From positions 369,445-433,444 of the forward strand of contig JAODTK010003876.1 of NCBI GenBank assembly GCA_026419785.1: a stretch of 64,000 nucleotides of DNA, written 5' to 3'. Position 1 is the stretch's first letter; every line of letters begins with the position of its first letter. This DNA is from Sclerodactyla briareus (lineage: Eukaryota; Echinodermata; Holothuroidea; Dendrochirotida; Sclerodactylidae). The position numbers and the translations under genes are program-made. Shown one piece after another: positions 1-64,000 of this stretch. The notes beneath the pieces were generated by a model. It saw only the letters and a program-made list of their open reading frames with translations. It did not search any database and was not told where the DNA came from.

Positions 1-318
1 GATCAATTATGCACTTTTGGCTATTCGATCTAAAATTCGACAACTTGGAATGAAACATGGGTAATCCTTCCACTTCGGCGCTTGTCGGTTTCAGATCTTC
101 ACGGGGTAGCACCTGGCATTAGTGGTCTTAAGACATTCCAACGCTATTATTGTTTGGTTAGACAAAAATTGAATCAGTTAAGAGTGAAACAATATCGGCA
201 TTGCCTATTACTTTTTATCACGGTCCGGAAAAGTGGGGGGGACAAACGATCTGAAGCCCCGCACTTCTGAAAGTGTGGGGGGACATGTCCCCCCCGTCCC
301 CCACCTGTTGACGCCCTG
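1..318 (+). repeat. Dispersed repeat copy A (homologous to 3372-3725)
   Basis: This stretch aligns collinearly with 3372-3725. Shared landmarks in order are AATTATGCA, GGTAATCCTTC, ACTTCGGCGCT, CAGATCTTCACG, ACGGTCCGGAAA, a G-run followed by GACAA, GTCCCCCCGTCCCC, and TTGACGCCC. By eye the two copies are clearly related, with many small indels, especially in G/C runs. The left end is cut by the window edge. The arrangement could be two insertions of one family, or terminal direct repeats around a 3-kb interior. No coding domain was recognised between them, so I prefer the first reading. Confidence 0.75.
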
Positions 319-3300
319 ACCCCGACTGCCTGCTGCGCTCAATGCGACAATTATTCCCGCTATAGTAACGAGGTTTCATCTTGAAATTGGCTATGTGGTC
401 CCTTCTCTGTTGTGTTCATTTTTTCTGTGTATGCTCGCCGTGCAGAGGATCGAACCTATTCAGGCCCGCCAAGGGGGCAGACGCTGGATACTGCACCTTA
501 TTGTGAGCTTCGAATCTTCCCATGTACACGGACTTATGACAGTGCCGTCGTGGGCGGTATGTAGTACCCTAGCGCAGACGCAACTAGTACATTTCCTACC
601 CCTCGTTTGTTCTGCTCCAACCCTTGTGCTGAGCATCCATTGAGAAGGAACAGTTACCGTTTTTTCATTCTTTGGTATGACCTAACCGGGATTCGAACTC
701 CGGGTCCTCCCGACTCTGACGCTCTACCAATAGTGCTAATGATAGGTTTCATGTCGTAGACTCTTCGCAGGAACATTTTGTAAATCACCACGCGCTACTT
801 TCCAGAAGGTGGTTTGTGGTTCTGGAATTTCGATACAGATGTACTATGGGCCACTAGAATTCTTAGTTGTACCGATTGAGTTGTTATTAGTATGAACTAG
901 TTATCTCGTTATGTTTGTTTCTGTCGCGATGCCACCACAGGCTGCCCGCCATGGGTAGAGATCTGTCGTTACTTCGACTGTTCACGGTTACGTTATGATG
1001 TGAGAATACTATTGTTGTCAATGTTTACAGGGGTGCCTGGCAGTGTCCGAACAGTGTGCCAAACAATCTGTCGAAACTTCTCTGTACGAAAACTGCACAA
1101 AACTTCACATGATGGGGATGTCCCCCCTACTTATTAGCAACATGGCTCGCCAATGGGGGGGGGGCCAGGGTAGGCACGGCCCCCCCCCCGCCCTCGAAAA
1201 CCTTGTGCCCCCCGTGGTGCCCCCCCCCCCCAATGAGATTTGTGATTTTCGAAAAAAATATTTTGTAGTCAGTTTCGCTACCATTTGAAATAGATCTGGC
1301 AAAACACCACGAAAATATCACAAGAAGTCAGTAATGGTGTCCAAATTCGCCTCGGAATGCGATAAAAGAAAAATTTCGCGCTTTGCGCGCATTAGTGGTG
1401 GATTTGGTCCCGTCGCTTTCCCGCCCTCTCCGCCCATTCTTGGAACTTTCTACCTCATTGGCCCCCTAACTCATAACATATCTGTTGGAGTAAAATACTG
1501 AAATTATAAAACAAATTCTCATTGACTTGAAACCTACAGTCAACCTCTTTTTTATTTTTTTATTAATAAGCCCTTTTAGCCTCCGGTCCGTTTCCTGCCT
1601 CTACCACGCGCAATTTGGTGAACTGCAGTTGCTTCGGCTATCCAAATTGCTTCGATTCTCAACGCATGTTTTTCTCCAGGTAACTGCTAATGAAGTCAGC
1701 TCATGGTTGGCAGAAGAGCTAAAGATAGCTAATGTCCCCAGTTTTTCTGGTGAGATCCTGTTTTTCAGATGTGCCTGGAAAACCCGAAAAAAATGCGCGC
1801 TCGCGCGCACTGGTGAACATGAGTGTGGAGCACAAATTATTGAATATCTGGTCAAAAAGTCGGGGCAGCGATAAGAATCGGGTGTTGTCAAAATGTTAAA
1901 ATTTTCCACAGATTACGAATGTTATTCCCAAAATGCCCAGATTTTAAAGCTTGGTATAATGAGCCTACAACGCTCGGGAGAGGTCCATTTTCGGCCATCT
2001 AGGGGGCTTAAGCAACCAAAATTTCCTCAGACGCTCCGCGCCAACAATGGTGGCGCTCCGCTTTAAAGAGTTATCCTTGTTGGCCCCCCCCCCCCCCACA
2101 AAAGGTATTTACCCCTTGTGTCCCCCCCCCCCAGCTGAAAAGTCCTGGTGACGCCACTGATTAGCAATACATAGTGAAACATGATAATTATTGGGTTTGT
2201 GTTCGCGGTGACAGTTCAAAAACAGGCCGTATGATAGCGCTGAGATAATCTCGTTTATACCACTGAGCATGTCGGCCACTTACGCAGTGACAGTCTCTCT
2301 AATTATGGGGATCCTGCCAGCAGTTCCACCTGAAGAAAAGGTATCTCCCTTTTGACTGAAGACAGTTGGAGTATATACTTGTGGTCAATGCGTTTCTCTA
2401 TCATCAGGCAATGATTCTGTGGCATTGTTTTATAAAGACAGTTACCCAGCTCCAGGGCAGTAGCACTCCTTTTACAGATATGAAAAAGGTTTTTTCCTCT
2501 CCTACATTGTGGATCTGTTGATCAAAAACTTGGTCATGTCTCATGATCAATGAAACGATCTGGTTGGTCCATTGAAGGACGACATAGCCTAAAGGTGCGC
2601 TTTTGGGAACGAGTGCCGAACAAAATGCTACTCCCCAGATTCATGTGAATGGTCTAAGAAAGGGGCGTCGGAGCGTTTTGAAAAGTGGGGGGGGGACACA
2701 TCTAATGCAAATAACCATCTACGCGGAGCGCCACATCGGTTAGCGCGAAGCGTAGCAAGAATTTTTAGATTTTCATATCCCTCCCAATCGACGGAAACGG
2801 CACTTGCCGGCCAACAGCACCCATCTACATATGTGTGATTTGAGTAAAAGACATAAAAAAAAATGCCTCGTTCATACTGATGACTTACCGAAAGCTCACA
2901 TCACACATGCCTTCTTTTATACCTTTTCTACTCTGGCTTTGTTTGCGTGGGATCCAGGGTCTACCGGAGGTCTCTGCTGGGATCGAAGGGGAAAGCCATA
3001 GGCGTACGGGACCACTCCAATCCGGGGAGCAGAAAATTTGTACCCGAATTTAAAGGTCAGGCATTGGAAACTAACGGGGCGCGCGAAGCTGAGCGGAAAA
3101 AATTTGCATGTTTTCCGGGTTATTTTATCGAAAAAGTCTGCAGAAAATTCAGGAATTTTTCACTCTGCCTCTTTCCTTCCCAAATTTCCAGAATTTTCGC
3201 CTGAATGGTTTCATCTCCGAAAAATGGGGGGCGGGGGGGGGGGGGGGGGCGGGGGGCAGTCTGCACCAAGGTTCTGAAATCATCGAGTGAACAAAAATGA

Positions 3301-3371
3301 TTCGAAGCATTCATCGCATATGTAGAAGCAACGACTGTGAAGAGAACGCCATTGCGCGCGCGAAACACTTT
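319..3371. other. Intergenic tract, no gene recognised
   Basis: No recognisable protein, and short ORFs only. Apart from the tRNA-like relic at 676-742 it holds clustered poly-G/poly-C runs at about 1155-1232, 2083-2133, 2687-2696 and 3227-3256. Two of these are followed by phrases such as GGTGACGCCACTGA, which suggests ends of old DNA transposons, but no complete element can be delimited. Confidence 0.5.
676..742 (-). repeat. tRNA-derived relic (A- and B-box like)
   Basis: Read on the minus strand, the segment has an A-box-like TTGGTAGAGCG and a B-box-like GTTCGAATCCC at tRNA spacing. The T arm has an extra A, and the 3' acceptor TTAGGTCA does not pair with the expected 5' acceptor. This is therefore a tRNA-like or SINE-head relic and not a functional tRNA gene. 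Confidence 0.5.
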
Positions 3372-3725
3372 GCACAATTATGCAATTTTGGCTTTCGATT
3401 TGAACAGTCGCGAACTCGGTATGCACCAACATACCGCGGTAATCCTTCGACTTCGGCGCTAGTCGGGTACAGATCTTCACGTGGGGTCCGCACCTGGAAT
3501 TAGTGGACTTAAGTAAATTTCCAACGCGATCTTGTTTGGTTAGAAAAACATTTAATCAGTTTAGAGTTATTACAAATCGGCCATGTGGGGGGTTTTTTTT
3601 TTAAAGTAGTTTTTATTACGGTCCGGAAAGTGGGGGGGGGGGACAATCGGAGTGATATCCCCCCACTTTTGAAAGTGGGGGGGGGGATTGATATTATGTC
3701 CCCCCGTCCCCACCTTTGACGCCCA
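3372..3725 (+). repeat. Dispersed repeat copy B
   Basis: Second copy of the element at 1-318, same orientation, ending in the same GTCCCC..TTTGACGCCC phrase. Its last third contains a G-rich near-palindrome, where CCCCCCACTTTTGAAAGTGG sits between longer G runs. Copy A has the same palindrome in a diverged form, so this is a family feature. Confidence 0.75.
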
Positions 3726-4034
3726 TGTGATGGTCGATGTGTGATAGCCAGTGGTCAGTATCATTCATTGACCAAAAACCTTATGGTAAATAATTAGAGG
3801 TGTTCAGGAATTGAGGTCAAAGGTAATAAAGGGGTCAGTCTCATCTTTTTGCAAAAAAAAGAAAAATTCTCTTTAGTTATAATTCATAATGATGGTCATA
3901 TGCCTTTCCGCAATAATTGTCTATGTCATAAGAACTGGCCAGGAGTTGCGGGGGAAACTTTTGATTGTGATGACAGACAGTTATAGAGTTGGGCCCGGGG
4001 ATGGGAAGGCGCGATCACCATAGGTTTTCATTTC
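3726..4034. other. No feature seen
   Basis: AT-rich sequence with one AGGTCAAAGGT-like phrase near 3813. No ORF or repeat partner was recognised. Confidence 0.4.
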
Positions 4035-4207
4035 AGGTTTAGTTCTTGTAACAGTAAGAGTAAGTGCCTGCCAGAACGCAAGTTTAGCGTATATTTACCC
4101 GCGAAATGACAAGTCGTCGAACAAATAGGATTGGGGCCATTGTTGAGTCTATGGATGCATTCATACACAATAAGCAATATTTTAAACTTAATTCTGAACT
4201 CAACAGG
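4035..4207 (-). pseudogene. LINE (L2/CR1-like) reverse transcriptase C-terminal fragment
   Basis: The minus-strand translation contains LPVEFRIKFKILLIVYECIH followed by RLNNGPNP and then YTLNLRSGRHLLL. This is the post-polymerase region of L2/CR1 non-LTR polyproteins, whose usual form is HWLPV..RI.FK.LLL.YK.L.G.AP. The remnant covers only about 60 residues. It begins abruptly at about 4207, where a plus-strand LINE tail starts, so it is a broken copy and not a gene. Confidence 0.6.
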
Positions 4208-4208
4208 C

Positions 4209-4423
4209 AACCGTGCATACTGGCAGAGAAGGGACGATGTCCAACGAAGGTGTGTTGAAATCATAGCAGGCCACAACAAGCCTAGCTGCACTGTTCTGGC
4301 AGACGCTGCAGCCTCTGAGTCAAAGAATGTACCAGAGTGCTATTGTTTTAGAATACATATGTTTTCTAATCTTCTTTAGATTGAAAATATATATAGAAAA
4401 ACAAAAAAAAAAAAAAAAAAACC
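4209..4423 (+). pseudogene. Second LINE 3' tail with poly(A)
   Basis: Plus-strand frame: RRDDVQRRCVEIIAGHN, then a Ser/Ala-rich stretch, then CFRIHMFSNLL and a stop at 4377-4379. An A-rich tract at about 4398-4422 follows. The pattern QRR..RII.G, a short C-terminus and then poly(A) is typical of the extreme C-terminus of Jockey/CR1-like LINEs. The poly(A) supports retroposition. The protein match is short, so the clade is not assignable. Confidence 0.45.
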
Positions 4424-4983
4424 CCATTCTTGCAAACTTTGCTGGACATGTTTATCCATTTTCATTTTTATCGAAATACTCAGATTTTTGCGGACATGAT
4501 CAATGAATCCAATGTAAAGCATTGCCAACTTTGATGGATCTATTGGTGACCTTAGTGAGCTGTACAGTAGAGCCGGAATAATGATTCGGTTTTCGAATCG
4601 TTAAATTTCAATTAATGAGCAACCATCCAGCTCTAATGTCAGAGATACAGCTTTGCATTAATTGGAGGCATCGGTTCCGAGGTAGTTTTCGGTTTGGAAG
4701 CTGTGAATCAATCATGGAGTATCATCATGGATGTCGACCAAACTTTGACACATTGACTCATCGACAAGGAGGCATTCTTGCTTGACCCACTGACTCACAA
4801 TGTAAAAAGGTCATTCATTGATGGGGCCATGATAGACCACTTGTGTTGTAACATGATTAAATCTACTTTTATAAACCCTAACAGAAGTCAAATATTTCTT
4901 GGCCAGCTGATGTTTCAGCTGGTTCACTGAGTTTTAAAATATAAATTTGTAGCTAATTTTGAGGGTAAAGCCCCATTAGTGCT
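4424..4983. other. No feature seen
   Basis: AT-rich single-copy-looking sequence between the LINE tail and the ATT microsatellite. No ORF or repeat was recognised. Confidence 0.4.
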
Positions 4984-5031
4984 TTATTATTATTATTTTA
5001 TTATTATTATTATTATATATTATTAGTCTTA

Positions 5032-5063
<32 letters not shown>

Positions 5064-5165
5064 GATTATTCTTTTATTATTATTATATTATTATTATTAT
5101 TATGATTATTATTATCTTATTATTATTATTAGTATATTATTATTATATCATTATTATTATTATTG
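4984..5165 (+). repeat. (ATT)n microsatellite, interrupted
   Basis: About 180 bp of imperfect TTA/ATT trinucleotide repeats with TATA, CTT and GATT interruptions. Confidence 0.95.
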
Positions 5166-6129
5166 ATTTATGGTGAGCAGTGGACTGTATTCATTAGCAT
5201 ATATGGTTTGGGAGGTCTCTTCTCCAAAGCTGTATTGTATCAGTCATACTGGGTTGGGTTCTATCTTCTCCTTTGGGTGTTGTTTTTTCTCTAATTATTT
5301 ACCTGTTCATCACATGGAGCCACACAGTATAATAAGATGATCATAAGCGAAACATTGAATGAATGATGTGCCGCTTTGAAAGACTCCTCAATTAATTATA
5401 CGTAACAATTTGTTTTTCTTGCATGGGATGTTCTTTCCACGTTCCATAACATGGTGTCTATTCAGTTTTGAGTTGATACTTCTCATGTTGGGTTTAATTG
5501 GGGAGGGGGTGGGTTTTTGTGCTTTTGGGGTTCCGAAGGGACTTTGTATTATTAGATGTACCTTGTGTTAATGTTTCTTTTCTCATGTTTCTCCTTGGCT
5601 TTATCGTTTATAGTTGTTCAAGTTGGTTGTGCAACCCGTCGATTCTCGTACTCTCTTGGCCGGTGGCTCGTGTCTGTTTCTGTCATGCCCACAAAGCACC
5701 GTTCAATATAGACCTGTGGATTTACAAAAAGGACCGGGACAGTCAGGGTGGAAATTGCTAGAGGCCGGATGAGAGATATGCCGGACATTCCGGGGAATCC
5801 CACTAGGATAGTGCAATTGTCCTAGGGTTGTCGGGAGGAGTGGCAGGATGGGGCGCGATGATGGCCTGAAGGAAGAAATTGTTTTCAGAGGTCGGGGTGC
5901 AGGGGGGGGGGGGGTAATGACTACAACCATGCTCCATGAACATTTTTGGTATAATTGGGTGCGTCGTTTTGGTCGAGTGTCAGTTTACTGTTAGTGTCAT
6001 ATTGGGCCATACCTCACCATATTATGGATATTCCAATATTTGGAAACTAAAAGAGATTCAAAGATGTATGGACGACAGAAAACGCACCACTATGTCTAGT
6101 CTTATCTTATCTATTCTTCATGGCTGTTC
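5166..6129. other. No gene recognised
   Basis: Contains a poly-G run at about 5902-5912. The ORFs here, including an 87-residue hydrophobic one at 5498-5761, match no family I know. Confidence 0.4.
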
Positions 6130-6300
6130 ATGCACGCTTAGTGCGATACGATACGATAATTTACGAGACGGTCGAGTTAAGAAGTGTTATTTTCAATTAG
6201 GAGTGTTCACATTAGTTGCGATACGATACGATACGATAACGTTATCGGACGTCGAGTTGATGAAAACATGTTAACTTCTATCGTACGATAAATTGCGATA
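6130..6300 (+). repeat. Direct repeat with GCGATACGATACGATA cores
   Basis: Two copies about 80 bp apart, at about 6130-6185 and 6203-6262. Each has a GTTCA-containing lead, GTGCGATACGATACGATAA or TTGCGATACGATACGATA, and then a GTCGAGTT phrase. A reverse-complement-like TATCGTACGATAAATTGCGAT follows at 6279-6299. The layout resembles the ends of a DNA transposon whose interior has collapsed. Confidence 0.6.
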
Positions 6301-6699
6301 AATGGCGCAATGCTGCAGTGATAAACTTGAGCAATAAGCTCAAGGCCTGGAACGCCAAAACCGATATCGGGGGACCTTTTGTCGTGAAAATGGGTTTTGT
6401 TATACATCGGGGGTTGTGATTATTGTATTGGGCAGTGACCGTGTCCAGGTCAGACATGGCCTCTGATGATGCATCCACATATACATGCAGACAAATAGTG
6501 ATGGAAATAGAGAAGGGCGTGTTGCGTCGGCGTCCAACCATGCAAGTATCATGTATGCGAACGCAGGAGATATACGATTGATAGTGAATAGCCGGGGTTA
6601 AGGGGGGTTGTGGCCGTTTGAGAGGGGCAGTGGAGGCGGTTGATTTTTTTTTAGATGGGACGGTTTCCCGAGGAGGCGTTACACATCCGCAACGGACAC

Positions 6700-7090
6700 A
6701 TCGACGGCCTAAAAAATCGCACATGCACACAAAACCCAAGTTAGTCGGTCGCATGCGTGACAAACTAAAGTTGGTCATGATGCTAGTCAAGCACGGGTTT
6801 GTTAGTCGGGCGGTTAGTTAAGCATGCCTGACTACGTATTGAGTTTAGTCGGGAGATTAGTCAAGCATGCCTGGACTAATGCATGTTAGTCGGGCTCCTT
6901 GGTTTCAAAACAAAAAAGCCGGGGGGGGAGAGCTTGAATGTGATGTGCTTGACTAACCTCAAGTTGGTATGGCAGGCCTGACTAAGCCATTTTAGTCAAG
7001 CTTCTTAGTATGGCTGTCACTACTAACTCCAGCATTAGTCAAGATTGACACCATCTGGACTAAACTTAAATGAGTCGGGCGGACTTAATT
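6700..7090. repeat. Field of TTAGTC / GACTAA palindromic motifs
   Basis: About a dozen copies of TTAGTC(A/G)(A/G)GC or its complement GC(C/T)TGACTAA occur within 400 bp. Several form spaced inverted pairs, such as TTAGTCAAGCATGCCTGGACTAA near 6853. A G-run at about 6920 interrupts the field. No ORF spans it. Confidence 0.7.
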
Positions 7091-7509
7091 TGGTTTCAGT
7101 GTGCATGTAGGGAGTTTTGTTTTTGTTTTTGCTGTCGCCGCGTGCCGTTACCGAATACGTGTGAACGTACATATACCCAATATTAAAGAAAAGAAAAAAG
7201 GCGGGAAAAGAAAAAAGGCCCCGACAACGGTAATAATTAAGCTAGCTAGTGGGGGGGGGGTTAAATGTCGATCTAACGCCTAGTAAGGAGTCGGTAGGTC
7301 AATGAGAGAAAAGTAGCAGGGTACACAGGTGAAGGCCGTTATTTTTCATGCTTTTCTGAAAGAGTAAACCAGCTCACGTGTTTTCAGACTCAGTTGTGGC
7401 TTCCAGTCTTTCTATATCCTAGTGAGAAGTGGATGCTCACTGTTTGACTGAGGGTAGATTGAATGGCTTATATGCTACCTCAGTGGCCTTCCCTCTGGAT
7501 ACCGCTGCC

Positions 7510-7830
7510 AGGAATCGGTGTCTAACGACAGGCTGACAGGGTACCTTGGGATGCGGAGATTGGTTCAGGTCAGCGGCCGGATTCGTGATCGTCAACTTCA
7601 CTACCTTTGGCATATGGCGCGCTCCCGGTGGCGATCCCGACCACCGTGTTCTGTCTCCACGGAACCCCTTGGGTTAGGGCCGTTCGCCTGGGCGGCCGAG
7701 CTTGGTGCAGCCTGCTCAGGGAAACACAGCGCGGTACTCCGAGAGTTATAGGGAGAATGGAAAGGTTTAGGCCTCGCCTCAGTGGATGCTGGCTGGATGA
7801 TGGGAAACGGCGGGTGGATGAGGGGGGCTA
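7510..7830 (+). pseudogene. LINE polyprotein C-terminal relic (RDRQL..H.AR type)
   Basis: Frame 1 gives RIRDRQLHYLWHMAR at about 7581-7625. The adjacent frames continue with a PLG-W-P-GRP-like stretch and then CWLDDGKRRVDEGG. The motif (I/T)RDRQLR.(Y/F)GHVAR followed by a Gly-Trp-x-x-Pro-x-Gly-Arg-Pro segment is the C-terminal tail of many invertebrate non-LTR reverse transcriptases. The sequence jumps between frames at least twice. The upstream polymerase domain is absent, so this is a 5'-truncated dead copy. Confidence 0.5.
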
Positions 7831-9450
7831 AGTGCCTTGGGCAAATAAATCGTGGGAAATTTATGGTGAGGAATGAAGGTCAGTGATGTCCATGCGAAAA
7901 CGGGTAAATCAGTGCTCCTGGTTGCTCGTGGTGTCTCCACGACCAGAGAAAAAGAAAATGCTGTAAATGTTGCTTGCTGGCCTCAAAATGGGTCTGATGA
8001 CACTATTCCACGACGACCGCCTACACAGGGGGTAAGCGAGCGGGGGAGGGGGGGGGGGGGTTTCACCCACCCATGATTTGGTCACTGTCGGCTACTTTTG
8101 GGGTTTCTGTCGGAGAAAGGAAGGGAAGGGAAGGGGAGTCTGGGAGGGAAGGTGATGAAGAGAGCGGAATGAGGGGAAGACAACAGTAAAAAAGCTATGA
8201 AATAGAAAATGAGATGGGAGGCTTCTTTACGGTTTTCCGTTTTCCAGTTCTCCATGTGATAAATAATTTACCAATCCAATCAACCGACGCCTGCTAGTGA
8301 AAAACTGTCGGCAAAAACTGATAACAACACAGCCACCGGTATTAGTATAGTCTCACCTACAGCAATTAACTTATTGAGAGTAGGGCCTAAGGGAATTGAA
8401 GGCCTCCGGATAGCCGCAGCCCACGAGTCGGAGGTGCCGCGCGGATCAGTCTAATGCCGATGGTCTTGGCCAATCACTATATCCAATCTGTACACGTTCT
8501 GGCTAAATTGACTCAACCTAGCCCCGTGTGAATATGTTTCAAAACAATGACAAATGGAAATGGCAAGAGCTGGTGACAGTAATGAGTTACTGAGTTCTCG
8601 GTAAATACGACACGCGACTGTGAAAGATCGTACCTGCACAGTGCTAAAACGGTGTCATATGTGGAATGCTCAATAATTATGAAAAAAATTATTAAAGGCT
8701 ACAAAAAGTAGAAATCCAGAAGAATTGGACAAATAGATGGCGCTTTATCATACGCGAGTCCTTTTCAAGACTATTAACCTGAAAAGTATGTAGATGAGTG
8801 GGAATCACACCTCAGATGGATTACCCTAGGTGCCTCATATGGCATGTGAGACGCTCGAATTGACCCCCCTCTCCTTAATCATCAACAGCCCAATGGACAC
8901 CTGAGGCGTCATACGCCACTTGATTGGCGACGGGTCGAGCATATTAGAGTCACTAATATGCAAGTATCAGCCCAATTACATCACTAATTTGATGTTCAGC
9001 ATACAGAAGTCACTGAAGTATTAGTATAATCTACTTTCCAATATAAAGGGGTAAAAAAAACCTCCCCGGTGGGCAAATTTCCTCGTTTATCCAATCAATT
9101 TTCTTCTGCCGACGCGATGATAGGCCTAGTCGAAAAGGAATTTCTTACGTGCTTGCCAAATTACTCAAAATATGCACCATATTGCTTCTCACACCGGAGT
9201 TCTTTCGAAACCTTAAATCTTTCCGAAGGGGATGGTGACCTCAACCCCCATATCAGTCCACCATTCACAGACAGATCCGTCGGCAATCAAACCCATTCCT
9301 CTTCACCCCCTCCCCCAATAAAAAAAACCTCGGCTACGCCCCTGCAGCTTCTACAATTAGTGACTGAGAAAAGACACAAGCTTCGAATGCTCCGAAATGT
9401 ACAAGTTTTTATATATCAAAAAATTCTGCCGACCAAGCTATTCCACGCTG
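7831..9450. other. No gene recognised
   Basis: Holds a poly-G run at about 8047-8060. A 206-residue ORF runs from 9069 to 9689, but its composition is mixed and it reads into the GC-rich inverted repeat that follows, so I do not call it a gene. Confidence 0.4.
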
Positions 9451-9452
9451 AA

Positions 9453-10019
9453 GCGGCGTTTCCATGCACGCGAGCGGTGCGGGCGTCTAAATCGCCTCAC
9501 CGTTATTTTCAATGGAGCAGGTTCCATGCACGCGGGCTGGCGGGCGGGCGGGCTGGCGGGCGGGCGGGCGTTTTCTCGAATCGGTCAGGTTTAGCGATTT
9601 TTTCCGCCCACCCGCGTGCCCGCGTGGTATATCGTTTAATCGATTTCCGGGGATTTTCCTGCAATCTTATGGCTTGTAGCCCGATGTAGTGCAATAGAGA
9701 ACAAAGTTTGTTCAAATCATTGTTCACAAGCAACACTCCTAACTGTTTCAACACTCGTAATGAGATCTTATACAAATTCTCCCATTTTTTAACGGCCGGA
9801 AACCTTTGAACACATATTCGCAGGTTTAACCATTGAACTGTCAAAAGTTGATGCTAATTAATCTCCAAAACCTGGCAATTGTGAAGTTAATTGTATAATG
9901 AATATTGGGCTTTTAGGCGCTAATGTTGACATTTAGAACAATGGTTCTAAGAAACTGAACACCGGTGTTTAGGTTTAAACATAGTAGGCCTATGTGTTTG
10001 ATTAAATAATAATAATAAT

Positions 10020-10071
<52 letters not shown>

Positions 10072-10203
10072 TAAGAACAATAAAACAATAAATAACCAAA
10101 AGTAATAGTAGGCTACACGGTTCTTATATAGCGGATATACACACACTAAAGGGGAGGTGCGGATTTCGAGGAAAACGCCCGCCCGCCCGCGTGCATGGAA
10201 ACG
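9453..10203. mobile_element. DNA-transposon-like element with GC-rich inverted termini
   Basis: The left arm at 9521-9581 reads TTCCATGCACGCGGGC, a GGGC/TGGC run, then GTTTTC. The right arm at 10163-10203 is its reverse complement: GAAAACGCCCGCCC.. then GCGTGCATGGAAAC. The arms enclose about 580 bp with no transposase, including an AAT microsatellite. A diverged extra copy of the terminal phrase (GTTTCCATGCACGCGAGCGG) lies just outside at about 9458. No target-site duplication is clear. Best read as a non-autonomous TIR element of unknown superfamily. Confidence 0.65.
10004..10095 (+). repeat. (AAT)n microsatellite
   Basis: About 90 bp of AAT/ATA repeats grading into AACAATAA, inside the GC-terminated element. 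Confidence 0.95.
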
Positions 10204-13200
10204 GTTAGGCTAGGATCCATGATGAGTATGCGTAGGTGAAAACTCGCCAATTTACGTTTAAATGAGCGGGAGCTAGTGTTTGATATGATTCTCTTTAGTT
10301 TGCGATATAGATATTGGTACAACAGAAGCCAAAAATTCACAAATGAAGGCCAAACCAACGCTGAATAGGCAAAATAAGCCACATTTACCAATGCGTAGCA
10401 GATTAGTATCACCGATGAAGAATTTGTGGGAATACTCCTGACAAAGCCAATCAACGCCTGTATACATGGGCTGCTGCAGTTTTATTCTTTTCGCATACAC
10501 TTTATAGTGTTTTCTCTTCTGAACAAACATTCATTTTAGTTTAAATATGAGATTTCACATCGAGACCGGATACGCATACGCATCTATGGAATCCCGGCCT
10601 CACGTCACTCGGTTGTCCGACGTGCCCCCCGCCCGCCCCGGGGGGGAGGGGGGGGGGGGGGCCGTGCCAGGGAAAACGCGGTTAAGTACTGTCAAAAGAG
10701 GAAAACTTTTTCTCAACTCCTAACGACCACGTCGTAGCCTTTTCCTTCATATTAGGCCTCGACACGTCCGATCGTACGTTGTTATCGCTATGGTGTGGAC
10801 ACTCCATCCTAGAAATTATGCGTATGTGGACCATAGAATTAAACAAGTTTATTTCTATGGGGTGAACAGAAAAGAGGCATTTACCGTGACATTACTTTCC
10901 AGTGTACACGTCGCTGACAGGCGTCCGTAATTGTGTTCTCTAGCAGATTATAGTATGGGGGTGATCAAGTTTATCATCCCAAAAACCGGATCATGTTTGT
11001 CTCAATATCCTACTTCTATTTATAAAATTATCATTCAATTAAATTTACCATGAGAGCGGAAACACCTAGTCTTACCAACTTACCTCAGATCTTTTCCATA
11101 GGTTGCGAAGTAGCATTTGAACCTTATCTGTGCGACAATAAAAGTTCGATTCCTGTGCTGGTGCTGGTGTTAGAAATTCCCAAACTAATGAGGATTCAGG
11201 CAGGTGAAAATCGTCGGAATTGACGTGCGTGACTTGAGACTAACCTCTGCAACAGTGGTGATGGCTGTCTGACTCGGATTGAGTATGGTGGTAATATTCG
11301 ACACGTATCTTGATGTGAAAGGGATATATTTTAGTAGAAAACAAAATTCAATAACGTCTATTCGTACAGCGTAGGATATAGCCTGATCCGACCCGTACGT
11401 TAGGAATCGATAGCAACGTGCGAAACCCATTTCCCTACTATACTTAGTAATTAACTAGCCTAGGCAAGGCTTCCCATAAGCGGGCGCCAGGCGATTTTTA
11501 CCCCTGGTGCTGGTTAATTTTGCGGCATGGTGGCTCCTTTCGTGCATGCCCAGGCGGACACCTTTTTTCGTCAACAGCGCCCGGTCGAATTTAGAATGAT
11601 CAGAATAGCAAACTATAAATACTCTCATCGTTGATAATTTACTTCTCGGAGTTCCGTAGTCGGGCAGCAGAAGTTCTTCTCATTGATACGAGCGCCCACG
11701 GCATGCAGAAAAATAGCTGCCCGATCGTTAGCACATAAACATCATGCACGATGTATGCGGTCATGCTTTACAGTATCGTTCATTCACGGCATGGCAAAAA
11801 CCATAGGCACTGGCACAGTGGGTTAATACGGGCATAGTTAGTACGGTAGACGACCCGACTACGAAGCGGGCATGGCTCCTTCATACGGCTGTTGCACGAT
11901 CGATACGACGAGAGTCTAGTTGGATTGTAAAGGATGTTGCTAATTGAAAACATGAATACTCTGATGATAGCTCACAGGAAAAGTTGCATGCGCAGGAGGA
12001 AGGTTGCATTTTATGTGTTTGAAAACTTTTCCAAATACCAAGTCAATCTCTTCCAGTGTTAGTGCAAAAGATAATTTGTTGATCGCCAGTGCCGTGAGCC
12101 CCAGGAAACTACAAATGTCTCAACTACTGCTTGGCAAAACGTATATGTATGCGGCGCGTGCGGCGATTGACAGCAAAACCAGGAATTTTGCTTAAATTCT
12201 TTTCTACAGATAGTAGTAAATATTAGATAAAGTATTGAGTATAATTATAATACTGCCGAAACACGTTACAATTAATGGAATTCTTCAACAACCAAGGTAT
12301 GAGGGCAGGATTGAAGGTGTTTGTGCAACCAAATACACAAAAAACACTAGAATCAAAGGAAGGAAATATGAGCACATTTTCGGAAGGTCGACATGTATAG
12401 CCTAATGTTAGGTTTGCATATGCTACAGTGTTATTAGGATAACTTGTTTTCAACCTCAAATTTGCGATCGTTAGATATCAATTTTTCACTCCTAAGCTTC
12501 AAATCATGTTCATTTGACATGATAGCTCATGGACAAGTTTCTGAAACTTCAGAAACAAGAATAAACTGATCATACATCATGCCCCGTGAAGAGAGTAAGT
12601 AGATTTCCTCCTTCCGGTCAGCACAATACAGAATATATTTTGGGTGTTATTTGAACCATATCTGCCGCCAGTGACACATTTGCAACAGTACAGCTACCAC
12701 ACAGTGTAGGGGTACACATAGAACCATATACTTCTTGTTAAAACACTGAGCAGTGGAACTTGCTCCTTGAGAAAAGGTTTGTAGTAAAATCCATTCCACC
12801 AATTCACTTAGTGACTTAGGGTTTTTCAACAGTGATCTGTTCTCACAAGGGCTCCAGGGTGTCCTTTGGGGGAAATTTTCAATGAGCTGTGCAGATACTG
12901 TACTGTACCTCAAAAGAGTTGAACATAGTAGGCATATACATGCTGAGGATTGCGAGGCGGTCAATAATATTTTAGGCCTCTTTGGTGTTTTTGGTAATTT
13001 TTCTTTATTACCACGACTAGTTTAATTATTATAGGCCCTTACAACTATGTCTAACTACGTTTTTTAGGTCTTTGAGGGATGCCAAGGCGGTGGGGAGAGA
13101 TGGGGCCATGGGGGGGGGGTGGCAATGATCAAGCCCAGAACACTAACGAATACACAGTGAGTAAATAAAAGAGAAAAAACAAAACAATTTTCAGTCTATC

Positions 13201-13600
13201 TATTCATCAAGTGATGCAACTACAACTGCCTGCAGGAAAAATATGGTGGTTTTCAGTGAGCCTAGTCAGTGAGTGGGGACATAGATGGTGGCTTACACTG
13301 GTAGGCCTACTGGGATCCTCTGGATTACTGTCATTATATTAACAATAACATAAGAGCAATGTGAATGTCATGTTTGACATACATAGGCCTACTCGTACTA
13401 TCAAACCGCATCGTAGAAACATAATTTACATAATTTTAAAAAATGGCTCCTGGTCCTGGAAAAACGACCCTGGTTCCACCAAAACCTCCGGGTCCAGGAG
13501 CTAAAAGTGTAAGTTACTATCTCCTGGTCATTGGCCGCCTTAATGAAGGCTGGGCCTAGGGGCACTTTGGTGAGAAGACAATGGAGCAAGCCAGTAAAAT
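10204..13600. other. Intergenic tract, no gene recognised
   Basis: 3.4 kb with only short ORFs and no family match. It includes a G/C run at about 10625-10664 next to CCGCCCGCCCCGGGGG, and a G run at about 13110. At 13442 a short Pro/Gly ORF, MAPGPGKTTLVPPKPPGPG, coincides with an imperfect hairpin, so its coding look may be accidental. Confidence 0.4.
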
Positions 13601-13851
13601 CACGATATTCCCACTAATTTTGGGTGTATCGCCACCAAATCCTGATAAATTGTTCTCGTTATTCCACTTCACATGAAACTTGCAAAAAATTCTGATGAAA
13701 TTGAATTTTTCAACTCAAATCAATCTCATTGAAGTTAGAAAAATTGCAATATAATTCCTGCATTTGTTATGTGAAGTAGAATGAATACCAAGAACAGAAG
13801 GAAAATATCAAGAGTTGTGGCGATACACCACAAATGAGTAGAATTTCATAA
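13601..13851. mobile_element. MITE with long imperfect inverted repeats (GGTGTATCGCCAC termini)
   Basis: Left arm: ATTCCCACTAATTTT, then GGGTGTATCGCCAC, then further paired sequence to TTCCACTTCACAT at about 13673. The right arm at about 13770-13851 is its imperfect reverse complement (ATGTGAAGTAGAAT .. GTGGCGATACAC .. AATGAGTAGAATT). Arms are about 75-80 bp and total length about 250 bp, with no coding capacity. The same terminal phrase recurs near 29587, 33010 and 34000, so it belongs to a family. Confidence 0.75.
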
Positions 13852-13934
13852 TTTTTCGCCGAATGCAGCCCCCCCACCCCCCTACCATGGTAAACACTTG
13901 CAATGATCTGGCTAATTCCATCAATGCTTGTCCC

Positions 13935-13998
13935 AGGTTGATGGGATCCTGCTTGACTTTGAGAAAGCCTTCGACAAAGTTTCCCACAGCACCTTGTT
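13935..13998 (+). pseudogene. Reverse transcriptase fragment (LDFEKAFDKVSHSTL)
   Basis: An in-frame VDGILLDFEKAFDKVSHSTL matches the polymerase block of Jockey/CR1-like LINE reverse transcriptases, normally (Q)(V/T)D.(V/I)LLDFSKAFDKV.H..L. It includes one of the catalytic aspartates. The match ends within about 20 residues on each side, and no other RT block was found nearby on this strand. Confidence 0.65.
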
Positions 13999-14889
13999 TT
14001 CAAGTGACTTTATGGCCCTTAGAAGGTACTTAAAGGGAAAACTTACCTCGTTGGGCGCAATTCATTTCTATTTAATCGTACCCAAGGACAGTGTTCGTAT
14101 TTTCCGGCAGGTTTATCGACCCTCGCAAAATGCGATGCATAATCAGCAAACTGCGAGAGATTTTAAAAAATGCATAGTAATTTGTGCGATGCAAAACTTT
14201 GGTGCGACAAATCGCGCGGCTATTATTTTATTCCGTGCGATGTTTTGCCCTTCTAAGGGACATCCATCGCCCGTGCAAAAAATATTTTCCCTGTCCTAAT
14301 ATATCGTGAAGCAAGAACACCTGAAATATTGCTTCGCCCAAGTTTGATTACGAAATTAACATCGTGAAAGTCATGAAAATTTGCAAGATCCAGTACACAG
14401 GTGCTGGTCGTTCGTTACCATACTGGTACCCAGCGTAGGACAAACATTCCGGCGGGCGGAGTGCAATTACACGCTAGCGCGAAAAAGATTAAAAAGAACG
14501 CTTGTGATTACATTCAGGGGGCGAAAAGATAGCCCCAAATTGCTCATGAAAACTTCCTCGGTTACCATTGATTTACAGCAGCAAGATTGATTGAGATTTT
14601 ATGCCAAATACTGATTGAAAATGCATGAATATTGTTATTCACGTATATCGGCTACTGCATGCCCTGTGTGTCTGCAGGTGTGATACAGTTAAAGGTTGCC
14701 TTTGGACCCAAGATAGACCACCAGGTTCGTTCACAACTTACAACATCGTGTATGCCGTTAGCTAGATTCAAGTGGCACTGGAGTGGAATAAGCAGTATGT
14801 GGCCGAAACAGAAGTAAGATTTAGTTTGGAAAAAGTCTTAGCAATACATGATTGTACTTGCCGACACATGCCACCTTTGATGTAATGTT
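13999..14889. other. No gene recognised
   Basis: The frame of the RT fragment stays open to 14299 but loses family resemblance. Nothing else is identifiable. Confidence 0.4.
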
Positions 14890-17800
14890 CCTACCTGAAT
14901 TTACCTGAACCGCCTACATAGTAGGCTGTTTTAGGGACAGGAGGCTTTCCGCCCTGTGGGTCCCATTCATTTCTGGTCGATATGTTTCTTGAAGGGCAGC
15001 AGGGTTGGTGACATCCTGCTTCCATCTGACAATTGTTCCATTCCTTCTTCTCACACTCTCTCAAGAAAGTATTTCTCCTACCTCCCAACCTGGTATACCG
15101 TGGCTTTATTTTCCTGGAATTCCTCTTGTCGAAACTTCGGTCCAGTGTGAAAATCTCTCCGTGGCTAAGTTTATTTTTCCCGTGGAACATAGTATATCCA
15201 GTTTATGAGAGTCTTGTCGGTTTATGCCTCTCCTGTAGCGTTGTTAATTTCAGTTTGCTTCAACGGAGTTCAGCCTTGGTGGGATAATCATAACTACCGA
15301 AGAGCTGGTATCAATTTTTTTTTTTTTTTTAGGTCATGCTCTACTTCGGACTCCTTCTATAGGTCAATGTTCTTTCTTCAAATAAGTTTTCATACTTGTA
15401 CACAGTAGTCTACAGGGGTCTCACTATGACTTGTAATACTTCACTACAACCTACTTATTCAAGGTCTGAAAATTTCTTCTGATGAGCCATTGTCTTGTTT
15501 CTTTTCACTACCTCTTCGCAGTGTCGACTCGCTTCCATAGATGTCTAAATAGTACCCTCCAGGTCTTTTTCTTTCATCTCTGCGAGTAAGAATCTCATTG
15601 TTAATTTTGTTACTGTCCATGCGGGTTATTGTATTCAAAATGTAGTACGAACACTTTTCTCGTATTGAAGTTCATTTGCCACTTTTGACCCTGTATTAAC
15701 TTATTCAGATCCCTTTTAGCATTTTCTTCTTCCTGCTCATTGTTTATCCCATGTGCCACTTGGTGTTGCGCAGCGACTTACTGAATGAAGGAGTTCAATC
15801 CCTTCTCCAAATCATCATATATACAGTGAACATACAGGACCCAACACGATCCTTGTATCACCGAACTAGTCACTGGCAAACAACTTGATTCAGTCCCCTG
15901 CAAAATGACCCTCTGTTTCCTATTCTGACCAGTCTTTTGTCATCCACTCCAAGATTTTCCCATCTATTCCATAAGCCTGTAATTTTCGTAACAATCTTTT
16001 ATGTGGCCACTGTGTCACAAGATTTCCGTAAATCCAGATACACCACATCGACTGGATCTCCCCTGTCGATCTGTTCAGTAACATAGGTCCCAGCTCCATA
16101 CTGTTTGTTGTGCACGACCTCCCTCGTTCCTGCGGATCCATGCGTGTATCTGCTAGTATTCTATTCCTTTAGGTTTGTCCTGTTATTTTGTCTCTCAACA
16201 GCTTTTCTTCGCAAAACTTTCCTGTACGGATGTTATGTTCACTGGTCGCTAATTCAGTGGATCAGACTTCTTTTCCCTTTCTTAAACAATGGTGTACCTG
16301 TTGATATTTTTCCAGTCCTGTGGTATGGTCCTTTCTCTAATTGACTTTTGAAAAATCCATGTTAGTGGCTTCGCTGCACTTGCTCTGCGAGTTCCACTAG
16401 ACCTCTTGGGTGCTATTGTCTGTCCCCTGTGCTTCGTTCGATTTTCCAGCTCCTTCAACTTTTTCAGTGTCATTTCTTCTGAATCTTCATGTCCCTAACT
16501 TTTGCTCTTCTGTAAAGGTACGTTGTGGTTCATATTTCTGTAAGATCGCTTCCTCCATCTCCTCCTCCTTTGTGAATACTTTTACGAATTCCTGATTCAG
16601 CAACATCACCATTTCTACAGCCTCCTTGATCTCCTCACCATTTTCGTCTCTGAGTTGGTCCAACGTGTCTCTTATTTGTCTTTTTGGATCGGACATACGC
16701 ATAAAAGACTTTGGATCCTCCTTACTTTATCAGGCAAGTTTTTCCCTCCAATAGATTTGGCCTCTTCTAATTTCCCTCTTGTCTGCCTTGTAACTGCTTA
16801 TAAGTTTCCGCACGAACTATTTGTGCCCAAACTTTATATGCCTTCCATTGCGCTTCCGCTTGCTTCTATCATCTTCTATCAGGCCCTCTCTTGGTTATCC
16901 AATCCACCGTGATCCCTTCTTCCTCCTACATGTTTTTGACTGGTGCATGCCTCTGTACTGCTTTCCTGGATTTACTTTTGAATATCTCCCATCCTTCTTC
17001 CCACATTTTAGTCTCAATATTTGCTTCCATCCTCTGAGCATAATTCCTCCTCCATCTTCTTGAAACCGCTCTATGTATGTCCTGTACTTGCTTACCGTTT
17101 TCATTAATTCTGCAAACCATCCTCCAGCACAATTTTCCACCGTATAATATTGTGGTCATACTCCAAAAACTTCACCAACTTTTAAGTCTTCAATCATTCC
17201 TTCTTTCCGATTATAATACTAAGTCCAGAATAGCCTTCCCCTGGTAATTTTCAGGTGACATCTGGCACCAATATTTTTCTTGCGTCAAATGCCCAAGAAA
17301 CTGCTTCTTGAACAATGCCTCTCGGCCTGTAGCAACTCCCAATTGATGTCTTGATAGTTAAAATCCCCTACAATCATCACCACGACCCATCAACACTTTC
17401 CTCCAGCTCTCCAAAATATATTCTTGCCTCCTCTGCAGTCGTGTTTGGGCTCCTGTAAATACCTCCTATGGAAACTGTCGTTTTCCTTTCCCACTGTAAG
17501 TTTACAACCAGACACGGCTCCCAATAGCTCCCCTTGCCTCAAGAAGGCTCAGCTTATACAATTCATTCACATAATTGCTCTCCTCTCCTCCACCTACCCC
17601 TGTCCCTGGCCTATCCTTCTGAAACCATTGGTATCCATCTATTTTCGCTTCCCAATCTGTTATTTGATCAGGTCACGCCATCTCTGATACAAGGATAATG
17701 TCTATTCCCTCCACCATTGCTGTACTTGCAATTCTTGTAGTTTGTTTCCGGAGACTCCTTGCATTTAGTAAAACAATTTACATCTTTTTTACACATACTA

Positions 17801-18100
17801 TTTACATGCCCATCGCTAACTTCCTTCCTACCCTGAAAGGGCTGCTGCCGCTGCATCCTTCTGGTCGTCCCCGTGCTCGGACCTCCTATTACTTTTCACC
17901 ATTGTTCCGTTCCTTATCCTTAAGTTTCGCGCTCCCCTTCTCATTCTCAACTCATCTTCCTCCCTGAGTCCTGTGCGTTCTTCCGTTCTCTGTTTTTGTA
18001 GGTTAGGTCTGGGCGTAGTTCCTTTCGGATATCTGTACTGTTTTTGAGATTTTTTTAGCCTATCTGTACACCAATTGTTTTGTATCAATGTTCCGTTAGT
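14890..18100 (-). pseudogene. Near full-length CR1-like LINE, degraded
   Basis: Reading down the minus strand gives a non-LTR polyprotein in order. An endonuclease-like region at about 17760-17440 contains VEGIDIILVSEMAW and the phrase DWEAKIDGYQWFQKDRPG. An RT lead-in at 16702-16487 contains LRDENGEEI and LLNQEFVKVFTKEEE. A block at 16473-16282 contains KPLTWIFQKSIRERTIPQDW. RSCTTN and VDVVYLDLRK lead to KRLLRKLQAYGIDGKILEW at about 16141-15950. A block with YDDLEKGLNSFIQ follows at about 15810-15770. The C-terminal tail contains GEIFTLDRSFDKRNSRKIKP at about 15155-15096, with WDPQ at its end. Frames change repeatedly and the FADD catalytic box near 15770 is not intact, so the copy is dead. 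The N-terminal ORF is uncertain. Charged ORFs at 18088-17828 may belong to it. Confidence 0.8.
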
Positions 18101-19190
18101 TCACCCGGACAGACCTAATGTCTTTAATTGCCCACTGTCCTACCACGCTGTCCTCTGGCACCTCTAAATGTTTTAAGCACGTTATTCACCTTCGCTCCTG
18201 TTTCTTCTATGTCGAGGTTTTAGTTGCTTATCATCCATATCCTGTTCCTTTCTTTCTTCTTTCTTCTCTCTCTATTTCAATGCCCTTCGGTTACCTCTTC
18301 CCGAATCTGTTTGTTCAAACTTTCCCACTGCTGTGTGGCAACTCCATGCCCTTCCTGGCTTGATTTCCTCTTCATGTGACCTTACAGTCACAATATGACC
18401 TACTGTCACCAGAGTGGTTTGATGTGTAATTGGTTCAAAACCCACCTTAACCACCAAATCAAATTCCCCAAATTATGATCCCAATTCGTCTCATCGACCA
18501 ATGGGAGCCCTGTATTTTCTCCATGCTACAGTTGTTATAGATTATCATTTTCAGGCCTCTTAATTTGCGATCTTACCATTCATTGCTGACCTAACTTACT
18601 TGCAAACGCTTGAGATGCGTACCTAGGGCAATGTGGAATTTACAGTGGGAGGTTCGACAAGCTGGAACTGTCTGAAATTAATTTGGGAAGAGGATCGGCC
18701 ATCGGATTTACAGGGGGCTTTGCAAAATGGGGGGGGGGGGGGGGGATGCACAATTGGAAGGGACAGATCGTGGAAGGGGTGGGGCAAGTAAGTTAGTAAT
18801 ATCCCACTTCGGGGATCGTATGATTTTACATAAACGTTCGGCCATAGTGAAATCTCGGATGTTCTGAGTTTGACATGGGGTTGCCAGTCACCGACGAGAG
18901 GGGGCTGGTGGGGCTTATTTTTTTTACAAAACTTCTTTTGTCATCCCAAAAGTTCAAAACTCTGATTGATTTGAAACTTTGCAATTTTTGTCAGATAATG
19001 ATCTCAAGCCGCGGCATCTTTGAATTTTTTTGTCGACGAGTTCTTACGATGGCTTTTGGAACATGGCGATCATTTGATACCAACCCTTTGTTCCCATAAA
19101 GTCTAGCTGCTAACCTACGCTGCCTGACTAACTTTATCCCCATCATTGTCTCTCCTGAATGAAATTCAGGAGGAACTTAGTGGCACTATG
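18101..19190. other. No gene recognised
   Basis: Contains a poly-G run at about 18729-18745. Its proximal part could be the 5' region of the minus-strand LINE. Confidence 0.4.
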
Positions 19191-19231
19191 GCATGTGTGT
19201 GCGTGTGTGTTGTGTGTGTGTGTGTGTGTCA
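19191..19231 (+). repeat. (GT)n microsatellite
   Basis: About 40 bp of GT repeat with single interruptions. Confidence 0.95.
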
Positions 19232-19284
19232 CCCTTCCTTCCTCCTCGTGACAGATATCTTTCCGACGGCAATGCAATTGCCAC

Positions 19285-20932
19285 GAAATTTTCAGGGTAG
19301 CATCGGTTTGGGTGAACACGATCTGATTAGATTTGGCACGCAATTCAATAATTAAGTAGGTAATTAGCAAGCCTATTTTATGTAATGGGTTATTGTTTAG
19401 GCTCGTGATCAAGATTACTGATGAACCGTAGGTGCTATGATTATTTGGTTTGGCACATAGATTCGGGATATTAGGGTAGATGACTGATTAGATTCAGCGT
19501 AAAATAGGGTCATCAAAGGTCAAATCGTGGTCAAAACGGTTTTTGGCTAACATGGGCACCAAATGTCTGCCGAGGTGGGAGGTGCACCATTGTTATTCAC
19601 TCGTTGTCCTCTGTGTGACCTTTGACCTCAATTTGACCTTTACCTGTTTTTGCCGAAGCAAATTTTCGGGGCCATTTTCGGATTCTCAAGGTACCTTCTG
19701 ATCGAAATGACCATAATTTGACCCCATGTGACCTTCGTGTGTGAAATTCAGAGGTCAAAATTTTTCATTCGCAATTAAGTGCAGTTAGGATGTTTCGTAG
19801 TTATTTTTGTCATGGTGATTTTTTAGAATCAGTAGTTCAAACTACCTCTGATAATGAGGTCAAAGGTCAAAGGTCAAATTTAGGTCAAAGGTCAAAAGTT
19901 GAATGAATGTGCTTATTTGAAAATTACAACTGTCAATTTTTGTCAAAATTTGATAGGTGGCAGAGCTCTGTGTGCTGAATAGACAACCAAACTCCGCGCT
20001 TCAATCGGGCACTTCGTTCTCAAAGTTACAAGGGTGTCAAAGGTTGGTTTTTATACCTTTTTGCATAGCATTGGCAGTACTTTAAGATACATAATGCTTG
20101 TAGGACTGCGTGCATCCATCGAGAGTAACTTTTGCAATAAAACTGACAGTCATCAAAGATCAAGGTCGTTCAAGGTCACTTAGGGACAAAAAATTAACTA
20201 TTTTTGGAGACAACTTACCTTGACATTGCTTGGCAATGGTAAAATTTCAGGACAGGGTGTATGTCATGGTTGAGAACAGTTCCCTAAAAACCATCATGTC
20301 ATCAAAGTCAGCAAGGTCACTTATGGCATATAACTGCCAATATATGTTCGCTGCAGCAACTTCCAGGACATTGCCTGATGTGGTTTATACTTTCAAGACT
20401 GGGTATTCTCATCTTGGTAACTTTTTTCAATGCAAAGGGTCCATGACATCGAGGTCATTACAGGTCAATAAAGGCAAAAAAACTATTTTTTCTGCCATAA
20501 CATGAAACCAGATGTCTGCCGAGGTGAAGAGGTTGCGCCATTGTTATCCACTCATTGACCCCTCATCTGTGTGACCTTTGACCTTACTATGTTTTTTGGC
20601 CGAATCAAATTCCTAGTGGCCATTTTCGGACTCCAAGGGTTACCTTCTGATCGAAATGGACATACTTTGACCCCATGTTACCTCTGTTTGTAAAGTACAG
20701 AGGGTCAAATTTTCATGGTGGCATCGGGATTAGGTAACACGATCTGATTATATTTGGGGAACAAAAGTCAATAATTAAGTAAGGTAACTCGCCTATTTTA
20801 TGTAACTATATTGATTCAGGCTCATAGCAAGATACAGAGAACGTAGGTCTATGCGCGGATTGGTTTGGCACATAGATGCGGGATATGAAGTAGATGTACT
20901 AATTAGATTTTCAGCGTCAAATATGGTATGAG
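19285..20932 (+). repeat. GGTCA-rich repeat cluster with duplicated blocks
   Basis: Two blocks each occur twice. Block A is at about 19290-19525 and 20717-20932, with CACGATCTGATTA, CAATAATTAAGTA, GCCTATTTTATGTAA, TTGGTTTGGCACATAGAT and TTAGATT..CAGCGT. Block B is at about 19545-19745 and 20505-20705, with ATGTCTGCCGAGGTG, GCGCCATTGTTAT or GCACCATTGTTATTC, TGTGACCTTTGACCT, and ACCTTCTGATCGAAATG. The order is A-B then B-A, so this is not a plain tandem. The whole area is dense in AGGTCA half-sites. No protein was recognised. Confidence 0.75.
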
Positions 20933-23020
20933 TTGTCTAACTTTGATAATTTATGCAAAATTCAAAAGTTTGTCGGATTTTTTTCATTCCATCACCACTC
21001 ATTTCTGTGAATAGAGCACGCATCCTGTTGATATTCACTAGAGTCTTATTCACATAGGTGGAGGACACTGAGGTCGTCAGTGTGTCTATTTCGCCTGGTG
21101 TTTTCCAAATTTCAAGTTGGTTTGATTTTCCTGAAGCATTCGAATGTATGGTCTACCTAGTTTAGAGTCCCCCCAAAATGTTCAATAACATTGGACTCGA
21201 GTCACTGGGGGTTATGCGCAGTGTGTATAAATTGTTCCATTCACTGCAAATGTTCAATTTTAGTTGAATTTTCTTCCCATGAATGTATTAATTGTGTCCT
21301 GAGATTATGTGAAATGGCAAATGGGTCATAGGAAGTTTAATATTGTGATTAAGTTTGCATAATTTGGCAACTGTAGTCACATTTTCCACAAAGACTTATA
21401 CTTCTTCACTCTTCAGTAAGCATTGTCATAATCATCCTTTGAATTAAATTGATCACACTGATTGTAGGGTGTTAAATGATATACTTAAAAAAATCTAAAG
21501 CACACTTAAATGCCTTTAATTGTTTTCAATGGTGAACGATTCGATGGAATCGCGCAAACGGCGAGACACTGGGGCGATCGTCCTTGTTTTCTCCAATATA
21601 GCAACCCACCGGAATTGAAACGATATTTGGGACACTGGTCATACAATTGCAACGAATAACGTTAACTGGCAAACACCTTGAGTCATTTGCCCATACAGCC
21701 ATTGGGTGTCAGCTTTGCTGTAACAGACTGTACCCCTAGTGCTGTATAGACTCTTACGTGTCATTCAATCTTTGTGTTTGCAATCAATCAAATCGGCACT
21801 AGCTTTGGCATGGCAGCCTTTCTCGATCGCCCCCCTTAATTTTTTTATATACCCTCATAGGCTTGGTCAATCATTGCCCCTTCTCACAAATTCATGAGTC
21901 TCTGGCCAGGCGTACGTACATACGTATTACGTAACCTACTACCGTACATGGCTGGATGCTAGTGGTCGATTCAATGGTAACTGTCAGTTTAGGGATTTAC
22001 ATTAGGAATAATACGAATAACTACGCACCTATGTTCTCTTTAAGAAATGCCCATTTCGTGTCTACTGGAGTCCTCTGCAGTAATTTATAATTTACCCACT
22101 AAAAAAACTCCACTATTTTCACATCGGCGGTTTCAATTTTTTGCAGGAGTAGAAGGCAGCTAAGCGCTGCTACCCTGACCAACCGATACCCACCGGCCCT
22201 TTCCACCTTTCATGTAGTAATCTAGCCTATATACTAAGTATCAGCTATAGTGGTACTACTAGTTTACTACCACATAAAACTTTGAGCGGGCCCTAGCTTG
22301 TGCCGGGAATATCGATCACGCTATTCTGTTCGCGTTGTTATCCTCGCGCTAATTCACTTTTCGGTCAGCTATGTTAGGATTTTAACCACAACACTTTTTG
22401 CAATCAATCTGATACCACTATCATCAAACCGGCTCTTTTCATCAGCACATTTGAGCAGGCATTTAAGATGATTTTCGTTGATACTCGAACTGTATATCTT
22501 TGATAATCCAGCCTCGACGGGGTCTGTTACTGTACGTAGGTGTCTCTACATATCAAACTTAGCCTAGGCTGTTATGACTGATGAGTATATCTAGTTGAAA
22601 GCTCTTCACAGTTTAATAGACCGCTAACGAGGTCACTTAGACGCCGTGGGTTTTTTTATTTTCTTTGATAGTGGTTAGAGGAATTACCAACATGGTCTGG
22701 CCGTTCGCAGGCGGCGGTGCTGAGAGGATTACCGCTTGCTCAAAGAGGGCCGTCAGGGGGCAATGACTGTCTATTGTTCAGAACAAGTTTAAATTCGAAT
22801 TCTATTCACGCGTCCCAAGGCAGCCAGATTAAAACGCTGCTGACGGAGGCCGCGAGACTCTAAAGGGAATTTGGATGCATCCCTTATGCTGAGCCAAATG
22901 TCATTATGTCCCCGCTTACTCACGCTAAATAGTATTAAAAGTACATCAAATCTTGTTGGAAAAATAAAATTGCTATGCAATATTGCCAGATTCTAATACA
23001 AAACCAATATTCGCATAGCC
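20933..23020. other. No gene recognised
   Basis: About 2 kb of unremarkable AT-rich sequence with short ORFs only. No repeats with partners elsewhere in the window were noticed. Confidence 0.4.
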
Positions 23021-23021
23021 A

Positions 23022-23815
23022 TTGTTGCTATGGCCTTTTTGGATCGTACAAACACTGCCGCTCCAAGGAACTGTTGTTATGGCCAAACTTCTACTGAGAG
23101 TCAGGTCTGGGGTCCCCCAGGGTACGGTCCTTGGCCCACTCTTTTTCCTTTGTTACATCAACGACCTGCCTGATACTGTGTCTTTTTGGCATATGACGCC
23201 TTTCTGTACTGCCAAATAAACTCCCCCAATGACCAACGTATACTACACAAGATGATCTCACATCCCTTGACAATGGTCCCGTGACTGGTGCAGCGACCTT
23301 CACTATTTCTAAACATATTTTCTTACCACCACTTTGAAAACCAAACCCTACAATGTGCTACAGGCTCCTTGCACAACCTTGCCTATGTAAACTCCCACTC
23401 CTACCTTGGTGTGGCATTCGACTCGGAACTGCAACGGGACCACCCACACCCATTGCCAAATCACTGCTAAGCAACTCAATCGCTAAATTTTCTCTCGAGA
23501 AATTTCTACAATTGCCCAGCTCATGTTAAAGAAGCTGCTCACAATATTTATGTGCGTCCCTAACTCGAGTATATTGCCTCTCATGTCTGTCACCTCAAAC
23601 CGTTACGGCAGAATGCAATTAGAAAATTTTCAATCTAGAGCTGGCAGGATTAGACACTGGTGCTTTTAGGCCTACCGAACTAATCACTCATATTATGTCT
23701 CATTAAAGTGGAACTCACTGGAGCTTAGAAGAAATGCTTTTGACTGATTACCTGACCACAAAATTTGCATGTCCCAACACAAGACATTTTCACCCCACAC
23801 AACAGTGGTACTAGG
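23022..23815 (+). pseudogene. LINE reverse transcriptase fragment (Jockey/CR1-like)
   Basis: [20 protein letters not shown] then INDLP at about 23096-23170 is the canonical RT block before the active site. The expected FADDAFLY follows, but at 23189-23197 the sequence reads GCA TAT GAC (Ala-Tyr-Asp), so the first catalytic Asp appears to be Tyr. With frame changes the relic continues through HSYLGVAFDSEL (about 23395-23430) and a thumb/connection region (LFMCVPNSSILP-like). It ends at SLKWNSLELRRNAF (about 23698-23740). Several frameshifts make it non-functional. The 5' half of the element is missing. Confidence 0.8.
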
Positions 23816-25389
23816 ACCAACAAGTCCCAAGAGGCCCCTCCCAAGCATTGCTTGCAGGGTTGGCGCCATCGAGGGCGCCTATTTTCCAAGGACCATTGCA
23901 TAATGGAACAAGTTTCTCTCAAATATTGCTGGACTTGGCAATGAGAGTGCCTTTTAGAGGGCAGTCGGCACCTCGCTACATCAATAACCTGCACACCAAC
24001 TATACTCCATCAAATTCCATGCAAGGGTGCAATTGGAGTATCCTCCATGAAGTCAGATGAAGATATGTGTCAGCGAGGCCTACTGTTGTTACTACTTTAC
24101 TACGGAAACAGGACAACTCGCTGCAATGCGAAGAGCATTGTTCACTCTCAGTGACATCCTCAGTCACTCCTGTCCTCTGATTAAAATGCTTCGAATTGCC
24201 TCCACCAATAAAGGGTCGGGTATTTGTGATAACTGCACAGAAATGCATGTCTATGCCTGTGGCACTGGGAGTATTTGTGTCCTAAAAGCACACCAATTAA
24301 CGAATTTTGCAATCACTCAATGAAGTAGTTCTCCAAGCGGTCAGGCAAAACGTGGTAACTCTTAGTCCTTGGGCAGAATTGAAACAATATAGTATACTCT
24401 TCCACATTTTTAAGATATCCATACGATAGCCTATCTCTATATGCCACGATTGAGCCCTTATAGAGCTTTAGCATGATGGGGCCCGAAATATGTCAAATGT
24501 TTTTTGTTGGCAACCTATGCGTAGGTGTCACTCACCAGCTGGGCTCTAAGCGTAAAAAGTAACTATTGGAAGGAACCTGACACGTCCCCAGGTATGTCCA
24601 AATGGCACTTGCCGGGCTGCTGCACCCTCAATCTGACTCGGTTTTTTCAGTCACTAACTCGAAAAAAATACTACTCCTGCCCAAGAAGATTCAGCCTCTT
24701 CTCTTTCAGATACACGCTGTGAAAAAAAGGAAACGATATCAATGAACTTCCCTAAAAGTTAAAACGTGTACATACACAATTCAAATATAACATTGAGCCA
24801 TCTTTTCTCATTTGGGGGGGGGGGGGGGTGTTCTTATAGCCCTTTATTAATCAACGCTACAGTATGCTCAACCGTAAGTCCATTTAAATCCGAACACCCA
24901 TTAATTTCACTAACCTATAGGTGTCACAACCAGTAGTAACTACTGTACATATCACACACATGCCCTGTCCATCAATCAACACTATGCTCAACCGTTAATC
25001 CATTTATTATTACATCACCGTGTAATTTCCTGGCACCCATTGATTCGACCCAACACAGTCAGTTCCACCACCTTACAAGGTGCTCAATGCTGTATTCCTG
25101 AAACCTATTTATTCACTTAACCCTGTCAGGCGGTCTCAACCGTAAACCCAATCATTCACATAACCACTGTGATTACTGCAAACCCCTCTATTCTCAACCG
25201 TTAACCCATTCATTCCCATAACAACTGTTGTTCCTGAAACCCATTTGTTCACTCGCTCATCATTTCGTTCTTTATTAAATTAATAAATATCAGTATTAAC
25301 TACATATCCCTCACATGACCCGTCCATTGATCAACACACGCTCATCGTCTCGTTAATTATTAAATTATTAAATAAAAACCACATGCTGG
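23816..25389. other. No gene recognised
   Basis: Contains a poly-G run at about 24813-24828. From about 24840 to 25330 there is a loose series of CAACCGT(T/A)AA(T/C)CCATT(T/C)ATT phrases, for example at 24869, 24988, 25137 and 25197. This may be a decayed minisatellite of irregular spacing. Confidence 0.4.
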
Positions 25390-26540
25390 TGCTGCTTGAT
25401 CTTTCCAGCAGCATTTCGATACCATAGTAACAACGTATTAAAACACAGAATAGCCACCAACAGGGTTTGTGATGCTGCCTTGAACTGGTTCTGTTCTTAC
25501 TGGAGTAACAGGACGCATGTGTCACTCTCAATGGCGCATCGGGCACAAACTCCGTTGCTCTTCGGATATGGTGTTCCACAGGGATCTGTCTTCAGTGTCT
25601 TGGGACCGACATAGTTCCCTTTATAAGCTTTAGGAGACATCTGCCGTCATCATGGAATTATGCTCCATTCATATGCTGATGAAACACAGCTCATGTTAGT
25701 TTCAATCCCAGACTACATTATCAATGACGCCCTAAGCTGCATGTAACTTGATTGTGCATTGAAGATATTAGGATCTTGCGTATAAACAAACTTAAGCTTA
25801 ATGACGCGAAAACGACAGCGGCTTTGTTTCCATCCCGGTATATGCCGTTCCTGATCATATGCCAAAAATCGAAAAGTTGGTGATACCGTCATCACACCCT
25901 CTGTGTTCGTAAACCTCGGTGTTTACTCTTCAGATTCTCACTGAATTAAAAACATGATCGCACATTTCTTCTTTTTTCCAATCTGCAAACGACCATTTAA
26001 GGAACATTGGTCGTTCTAGGAAATTCCCCACTATTAAGTAAGTGCTGACTACGGAATATCTTGTCTATACTTCCATCTCATCTTGGTTGGATCATTGTAA
26101 AGCCTCCTTTCGGTGTTCCCGATAGTCAAATTCAACGCTTGCAACTGTACAAAATTCTGCGGCGCGCGTTATCACTCGTGCAAGGAAATTCAACCATATC
26201 AGCAAGACCATTCAACGCACTTGCAATGACTCCTGTTAAAGAGAGAATCGAATTCAAATTGTTGCTCTTTGACTCATAAAGATATTCCAACAATGCTCAA
26301 TAATTGTCTGAGTATACAGCGACAAATTGCCAAGGTATGTTCCTGGCCAGCCTCTCTTCGTTCCTCTACCCAGCTTCACGATGGGTACCTCTGTTAAATT
26401 GCCAGCTATGGTGAAATATCTTTCTCCCATGCTGCTGCTCGTTTATTCAATGGCCACCCTATTTCTGTAAGGTCAGCGGAGAGTGTGAATGTCACGCTTA
26501 AAACGCTTCTCTTCATCAGGGCCTTTTCACACTTCCTTTC
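25390..26540 (+). pseudogene. L2/CR1-like LINE, RT domain to 3' end
   Basis: The RT starts with LLDLSS and an AFDT block at 25394-25425 that is split by one extra base. It continues with CDAALNWFCSYWSNRTHVS and YGVPQGSV (about 25465-25593). The active-site box reads YADETQL at 25672 onward, with Glu where the usual YADDTQL has the second Asp. Later blocks are LRNIGRSRKF, GVPDSQIQRLQL (26116 onward) and PVKERIEFKLLLF (26232-26270). A C-terminal stretch corresponds to the usual AP.LWN.LP..R region. Multiple frameshifts. The end abuts the Helentron-like element at 26542. Confidence 0.85.
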
Positions 26541-26541
26541 G

Positions 26542-28639
26542 TTTTTAGCTCAAACCAGCTATGCTGGTTGAGCTATTGTGATTTCCCTATCTATCCTCCT
26601 ATCTATCCAATCTATAAACTTTCGCTTTTTTGGCCCGACAAAATTGTTTGTGCGTTGTTGAATCTGGACCAGACTGGTCACAGCTGCTATTGACTGTTGG
26701 GTCATCATTGACCACCTAAAGGTCAGGTCAAATGGCATTGAAGGGCACAATGGGCCAATAAGTGGAAAACTGCAAAACGCTACTTCTCCTACAAAGTTTG
26801 GTGACGTGCTGATGTTCGGTCATAATGATGGGTCTAACAGCCGTACTTCGGGTGTTCAGGCATTTTTTATCCTGAGGGCCCATTTATGAAATTTCACACA
26901 ATGGTACTTGATGAACTCCTCCCACAAGGGCCTAACACTTGAATTACAACAAAATGTGTATCTACTACAAATTTAGTGCACAGTGCTGATGTTTGAGTCA
27001 TAATGATGGTCTAATAGACGTACTTTGGGGTGTCAGGATTTTTTACTTCCCAAGATCCGATGGGCCTGAGGTCCATTTTATGATATTTCACACATGGTGC
27101 TTGAAATGCCCATCTCCTCCTCAAAGCTTCAATTGATTTCCTCAAAGTTACATGGTAATGGTCCTTGGGTAGATTGGCCATGAGGGGTTATTCAAGATTA
27201 TGGGCCCAGGGCCAGTTTGGGACTGGGCCCATTATATGAAATACTAGTAAATCTCCTACAAATCTCGGTGCACCATGCTGAAATTCAGTCATAATGATGG
27301 TCTAATAGCTGCACCTTCAGGGTGCTCAGGGATTTGAGACCAAGGCTTAGTGTGGGCCCAAGGGCCCGCTATGGGGAATTACACAAAATGCTTCTCTCTC
27401 ACCAGTTTTAATGCACAGTACTGATGTTTCGTCAATAATGATGGTCTAAACAGTCGTAACCTTTGGGGGGCCAGGAATTTTTTCGGTCCAAGTCCCACTT
27501 GGGCCCAAGGGCCCATTCTATGAAATTACACAATGGGAGACTTGAAATGCATCCTCAAGCATATCCTTCCACAAGTACCAAAGGATTTTTTGAAGATACA
27601 GGTAATGCTCCTCGGTTAGGGGTCCATTGGGGGGGTTGCGAACAATGTGGGGGCCGCGGAGGTGCCCCAGAATGCTTTAATCAGCAAAATGCTTCTACAA
27701 AATTTGATGCACAAGTCAGGCTCAGGTTCTGGTCATAATGAGGGTATAGTGCCGTATTCAGGGTTTTCCAGGCTTTTAGGACCTGTGGCCCATTGTGGGC
27801 CCAATGGCCCATCACATGCAATCAAGCATGTTTTCCTCCTACAGTGCTGATGCTTTATCATAATGAGGAAAGTATACCAAGAACCCACTTAGGCCCTACA
27901 GCCTATCTACTCTATCAAGGTGTAACAATTGCCCCCAACAGTCATTCTGTGAGGATGTAGACCAAGCTGGACACATTGTTATTTGACTCGTGGACATGTT
28001 GACTTTGTGAAGGTCAGGGTCGAAGGTCCAAGGGGCAATATGGGCCATTATCTATAAAATTTAACAATGATCCCCTCCTCAAAAGTACATTAGATTTCTG
28101 AAACTGTGTCATATTGCTCCTTTGGAGGTGCTATTTCAGCTTGTTTGCAGATTTGGGATGCAACATTAATAGTGTTGTTAGAATTGAAAAGGTAAACATC
28201 TGATGAAAAGAAGCAAAACAGCATTCTGGGATGGAGGTGACCAAATTTGACCCCATGCTTAATTGACTTTTGTGAACTTGTGCAGGTCAAGGTCAGAGGC
28301 CACTAAAGGGGCAATAGGCCATTGTGTGAAATTGCATCTTTCCCTCAATTGGGCATCTTCCAATGGATGTTGGACTACAAGGAGCAACAAAGTTCATTGA
28401 CTGCTAATGATTTTGGGCAATATGAACACAAAAAAAAAAAAAACAAAAACCAAAAAAAAAAAAAAAAAAAAAAAAACCCCAAAAATACATTGAATTTTGT
28501 CAAAGGTTGTTACAGGGCAAAGAGGCCATGCTTGAAACTGCCTTTTGGCCTCATGATCTTGAACATATACACATAATGTACATGTATTCGTCTGTGGTGT
28601 ATTTGTTCGGTTTGAGATACAGCACCATTGTTGCTCTTG
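26542..28639 (+). mobile_element. Helentron-like non-autonomous element (HINE), copy 1, complete
   Basis: The 5' end is TTTTTAGCTCAAACC, whose TAGCTCAAACC (26546-26556) is the left subterminal inverted repeat. It lies in the hairpin AGCTCAAACCAGC-TAT-GCTGGTTGAGCT and is followed by a short CTAT/ATCC microsatellite. The core runs from about 26690 to 28500 as imperfect units. Six of them carry GTCATAATGATGGTCTAA-like phrases, near 26820, 26998, 27288, 27431, 27732 and 27856. The right repeat GGTTTGAGATA (28609-28619) pairs with the left one with one mismatch, and a 3' hairpin at 28621-28635 precedes CTTG. No ORF codes for a helicase. The structure matches HINE/DINE-like elements, which helicases supplied elsewhere mobilise. 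An A-rich stretch at 28430-28477 interrupts the core. Confidence 0.65.
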
Positions 28640-29584
28640 TTTCCCACTCTTGTTTTGTGTTTTCTATTGATCTTTAGGACTTTTTGTCTTTTTCCTGTAC
28701 TCTTTGTGATATTGTGCTATCTAAATAATTTAACATTATTTTAATTTAAATCTATTGTTGCTTGCTGATCCCGCCATTATCCTCTCCTCTCGATCTGGTA
28801 ACCCGAGCCGTTTTAACCAGTTCCGAAATCGTACCGGGGACATTTTAACCAAAGCAGAGAAACGTTTTTGACATTTTTACCTTACCGTACAACACAACCT
28901 AGCAGGAGTTTTGGTTGAACCCGGGACGTTTTGGTACACAGGGATTGTTTTGGTGAAGTACGTTTTTACTGGCAATGCGCCAACACATACTTTCCCTTGT
29001 GCAGTCTTTTTCATTCCTCAAAATTTATATCATAAATTTAATGATAAACATGAGAACCTAGGCTAGTTGACGTAGGCACCCATCCCATGTTCTACCTCTG
29101 GCGAGGGTGACGTGCGGCAAATTTGACTTGCTATGAAATTTCCACTTGCGGTGAGTTTGTCTGCAGCGAGTCTGTTTTGCGGCGAAAGGTCTTTCAATAC
29201 TTTACTATCAGTACTACTACAGGTAGCTATATGTATATTCCTTGAACAGAATTGGTGTTTCCACAAAGGTGGCGCCAGCCGGGTGGGGCAAGTGGGCCGT
29301 GCCCCCCTTGGTGAATGTTCTGCATTTCGTTGGGAGCCGAGTGGGTACGCTAACACACCCCAACGAAAGCCTATTGCAGTACAGTAATTTTTCCAACCTT
29401 CTTTAAACTTCCTATATTGAAGCCTGAAATTTTTTTGGCAGGCTCGCATGCCTCATATCTCTTGACTTACTGTTTCTCCCTTAAGGTTAAGTTAAGATCA
29501 GCGTATACATTTTCAACCAGAGGCAGTGTGCGAAATCAAGCAGTCAATAGCCAAAGCAAAGAAAATATGATAATTAAGTCATTT
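28640..29584. other. No gene recognised
   Basis: Short ORFs only. A phrase near 29270-29310 (GGCGCCAGCCGGGTGGGGCA, then GTGCCCCCC) resembles the G/C-run transposon ends seen at 1.2 and 2.1 kb. Confidence 0.35.
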
Positions 29585-29725
29585 GTGGGTGCATCGCCAC
29601 TGAATCCTGACATTTTCAGAATGCAACAGGCTCCTACTTTTTTCAAACTCTCCTACTTTTTGACTTGCCTCTCACTTCTCCTATTTTTGACTGAATAATC
29701 CTACTTTCTCTATTTTTTTAAAGTT
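29585..29725 (+). repeat. GGGTGCATCGCCAC terminus plus CTCCTACTTTTT array 1
   Basis: CATTTGTGGGTGCATCGCCAC is followed by ATGCAACAGGCTCCTAC and then six or so CTCCTACTTTTT-like units. Similar arrays lie at 32631, 59745 and 63372. Confidence 0.75.
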
Positions 29726-30398
29726 TGCTTGATGAAAAGAATCCTGAGTAATGTTCCATCACAAAAGTTCCCAGCAATAAATGCCAAAATGTAATTCTTC
29801 AGAAGTAGCTCGTCATTGCAAGTTTCAGACTGACCACCAGGACAGCCTACAAGCTCAAGCTGTCAGTATTAGTCCGCAGTATCATGCTCGCTTCCTCAGG
29901 CAGAAGTGAGTTGGTAAGAAGAGGGGGAAGCGTGTCAACTATTGCAGTAACAAAGAAGGAGAATCAGCTACCAGAGAACAAGCTGTAGTGGGAGAGGCAA
30001 CATGAACCACAGTTCTAGGGAATATGGAACCAGAGCACCAACAAGGGACCATAGAGACATTACAACAAGGGAGAGCACAAGAGCTACCCCAAGAGAAAAT
30101 AGATGCTTTGACCGACTGAATGGAAAATTACAGGCCCAGGCAATCCTCAGAGGATGGTAACAAAAAGCAGGGAACAAGCCAGTACAAGAGTACACCCTGA
30201 TTGACCATTACTGGAGGCAAGTGTTGAATCGGACAAACTCATTGGGGTCACAGCTGTATGGATATTCCAAATGGCAAGGCTCAGTGGACCTGAATCAGAC
30301 TCTCAGTTATCTGAGTCTATCAATTCTTTGAGATGGTAACGTGCAGTCAGGATCACTGGTTCTGGAACTCGCCCATGAGATGCCTGTGACCTACGCAG

Positions 30399-30857
30399 GT
30401 GAAGCTCATAGATCTGCCAGTAGTGGTATGCTGCGAGATTGCAGAAGAGGAGAGAGAAACTCCGCCAAACAGCGTCCAACATAACAAAAAGGAAAAAGAA
30501 GCCAGAGAGAAGACAAGAGACAAGGAAGCTATGGGACGAAGAAAAAATCATACTGGACAGAGAAAGGACTCTCACAAAAGAACAGGGAAACGGTGTAATG
30601 CGACATGTCTGCAGGCGAATAAGCGACTACTTAAAGCCATAAAAGACAAAGGACATGGGAGAAATCCTCTGTGTCCAAGGTCTCATAGATGTTGCCACAC
30701 CAAAAAAATGGAACGAGCCGTGAGAGGACTTGAGACTCAGGAAGACGGCAAGGAATTAGGAGAGAAACGCAGGAAAGTCATGAAATACTTTTCAACAGCT
30801 TCCGCTAGTTTGCCAAGTGACGACTTGCTGTCATGTTCATGTTCCGGCCTGTAAATG
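30399..30857 (+). CDS. Unrecognised 151-residue ORF, probably transposon-derived
   Basis: The longest clean ORF in the 29-33 kb repeat block runs from ATG 30399 to the TAA-adjacent stop after ...LLSCSCSGL. The middle is very Lys/Arg/Glu-rich (EKTRDKEAMGRRKNHTGQRK), and the C-terminal third has HRCCHTKKMERAVRGLE and RRKVMKYFSTASAS. The DNA encoding the C-terminal third has a diverged relative at about 63110-63260, so it is part of a repeated element. No domain is recognised. No promoter, splice site or family can be argued, and it could be non-coding repeat sequence. Confidence 0.3.
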
Positions 30858-31165
30858 AGTTCAGATCTGTTGATGTACATGTATTTTTTGGTTGTGATGT
30901 ACTGTATGGGTACGATAAACCCATAGGTTCAAGAGAATTACCATAAGAAAGCCATAGAAATCACAATCTATATGTCGCATTGCAGTGTAGTCAATCATAT
31001 TGGCCTATGCAATTTTTTGTAGAGTATGTGACACTTATAGTATGAAATAGGGTGAGTCACAAAGATCAGTGTCTTCACAGCAGCTGCCTAATTAACAAAC
31101 CTCACTAGTTCGTAGTTGTATAGCTCAAGGGGACAAATGTTCAATCTGGATGTGGTTATATCACT

Positions 31166-31535
31166 GTTTGAAGGAAGCAGTGGTGATAATGTCATGATAC
31201 TAGGAATGAATGAAAAGTGTATGACATTTACTACATGATTAATCACAAGGGTTTTTTTTTCAACAAATCAGGACAAAGAATTCGAAAAGGTGAATTTTGA
31301 TGCAGAAATTGTAGGGGAAAACCCAGAATGAGGATTTATGGGAAAAAATCTTTTTATTGAAATGGGATTTTAAATAAAAGGTGATGTGAGTGACTAAATG
31401 AAAAAAATTCAACACAAGCTTTTCGACAAGATGGCATTTCTGTGGATTGCCCTCTTGTCACTGTTTTGAAAGGAAGAATTGTTGACAATGTCATGACTAA
31501 TAAACAGTGTATGACATTTACTACATAAGTTTTCT
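31166..31535 (+). repeat. Direct repeat pair with TGTATGACATTTACTACAT
   Basis: Blocks at about 31166-31240 and 31456-31530 share TCACTGTTT, AATGTCATGA, AGTGTATGACATTTACTACA, with spacing of about 290 bp. Confidence 0.7.
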
Positions 31536-31689
31536 TCAATGACCTTACCGGTACCATACGATCATAATATGTAAACTTATAAAGTGCCGGTATCCGTCCG
31601 AAGACGCTCATGGCGCTGTGTGAAACGACCGGACAAAACAAAACAATAGAAATACAAAGTTACGAGTGAAACGATTGCTTAAACAGAAA

Positions 31690-32260
31690 AGTTTTGAGTG
31701 CTGACTGGGAAGCTTCGTCCATGGAGGTAGCCATTCGCCCCTGGACAGGAAAGGGCCTCGTTCCCATACGTCTGCGGCAGCATTGGCAAATGCACAGTCG
31801 CCCCACTGGTTGTTAGACCTCGCCTCAACTAGAAGTCTTTGGTTCGATGACCGGAGTGTAGCCCGACGAGGAGTGTAGAGATGGACGAGGTCCGCGAGAT
31901 GTAGGAAGGGGCACGACCGGTCAACACTTTGTAAACCAGTGTAGCCAGTTTGTAGGCAATCCGCTGCCTGACAGGAAGCCAGTGAAGGGCGGATAGCACC
32001 GGAGTGATATGTGTACGAGAGTGGTGATGTGATGATTCTCGCAGCTCTGTTCTGTAGGTGCTGCGGGCGATCAACTTGGGTTTGAGCGAAACCATGAAGG
32101 AGAGAGAGTTACAGTTATCCAGATTGATGTGGCATACGCGTGAACCAGAATTTCAGCCACATCACTGCTCAGTGTTTCCGGATCGATCCAATGTTACGCA
32201 GAGACAGATGCTCTCCTGAGCACGGGGCTATTAGCCACTGTACTCGATCCTGTTGTAGTC
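31690..32260 (-). pseudogene. L2/CR1-like LINE 3' fragment
   Basis: Minus-strand frames give LSLRNIGSIRKHLSSDVAEI and LVHAYATS, then HITPVLSALHWLPVRQRIAY and KLATLVYKVLTGRAPSYIS. The tail RSNNQWGDCAFANAAADVWE and RGPFLS ends at about 31740. This is the ordered C-terminal half of an L2/CR1 polyprotein, usually HITPVL..LHWLPV..RI.YK...L.YK.L.G.AP.Y. Frames shift between blocks, the RT active site is missing, and the copy is 5'-truncated. Confidence 0.8.
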
Positions 32261-32630
32261 TTCGTCAGTAAGTTTCAAGTCAACTTTGAAGTGGTATAAC
32301 TTATCTTGATTCTTCTAGTAATTGTCGATCTCCTTTCCAATAACTGAAGGCTGGTAGAGAAATATCACTGGAAATATTCATGCTTGTTACTACAAACTCA
32401 ACCCAAGCTATGCGCTCAGTAATTGTATGGGTGTTCAGGTATGTCTGTGGCCCTCATGTGTGAACCAATTCACATTCTCTATTGATGTGATAACAACGAG
32501 AAGAACGGGAAATGAATGTGTGATATATTGTTGTTGTTTTTTTTCAAATATGGCTGGTATGTCTGGTTGAGTACAAGGTACATCCTGCTGGTGAGTATCG
32601 ACAAAGAACTACCTCTGAGAATCAATGAAG
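32261..32630. other. No feature seen
   Basis: AT-rich spacer inside the 29-33 kb repeat block. No ORF or repeat partner was recognised. Confidence 0.35.
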
Positions 32631-32722
32631 GTCCTACTTTGCCCTCCTACTTTTCTGATCAAAATCCTACTTTCCTCCTACTTTTCAAAAATTTCCTACT
32701 TACTTTTTCTCCTACTTTTTTA
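32631..32722 (+). repeat. CTCCTACTTTT array 2
   Basis: About eight CCTACTTT/CTCCTACTTTT units in 90 bp, same strand as the arrays at 29632, 59745 and 63372. Confidence 0.8.
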
Positions 32723-32996
32723 ATTGAGCCGGTGTGATGCCTGTATTTTGTTCTTGTTATTCTACTTCACAAGGAAATTGCAGAAATTCTTATTTGAAAT
32801 TTATTTTTATAACTCAAAATTTATTTTTCGTTTCTGGCTCAATATGCGTTCCATGACAAGCCTTCACCTTTCATCATGGTAGAATGTGTTTCAGACTTTA
32901 GGAGATCGAAAAAAATGGCCTCATTCGAGTTTATAGATAAATCAGATTCAATCGGAATTCCTGATAACAATTAGGTAAGTAGAATGCAAGGATAGC

Positions 32997-33270
32997 TAGG
33001 CCTCCACAATTGGGGCAATACACCCACAAATGAGTGGAATATTGTGATTTTTTATTCTTTGACGAAGTCAGAGGATCGATGCAGTCATGACGATGTGTGT
33101 GTGTGTATGTGACGCCTATCCTTGTTAACATGATAACCCGACCCCACTTGAATGGATGGAAGTTCATACTGGTTATATGGGTTTCTTCATAATGAGTTAC
33201 ATGATCCTATTGTTTCAGGGTCAGGTCGAAGGTCATCTGAGGTCGAGAGAGGTCAAAGTCGAAGAAAAGG
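32997..33270 (+). repeat. GT/GGTCA repeat family, copy 1
   Basis: It starts with GGCAATACACCCACAAATGA, the reverse-complement relative of the 29587 terminus. Then come TTTATTCTTTGACGAAGTCA, a (GT)n run, GTGACGCC, ATGATAACCCGACCCCACTT, ATAATGAGTTACATGATCC and GGTCAGGTCGAAGGTCATCT. Copies are at 34790 and 63500. Confidence 0.75.
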
Positions 33271-33639
33271 TCAAAGAAAATTTTGTTAACGCAATAAGTC
33301 CAGATTGCCTGGCCCGATCAGGAATTGAAATTGAAATTTGGCATGCAGCTCCATTTAGGGGGATAAAGTGAAATCTATTGATTTTTGTTGTAATTCAAAG
33401 TCAGATTTTGGGGGAATTATGGCAAATGGGGAAAAAAATTAATTTGGCAATTCACTCATTTGTGCAATTGTGGGTCTGCAGATTAGGTCGGGTTGCCATG
33501 ATATGTGAAACGTATAATCAGTGACTAGTAGTACATATGTGTTCCACAGGAATTGTAGGTGGAATATTAAAAAGGGGGGTTGGGTGTGGTGGTACGTGGG
33601 GGGTAACCAGGCCACAAAATTTTGTCATATTGTAGATAT

Positions 33640-33958
33640 GTGCATTTGTATTTTTTGCCTTTGAATGCTCATGCTTCGATAGACATTGACCAGAGTTCAG
33701 GACATAATATTCATTGACTGCTGCGTGAAGATTTGGACCACCCAAAGGTGATAGGTCATTGAAGGAGCCTAATGGGCCATTGTGGAAAAAAAGATGTATC
33801 TCCTCCTGGAGTACCTCACAAATGAAGTTGTGTCTTCCGAGCTCGCTCAATGTCATCCAAGGTCGGTTAACTGAAATCATGCACAACTCAAACACATATC
33901 AGTTCACATACATATTGGAAATTGTCTGGTTGAGCTACTAAAACCATTGGTTCTCTAG
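33640..33958 (+). mobile_element. HINE copy 2, 5'-truncated
   Basis: Core phrases ATTGACTGCTG, GGTCATTGAAGGAGCCTAAT and GGGCCATTGTG match the copy-1 core. The 3' end reads CTGGTTGAGCTA (33926-33937), a hairpin AACCATTGGTT (33942-33952), CT, CTAG (33955-33958) and then TT. No 5' terminus was found. Confidence 0.6.
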
Positions 33959-33984
33959 TTATGAGAGGTAGAATAACAGGAGCA

Positions 33985-34045
33985 AGATATCGGTGGTGGC
34001 GATACACTCACAATGAGTGAAATATTGTGATTGTTCTAGCTTGCT
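33985..34045 (+). repeat. Fragment with GTGGCGATACAC terminus
   Basis: GGTGGCGATACACTCACAAT, then GAGTGAAATATTGTGATT, matches the right arm of the MITE at 13601-13851 and the block at 32997. Confidence 0.65.
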
Positions 34046-34789
34046 CCATTGACTGCACACAAATGAAATGAGTGTCACACGTGCACATCGGCTACAGTCT
34101 TATGGAATATTCGTAAATCTCTTGAAGAGAGCGTTCAATATTGGGGGGGAGGGAACGTCTGCCCTGAGAAAGAGTCTACCACTGTTTTGCCAGACAGCTG
34201 AAAAACGAACGTCATTGAGCAAGTGCGTTCTTAGATTGGTGTGCTCTTATCGAAACAAATACTTCCATTGCCAGGCGGCATAAACCTACATTTCTGTGCA
34301 GTTATTGCAAATACCCAACCTTTTCTTGGTGGAGGTAATTTGCAATATTCTATCAGTTGCGCCTGATGAGTGGATGTCCACTAGAGTAAACAATGCTCGA
34401 ACTGTCCAATGTCAAATCGGAGGGGAAATGGCATCATTCTCACACGCACCGCATGTTTTACTAGTCACATAATCAATCAGGAGATAAACAGATCTATGAA
34501 TGCGAGGGAAAAGGCTATACATTGATGCTGGAAAGTTTAAAATTTACAAAGCGTTTGCATTTCATTAAGTGGACAAATATTTAATGAAGTTTTGAAACAA
34601 ATCGAATGAATGTCATACCTACTAATGAAACGTTAAGGCATTATTCTGTTTATAATGATACTAACATTAAGAACAACCTGGAAACTACCGAATTGCGTGA
34701 ATTATTGATCGTTTGGGGAAGATTTATAGCCTACGGTAGCTCATTCACTTGTGCCAGTGATTTTTACTTCATAACCATGTGTTTTGTTT
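34046..34789. other. No feature seen
   Basis: Short ORFs without family resemblance. No repeat partner was noticed. Confidence 0.35.
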
Positions 34790-35015
34790 TTATTCCTTTA
34801 CGAAGTCAGAGGAAACTATGTAGTCATGACAGTATGTGGGTGTGTATGTATGTGTGTGTATGTATGTGACACCTGCTTGTGAACACGAAACTTGACCCAA
34901 CTGGATGGTGGGATGAAGCTCAGACTTGTATGTGTGTTCCCAATGTTGAGTAAATGAACCCTATTATTGTTTGGGTCAGGTCAGAGGTATCTGAGGTCAC
35001 CGAGGGTCAAATCGC
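34790..35015 (+). repeat. GT/GGTCA repeat family, copy 2
   Basis: TTTTTATTCCTTTACGAAGT, CAGAGGA, GTAGTCATGAC, a (GT/GTAT)n run, GTGACACC, AACTTGACCCAACTGGATGG, GAACCCTATTATTGTTTGG and GGTCAGGTCAGAGG are collinear with 33045-33260. Confidence 0.75.
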
Positions 35016-35874
35016 AAACGAGAGTGGTAAGCTTTCTTATAAAATGTACAGAAACCCTATGATGGTTGGAAAAATGGGAAATTTGTCAGACGTTATGTTG
35101 TGCCCATAATGAGCTGGTATAACAAACTGCAAATTGGTCCTTGTGTCTGGCCGTATGAGGTTGTCAGAAAGAGTCAAGGAATCACTAAAGCCTTTGGCTT
35201 TATGGTCATAATTGAAATAGTAACTGGCAGCGGTACTCACACTTTTCCGCAACATGTAAATCAATGTGAATAAATGGCGTGGGCGAATACTGGTAGGTGG
35301 TGTTGTAATATCTGTGGATTTGTGGGGGCGCAAGTGCTTTAACCCTGCTAACATTCGCCGTATCGCTTTCGTATTTCTGATCGATATGCGTAGGCTCGTT
35401 TTATTCAAGTGGCATGTGGCATGTGAAATAAAAAGAAATAAAAGAATGATTCAACAGGAGGGAAGGGGGGATGAGTTCAATGAGGCAGAAAGAACAGCAG
35501 CTTCTATGAAAAGAAAGAGATGATTGTGAAGAGAGCCAATTTCATTGTCTATGCTTTTTAGTCGGACTAATGCATGGCATCAAAATTTCCTTAATTTCAT
35601 TCCAATTTTATAATATATATTTTAAATTGGATAGTGCATGAATGCCACCCCCCAGGCCTCACGACAACTCCCATTGTGGTGCACCCAAATGTCAGTATTG
35701 CTCTTTGCATCTTGGCTATCAGCGTAAAATCATTAGACCTCTGGATGTTGGCACCTGTCTTGAGATATGACCAGCCTAGTCCATACAGTATTGAAGTGGA
35801 TTGTTTGTCACTACTTGTTAATTAGTAACTGCTGCATCGAAGCATTGCGGGTAGCGGGAAGCAAATACTAGCGG
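35016..35874. other. No gene recognised
   Basis: Two ORFs (35037-35408 minus, 35266-35523 plus) overlap. Neither resembles a known family. Confidence 0.4.
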
Positions 35875-36470
35875 TTGTTAGAAGACAATTGAAGGGATGA
35901 ATATAAAGAGGCTAATATATTAGATGGAGGAGAAAATGAAGGGTCCGTCCAAAGCCCGAAGTTCCATACAGCTTCATAAGTTACAGTCCTTTGAAGCTTG
36001 TGCACTGTATTGCACAAGATTCATGAGGGCATATAATCATCAATATATATTATGATCAACTTGCCACAATCTGCAAACATTCTCGGCTTAATAATGAATT
36101 CACACCTTGTCTTCAATTCGAAAAGAATAGTCTATGGGAAATATTGCTGTGTGGGTTTGCTAGGTGGTTGATGGTAATACTTTGGTGTAGAAAGACATCA
36201 GAACTTCTGCTGACTGTGACTTATTATTCAACAGAATGAAACAAGGAAATATAACATGACTTTAGGGGTGTCCAAGGTAACGTAACGTTATTGGCAATTG
36301 GAATTCTCCCCAAATTCTCTGAAGAATGGACTAAATTTCGAAGGCCAATAAACTCCACATAGGAACATCGTATTGAAAATGGGGTTTGGGAACATATAGA
36401 TACAGTTTCCCGTCTACACGATCAAACTCCAAGTGATGTTGTATCCAGCCTGCAGTTGAAAGTTTTGCCC
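35875..36470 (+). repeat. AGACAACTGCAGG-family element, copy A
   Basis: Homologous to 45130-45650. Shared phrases in order: TTA(G/A)AAGACAA(T/C)TG, GGCTAATA or AGCTAATA, GGTC(C/A)GTCCAAA, GCGAAG or CCGAAG, GAGTTAGTC or AAGTTACAGTC, ATTGAAA(A)TGGGGTTT, and ATAGAT.TCAGTTT or ATAGATACAGTTT. No coding capacity. Confidence 0.65.
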
Positions 36471-38540
36471 AAAATATAAAAAAATCGTACAGGTCAAATA
36501 TGCATAAGGACTCAAGGAATCACTGTGGACTCCGAAAGCGGCAATGCTTGGACGGATACTGATGACTCGGACTCGGGATTGAGAGGATTGCTCAAAACAG
36601 ATAGTGGCATAGGTTAGGTGTTGTAGGAATCTGAATTCGATGAGAGGGTATCATTAGACCACAGGGAAAATGACTTGATCTCATCAATGGCGCTGCAAAA
36701 ATGGGACGACTGGCACTATTTTTCTTGTCCCGATTGGCCAACACTCCTCCCAAAAGTATTACGTTCTTTTAAAGTCTGCTTTGTCGACACATTTGCGGAA
36801 GAAAGTGGCATGTCATGCTGATATAGATGGGCCATACATACCCCGGTCCAGGGTGGGTGGTTAACGCTGGCACAACTTGTACATTAAATTGAACGTACAT
36901 ATGGAGAAGGGGCGATGGCAACAAAGGAATATATGGCGAGTCTAGCAAATTGCGGTCCCGGGGACAGTAGAGGCAGACACCCTTCACCCGGTATGTTCTG
37001 AAACACTACTGTATATTCGAGAAGAGAATATGCAAGTTTCGCCAGTGTCCATCCACGGTCATACCACATCAAGTATATTACAATTTTACAGCAGTCAGAA
37101 CCCGATTTCCACAGAATGAGACCCCCAGTTGGTACTATTCACAACCCTGTCTATGATCCAGTCCATACACATGTTGGAAGGCTTTGGAGCCAGTGTCTCC
37201 TGTCTGGTCCTTGTTAAAGATCAATGTAGGAACACAAGAAAGCTCCTATCGAATTCCCGCATCCGCTCAGACAAGACGCGGGGAGCGGAGATGCGATCCA
37301 CAGCAGACTTCTTGGGAGGGATATCAAAACTACTCAGTCGCTAGGCGCAAACCAGTGACCCAACGGATCCCATTTGAGGATGATCCAAGCAAGACTTTGC
37401 ACGGACTTAGAGGAGTGATCATCCATTGTTATCGCAGTCCGGCACACCCTTCTCTTTCCAGATTGGAGCAATAAGTCCCTTTCCAGTCAGTGGAGATGAC
37501 ACAGTGCTCAAACAGAGCAGTAGAAAAATGCAGAGCACAAGGGCAGCCTGGCAACCAGCCACAGAGCATCTTGGATGTATGCTACAGACCCTGGACTCCT
37601 GGAGGTTTTGGCAATCCCACTTTAATTCTTTACAATGCCCTTTTGAGAATCCACATAGTAGGGCATGTCCACACTCAACAGGCAGTTCGCCTCACGGTGG
37701 ACAACACCATCTCATCTAATTTCCTAGCTTTGGGGGATCAGCCTTGACAAATCCTCGAAAGCCCTCAGCCCAAACAAGCACGCACATCGGATTCTTCGTC
37801 AAATACCTGCCGTCCTCTGTCTTGACAGCTGGGCACTGAACCACAGAAGAAGCGAGGTGTGGAGTCTATTAATCACTTCGAGAGAGATGGCTTAGAGGAA
37901 ACCCGTTGTCCAAATGTCTCTCACCGACTCACAGAGATGACGAACCCGGCCACCTCTAAATCCCATTGCAGTCCTTCAGTGTCACAGGAACGATGACCCT
38001 AGAAATTGCGCATGGTGGTCCTCAGGATTTCATGCTGTCATGAGGTGATGTTTTGAAGTATGCCCATCTCCGCTGGGGTGCAACATTTCACCCTCCAGCC
38101 TTGAATGATTTTCAGCATGCACTGTGGCTACTTTTGATCTTCAGTTGGCTCAACTTTTTGAGGGCCCACGTAGCTTTACGTGGGATAATGAGTGGAATCC
38201 TGAAGGCCGCAGTTCCTGATAATCGCCCATCTAGAGTACCATGGTTGATCTCGTGGGACAGGAACACCGTCATTGGAGTACCAAGTCCAGTGCCTCGCAG
38301 ATGTTGAACTGAGGCACGGCAATGTTAAAGCACACAATTCAAGAAGCCTGTGAGATGCATCATCACAGCTGCCAGACCATGCCAGCTAAGACACGACTCT
38401 TAGCCATCCCTACTGACACCAGTGGAGGCATTTAAATAACCCAGAATGACCTATAGTCAGAAGTGGAACACCAAACTGAGTTGAGCGGAGAACGCTTCCT
38501 TATCGTTATAATTCCCGGTGGTCAGAGCCTACACTGCAAC
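36471..38540. other. ORF-dense tract, function not recognised
   Basis: Several moderate plus-strand frames follow each other (37129-37344, 37184-37474, 37426-37719, 38053-38307). Locally they look protein-like, for example ESGNAWTDTDDSDSGLRGLL near 36530 and SYHIKYITILQQSEPDF near 37060-37105. None matches a family I can name, and frames break often. An old transposon coding region is possible, but nothing in the sequence proves it. Confidence 0.3.
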
Positions 38541-41121
38541 GATGAATGATCCGCAGTCGCATTTTATATTTCTTGTTCAAGTGTTAACTGTTTACCAAGG
38601 TACAGGGTGTTCGACCACGACCATGAGTATGCCACCACCGTCACAGCCAGACCCAAAATAGGTTTTGTAAACCCCAATGGGGGGAACCCGACAAGAGCAC
38701 TTCAAAAGGAGAGCTGCAAAACAAATTGCCCGACTACAAAGTTCTTCTGGACAAGGAACCCACAAGTGTGCTACTTCACATGTATGGTGAGGGAAATTCG
38801 AGAGTTTATGGACATATCAAAAGTTGGGGCCTGGAACTCAATCTTGAAATACACTTTGTAAGTCCTTGATGAAAGGGAGAGGATTCCATTCACAATCAAC
38901 GTTACCCATATTGGGGTGCTGACAAAGTTTCGGTTTTGGCACAACCCCATCACCTTCTCATTTCACAACCCCCCCCCCCCCCCCAAAATGATATCAAGGT
39001 CGTTGGGGGTCTTTTGGTGGTGGAAACTTTGGAGAATTGTCTAAAATTGACGAGGGAGCAACAGTGAGTTTCCATGGATTCTTGTTGCCCTAATGGAATC
39101 TGAGAGGCAAACCTTGCACCACGAATTATATCATGAACAACAATCATGGAGGAAGATGATGCATGCACAGTAGCTATCTCCAGGGACTGGCTTGTTTATG
39201 CTTTCTTATACTACTGTGGTATACTAATAGCCTCATCCTATGCTCTATAGGGCAATTGTTTTTTTCTCTACATCAGCAGTCTTGTTTCCTGGCAGACTTT
39301 GAATTTGTGCATTAGTAGTGCAGACTTGTCACTTTACATTATATAGGCTACAATAAAAAATAGTATTAGTAGAGTAGTTTATTATAAGCAGGATAATGAC
39401 AAGCACACGTATGTACGAAAAGTCCACTTTTTAGGAGAAAATTGGTCGTGAAGGAGGTTAAAGGATAAATAGGAATTTTATGGCTGGGCGGCAAAAATAG
39501 GGATTCAGGGGGATCGTGGATGAAAATTCTGCAGATTTCTCACAACCATACATACATCAATTTTGCCGCCAACCAGAAATCTGTACCAATCTGTGCCAGC
39601 CCCTGACATACACGGTAAAGAGGCAGATAGCAATCAATGCCCAGGGGATCATTCTTGTCGCGTATTAAATATATATTAACAGTATCATTCCGTAGCATCT
39701 CAATGAATCTAACAAAAAGGGCCCGCCATTCCATATTAACAGGCGTGCCTGTGTCGTTACAGCCACTGTTCAGTGATGCAAATCCCCAGGCACGTGGCTA
39801 ATTGTTTCTTTAATTGGTAAAATACATCATGTCAGGTATAGTAATTGGGACAAAAATATCAATGAACTATTAGTATGCTTCCCAATAAGGAGTTTTCCTG
39901 TTGTGTGTATTCTTCTCTCGAACCGTTCAAAATGTGAATTTTCAGTCTTGCAAGCGGGGGTATAAAGTTCATGCCTTTGTGAAAATATAGGGTATAGTTT
40001 AAAATTCTCTATTCGTACTACGGAGAACCGTAAGAGTAGTGCCTTTCATGCTTGATTTGGAAGTTTTTTAGTATGGCCAGATTTCTTAGTCACATATTTC
40101 TCTGTGGGAAATTCTCTAACATTGGGCACCTTTCCTATTCAGTATAAAGAGGTTTTGAACCATGAAGTGAAAACAAGACCTCGCCCTTGGAACTGCAACG
40201 AAAGCCACCTGGGGAAAACATCCGCTGACTGCTGGAATTTAAGACGGGATATTTGCTAGCAAATGTGCCATTCTTCCATTACTCTCCGGTTTTCTGGAAA
40301 TGTTGATGGAAAATTCAGTCCCAACCAGAGATTGGACCTGGAACCCGTGTGAGCTCCCATTAATAGTTTAATGTGTTTTTACAGTTTATTGGCATGAAGA
40401 GAATTACCCATTGGCGGCCACAACAAAACGCTGGTTTAAAACTCTTGGTCCTCCCCCCGATGTATAACTAAATATATGGGCTGAAGAATATCAGCCCAGC
40501 TTGTTTGAGATGTAGTGAGGATCAGGAACATAGTTGTACAACTTACTCTGCCTCATATTGTTCCTTTTTTTTTCTTTTCAACAGAGGCGGACATGGTTAA
40601 AACTTTCCATTCATGAATTAGGGAATAATAAACAGATACGAGGGCCTTTGTTACCGAAATAAAAAACCGGGATACGTCATATAAGAGGTCAGAAACGTCA
40701 GAGGCGCAGCACGAGTGTTTTTCCCGACTATTATACGCAAACAGGGTTTGTTTCATTCCGAAAACAACTCCCCGAGTATCTAATTATTTTAATCCATCCA
40801 TAAAATACTCAATTCTCTTTATTGTTTCATACGAAAAGTGTGCATAATCTCTGATAATTATAATATCTCTTAGTTGTAGAGGTTACTATATATTGACTGA
40901 GGCAGTCGTATGATTAATGGGTTGCTAAGTGGCACTTGATTCAAGTACTTACATGTATATCTCTACTCTGTGGTCCAGGTCTAAGCCTGAGTCACAACCG
41001 TTGAATGCAGCCAGCACCACAAGTGCCTTGCGCATTATTTCGGATGGTACCCGAAGAGCACGATACGATGCGTGCAGGCCTACACGGGTCGAAAGCCTTG
41101 GTAGGCGGTGGTCCCCACGCC
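38541..41121. other. Intergenic or 5' region of CANT1, no feature resolved
   Basis: Contains a C-run at about 38969-38984. Upstream CANT1 non-coding exons or the promoter could lie here, but no TATA box, initiator or splice donor can be argued convincingly. Confidence 0.35.
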
Positions 41122-41647
41122 ATGTCAGAATCAGGACGAAGAATAGTCCTACGCTCTGTCGATTATTATGGTTTGTCCATGCGCGTCTTTCTCCTGCTGC
41201 CGGGAACGCCAGAGACAGCGGTGAGGTCCGGCTTGAGGCACTCTCTCGTCGCACCCGACGTACACGACTGAGAGTTACACGGACTTACCCCATCACACCC
41301 CTGTCAGTATCCAGGCATGAAGTCCGGATTGCGCTGAAGCTGACCCGGGAGCCCGATTCAAAGTCCGCCAGACAAAAAGGACCAATGGATTGCCCAACCT
41401 ACCGACAGGGGTACCTGACGATAAATTCCTATCATGATCAGGTCAAGTGTATTTGGACGACCTGCCGACGAAGCTCTACTCCAGCTCTCCCAGGGTGGCA
41501 GAGGTATGGAGCTGTCAGAGTTGATCTGCTTCAACGGGAAGCTCTACACAGTGATGACAGGACGGGGGTAGTGTAACAGGTATTTTCTTTCTTGACCATG
41601 TGGTCCCGTGGCTCATGCTCCCCGATGGTGACGGCACAACAGTAACG
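41122..41647 (+). pseudogene. CANT1: CANT1, first recognised coding exon (frame-broken)
   Basis: Soluble calcium-activated nucleotidase is an ER/Golgi or secreted Ca2+-dependent nucleoside di-/triphosphatase, usually about 400 residues with an N-terminal membrane anchor. In order the exon reads TYPITPLSVSRHEVRIAL, PDSKSA, RQGYLTINSYHDQVKCIW, LSQGGRGMELSELICFNG, KLYT, DDRTGVV and VVPWLMLPDGDGTT. This matches CANT1 from before the first strand (YRIAV) to the DGDG turn. The N-terminus is uncertain. ATG 41122 (MSESGRRIVLRS) is only a candidate. Breaks: +1 between 41456 and 41470, -1 at 41547-41553 (expected V-D), TAA at 41574-41576 where Tyr is expected, and -1 between about 41592 and 41602. One base is also missing at the exon end if the next exon starts in phase 1. 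The donor is GTTAAT at 41648. Confidence 0.85.
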
Positions 41648-44621
41648 GTTAATCCAATCCTTCAATTTTTGTTCATCTTTTTTGACAATTTATCACTTGT
41701 GTTTTGGACATGATAGTAGTCAAGGGTTCTGATCATTCGCAATTTACTGTGCTTTACTCCGTGTATGTAATATGCACAGGGGTGGGGGAGGGGGTAAAAT
41801 GACTTGTGGTACATCATATAACATGAATTATTCCATTGATCCTTACGGAAATATAAACCTGTGAATCTCAGTTACAGTAGTAGTAGACTGATATTGATAG
41901 TTTATCTTGTTTGATTGTTTGTTTGTATTTATTCATAAAAGACACCAAAAATGCGAAAACACATGAAGGCAGCACATTCACAAAAATGAAGAGAAATTGC
42001 TTTCCTTCACAAGGATAGCCTTCGAAAGTCCGTAGGGGTCCTCAAGGAAACAAAAACTTAAGCATAAAAAATGTATAAGTAACCCTGCTTTTTCAGAGTC
42101 ATAAAACAATCAGAACCCACGATCCAAAATCGAAGAAAAATATTAAGAATCCTAAAATGCCTGCAAGTACCTTTTTATTGCACACTTAAACGAGTTATAA
42201 CTATCAGAGAGCTTCAATTGCGTAGGTAGGTTTGTTCCAATCATGGATAGAATTTTTATAGAATGTTTCGGCAGCTTCATGCTGAACCCGAGTACCACCA
42301 GATTAGCGACGCTGCCTCTGGTACGATACCCATGGACCGTTGAAATGGGGATGAAATGATGCTGAAGGTACGTGACTAAGACCATTTATAACTTGTATGA
42401 ACGGTTAAGTCTAAGTTGGCATACCTTTGTTGACCTCTAGAAAACCAACTTGCCCCTAAATTCTGAGGCCGTTAGGACACTCACCCTGTCCCAGGAGAGA
42501 ATATTAGAATCATTTTTTGTTAGATCTTGTTGATGTAGCCTGAGATGTCATCATACCATCTTTATTGAGTGTTGTGGGCAGATCATTCAGATCTCCGTGG
42601 AGTGTGTCCTATAGTGTAGGTGTTTGAGGGTCATCATAGATCAGTGGTATTAAATTAGTAGCCTGAATCCCTCTTAATTGATGGTTGTTGGGCTTGCTCT
42701 CAATGAGCTCCCCGATTCTGCCATTTCAGCAAGTGGGTCGTGTTCTATTTACAGTAATGAGGTAGCCAACTTGGGGATTGCCCCTGCAGCCAGCGACAAC
42801 AAGGTACTTCATTGTTCATACATACGGTGACAGTACTTGAAAAATAATTTCTGTTTGCAATTGAGATTATTGATAGTTTTAACTTAAAACAGCTCACTTG
42901 CTTTGACAGAAGTTATTCCGCGGGCCTCGGATCTCTGTTCTATCTTTGCATGCCTGTTGTGTTTCTCTGCTGTTGATATTATCAGAGGTTGAAATCAGTC
43001 CAGTGTTCAACCACGTGAAGAAAGGCCATATGTTACATGTTTTGTGGCATTGAAGGCATCACTTGGTGTGTGTTTGTCAGGCTTCTAATACAGCCTCCCC
43101 AAGTTATCAAGCTTCTTACAACCCCAGGCTATCAAACTTCTTACTGCCCCAGGTACCAAGCTTTTTACAGCCTTCCCAGGTTATCAAGCTCCTCAGAGCC
43201 GCAATGTCATCAAGCTTCTTACAGCCACCATGTTATGGAGCTATTCCTCTGCCTGCAAGTTAACAGTTTTTTAATAGCCTCCTGTTATCAAGCTTCTTAA
43301 CAGCCACCCGGTTATCAAGCTTCTTACTGCCACCAGGTTATCAAGCTTCTTACTGCCACCAGGTTATCAAGCTTCTTACTGCCACCAGGTTATCAAGCTT
43401 CTTAGAGTCTCCTGATTGTCAAGCTTTTTACAGCCTCCAGGTTATCAAGTTTCTCAACAACCGCCATGTTCATCAAGCTTCTTACAGCCCCAGGTCATCA
43501 AGCTTTTTCTACAGCCTCCAGGTTATCAAGCTTCTTACTGCCACCAGGTTATCAAGCTTCTTACTGCCACCAGGTTATCAAGCTTCTTAGAGTCTCCTGA
43601 TTGTCAAGCTTTTTACAGCCTCCAGGTTATCAAGCTTCTTACTGCCACCAGGTTATCAAGCTTCTTACTGCCACCAGGTTATCAAGCTTCTTACAGCCTC
43701 CAGGTTACATTATCAGCTTTTCACAGCCTCTAGGTTATCAAGCTTCTTACTGCCACCAGGTTATCAAGCTTCTTAGAGTCTCCTGATTGTCAAGCTTTTT
43801 ACAGCCTCCAGGTTATCAAGCTTCTTACTGCCACCAGGTTATCAAGCTTCTTACTGCCACCAGGTTATCAAGCTTCTTAGAGTCTCCTGATTGTCAAGCT
43901 TTTTACAGCCTCCAGGTTATCAAGCTTCTTACTGCCACCAGGTTATCAAGCTTCTTAGAGTCTCCTGATTGTCAAGCTTTTTACAGCCTCCAGGTTATCA
44001 AGCTTCTGACAGCCTCCAGATCATTGTGCTTCTTGCTGCTCCCATTCTCCAGCTGCTGAGAGTCTCATGATTATCAAGTTTTTTTATAACCTTCCATGTT
44101 ACATTATCAAGCTCTCACAGCCTCAAGGTTATCAAGCTTCTTAGAGTCTCCTGATTGTCAAGCTTTTTACAGCCTCCAGGTTACATTATCAGCTTTTCAC
44201 AGCCTCTAGGTTATCAAGCTTCTTAGAGTCTCCTGATTGTCAAGCTTTTTACAGCCTCCAGGTTACATTATCAGCTTTTCACAGCCTCTAGGTTATCAAG
44301 CTTCTTAGAGTCTCCTGATTGTCAAGCTTTTTACAGCCTCCAGGTTACATTATCAGCTTTTCACAGCCTCTAGGTTATCAAGCTTCTTAGAGTCTCCTGA
44401 TTGTCAAGCTTTTTACAGCCTCCAGGTTGTCAGTTCTTACAGCCTTCAGGGTATCAAGTCTGATGTTAACTAGCTATCTCTTTCTACTCCCCTCTAGTGT
44501 TTACCATGCATGACCTCATTATAGGCATGTCTCCAGTATAGCATTTCACTCAAAACAAAAGTTTTGAAAATGGCTTCATGTCCAGACACCAGTGACAATA
44601 ATTCATAAATTCTTGTTAAAG
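41648..44621 (+). other. CANT1 intron between first two recognised exons
   Basis: GT at 41648 and AG at 44620-44621 (TTGTTAAAG). The pyrimidine tract before the acceptor is weak. Most of the second half is the 26-bp minisatellite. The remainder shows no ORF or known repeat, and a poly-G tract lies at about 41781. Confidence 0.7.
43088..44455 (+). repeat. 26-bp HindIII minisatellite with higher-order repeats
   Basis: The unit is about 26 bp, CCAGGTTATCAAGCTTCTTA plus a 6-base variable part, with about 50 copies and an AAGCTT in most. Two unit classes (CTGCCA and AGAGTCTCCTGATTGT) form higher-order repeats. The AGAGTCTCCTG unit recurs at 43404, 43589, 43775, 43879 and 43957, spaced 185, 186, 104 and 78 bp. 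It then recurs at 44143, 44225, 44307 and 44389, exactly 82 bp apart. ORFs through it (SSFLQPPGYQASY) are artefacts of the array. It ends about 170 bp upstream of a CANT1 exon. Confidence 0.95.
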
Positions 44622-44824
44622 GTTTCAAAGGAGAATGGATGGCAAAGAAGGTGAATGGCTGTATATAGGAGGGCTCGGCAAGGAGTGGAACACAGTGACT
44701 GGCGAAACTAGTGAACCACTTCCCGCAGTGGGTGAAGGTCCCTCATACAAGGGGGCGCTGCACCATATTCCCTGGATGGACAACTATAATGCTATGAGGG
44801 AAAAGTTGGGATATGGCTATCCAG
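44622..44824 (+). pseudogene. CANT1: CANT1, second recognised coding exon (one base short)
   Basis: Translation from the acceptor: GFKGEWMAK, one missing base within AAAGAAGG (44644-44651), then GEWLYIGGLGKEW, NTVTGE, SYKGALHH, WMDNYNAMREKLGYGYP. These correspond to GFKAEW and YVGGLGKEW in human CANT1 and to the YKG..D and W..NYNALR block. In the family structure the Glu of GFKxEW is a Ca2+ ligand, and it is present here. The exon is phase 1 to phase 1 and 203 bp long. Restoring one base gives 204 (68 codons), which independently supports a one-base loss. The donor is CCAG|GTAAAT at 44824/44825, and the joint rebuilds P-G-Y with the next exon. Confidence 0.92.
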
Positions 44825-45129
44825 GTAAATATACCCACCAGCCCAGTGGCTGTTCTATACTGAATATTTTTCCTCAGAGTCTGTGGGAATGCTGACATTA
44901 TGCAGAGATGGGATTCCCCCTGTTGGTGGATTTGCATGCCCTTCTCCACTCTGAATCAGGACCTATAAAGTACTCTAGTATAATGGGCATGCTGTATTAG
45001 TCGCTGGCATTTCTCCTGGACTGTCAGTGCAGGCTACTCACCTGTCACTATTGTCAGGGTAACATTTGTGTAGTGCCTCGGAAAGGCGCTACCACAGCCT
45101 GAATAATTATATATCATTCGCTGTTGGCT

Positions 45130-45650
45130 GTTAAAAGACAACTGCAGGAGGAATTATAAGAAGCTAATACATACTGAGAAAAAACCGAATACGGTCAGTC
45201 CAAACGCGAAGTTTGTACGACTTTCCACCGTTGCGGAGTTAGTCTTTTGAAGTCTGTGCATGTGTATTGCATCTCATCATGCAATCTAAATGAGTTCATA
45301 CTTGCACAACCCTGCAAACAATCTTTGTTTTCTATAGAAATTCACGAAGATTGCTGTAGTTTGTTGGTAGGTTTTGATGGTTACTTTTTAATAGTGAGAG
45401 AAACAACAGAACTTCTGTCTATGTTTTGAATTGTTACAAAATGGAAAGACAATGACTACAGTGACATAACTTCTCGGGTTTCCGTGTGTGACGACAAGCG
45501 TTATTGCACAATGGGATTCTCTCCAAAAAAATTTCTTCTCCGCATATTTTTTTTTTCATGGAATCACTTATAAGGCCATAACTCCATATACTGTATGGCA
45601 TCATATTGAAATGGGGTTTAACCTATAGATCTCAGTTTTTCCATTCTCCA
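45130..45650 (+). repeat. AGACAACTGCAGG-family element, copy B
   Basis: Starts with TTAAAAGACAACTGCAGG (45131-45148), and is collinear with 35875-36470 through GGTCAGTCCAAACGCGAAG and TATTGAAATGGGGTTTAACC. Relatives with the same terminal phrase are at 54891 and 55591. Confidence 0.65.
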
Positions 45651-48600
45651 CGATATAACTTGTACCGTTCTTGTTCATATTGTGATGCACCTTTCGTCAT
45701 TCAAATTACTTACAATTCCCTGAAAATCCCCCACTAATAGGCCAGCCTTACCTATTTCCTTCAACATCTGAGTGAAATGACACACCCTTCAGTCTACTTT
45801 GTGACTGACCATTCAGGGCTCCCAACTTTAACTGGGAAAGTCATGAATTCGAAAAACTGCTATAAATCCTTGAAAAGTAATGGAATTTGATTGGCCAGAT
45901 TGACAGACACAGGAGAATTGATTGGCTGAGATGGCTTTCCAGAGCTGTCCGGATCGGAAATAAGTAGACGGTTCTCATCCTGGAATTCTGAAATTTTGTC
46001 ATGGAAGACTCATGGCAATATCATGGTATTCTATTCTCTTGGAATGCTGGGAACCCTGGTGACCATGGTGTTGGAGTGTCATGCAATGAACCTAGTAATG
46101 ATTTTGCCTTGGCCTGTCAAATGAGCAAGCTCAATATAACTGAGTTCCTGCGGTCATGGAAAACCTGTAAAAGTCATGGAATTTCATCAGTAAAAATCCA
46201 GGCCTGGATAAGTTTTGAAGTTCAGTGAAAAGTTGGTGAGTCATGAAGTGATGTTGTCACTTTCTCACAGCTTGTTTGGTGTTGTGTTCTTCGGCTTTTT
46301 TGCGAGAATTTTGTGCGAGGATGTCGTAGAGAAGGGTCAGGAAATTCTTCATTTGTTCATGTGCTGTTCAGACTCAGCATCTGTTCTATGGACGTTTCAT
46401 GCTCTCCAGTATTCGTCTATATAACTTTGTGGCACCAGAACTATATTTACAGTACTCTGATGATTACCCTAATGATTCATCTCTTTCTCATATCTGTACA
46501 ATATGAAGAAACATATCTGTATCAATACAAGGAAGTTGCTAAAGGGGTTCCGCACACACAATATTTGTCAACAGTTTGGCATAGAAATTTCAGCGAACAA
46601 TCCAATTTTGGGGAATGATAGTTCTGGCATATTTACCAGACATTGAGGTTTTTCAATATTCCTGACTTTTCAAAACAACAACAAATATGTTTTATTTTTT
46701 TGAGGAATCACAGGTAAATTCAGAGCATGATTACAAAAGAGATTAATCTGGGGTCGTTCAGGCATCACATTTCTACAAGAATGTGTGTTCCATGCCATGC
46801 GGTTGTCACTGAAATTTGTGCCGGGGTTGAAGGTCATGGTCTCCAAAGCCCCCCATCAGAGCGCTGTCCAGTAACCAGGCCTCCCCTATGTTTTCTGGTA
46901 GAGTATAATGCATAATGCGGGCGGTTTAATTATCTGTGAATGAGGAAACTAAAGAAGTGCGCCAGTTAGGTAAATATTTCAGCGTCTGATGAATACAAAC
47001 AACACCAGATTTCTGAAGAATACAAGCATGTATCAAGATCAAATAGGTGGTCGAGTTTTCAGATGAAGAGGCCCTATTGTTTTTGCATAGATCAAGTTCC
47101 TTGTAGTTCTTAAGAGGTTAAAACATCAAAACACTTTTCTAGAGGCCTTCCCGAGCTCTGAATCGACCCGAAAAAGTATGTATTTATTATACATTTCATA
47201 CATCTAGGTTTTTCAGAGGACCTTCAGTAGTCTCTTAAAACTTCATTTTCAGGATCCGTGGTGTCGTTTTCACCCACCATGTATGATTTAGAAGCCACCA
47301 TGTACAGATTTTTCACTACTTTGTACGAAAGCACCCCAAGTTTAGAATTCGTTCCCAATCCTGGAAGGTTATAAAGTTTCATGACCTGATTTGACCACAG
47401 CGAGTCAGTGGTTTGTAAAATCCCCATGATACCAAGCATGGCTCTTCCTGAGATTTGACTGACCTTTCATCCATTTGATCATCGTGAGGATACACTCTCA
47501 TAGTTTTTTTCAATCCCACAATTTTCCAGTGGGCAAGGCACACATGGGTGGCACCCAACTCTGATGGGGCCTTGCTCTCCGTTGTCGCCCCCTTTGGTGA
47601 TGTTTTGATGTGGGAAATTATCACCCTACTACCTCTCATGTGTGTTGTCCAGTGGTAGTTGTTTGAGTGACTATTGTCTGAGTGGGGATTGTCTGGGGGG
47701 TGGAAATTGTCTGGGTGGGAGCTGTCTGGCAGCCTGAGGAATTGTTGCCCCATCCATATCGTGGTCAGACTGCTACCCTTGAATGTTCAGTATATCTGAA
47801 GAGCTTAGATGCAAAAGGGCTTACGTGCTGTCAAAACAAAGAAAAACAAAAACGTTGTAGACTCTTCACTAGTTTTAATATAGAATTATTGTTTCAATGT
47901 GGGGTTACTGTAATAATATCTGATCTATTACCAATAATCTACATTAGAACTGTAGTTCCAAATCCTACAACTTTTTTTTTTATCCTTTGTTCCGACAGCA
48001 CGTAAGCCCTTTTGCATCTGAGCTCTTCATACATATACAAATTACAATATTTAAGAGTCACCTGGGTACACTCGTCACAATACTGTTGGGAATTTATATC
48101 ATAGGAATATACAGTCCATGAAATGGCTACAAGTGTTGAATTTAGAATTGTTTGTTGTTGTTTGATGAATGAGTAGAACGTACAGAGACATGCTGCTGAA
48201 ATTTAAGGCAAATTAATTCCATATGTCTTGTACAGTAACAGTAGCCATACTGTACTGTAACTGCTGTACCTCTGAAGGCAAATTCAGATGCTGGTTGAGT
48301 ATTTACATGTATGCTGATTTTGATCAGCATTTTCCTAAAATTCCTGTACTGTTCATGGTTTATCTATAGTGTTACTGTCTAATCATCCCACAGTGTGAAT
48401 GAGATGGGCTGTGTTCAGGGAAGGGCAGATCATTCTGGGAATGGGTATCGCCATGTATAAAAGAAAATGGCATTGATGGCAATATATTGGTTTCAGGCTA
48501 AACACTAATGTCCACACAGAATGCGTTCTAACACGTCTCCATTCCTTCATTATTTTGCTGCATCTTCCAAATATATGTCAATGCGGAAATTCTGCAGTAA

Positions 48601-49091
48601 TTCCAATGTCAGTTGGATATCTTGTGTGTAGTCAGAAATACCCTGCATGCTGAATTAATAATGAAATGTGTGTGTAGGACACTGAGCAATTAGCGACTCC
48701 AGTAGCTATGGCGATCTAGCTGTCACAGCAGTTGTAGGCCTACACTATCGCTATATCCCATGCTATGCTAAAACAAATACAACGCATATCAAACAAGATT
48801 TTCATATTAATAGCATATACAACCTTTTGTTGAGGCACAACCATTGGGGTAAGGGGGTGTGGTCTAAAGTAGTAATGAACAATAGAGGGTTTGATGTGAT
48901 ACCACCTCATACCCTGCTTGTCAAACGAGACTGCAACTTGGGGATGAGTTTCCATATTGAAAGACACTTGTGTATACTTGAATAAATGGCGGCAATATGT
49001 GCACACGTCAGCGTAGATATGGGTACTGTGGGGGAAGATATGCTTCGAATTAGGGGATAAATACAAGGTCGTTTGTTGCATTTAAGACCGA

Positions 49092-49162
49092 TGATAACGT
49101 CATCATGGAGGCTTGAAACCCCTAGCCGAAGGCGAGGGGTTTTGCCTCTACGATGACGTCTT
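49092..49162. repeat. Strong two-step hairpin (inverted repeat)
   Basis: Outer arms AACGTCATCATGGAGGC (49096-49112) and GCCTCTACGATGACGT (49144-49159). Inner arms AAACCCCTAGCC (49116-49127) and GGCGAGGGGTTT (49131-49142) with a GAA loop. It sits inside the CANT1 intron. Confidence 0.8.
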
Positions 49163-50529
49163 CAGAGAAAAATGAGTTTCATGTTAAATCTGGTCAGTGA
49201 CATCGTAATGGCGAATCCTCTGATACTAGAGTACATGTCAAGCAATGCAAAACAATATATTTTCAATAGAGGCTGGAAGTGTCTACCGTGCATTTTTACA
49301 CAACATACAGCGTAACCCATTTTATGCAGTTTCTGCACTGTTTATGATTGAAGAGCTGAACCTTGTACTCCACGAAGAAATTTGAACCCGACCTGTGGCA
49401 AGATTGCAATCTAGAAACGCCTATCATTATCGAATCGCAGCTCACAGATAGACAATCTCTAGGTTAGATAACCAAGAAATAACAGGTAACTTCTGCTGGT
49501 TGGAAGGAATGTATTTTTCATTATTTTAAGGTTTACTCATTCCAAAACCGACACGCTGTGTAGCCTAACTTTTTGTAATGTAATAGCCACTGATCACCTA
49601 TGCCAGACGGTGACCCGGCAAACATTAACCGTATTTCGAAGGCTTCTTGATACAGTTTAGGAGATATACATTTGCAATGCCACGACCTATTGTTCCATTA
49701 TCCAGAATAATAATTTTAAACATGGCACTAGGTTAGCTGCGTGGTGTTCGTTAGACCTAATATTTGACAATATGAGCGTCGCCTAGCCCTGTATTTTGTG
49801 ATCCATGACAGGCTGCAGTATTTTGCGGTTGTTTTAATGGTTGGGGTGTGTGTGGAAATTGAGCATAGCAGCGAGCGCGGGCTCTGTACAAACACATACA
49901 CAGCAGTGTGTGATATGTAGCAGTTGTTTTGTTTGCACTTCAGTAGAGTGTCAGACTGTCATTGTGCGTGCTGCGCTATGTACTGTGGACTGTATGATGT
50001 ATCATTAAAATGTTGCTGTGAGTGATGTCACAATGTCACCATAGCAACTATCCAAAACGAAGGTTGATATGTTTTTCAAGTACTTTGTGTGCTGGGCTGG
50101 TACCTGGTAAGGTACAGTTACTATGGCTGCACACCAGCTAAACAATCAGATTCTAGATGATCATAAATTCTCCTCAGGCACAGATATGCAAATTCACCCA
50201 CCCCGATGTGAATCGATACTGGTCTTGATTCAACTCTTTGGCCAATCAGATTGCAGGAAACCAATAAAGGTATTTATGAATGCATAGTCATCGCATACTA
50301 GGGGAGGCAGCTGATAACTGCATTACACGGTGACCTGCAGGGCTGTTCACCCAGTTACCTCTGCTAAACTGAAGTCTCAGCCATACCACTCCATTGTACT
50401 GAGCTATACCAGGATATTTCCAATGCAATAAGGCATATGGGACAGTACAAGTTGTTGTTAACCGGGGACCCAAGTGGCATTGCTTTTTTGCAATCACTAT
50501 GTGATCACTTCCGTGTGTGTGTAGATATG

Positions 50530-50697
50530 TACCATCTTTGGCCATATGGAGATCAAGGTCAAGGTCGTTACAGGGGCACAATAGGTCATTGTTCGAAACT
50601 GTCTCTTGGCCTCATGATCTTGAACATTTAACACTCATTTTACATTCATCCTTGGTACATTTGTGCGGTTTGAGCTACAGCACTATTGGTGCTCTAG
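50530..50697 (+). mobile_element. HINE copy 3, 3' end only
   Basis: It shares GTTACAGGGGCACAATAGG, GAAACTG, TTGGCCTCATGATCTTGAAC and then GGTTTGAGCTA (50667-50677) with copy 1. The hairpin AGCACTATTGGTGCT (50679-50693) is followed by CTAG (50694-50697) and T. This is the cleanest 3' end in the window. The 5' part is missing. It inserts about 250 bp before the last CANT1 exon. Confidence 0.7.
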
Positions 50698-50951
50698 TTT
50701 CTATGTGAGACAGGGGCTGGCAAATAATACCCACTATGACGTTCACCTTACAGATCCTGTTATTACCTGTTTTGACCCCTTATATCAATGCAACTAGGCA
50801 AAAAAATTATTACCTTAACAGAAAAAAAGAAAGAAGGAAAGGTGTGACTAGCGGTTTGAGATCCACCATCTCGCTTGTTAACCCTCTACATTGTGGAACA
50901 CTTGTGGTAATAATGCAGAGTTTGACTTAGTCTCACCCCTCTCATCGGCAG

Positions 50952-51322
50952 GTTACATGATTCATGAGTCCGGAGTCTGGAGCGATGTCCACAATCGGTG
51001 GTGTTCTCGCTTCCTCGACGAGCCAGCAGCGAGCGCTACGACGAGACGGCGGACGAGCACCGTGCCACCAACATACTCCTCTCCTGCTCCGAGGACTTCT
51101 CCGACATCCGGGCCAGCAGGGTCGGGGCGCTCAACCAGGTCCGGGGATTCTCGTCTTTCAAGTTCGTCCCAGGCACCAAGGACCAGGTCATCGTGGCGCT
51201 GAAGACCGAAGAGGACCGCGGGCAGATTGCGACTTTTGTGATGGCTTTCAACCTCAAGGGGGAGATTCTGCTGGAGGATCAGAGGTTCACGATGTCATTC
51301 CGAGGGAATTGAGTTTATATGA
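50952..51322 (+). pseudogene. CANT1: CANT1, last coding exon (two compensating frame breaks)
   Basis: Phase-1 acceptor. Frame 1 gives GYMIHESGVWSDVHNRW. After a shift at 51000-51004 another frame gives FSLPRRASSERYDETADEHR, ATNILLSCSEDFSDIR, VGALNQVRGFSSFKFVPGTK, DQVIVALKTEEDRG, then IATFVMAFNLKGEILLED. A second shift between about 51284 and 51302 restores the first frame, giving EGIEFI and TGA at 51320-51322. The family ends in exactly EGIEFI, and the Ser of GFSSFKF and the first Glu of EGIEFI are known Ca2+ ligands. Exon length (371) is in frame overall, so the two shifts cancel. The apparent stop at 51310-51312 is an artefact of the second shift. A 3' UTR probably follows, but no AATAAA was found within the first few hundred bases. 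Confidence 0.92.
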
Positions 51323-51755
51323 AGGGTACCATGGTGGCATCGTGTAGCATCAGTCAGAGTGGCACAGGGTCAATCCTGCTCCTATTCTGCTCTCTGTCAG
51401 AAGCTTTTCTGCACTAGTTGAGGGCTTTATGGTTCCTTTCTTGGGTTGCCTGGTACTGTTGGTTTCTCTGGTAGGATTGGAATAGCTCAGCTGTGATGGA
51501 GGCATTTAGACTTCTACCACACCTTTCAGTTTAGGGGGAAAAGTTGCCCGAAGACCAATATACCGACTCACCGTAGCAGGGTGGCAATACACCACATTCT
51601 TGGTTCCCTCTGATCGTCTGTAAAAAAGACGGGGTGAAGAATTGCTGCTATCCATCGACGATCGCATTCGGGGACTGGAAAAGTGCATTGCTTGCTTGCT
51701 TCCCAAACCCATCAAATTAAACTCTGAAAGATGGGGTGGGGCAGCACGAAAGGTA

Positions 51756-52512
51756 GAGGTATTGTTTCTGATGGATGGGTAGTGGATCATGCTAAGTCAG
51801 ATGGTATATCTGTAAGAGGGTAGCCTGTCTGTGAGCTGGTGGAGGGACACCACAGTGGGTCAGTTACAGGGTTGGGCACCATGGTAGAACAGGTTCTGTC
51901 TGTTAGGAGGTATTGCTTTTGATGAATGGGTAGTGGATCATGCTAGGTCAGATGGTATATCTGTAAGAGGGTAGCTTGTCTGTGAGCTGGTGAAGGGACA
52001 CAACAGTGGGTCAGATACAAGGTTGGGCACCATGGTAGAACAGTTCTGTCTGTTAGGAGGTATTGTTTTAGATGAATGGGTAGTGGATCCTCTTAGGTCA
52101 GATGGTATATCTGTAAGAGGGTAGCCTCCCTATGAGCTGGGGGAGGGGCGCCACAGTGGGTCACCAAAGTGGGTCACATACAGGGTCGGGCACCATGGTA
52201 GAACAGGTTCTGTCTGTTAGGAGGTATTGCTTTTGATGAATGGGTAGTGGATCCTGCTAAGTCAGATGGTATATCTGTAAGAGGGTAGCCTCCCATTTGA
52301 GCTGGGGGAGGGGAACCACAGTGGGTCACCACAGTGGGTCACCACAGTGGGTCACATACAGGGTCGGGCACCATGGTAGAACAGGTTCTGTCTGTTAGGA
52401 GGTATTGTTTTAGATGAATGGGTAGTGGATCATGCTAGGTCAGATGGTATATCTGTAAGAGAGTAGCATCTCAGGAACTGGGGGGAGGGGCACCACAGTG
52501 GGTCAGATACTT
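51756..52512 (+). repeat. 150-bp minisatellite with nested 14-bp repeat
   Basis: Five units aligned on GGGTAGTGGATC, with AGTGGATC at 51781, 51932, 52082, 52246 and 52424. Spacings are 151, 150, 164 and 178 bp. The longer units gain one and then two extra copies of a 14-bp ACCACAGTGGGTC-type subrepeat (clear at 52315-52353). The array lies about 430 bp after the CANT1 stop, possibly in the 3' UTR. Confidence 0.95.
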
Positions 52513-52545
52513 GTCAGAGACAGGGTCGCTTTCGATAAGTGGCTG

Positions 52546-52572
52546 GGGGGGGGGGGGGGGGGGGGAGGGGGG
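52546..52572 (+). repeat. Poly-G tract
   Basis: Run of about 19 G, then AGGGGGG. Other long runs are at 53536-53556 and 54479-54498 (C). Confidence 0.95.
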
Positions 52573-54888
52573 ATTATGGGTTGTTAGTCCCCATGATTGG
52601 GTTGACCATGCTATTTCTTTGTGTAACACACCCCTTGATATGCTAGTAAACCTCTCATCATTCTGTTAGTGAAGCAGAATGTTTGTTTTGAGTGGTCAGG
52701 GGATAAGCTGAATGTCACATCGGGCGAGGCAGAGGCTCATAGGAGTAGAGGGCACTGTGGTAGGATGTTATGGCAGGTAACAGACTATTTTATTCAGACA
52801 ATAAAGAGTATTTTCTATAGAATGAATCTCTATGAAAGGGGCTAACTGAGCAAATTTGTTTGTAGTGTCGCAAAATGAGTCTTTTGTCCGGACCTTTTCA
52901 GGTAGAAGGTCAGTATTCCCACTCAGTATCCTTGCATAATCTAGTTCGATGATTGGGTTATGGTCAGTGAAATTTGTATATGAGCCACCTGAACTCTACC
53001 AGGGAACAACCTTCATCGGGATTGAACAAGCCAGTATATGGACAGCTGTAGTGCTAGTTGTACTTGAGTTTAAATGGAAGGATGATTCCTCAAGGTATCG
53101 TTTTCAGCTTTTTTTGGTACTCTGATTCAAACTTGGCAGCATGGCTTATCAATAATATTGTAAGCTAATCCAATGATGGACATTTGAACCTAGTGTTCTT
53201 TACGTTTCCTTTGTTCAAATGTCTGGAGGAATCCTGATGGCCCAGGTGTTTGCAGACCTCTGTGCACGCGATTATGTGGTCATCGGTGGTTTGGTATTTG
53301 TAAAATGATAATGAAACAATACAACATTTGCATTGAACATGCTCTCTCACTTGCACACCCTCCTGTGGATTTTGAGTAGTAGAGTGGGCTGAGGTATCCC
53401 CTGCCTGTTATTAGAGGGGGAGGCCTTGCTACTGGTTTATCTACTCAGATACTGTAGTGCGAACACAGACATGATGTTAAGTTTGTACAACCTACTTGAC
53501 TGACACCCACCCCAAAGTGTACCTGGTAAGTAGGGGGGGGGGGGGGGGGGGGGGGGAAGGGGGTCAACAACAAATTTACCAAACCTGCTCACACAGCCAA
53601 GCTGCCCACCTACCCACCTACCTACCTCACCTCTCCAGCCTCTTCCTCCCTCACTCCCCATGAGAATGATTTATGAAATTTGCCTCTACTGGGCTTTTAT
53701 AAGCTACTCCTGTTGCCCAATTTCCTATGGCGCACCACAAGTTGATAGGTGTCTGTCTGGCCGCTGTGGTGTGATTCTCAGAAAGAAAAGTTTTATCATG
53801 CAGATGAATGTTTCTTGCGCCAACACTTTTTATGAGTGGTATTATTTTTAATATTTTACTTATACCATTTAGTTCATATTTTTTTTATTATGTAGTCGAA
53901 TTATTTCTTTATTATCCACTGATGTTGGATATTGCATCATAATATTACTATAATGATATTAGAACGAAATTGTAGTTCATTGGTTGCCCCGGTCAGTCTT
54001 CGAACTGAGCTACAGTGCTCAAGTGCGAAATGCCTTCATCTATTTTTCCTGGCTGTTGCTAATGTCAATATTTTTACACAGTCTGTTCTTTGGGAAGGGA
54101 TAATCTCATTTTTTTCCAGGCCTCTAATGTTTCACAAATGATCAGGCGGCTCATATTTTGGACTGAATCTGGCCGGTTTTGAGATTGTGTCCACTTGATG
54201 GATATGGATTGGAAATAGGAGCAGGAGCCATGATTTTGAAACATTTTTGTTTTTTTCAATTCCACAAACTTGTGTATAAATGTGAGTATCAGTCTACAGC
54301 AGTCTTTCACTTTCAAACTGATACCTCTTCAATGAACCTACAAAGATGAGGAGTCGTATTATTCTGAATGAACCAAATATGTCATTGCAGTGTTCAGAAC
54401 AATATCTAATATCCCTATTCATGTATATTCCCTAGAATTGCCTTTGTAGCTGCCATTTTGTTCATACCTCCCCCCGCCCTCCCCCCCCCCCCTCCCGGGG
54501 GATGTGTGTGCTCTGCTCGAAAAGAATCCCCCTTCCCCCAAAACAAGGAGAAAGAAAAGCAAAAATTATTGGTCTGTTATGAGCTGCCACTTTTACTAAC
54601 CGAGTTCTAGAATAAGGAGAGCGACCTCCTCAATTGCAAGCAATATACATTAAACAGCCTGTATTTTGACGTAGAATATTCTCTCAGGATGGTATCGATA
54701 GAGTAACATGACCAGCATACAACTAATCTATTAGAGAAAAGGCAAAAATGTTAGCCTGCACATTTATTACTGTCAGAGCAGGTAAACAGGTACATATAAA
54801 ATAACATGCATGATCAAGGTGCATTATACCAACAGAATGATCCAGAGCATACCTCTACACCAGCATTGCCATATGAAAGATCACTACA
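52573..54888. other. No gene recognised downstream of CANT1
   Basis: Poly-G at 53536-53556 and poly-C at 54479-54498. Short ORFs only, none recognised. Confidence 0.4.
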
Positions 54889-56220
54889 TTAAAGGACAAC
54901 TCGGCAGGCTCAGAAACATTGGAGGTTATATGTGGGGAATGAAAAAATGTATCTAAGGGTCTAAACCTTTCAATACTATGATCCTTTGTGGAGTTATTGG
55001 CCTTCAAGTTGGTACAATATGCTGAGAAATTCGGGAGAACCCTATGCGTAAAAATGGCATGACATCAACAGTTGAACAAACACAGATAATTATGGTATGT
55101 ATTCCATTGTTTTACGTGTTAAATAACTCAACATTCTGCAAAAGTTCTGTCATCTTTTACCAAAGTAACCATCAACGCTGACCAACCTGCTGCAGCGATC
55201 CTCTCCCATAGACTAAATATTTTTCAAAGTGAAATTAGTGTGTAAATTTTATTAGAAATCGGAAGAGTATTTGCAGAGATGTGCAAGTATGATAAGTGTA
55301 GTTCAACTCTGGTTTTTGTTGTGCTTTTATGAGCCCCCCCCCCACACCCCCAATTAGATCAATTTGTAGGTGTTCTCCCATTCAAGCATGGGCTTCTACT
55401 AAGATTAAGATTCAGGTTTTTTGTTTTTATAGTCTTGCTTGTATCACGGCGCTCCTCTTTAACACTACTAGCGAATTAAAATCCCCTGGTCATTGGTATC
55501 CTGCTGAAGACCTTGCCTGCACCACCCAGGGTGCACGTTCGCCTCGCAGGTATGATACCGTTGTAGTCTTGTATCAAGGCAGCTCCTCTTAAAGGACAAC
55601 TGCAGGCTTGGATACAATGATGTTCCTATCTGGAGTTATTGCCTCCAAAGTTTGGGCCATTAGGCAGATAAATGGGGAGAATCCCAATTGCGCAATAACG
55701 TATGACGTCAAACTTGGACAACACAGGAAATCATGTCAGTATTCGATTGTTTCATTTGTTTGAAATATGCAAACATTTAAAGCAGAAATTCCGTTTCCTT
55801 CTATCCCGAATGTAACCAACACCTACCAACCCACTACAGCAATCCTCACCCATAGACTAAATGCTTTTCGAATGAATAATTTTGAATTTCAATAGAAAAA
55901 AATGAATGTTTGCAGGGTGTGCAGGATGACAACATTTATTATTCATGATGGGATGCTTTGATCTTTGCGCAAGCCCAATGGCGTCCCAATACACAAACTT
56001 AAAATGGCGATAACTCCTTAACGGAAGTCCTATGAACTTCCCGTTTGGCACTAGCGCATTCAGTTTTTATCCAGCTATTAAATAAGCCAAGTGTGAATCA
56101 TCCTGCAGTTTTTTGCCCTCTTCACACGACTAGCAAATTAATCCCCTGGTCATTGGTATCCTGCTGAAGACCTTGCCTGCACCACCCAGGGTGCACGTTC
56201 GCCTCGGCAGGTACCCCATT
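54889..56220. repeat. Tandem duplication of a 0.65-kb repeat unit
   Basis: Unit 1 (about 54889-55560) and unit 2 (about 55590-56220) both begin AAAGGACAACT(C/G).. (54891, 55591). Both end with CCCCTGGTCATTGGTATCC, then GACCTTGCCTGCACCACCC, then GGGTGCACGTTCGCCTCG, at 55483-55551 and 56143-56213. A TAGTCTTG..TATCA.GGC phrase before CTCCTCTT precedes both the SINE piece and unit 2. The final SINE-like pieces are near-identical while the interiors are more diverged. Confidence 0.75.
55591..56116. mobile_element. MITE-like element with CTGCAG inverted termini
   Basis: The left terminus AAAGGACAACTGCAGG (55591-55606) pairs imperfectly with the right CCTGCAGTTTTTTGCCCT (56102-56119). CTCTT-like sequence lies outside both ends (possible target-site duplication). 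Related copies are at 35875, 45130 and 54891. The internal phrase GGGGAGAATCCCAATTGCG is the reverse complement of one in the 45130 copy. No ORF. Confidence 0.6.
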
Positions 56221-56350
56221 TACACGTGGGCAGCGTGAAACATTCGAGGAGACATGCCTTGTCTAACAGCACTACGGAAAAAACCCTTGGTCTTTCACTG
56301 GGTTTCAAACTTGCAGTCTATTGATCTCGAGTCCGACTGAGCTAATCTGC
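56140..56350 (-). mobile_element. tRNA-derived SINE
   Basis: On the minus strand an A box TTAGCTCAGTCGG (56333-56345) and a B box AAGTTTGAAACCC (about 56300-56312) are followed by a body with GTGCTGTTAGACAAGGCATG, AAATGGGGTACCTGCCGAGG and GGTGCAGGCAAGGTC. This is the build of a tRNA-headed SINE. A headless fragment of the same body lies at 55480-55556. Confidence 0.65.
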
Positions 56351-59300
56351 CTCCCCTACTAGAAGAAACATGGAATTTGATGGTCAGTTTGCGGTCAATT
56401 AGATAAACCCAAACAACACACATTTTGTGCAATTGGTTACACAGTTGGATATATACATTCATGTTATTGATGTAACTGATGATTATATCCTATGACTAGA
56501 TCATGAGCAGGTTTTTCTCCAAGATTTCATGCTCGGCTAATATGAGAGGGTTGCCAGGTCTTGTTGGTGATATTCAGCCACGTCAATGGCGATGCTGGTG
56601 AATAGGGGCCACCATTTATGAGTCCATACACTGTACATACTGAAAGAGATACAGCACATTCTGTCAGTGTGTTAACAATATTGTGAAGATATTCATAGTG
56701 CCTATTGTGTATCGTCTAGCGCGAAGGTCACGGGTCGGAAGACCAGATTTCCAAATGGCGACAACTGGTAATTGGTTGTGCTATACTCGAGGCTGTATCA
56801 ATCCCCAGCTGTTCTGTCTTGATATTTTATCTGGTGGCTTTGTACAGGTATTTCTATTCATTGGTAGACCGGACTTGCATACTCCTCGTAATGGTAGGAA
56901 ACCCCCTCCTTCCCTTCTGCATGTATTTTATTCTATCATTTGAGATCTTTTCATTGATGGGTTATTTTATCAATCTTCCTCTATTTAACCAAAGTTTGTA
57001 AATACGCCCCCCCAAAGTACTACTGTACCAAACCCAATCTCAAAATATTTCTATTTTGATTCAGGAGTGGATATTAATAGTCGGTTGTGTTATGAAATGT
57101 TTTTTCACTCGGTATTGGGTTGGTAATCAAAAGTGTATGTTAGTATAATATACTTAACAAAGCGAGGAAAGATTTGTGCATCAGATTTCGAAGTGATTTG
57201 TAAATTATTTCTATCGAAGAAAAAATTGATCAACGAGGAATTTCAGTTGCATCACTTCCTCTTTTTAAAATGGGGTCATGTCATGGGTTGGCTCTACGGA
57301 CCTTCTTCACGTACTGAATCAATCAGCACAGTCTGGTACGTTACCAACAAACGAGGCCCACACTATAGCTCGACAGACTCGGCCACAGTTACACTAAACG
57401 ATAACGAAAAAAAATGATCACTAACACACAAACCCAGTGGCGCTGGTCACACATGAAGAATAACAATAAAATGCAAACCCCGATCGCGACCAAATGAACT
57501 GCTCGATAAACTTGAACAATGAACAATGCTGACAATCAGGGAAAGTGGACATTCGACGCACCACCCATCCAGCTCCCGGGGTTGTCATGGGCTTCCCCAC
57601 TATAGATTTCATGTTATTGCTATCGTTACAGTGTGACTGGGGCTTAACTCTTGGCAAGTCGGGTAGTACAGTTGGATGATCTTGTATAAAACTGGCACGA
57701 TTGATTGTGTGGCCTCGGTTTCTACTAGACTGTGTTCAGCTAATATAAACACACGGCAGTGAACTCAATTTTTGTGCCACTCTTTCACTGAACTTTGTAT
57801 GTAATAGTTACAATGGCAAGGCATCATTATAATGAAAATCATGGAAGAGAGGGCTTATTACCCTTTCTCAGCCAAACTTTAAGCCTGATAAGTTAAAATT
57901 ATTACTCCTCCAGAGTTGACCCCCAGTACACGGGTAATTCTTTATAGTCCATCAGTCCTACAATGTACTGTAGTAGACAACAATAGTTGATAGGAATTAC
58001 ACAGGATTAACCCTTGTCTAATCTCCTCTTAAAGGTGCTTTCATCTGTTCTCTGGAATCTTCCCTGTCATCATCTTCTTGAAGGTTGTCATGGATGGAAT
58101 ATCTAAAGGAGTAACGCCGGATACTGATTAACATGAACTTAGTTGACCCCTGTAAGCCAGTTCGAGAGTAGGGGATCACACTAAGCCAAACACACGAGAA
58201 GCTAATATTTACTTGAATACCACAAAGGTTATGATCTCTGGCCCAAATACGAAAGTTTACATATTGCGCACTAGACCGTTTCTTCTCTCTGGAATTAAGG
58301 CCAATCCTCATGCCTACCAGAGAATCAATTTACTGTTTAAGCTAATTGATGAAAAAAAACTTGAGCCGAATTTGCATTTTTTGGAATGGGAATGTGGTGT
58401 GCGGTACTCAAGCCTACAGCTGCATTGCTAATTCTGTGCAGTTTTTAGGCCCACCATCTTGAAGAATTCAACCTTTCAGTGTTTCATTGAGTTGTTAGAT
58501 GCCATGAAGATTGAAAAAAACAATGAGAAGAAAAACTTTGGACCTTTTCCCAATATAATCAGTAAATTTGGTGTCATATTGGAATATCTTCTATTCAGTT
58601 GCTTCAAAGTACACCAAATAACAAAACTTACAACAGCCAGCTGCTTGCGAAACAAGGATACCACATTCCGTGCAGATAATGATCCAGACAGCCTTCAATC
58701 ACACTAGTGCTTGAGAAACAGATAGTATTCACAGGCGTACGAGCCCCTACCATTCCCACGGAAGGGATTGGCCCTGAATTTTACCGCAGTGTTCCTCAAA
58801 AACACTAGACAATCCACCAACGACGCACAAAAAACGGGCACATGGTACCAAAACAAATTTACACTTTTTTTTTCAGGCATTTTATCAGAAAAAATATGAG
58901 CACTTGGTAGGGAATTATTTTCACTTTTGATCATCTCTGCTCGAATTTCCAACATATGCCTTAATTGCTAGTGAGAAATCTGCCCCTATTATCAACAATG
59001 CATAAAATCCATGATTTTGCTGAGTTTGAATGAAAATGTATTTATGGAATGTTTTATAAAATCTCTTCAGCAATAAAGGAAAAAAGATCTGATTTGTTAT
59101 AGAGTTATCTGTTAACATGATCTGTAAAGAAGTGTTGGAAGACGGATTGGTACTAGGTTGTTTTGTCTCGCCTGATGAAGTTACCCAGTGAGACAAAATG
59201 CCTTTTAGCATGTGTTGTGTGTGGGTGTGTGCCTGTGTGTGATGTCATACTTTTCTGTTAGAACTCCTCCAGAACCAGGGACTAATTTTTTGAAATTTTG

Positions 59301-59740
59301 TTGTATTTCGGAATTGGGGTGAAACATGTTTTGTTGTGATTCGATTGTTTAGCCCGAATGAAGGGCATTAGCTTATTTCATGTATCTCAATGTTTGAGCT
59401 TGCTTATTATTGAGAGTACGGGCAATCCGTAGATGCCGAAAGGACAGGATGTTAAGAAGAGGAACTGATTATATTCTCAGATGAAATAGGCTAATAATGA
59501 AACTACTATAATTTGCACAATTTATGCCAAAATCTAGTTCGCTGGATTCTCATGGAACTTTGTAGGTGTGGTCTACCTTAGTACCAGAAAATTTTAATTA
59601 ACAACGATTGAGGGATACTGGAGTCATTCAATGTGTCCGATTAATTCAAGGTGTGTCCAGATTATTTGAGATGATTGAAGTCAGAGGAATGGGAACTGGA
59701 GGTCAAATAAATTGTGTCTAATTTGCAGGGATGGATGCAA
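56351..59740. other. Intergenic tract, no gene recognised
   Basis: 3.4 kb with scattered short ORFs, none with a recognisable family. GT-rich sequence near 59205-59240. No repeat partner was identified with confidence. Confidence 0.4.
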
Positions 59741-59846
59741 CAGGCTCCTACTTTTTAACTCTCCTACTTTTTGCCATGCCTCCTACTTCTCCTACATTTT
59801 CCTTGAGAAAATACTACTTTTCTCGACTTTCTCCTACTTTTTTCAA
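59741..59846 (+). repeat. CTCCTACTTTTT array 3
   Basis: ATGCAACAGGCTCCTACTTT, as at 29620, then about seven units. As in array 1, a TTGCAGGTCCAGACTGACC-like phrase follows about 90 bp downstream (59928; compare 29816). Confidence 0.8.
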
Positions 59847-60250
59847 TGTGTGCCTAAAAAAAAAATACAACAAAATTTTCCCACATTTTAAACACGTCCG
59901 CAAATGTTATTCTAGGAGCAGCTAGGCATTGCAGGTCCAGACTGACCGAAGGACGACTACCACCCAAACTGACGGATGGAGAGGAACTACCAGAACATTG
60001 TCTACTCTGAAAATGGGGGTCCTTCCGGAATGTAGCTGTACAGTGGAAGTGCCAGTGAGAAACCTGTAATCTCAAACCGTACAATGTACCAAAATGTATT
60101 GCAAGAGACCAACTGTGGTATTATTTGGTTTGTTTTATAGAGAACACCCAATTGCTGTTTGTAGGGAGATCCATTTTAGCTCGAGCCAGCTAGGCCTATG
60201 CCGGTTAATCTGGATGCATTCTATCTTTATCCATCCATCTAGGGATCTAT

Positions 60251-62262
60251 GCTTTTTTAGTTCAAACCAGTTATCTGGTGAACCATTACGAGCCAGCTGC
60301 ATTCTGTCTATCCATCCATCCATCTATCCCATCCCCTCTATCCATCCCATCCATCCATCTATCCATCCCATGATCTATCATCCAATCATCATCGATCCCA
60401 TCCAGCCACCTATCTATCCCTCCAGCCATCAATCCCCCCATTCATCTCATCCATCTGTCCTCCCATCCATCTATTCTCCCATCCATCATCCATGCATCCC
60501 AGCCATCGATCCATCCATCCAGCTATCCATCCCTCCATTCTCTCTATCCATGCATCCCATCCATCTATCCATCCCATCCATCTATCTATCCATTCATCCC
60601 ATCCATCTATCCTCCCATCCATCTCTCATCCCACCAACTATCCAGCATCCCATCCATCTATCCATGCATCCCATGCATCTATACATCCATCTATCCTCCC
60701 CTCCATCTATCCATCCTCCAATCCATCCAGCCATCCATCTATCCATCCCATCCAGCCATCTATCCACCCCATTCCTCCCATCCATTTCCTCTCTCCAGCC
60801 GATCTATCCAACCCATCCATCCCTCTATCCATTCCATTCATCGATCCATCCCATCCATTATCCATGCTCCCATCCTCTATCCTTTTATCACATCTATCCA
60901 TCCCATCCATCTCGTCATCCCTTCTCTGTCCATTCCTTCCATTCTGTCCCTGCAGCCCCTCCCAAAATGTATCTCGCCTACAAAGTGCATTAGAATTGAT
61001 CTATGTCCTTGCGTGGTGGGTTTTCAGCTTGGTTCACATATTTTTTTGATGTTGCGTCGTTAAGCCATTGGAGTTACAACAGTAATCATCTGGTGGAAAG
61101 AAGCTTTATGGGCCTCCAAATAGTCAGTGTCATTGACCTCCGGGGCATCTTTGACTACGTGAGTGTCAAAGGTCGTTGAAGAGGCACAATATACCATTGT
61201 GTGAAATTGCCTTTTCTCTGTCCCAATTGGCCATGCATTCTTTGATGGCTGCCTGACCAATTTGGACCAATGTTTCATTGACTCCTGGGGCAGCTTTGAC
61301 CCATGGAAAGTCCAAAGGTTTATTGAAGGGGCACTAGGTGTCATTGTGTGAAGTTAGCCTTTTTGGCCGAATTGTTTCATAGCTTGGAATTGATGATCTT
61401 TGGATGTTGACCCCTGGTTTTGGGGAAGAATCAAGCTTAGAGTCATAAAAGGGGGCACAATAGGCCATTGTGGTGATTGCCATATGGCTCTCAATTATAT
61501 CCTTCTGTGATGTGTATGTTGACCAACATAGGTACAATGTTGAATGCTGGGGCATGTTTGACCTTGTCATGGTCAATTCCAAGGGCCATTGGGGACAATG
61601 GCCATTATGTAAATTGCCTTCTTTCCCACCAATTTGTTATTCTTCGATGGAATGTTAACCAAATGTGGAAACAAGTTCATTGATCTCTGGTGGTAAACAT
61701 TGCCATGTAAAAGTTAGAGATACAATCAGTGATTATGTTGGAATGAATTTTGGCCGCCAGATGGTCATTCTTTGAATGTACACAATGTTCATTGACTGCT
61801 TGTCATTGAAGGGACCAAACAGCCTTTGTGGAATGCAAATGCATCTCCTACAAAAGGCATACACTTTCTCGAATTTGTACCATGTTTCTAGAGCGTTACC
61901 TCTTTCACATGTTTATTTATAAAGAAACCTTTGATAGGACAGTTGAATTAGCTGTTTTGTGAAACATTGCAAAAATTCATCTCTCCCTTATACAAGAGCA
62001 TTTAGAAGTTCTTGAACATTGAACCCCTAACTGCACATTGATCCTCTTCGCAATGAAATTTTGGTAAATTGGGTGGTTTGACCCGCTCCACCATTGGTGC
62101 TCTTCTTTGTAGAAAAAATGAACAACATTTGAGTTAATCTGGCATTGTGTGGAGTCTTGTGAAAATTAATTGGATGTTCTTGACATTCAACACTATCTGC
62201 ACCATGGTCTCTTTGCAATGAATATTGATACATTTGTATGGTTGGAGCTTCAGCAAAACCAG
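60251..62262 (+). mobile_element. HINE copy 4 with expanded microsatellite
   Basis: The 5' end TTTTTTAGTTCAAACC (TAGTTCAAACC at 60258-60268) lies in a hairpin with GGTGAAC. The ATCC microsatellite (60300-60950) follows. The core (about 61055-62040) has units with GGTC(G/A)TTGAAGAGGCACAAT, GGCCATTGTG, and TTCATTGACTCCTGGGGCA. Two 3'-end-like segments occur: GGTTTGACCC then CACCATTGGTG (62073-62099), and GGTTGGAGCTTCAGC (62230-62244). This suggests a duplicated terminus. No helicase coding. Confidence 0.6.
60300..60950 (+). repeat. (ATCC)n microsatellite, about 650 bp, interrupted
   Basis: Imperfect CCATCCAT/CTATCCATC repeats. The 299-residue ORF across it (IHPSIHPIHPS) is the repeat translated and is not a protein gene. 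Confidence 0.97.
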
Positions 62263-62339
62263 TAGTGTTCTTGTTTGCAACATTTTACACAATGCCATTG
62301 GTTGCCACAAAGGCAGTTTCACTCGTACTGTCATCCTTG

Positions 62340-62480
62340 CAAGGGGGTGGTTTTTTTCCCTTGGTTCACAGTTTTTCTGACTCTGCGTCCATATAATACC
62401 ATCAAGTTAAAGCAAACATCTGGTGGAGAGAAGCTAATGTGCCTCCAAACAGTCACAGTGTTCATTGACCCCTGGGGCAT
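62340..62480 (+). repeat. Second partial HINE core
   Basis: CTTGGTTCACAGTTTTTCTG, AGCAAACATCTGGTGGA and TGTGCCTCCAAACAGTCA, then CATTGACCCCTGGGGCATC, match 61028-61150. The offset of about 1.33 kb suggests a tandem or nested copy. Confidence 0.6.
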
Positions 62481-63085
62481 CTCACACTTGGGTCTGTGTC
62501 CCACTCCCTTTCACTTTAATCATTCCTTACCTTGGAATGCTCTGCCTTCATCCTGTTTTCCTTCTTCTTACACCTCCAGGCTTCAAGTGTGTAATGTCAC
62601 AAGCTGCCCCTAACTACTCTCCCTTCACACATGCTTATTGTTGCCACTTCATGTTCCAGTGTCAATGAAGCTTGTGTCCCGTTTGGTCAACTTCCATCAA
62701 AGATGACTGTTTGGGGGCCGGCCCATAATACTTCTTTTTAGCCGATGTCCTTAATGACATTATATGACATTACTCCTGAATCTGTAAACAAGCTGAAAGA
62801 ATCATTACCCAAGGAACTTATTGACATAGTTTCAAAAATCTAATGCACCTAAAAAAAGACTAAAGAGATATTTTGACATCTTAAATAGACCCTTGACCTT
62901 CCTAAGCAAGAAAATAATCGCAAGGGTCAATGAACATTTTTCCAAATTTGGTCACATCCATCTGAGATGACCATTTGAGGAGGCCAAAAGGCAATTGCTA
63001 ACATGTGGATACTAGACATAGATAGGTAGAATTACATACAGGTCGCAATAGCTCAACGGGCACAGCTGATTCGAGCAGAAAATCA
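62481..63085. other. No gene recognised
   Basis: CATTTGAGGAGGCCAAAAGG at 62972 hints at further HINE core. GTCGCAATAGCTCAACG at 63043 is a reverse-oriented relative of the HINE 5' hairpin. Confidence 0.35.
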
Positions 63086-63099
63086 CTTTTGCCTGGATT

Positions 63100-63260
63100 G
63101 AGGAGAAAACCACTGTCGTCCAAGGTTTTCTAGATGTGTGCCACCCCAAAAAATGGATGAGCAGTTAAAATCTCGAGACTTGTCATAGAGATAAAAGCAT
63201 TCGGGTGAAAAATTCGGAAAGTCATGACTACATTGCACCAGTCTTGCTATGTGACTTCCC
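63100..63260 (+). repeat. Relative of the 30.67-30.84 kb ORF 3' region
   Basis: Shares GTCCAAGGT.T, TAGATGT.TGCCAC(A)CC, AAAAAATGGA(A/T)GAGC, GACTTG, and GGAAAGTCATGA, in the same order as 30675-30785, but without an open frame. Confidence 0.6.
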
Positions 63261-63369
63261 TCCTACATCCAGGTCATATTGCAAAGGTTTAATGACCTAC
63301 CATATAGAAAAAATATAGAAATCCCTGCTGGGTGGGGGGGCGAAAAGTATTGACAGTAAACTACTTGTG

Positions 63370-63456
63370 GAATCTCCTACTTTACTCCTACTTTTCTTAT
63401 TACATCCATACTTTTCAGCACATTTTCTACCCTCCTTGTTGTCTCCTACTTTTTAC
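63370..63456 (+). repeat. CTCCTACTTTT array 4
   Basis: Five or six degenerate CTCCTACTTT units in 85 bp. Confidence 0.75.
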
Positions 63457-63499
63457 TAGGGAGCCTTTGCATGCCTGAATTTGCTTAATTTATGTCATT

Positions 63500-64000
63500 T
63501 TTTATTTCCTTGCTGAATTCAGAATCTATGCAGTCCTTACTGCGTGGTGTCTGTTGTATGTGTGTGTGACGCCTAGATTGTTACCATGATAACTCCACCC
63601 CACCTGGATGAGAAAAGCTCATGCTTGAAATACAGTGGGTTCTTTCTCATGATGATTACAGGATCCCTATCGTTTCTGAGTCCGGTCAAAAGTCATTTAG
63701 GTCGAGGGAACAAGTATGGATCCCCGAAAAATATTTCTAGTCTGATCAAGTTGAAGCTTGGTAGGCAGCTTCCTTAGTGGATACTTACTTGAACTCTATT
63801 GTTTTTTATTGTCGATCGGGGTCATTTTTCTAGAGGTGGGTCGGGGGGAATGGGGAGTTTAATATTTTAATTTATACCCATTCCACTTGTTAAGACGATA
63901 ACTCACTCCACCTGAAGGAATGAGCCTATAAATGACATAATGAGTACAAACCAGGAACCCTATTGTACGAAGGTCCCAAAGGGGTCAAAAGCAGGAACTC
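63500..64000 (+). repeat. GT/GGTCA repeat family, copy 3 (two tandem units)
   Basis: 63500-63715 is collinear with 33045-33260 (ATGATAACTCCACCCCACCT, GATGATTACAGGATCCCTAT, GGTCAAAAGTCATTTAGGTC). From 63890 a second unit starts (GACGATAACTCACTCCACCT, then CCAGGAACCCTATTG), about 313 bp later. The unit is cut by the window end. Confidence 0.75.

Follow-up and report, generated by a model that had tools for sequence, protein, structure and literature searches.

A high-copy, non-coding mobile element family of Sclerodactyla briareus with the features of non-autonomous Helentrons

The window analysed here, a stretch of 64,000 nucleotides from Sclerodactyla briareus, carries five copies of a genuine, high-copy, non-coding mobile element that recurs in the genome far beyond chance. 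With high confidence, we assign the family to the non-autonomous Helentrons (HINEs) of the DINE-1/Cg_HINE type, which would move with the help of a rolling-circle Rep/helicase supplied in trans. An earlier note on this DNA had proposed the same origin; the proposal is supported by sharp ends, the lack of target-site duplications of at least 3 bp and a Rep remnant behind one 5' end of the family, with the qualifications that no family 3' end or helicase was found with that remnant and that two of the four copies listed in that note are without the full set of features. Sharp ends, paired subterminal inverted repeats (subTIRs), both hairpins, T-rich targets and high copy number were all computed here. 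The Helentron class is already known, whereas the family itself was not found described in the literature: in a search for the two subTIR 11-mers, the matches listed were unrelated as judged by title and opening of the abstract.

The element consists, in order, of a T-run, a 5' hairpin with an 11-bp subTIR, a tetranucleotide microsatellite, degenerate core units, a 3' subTIR, a 3' hairpin, CTAG or CTTG, and Ts. The end pattern of the family is TTTTTAGCTCAAACC...GGTTTGAGCTAC-hairpin-CTAG. The following features were located in the window:

26542-28641, plus strand: Copy 1, a complete element of 2.1 kb, read as a non-autonomous Helentron (HINE)
26546-26575, plus strand: 5' hairpin of Copy 1, with subTIR TAGCTCAAACC (26546-26556), a TAT loop and an inverted repeat ending in GGTTGAGCTA (26566-26575)
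26588-26616, plus strand: short TATC/ATCC microsatellite of Copy 1, visible in the sequence
26703-28405, plus strand: degenerate tandem core of Copy 1, with two recurring motifs
28430-28485, plus strand: A-rich interruption of Copy 1, reported by TRF and a break in the matches of other copies
28609-28642, plus strand: 3' terminus of Copy 1, with subTIR GGTTTGAGATA (one mismatch), hairpin AGCACC-ATT-GTTGCT, CTTG, then Ts
33643-33960, plus strand: Copy 2, 5'-truncated, with a 3' hairpin of the variant class (AACC-ATT-GGTT) followed by CTAG (33955-33958)
50528-50699, plus strand: Copy 3, a 3'-end fragment with subTIR at 50667-50677, hairpin AGCACT-ATT-GGTGCT and CTAG at 50694-50697
60174-60241, plus strand: second, weaker 5'-end-like sequence (15.7 bits, E 1e-4), adjoining Copy 4 upstream
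60254-62106 or 62275, plus strand: Copy 4, long and degraded, in which an ATCC microsatellite (60310-60911) and core units (61129-61802) are present
62661-63082, minus strand: Copy 5, comprising a 5' end with its terminus at 63082 and some of the core

The DNA fold of the 5' end reached -11.5 kcal/mol, a value matched by 0 of 200 shuffles. In the consensus of 50 5' ends and 48 3' ends, TAGCTCAAACC at the 5' end and GGTTTGAGCTA at the 3' end are exact reverse complements of each other, giving the pair of at least 11 identical bp that characterises HINEs. Both subTIRs are exact in 6 of 27 copies with paired ends, and 13 of the 27 carry at most one mismatch in total. Two other HINE hallmarks, a short inverted repeat (GGTTGAGCTA) 9 nt inward of the 5' subTIR and a microsatellite in the 5' module with central tandem units, are likewise present; at least two consecutive TATC/ATCC/ATCT units lie within 150 nt of the terminus in 42 of 50 local 5' ends. 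The core units are degenerate: TRF reported no array in locus L028 and just a TCTG microsatellite in L051. At the 3' end, 242 of 264 cells of the 6-bp stem are paired in 44 local ends, forming the palindrome expected of a HINE, though the folds of lone 34-nt 3' ends beat shuffles no more than moderately (8 and 23 of 200 did as well). The longest stop-free stretch is 92 aa in Copy 1 and at most 186 aa across the 27 paired copies, and none of the three PF14214 matches of the genome falls inside these copies; by these lengths and positions the copies are, as expected of HINEs, without transposition proteins.

The copies of the window were scored with end profiles built from the 50 5' and 48 3' ends, among them those of Copies 1, 3 and 5 but not those of Copies 2 and 4; since Copies 1, 3 and 5 sit in the profiles, their matches are partly circular. 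Copy 1, itself in both profiles, matched at 26542-26794 (5' profile, 205 bits) and 28495-28641 (3' profile, 106 bits), Copy 3 matched the 3' profile containing it with 156 bits, and Copy 5 gave matches at 63081-62888 (111 bits, the copy being in the profile) and 62720-62661 (23 bits). Copy 2 matched at 33643-33808 (59 bits) and 33820-33960 (26 bits), and the identity of its last 60 positions to the consensus was 0.75. On the 5' profile, the matches of Copies 2 and 3 begin at positions 90 and 167, which marks both as 5'-truncated. Copy 4 showed two 5'-end-like matches (at 60174 and 60254) and two 3'-end-like matches (62006-62106 and 62138-62275), all four of them weak (16-28 bits). In genome comparisons with Copy 1, no match apart from the self match started before query position 38 (26537), and most long matches started at 42-43 (26541-26542). 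In a separate comparison, with another query, most other copies matched to about query 287 and resumed at about 358 within a few subject bases, skipping the A-rich interruption. When Copy 3 was used as genome query, the 40 best places were scored.

The earlier note had listed four copies sharing a 5' hairpin and a microsatellite. This description fits Copy 1, which has the hairpin with TAGCTCAAACC (26546-26575), the microsatellite and GGTTTGAGATA at 28609 as claimed, and, in degraded form, the copy at 60254; it fails for 33643-33960 and 50528-50699, both 5'-truncated. A 3' hairpin followed by CTTG or CTAG and then T was confirmed at the ends at 28639, 33958 and 50697. What had been placed at 60251-62262 is indeed a degraded form of the whole element, with bounds of 60254 to about 62275, and the list had missed the fifth copy, on the minus strand with its 5' end at 63082.

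Genome-wide, the 30-nt 5' hairpin had 456 matches in 319 Mb at up to 2 mismatches and the 3' end had 496 at up to 1 mismatch, while reversed-pattern controls gave 0 in both cases. From the best 40 places for each end, 20 5' places and 20 3' places were fetched as local loci; overlapping loci (L001, L002, L003, L007, L009, L010, L059 and L064) were left out of local counts, and L006, with one 3' end, is absent from boundary counts and end profiles. A 5' and a 3' end are joined on the same strand in 27 copies of 575-3402 bp.

Both boundaries lie where they had been predicted. At the 5' boundary, TTTTTAG, T occupies 83-96% of the five positions preceding AGCTC and 35% of the sixth (48 ends), a sharp drop suggesting that five Ts belong to the element. 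The 3' end is CTAG or CTTG, followed by T at 98%, 93%, 70% and then 52% (44 ends). The predicted lack of a target-site duplication was also upheld: abutting direct repeats of at least 3 bp outside T-runs were found in 0 of 27 paired copies (0.35 with shuffled pairing), and none was present at one nested empty site. In this nested insertion (L015), the body AGCTC..CTTG lies inside a tract of 6 Ts. The uninserted core units of L026, L031 and L020, which represent the empty site, likewise have 6 Ts, and a fourth core unit, in L044, has 5. Reading the T count as unchanged assumes that the Ts are target; with the Ts counted as element, a few target bases would have been lost at this site. The empty site is paralogous and the sole one resolved, and on the 5' side it departs from the filled site by a single gap and a single base (GGA vs TA). 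Insertion is thus, as in HINEs, into T-rich or TT targets without target-site duplication, as judged from one empty site and flank comparisons that resolve duplications longer than 1-2 bp or Ts alone. A repeat of the window (32903-32963) considered as the empty site of L028 was rejected, having neither the T-run nor the right flank. A search with the joined flanks of L037 scored 40 of 81 candidates and yielded 43 matches, none of them an empty site. The left and right repeats of these flanks were matched separately, and since C872 and C883 carry both in the same order, about 3 kb apart, L037 probably lies in a larger repeat that was copied together with the element inside.

Three other classes were weighed against the Helentron assignment. 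One reading is a MITE derived from a cut-and-paste (DDE) transposon with TA/TT target-site duplication, the inverted 11-mers at opposite ends being its terminal inverted repeats and the Ts at both borders a TT duplication; DINE-1 was formerly read in this way (PMC2374699). We consider this very improbable: beyond the 3' inverted repeat, which is subterminal, come a 15-nt hairpin and CTAG/CTTG, no abutting duplication of at least 3 bp occurs outside T-runs in any of the 27 copies, and the filled and the empty site have equal T counts (one site; a T-only duplication would escape the flank comparison). The terminal inverted repeats and target-site duplication of such transposons were not found. 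CTAG after the 3' hairpin, at 13 of 44 local ends and, as counted by eye, at 66 of 100 listed places, would fit a canonical Helitron (HLE1), which has 5'-TC and CTRR-3' ends and inserts between A and T. However, CTTG, which is not CTRR, stands at 16 of the 44 ends and, again by eye, at 30 of these 100 places, the 5' end is a T-run with AGCTC (TTTTTAGCTC) rather than TC, the target is a T-run rather than A^T, and both Rep remnants described below carry the Helentron S, not L. The family also has subTIRs, which Helraiser and canonical Helitrons are not known to carry. Moreover, the hairpin abuts CTAG, whereas in Helraiser it lies about 11 nt from the end (PMC4778049). This class is thus judged slightly less probable still. 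Least credible of all are dispersed satellite or microsatellite arrays without mobility, made similar by tandem repeat turnover. The core units and the microsatellite are indeed satellite-like, but the termini are fixed and shared in unrelated flanks, which differ among the paired copies except for nested or composite ones, and the nested insertion with its empty site points to transposition.

Several known elements have a similar layout. Pearl elements of bivalves combine a microsatellite with a core repeat, and the family is likened to them by layout alone. For DINE-1/HINE elements of Drosophila and mite, PMC4067079 and PMC2374699 describe subTIRs, a short inverted repeat by the 5' subTIR, a microsatellite, central repeats, a 3' stem-loop, TT preference and Ts at the borders, all as found here. 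The family differs in subTIR length (11 bp vs 13 bp in DINE-1 and 12-15 bp in mite HINEs), microsatellite (TATC/ATCC vs GTCY) and distance from the 3' subTIR to the end (about 20-22 nt vs 38-60 in mite HINEs). Cg_HINE of Crassostrea gigas (PMC7492417) has an 11-12 bp 5' subTIR with a complementary inverted repeat and a mostly 4-nt microsatellite, and resembles the family in its satellite-like unit array, 3' subTIR with palindrome, T-rich target and lack of target-site duplication. Compared by description rather than sequence, the core array is clean in the oyster and degenerate here. That study could not tie autonomous elements to its HINEs, whereas here a Rep remnant lies behind the 5' module and core.

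The earlier note had proposed a search for a Rep-helicase element with the same termini. The genome holds two Helentron-type Rep remnants (C2413 and C2926), and the longer, broken one, in C2413, opens 3.5 kb downstream of a family 5' end on the same strand, just beyond the core repeats. It carries the Helentron S in IEFQQRGSPHAH, S (vs L) in RGxPHAH being a Helentron criterion (PMC4067079). No helicase was found with it, and the following 10 kb contain no family 3' terminus. The remnant is a likely candidate for an extinct partner of the family, which may now be immobile. Its rival, an unrelated Helentron relic with a HINE adjoining by chance, comes close to an even chance. In its favour are the missing family 3' end, the gap of roughly 220 bp that separates the Rep open frame from the last core homology, the single-copy state of the Rep region (frame and DNA searches of the genome return only itself), and local clustering, as another family copy ends 0.75 kb upstream of the C2413 5' end. 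The C2926 fragment, moreover, also has the Helentron S, and the 18 kb retrieved for it contain no family end. Against it, Rep and 5' end share a strand with no 3' terminus between them and with core repeats up to the gap, and a same-strand 5' end within 3.5 kb would occur by chance in about 0.25-1% of cases, assuming 456 to 1,792 ends (the latter being unscored candidates) spread evenly, which ends are not. Elsewhere in the genome, a PIF1 search gave one fragment with two stops and no family end in the surrounding 3.3 kb; a DUF6570 search gave no match, though its controls were silent as well. That the C2413 Rep was the dead parent of the whole family, with the satellite-like core once part of the autonomous element and one loop-reading terminator rule, is an unlikely scenario; the several hundred well-preserved ends would then belong to a lineage left behind without a functional partner. 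Satellite DNA has been proposed to arise from HINEs with satellite-like cores. The oyster study could not name the partners of its HINEs, and the Rep remnant found here immediately behind a core of this kind offers a lead on that question.

Modelled on the published Helitron/Helentron mechanism, the Rep (HUH endonuclease), putatively that of C2413, would nick beside the T-run and 5' hairpin, and one strand would be displaced across the microsatellite and core. Replication would stop at the 3' hairpin as terminator, and the displaced strand would then be inserted at a T-rich target, leaving no target-site duplication.

Apart from the Rep lead, and from supplying several hundred ends as material for testing terminator and subTIR rules, this is an ordinary transposon family. 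The 3' stem pair N2-N5 was CG at 79, AT at 15, TG at 1 and unpaired at 5 of the first 100 listed of 496 places, all exact matches to a pattern fixing everything except the N positions, compared with a mean of 70.6 and a maximum of 81 paired in the shuffled control. Since pairing of N3-N4 and N1 was not above shuffles, the covariation from CG to AT rests on one pair, and because 13 of the 15 AT rows carry one identical hairpin sequence, a single event is perhaps behind it. An earlier stem alignment was biased, comprising 34 of 38 distinct local forms (the other four, which carry indels within or beyond the hairpin, were omitted), one window row and three genome rows chosen for stem variation; the count was redone with the full set of 44 local ends and with the 100 listed places. 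Helraiser shares a 3' hairpin close to a CTAG end and the ATT loop, and differs in its 5'-TC end and in the hairpin position (PMC4778049); it also has L rather than S in RGxPHAH (weak alignment, E 0.043). In Helraiser, the hairpin was shown to act as terminator; altering its loop had an effect like that of removing the hairpin, and stem exchange retained most activity. The 3' terminator of the family would similarly keep its ATT loop (39 of 44 local ends) while one stem pair switched, which, if true, would suggest one loop-reading terminator rule common to Helitrons and Helentrons.

A scan of the window for the 11-mers of the subterminal inverted repeat (subTIR), a second scan with profiles that combined genome copies with window copies 1, 3 and 5, and a reading of the four intervals of the earlier note bore out the anatomy described there for the HINE family. 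Of the four copies to which the note had ascribed these features, copy 1 has the full set and copy 4 a degraded form of it; copies 2 and 3 both lack the 5' half.

Copies of the HINE family in the window
26542 to ~28641: copy 1, complete; 5' terminus at 26542 (TTTTTAGCTCAAACCAGCTATGCTGGTTGAGCTA), 3' terminus at ~28641 (GGTTTGAGATACAGCACCATTGTTGCTCTTG, then Ts)
33643-33960: copy 2, inner part and 3' end only
50528-50699: copy 3, inner part and 3' end only
60254 to 62106 or 62275: copy 4, heavily degraded; contains an ATCC microsatellite of 600 bp
starting at 63082, minus strand: copy 5, added by the profile scan of the window

Copy 3 may be located in an intron, as an exon-like frame some 270 bp downstream of it (50968-51309) gave a match to soluble calcium-activated nucleotidase (apyrase; E 1.2e-30); this match also suggests that the DNA comes from an animal.

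The genome (319 Mb, 3,171 contigs) was searched with both ends of the family. With ≤2 mismatches allowed, the 30-nt 5' hairpin gave 456 matches; the 31-nt 3' end gave 496 with ≤1. Neither reversed control matched anywhere, and both counts are lower bounds because divergent copies escape the search. Median divergence from the consensus was 10.8% for 48 3' ends and 21.3% for 50 5' ends, the true spread being wider since these ends were selected for similarity to the window copies. Loci were sampled from the best 40 5' places (20) and the best 40 3' places (20), along with five further stretches and small loci excised during the searches. Pairing one 5' with one 3' match yielded 27 elements of 575 to 3,402 bp, a few of them with degraded 5' ends.

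At the 5' end, T occupies 83-96% at each of the five positions preceding AGCTC and drops to 35% at the sixth (48 ends), which suggests that five Ts are part of the element. Of 50 5' ends, 42 have a TATC-like microsatellite within 150 nt; next comes a core of degenerate units with two recurring motifs. The 3' end consists of the subTIR, one base, a hairpin with a 6-bp stem and a loop that is mostly ATT, and CTAG (13 of 44 local ends) or CTTG (16 of 44); a count by eye among 100 listed of the 496 3' places gave 66 and 30, respectively. Beyond it, T declines gradually (98, 93, 70 and 52%; 44 ends), as fits a T-rich target. The core of the 27 paired elements also carries TCAAGGTCA, the consensus of ERR/NR5A nuclear-receptor half-sites, 23 times in 44 kb of elements against 3 times in 25 kb of flanks (first-order Markov expectation for the elements, 0.6); it occurs in the window at 28287 and 50553. 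Shared descent accounts for this count, and the half-sites are putative.

None of the 27 elements had abutting direct repeats of ≥3 bp outside the T-runs (shuffled flank pairing, 0.35); repeats of 1-2 bp were present and are uninformative. At locus L015 an element (1166-3109) is nested within a core unit of another copy, and the uninserted core units of L026, L044, L031 and L020 align across its junction. The joined flanks contain six Ts, as do the units of L026, L031 and L020, and that of L044 contains five; on the 5' side one gap and one base separate L015 from L026. This single, paralogous empty site fits insertion without target-site duplication, provided that the Ts come from the target; should five of them be element sequence, insertion was accompanied by the loss of a few target bases. 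Three further loci (L014, L022 and L028) each contain a pair of 5' ends separated by 2.0-2.7 kb, and upstream of the second end they align with one another over 1.3-1.5 kb; this composite element seems to have been copied as a unit.

The family has those structural features of a HINE that could be tested. It conforms neither to a canonical Helitron nor to a MITE. None of the papers listed on Helentrons and HINEs, on the Helentron Rep motif or Helitron2, on Helentron subterminal repeats and microsatellites, on HLE2, Helitrons and hairpins, or under the two 11-mers describes it; it may be named in Repbase.

Of the 264 stem cells in the 44 local 3' ends, 242 are paired; 39 of these ends have an ATT loop. 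At the second stem pair, 100 listed of the 496 places have CG (79), AT (15), TG (1) or no pairing (5), with shuffles giving a mean of 70.6 paired and a maximum of 81; in the same 100 places the neighbouring pair (94 versus 93.2) and the outer pair (79 versus 79) did not exceed shuffles. A single CG to AT switch passed on to many copies would account for the second-pair count. Over the last 60 bp, compared for eight ends only, identity to the consensus is 75-77% in window copy 2, L027 and L029, and 84-97% in five ends of the AGCAC type. The first three lie below 80%, the subfamily limit proposed in PMC4067079, and the AT class appears to be a subfamily. The loop of the canonical Helitron Helraiser is likewise ATT, a three-base match that can be chance. 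In PMC4778049, exchange of the Helraiser stem retained ~90% of activity, and an altered loop (with the pair at the loop base) behaved like deletion of the hairpin.

PF14214 matched the genome three times, always above the cut-off: twice side by side on contig C2413 and once on C2926. The C2413 matches (E 3.2e-9 and 2.8e-11) lie in different frames, so this Rep gene is broken. Its motif is IEFQQRGSPHAH; according to PMC4067079, an S between G and P is the diagnostic residue of Helentrons, and an L that of Helitrons. Helraiser gives a weak alignment in which the motif reads RGLPHAH. The C2926 match (127103-127219), a 39-residue fragment, also has S and carries a stop at the motif; no end of the HINE family was found within the 18 kb examined. 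About 5.3 kb away is a parvovirus-NS1-like frame (L056:2132-2791; Parvo_NS1 E 2.4e-14).

On C2413, all on the plus strand, a family 5' end at L054:4109 (169 bits) and homology to family copies over L054 4101-5776 and 6825-7379 precede the Rep frame, which opens at 7598, with no 3' terminus between 5' end and frame. We lean slightly towards regarding this remnant as the probable remains of the family's autonomous partner. Against it stand the lack of a family 3' end over the following 10 kb, the failure to find a helicase, and another family copy 0.75 kb upstream. The Rep region is single-copy in the genome.

A second repeat, located at L029:1871, L005:2101, L033:1875, L004:719 and L031:3756, opens with the nested hairpin TTTTGTCTCGCCTGAACNAAGTTCAGGAAGAGACTT, after which L005 and L033 have (TG)n. 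Its start matched the genome 149 times at ≤3 mismatches (control, 0); 17 among 100 listed places read CTGAAT-GAA-ATTCAG by eye, a paired stem change. In L029 its start falls within the 3' T-run of a HINE. It appears to be a further Helentron-type 5' end.

The window also contains a 26-bp tandem array of ~52 copies (43089-44458) and overlapping arrays with periods of 151 and 178 (51756-52505). By eye, 33020-33049 and 34004-34039 have in common an ACACYCACAA-ATGAGTG-AATATTGTGATT-like sequence, the second stretch ending in CTAG; the first lies ~60 bp past 32903-32963, a match to the repeat that precedes the inner 5' end of L028. These stretches are possibly another element end.
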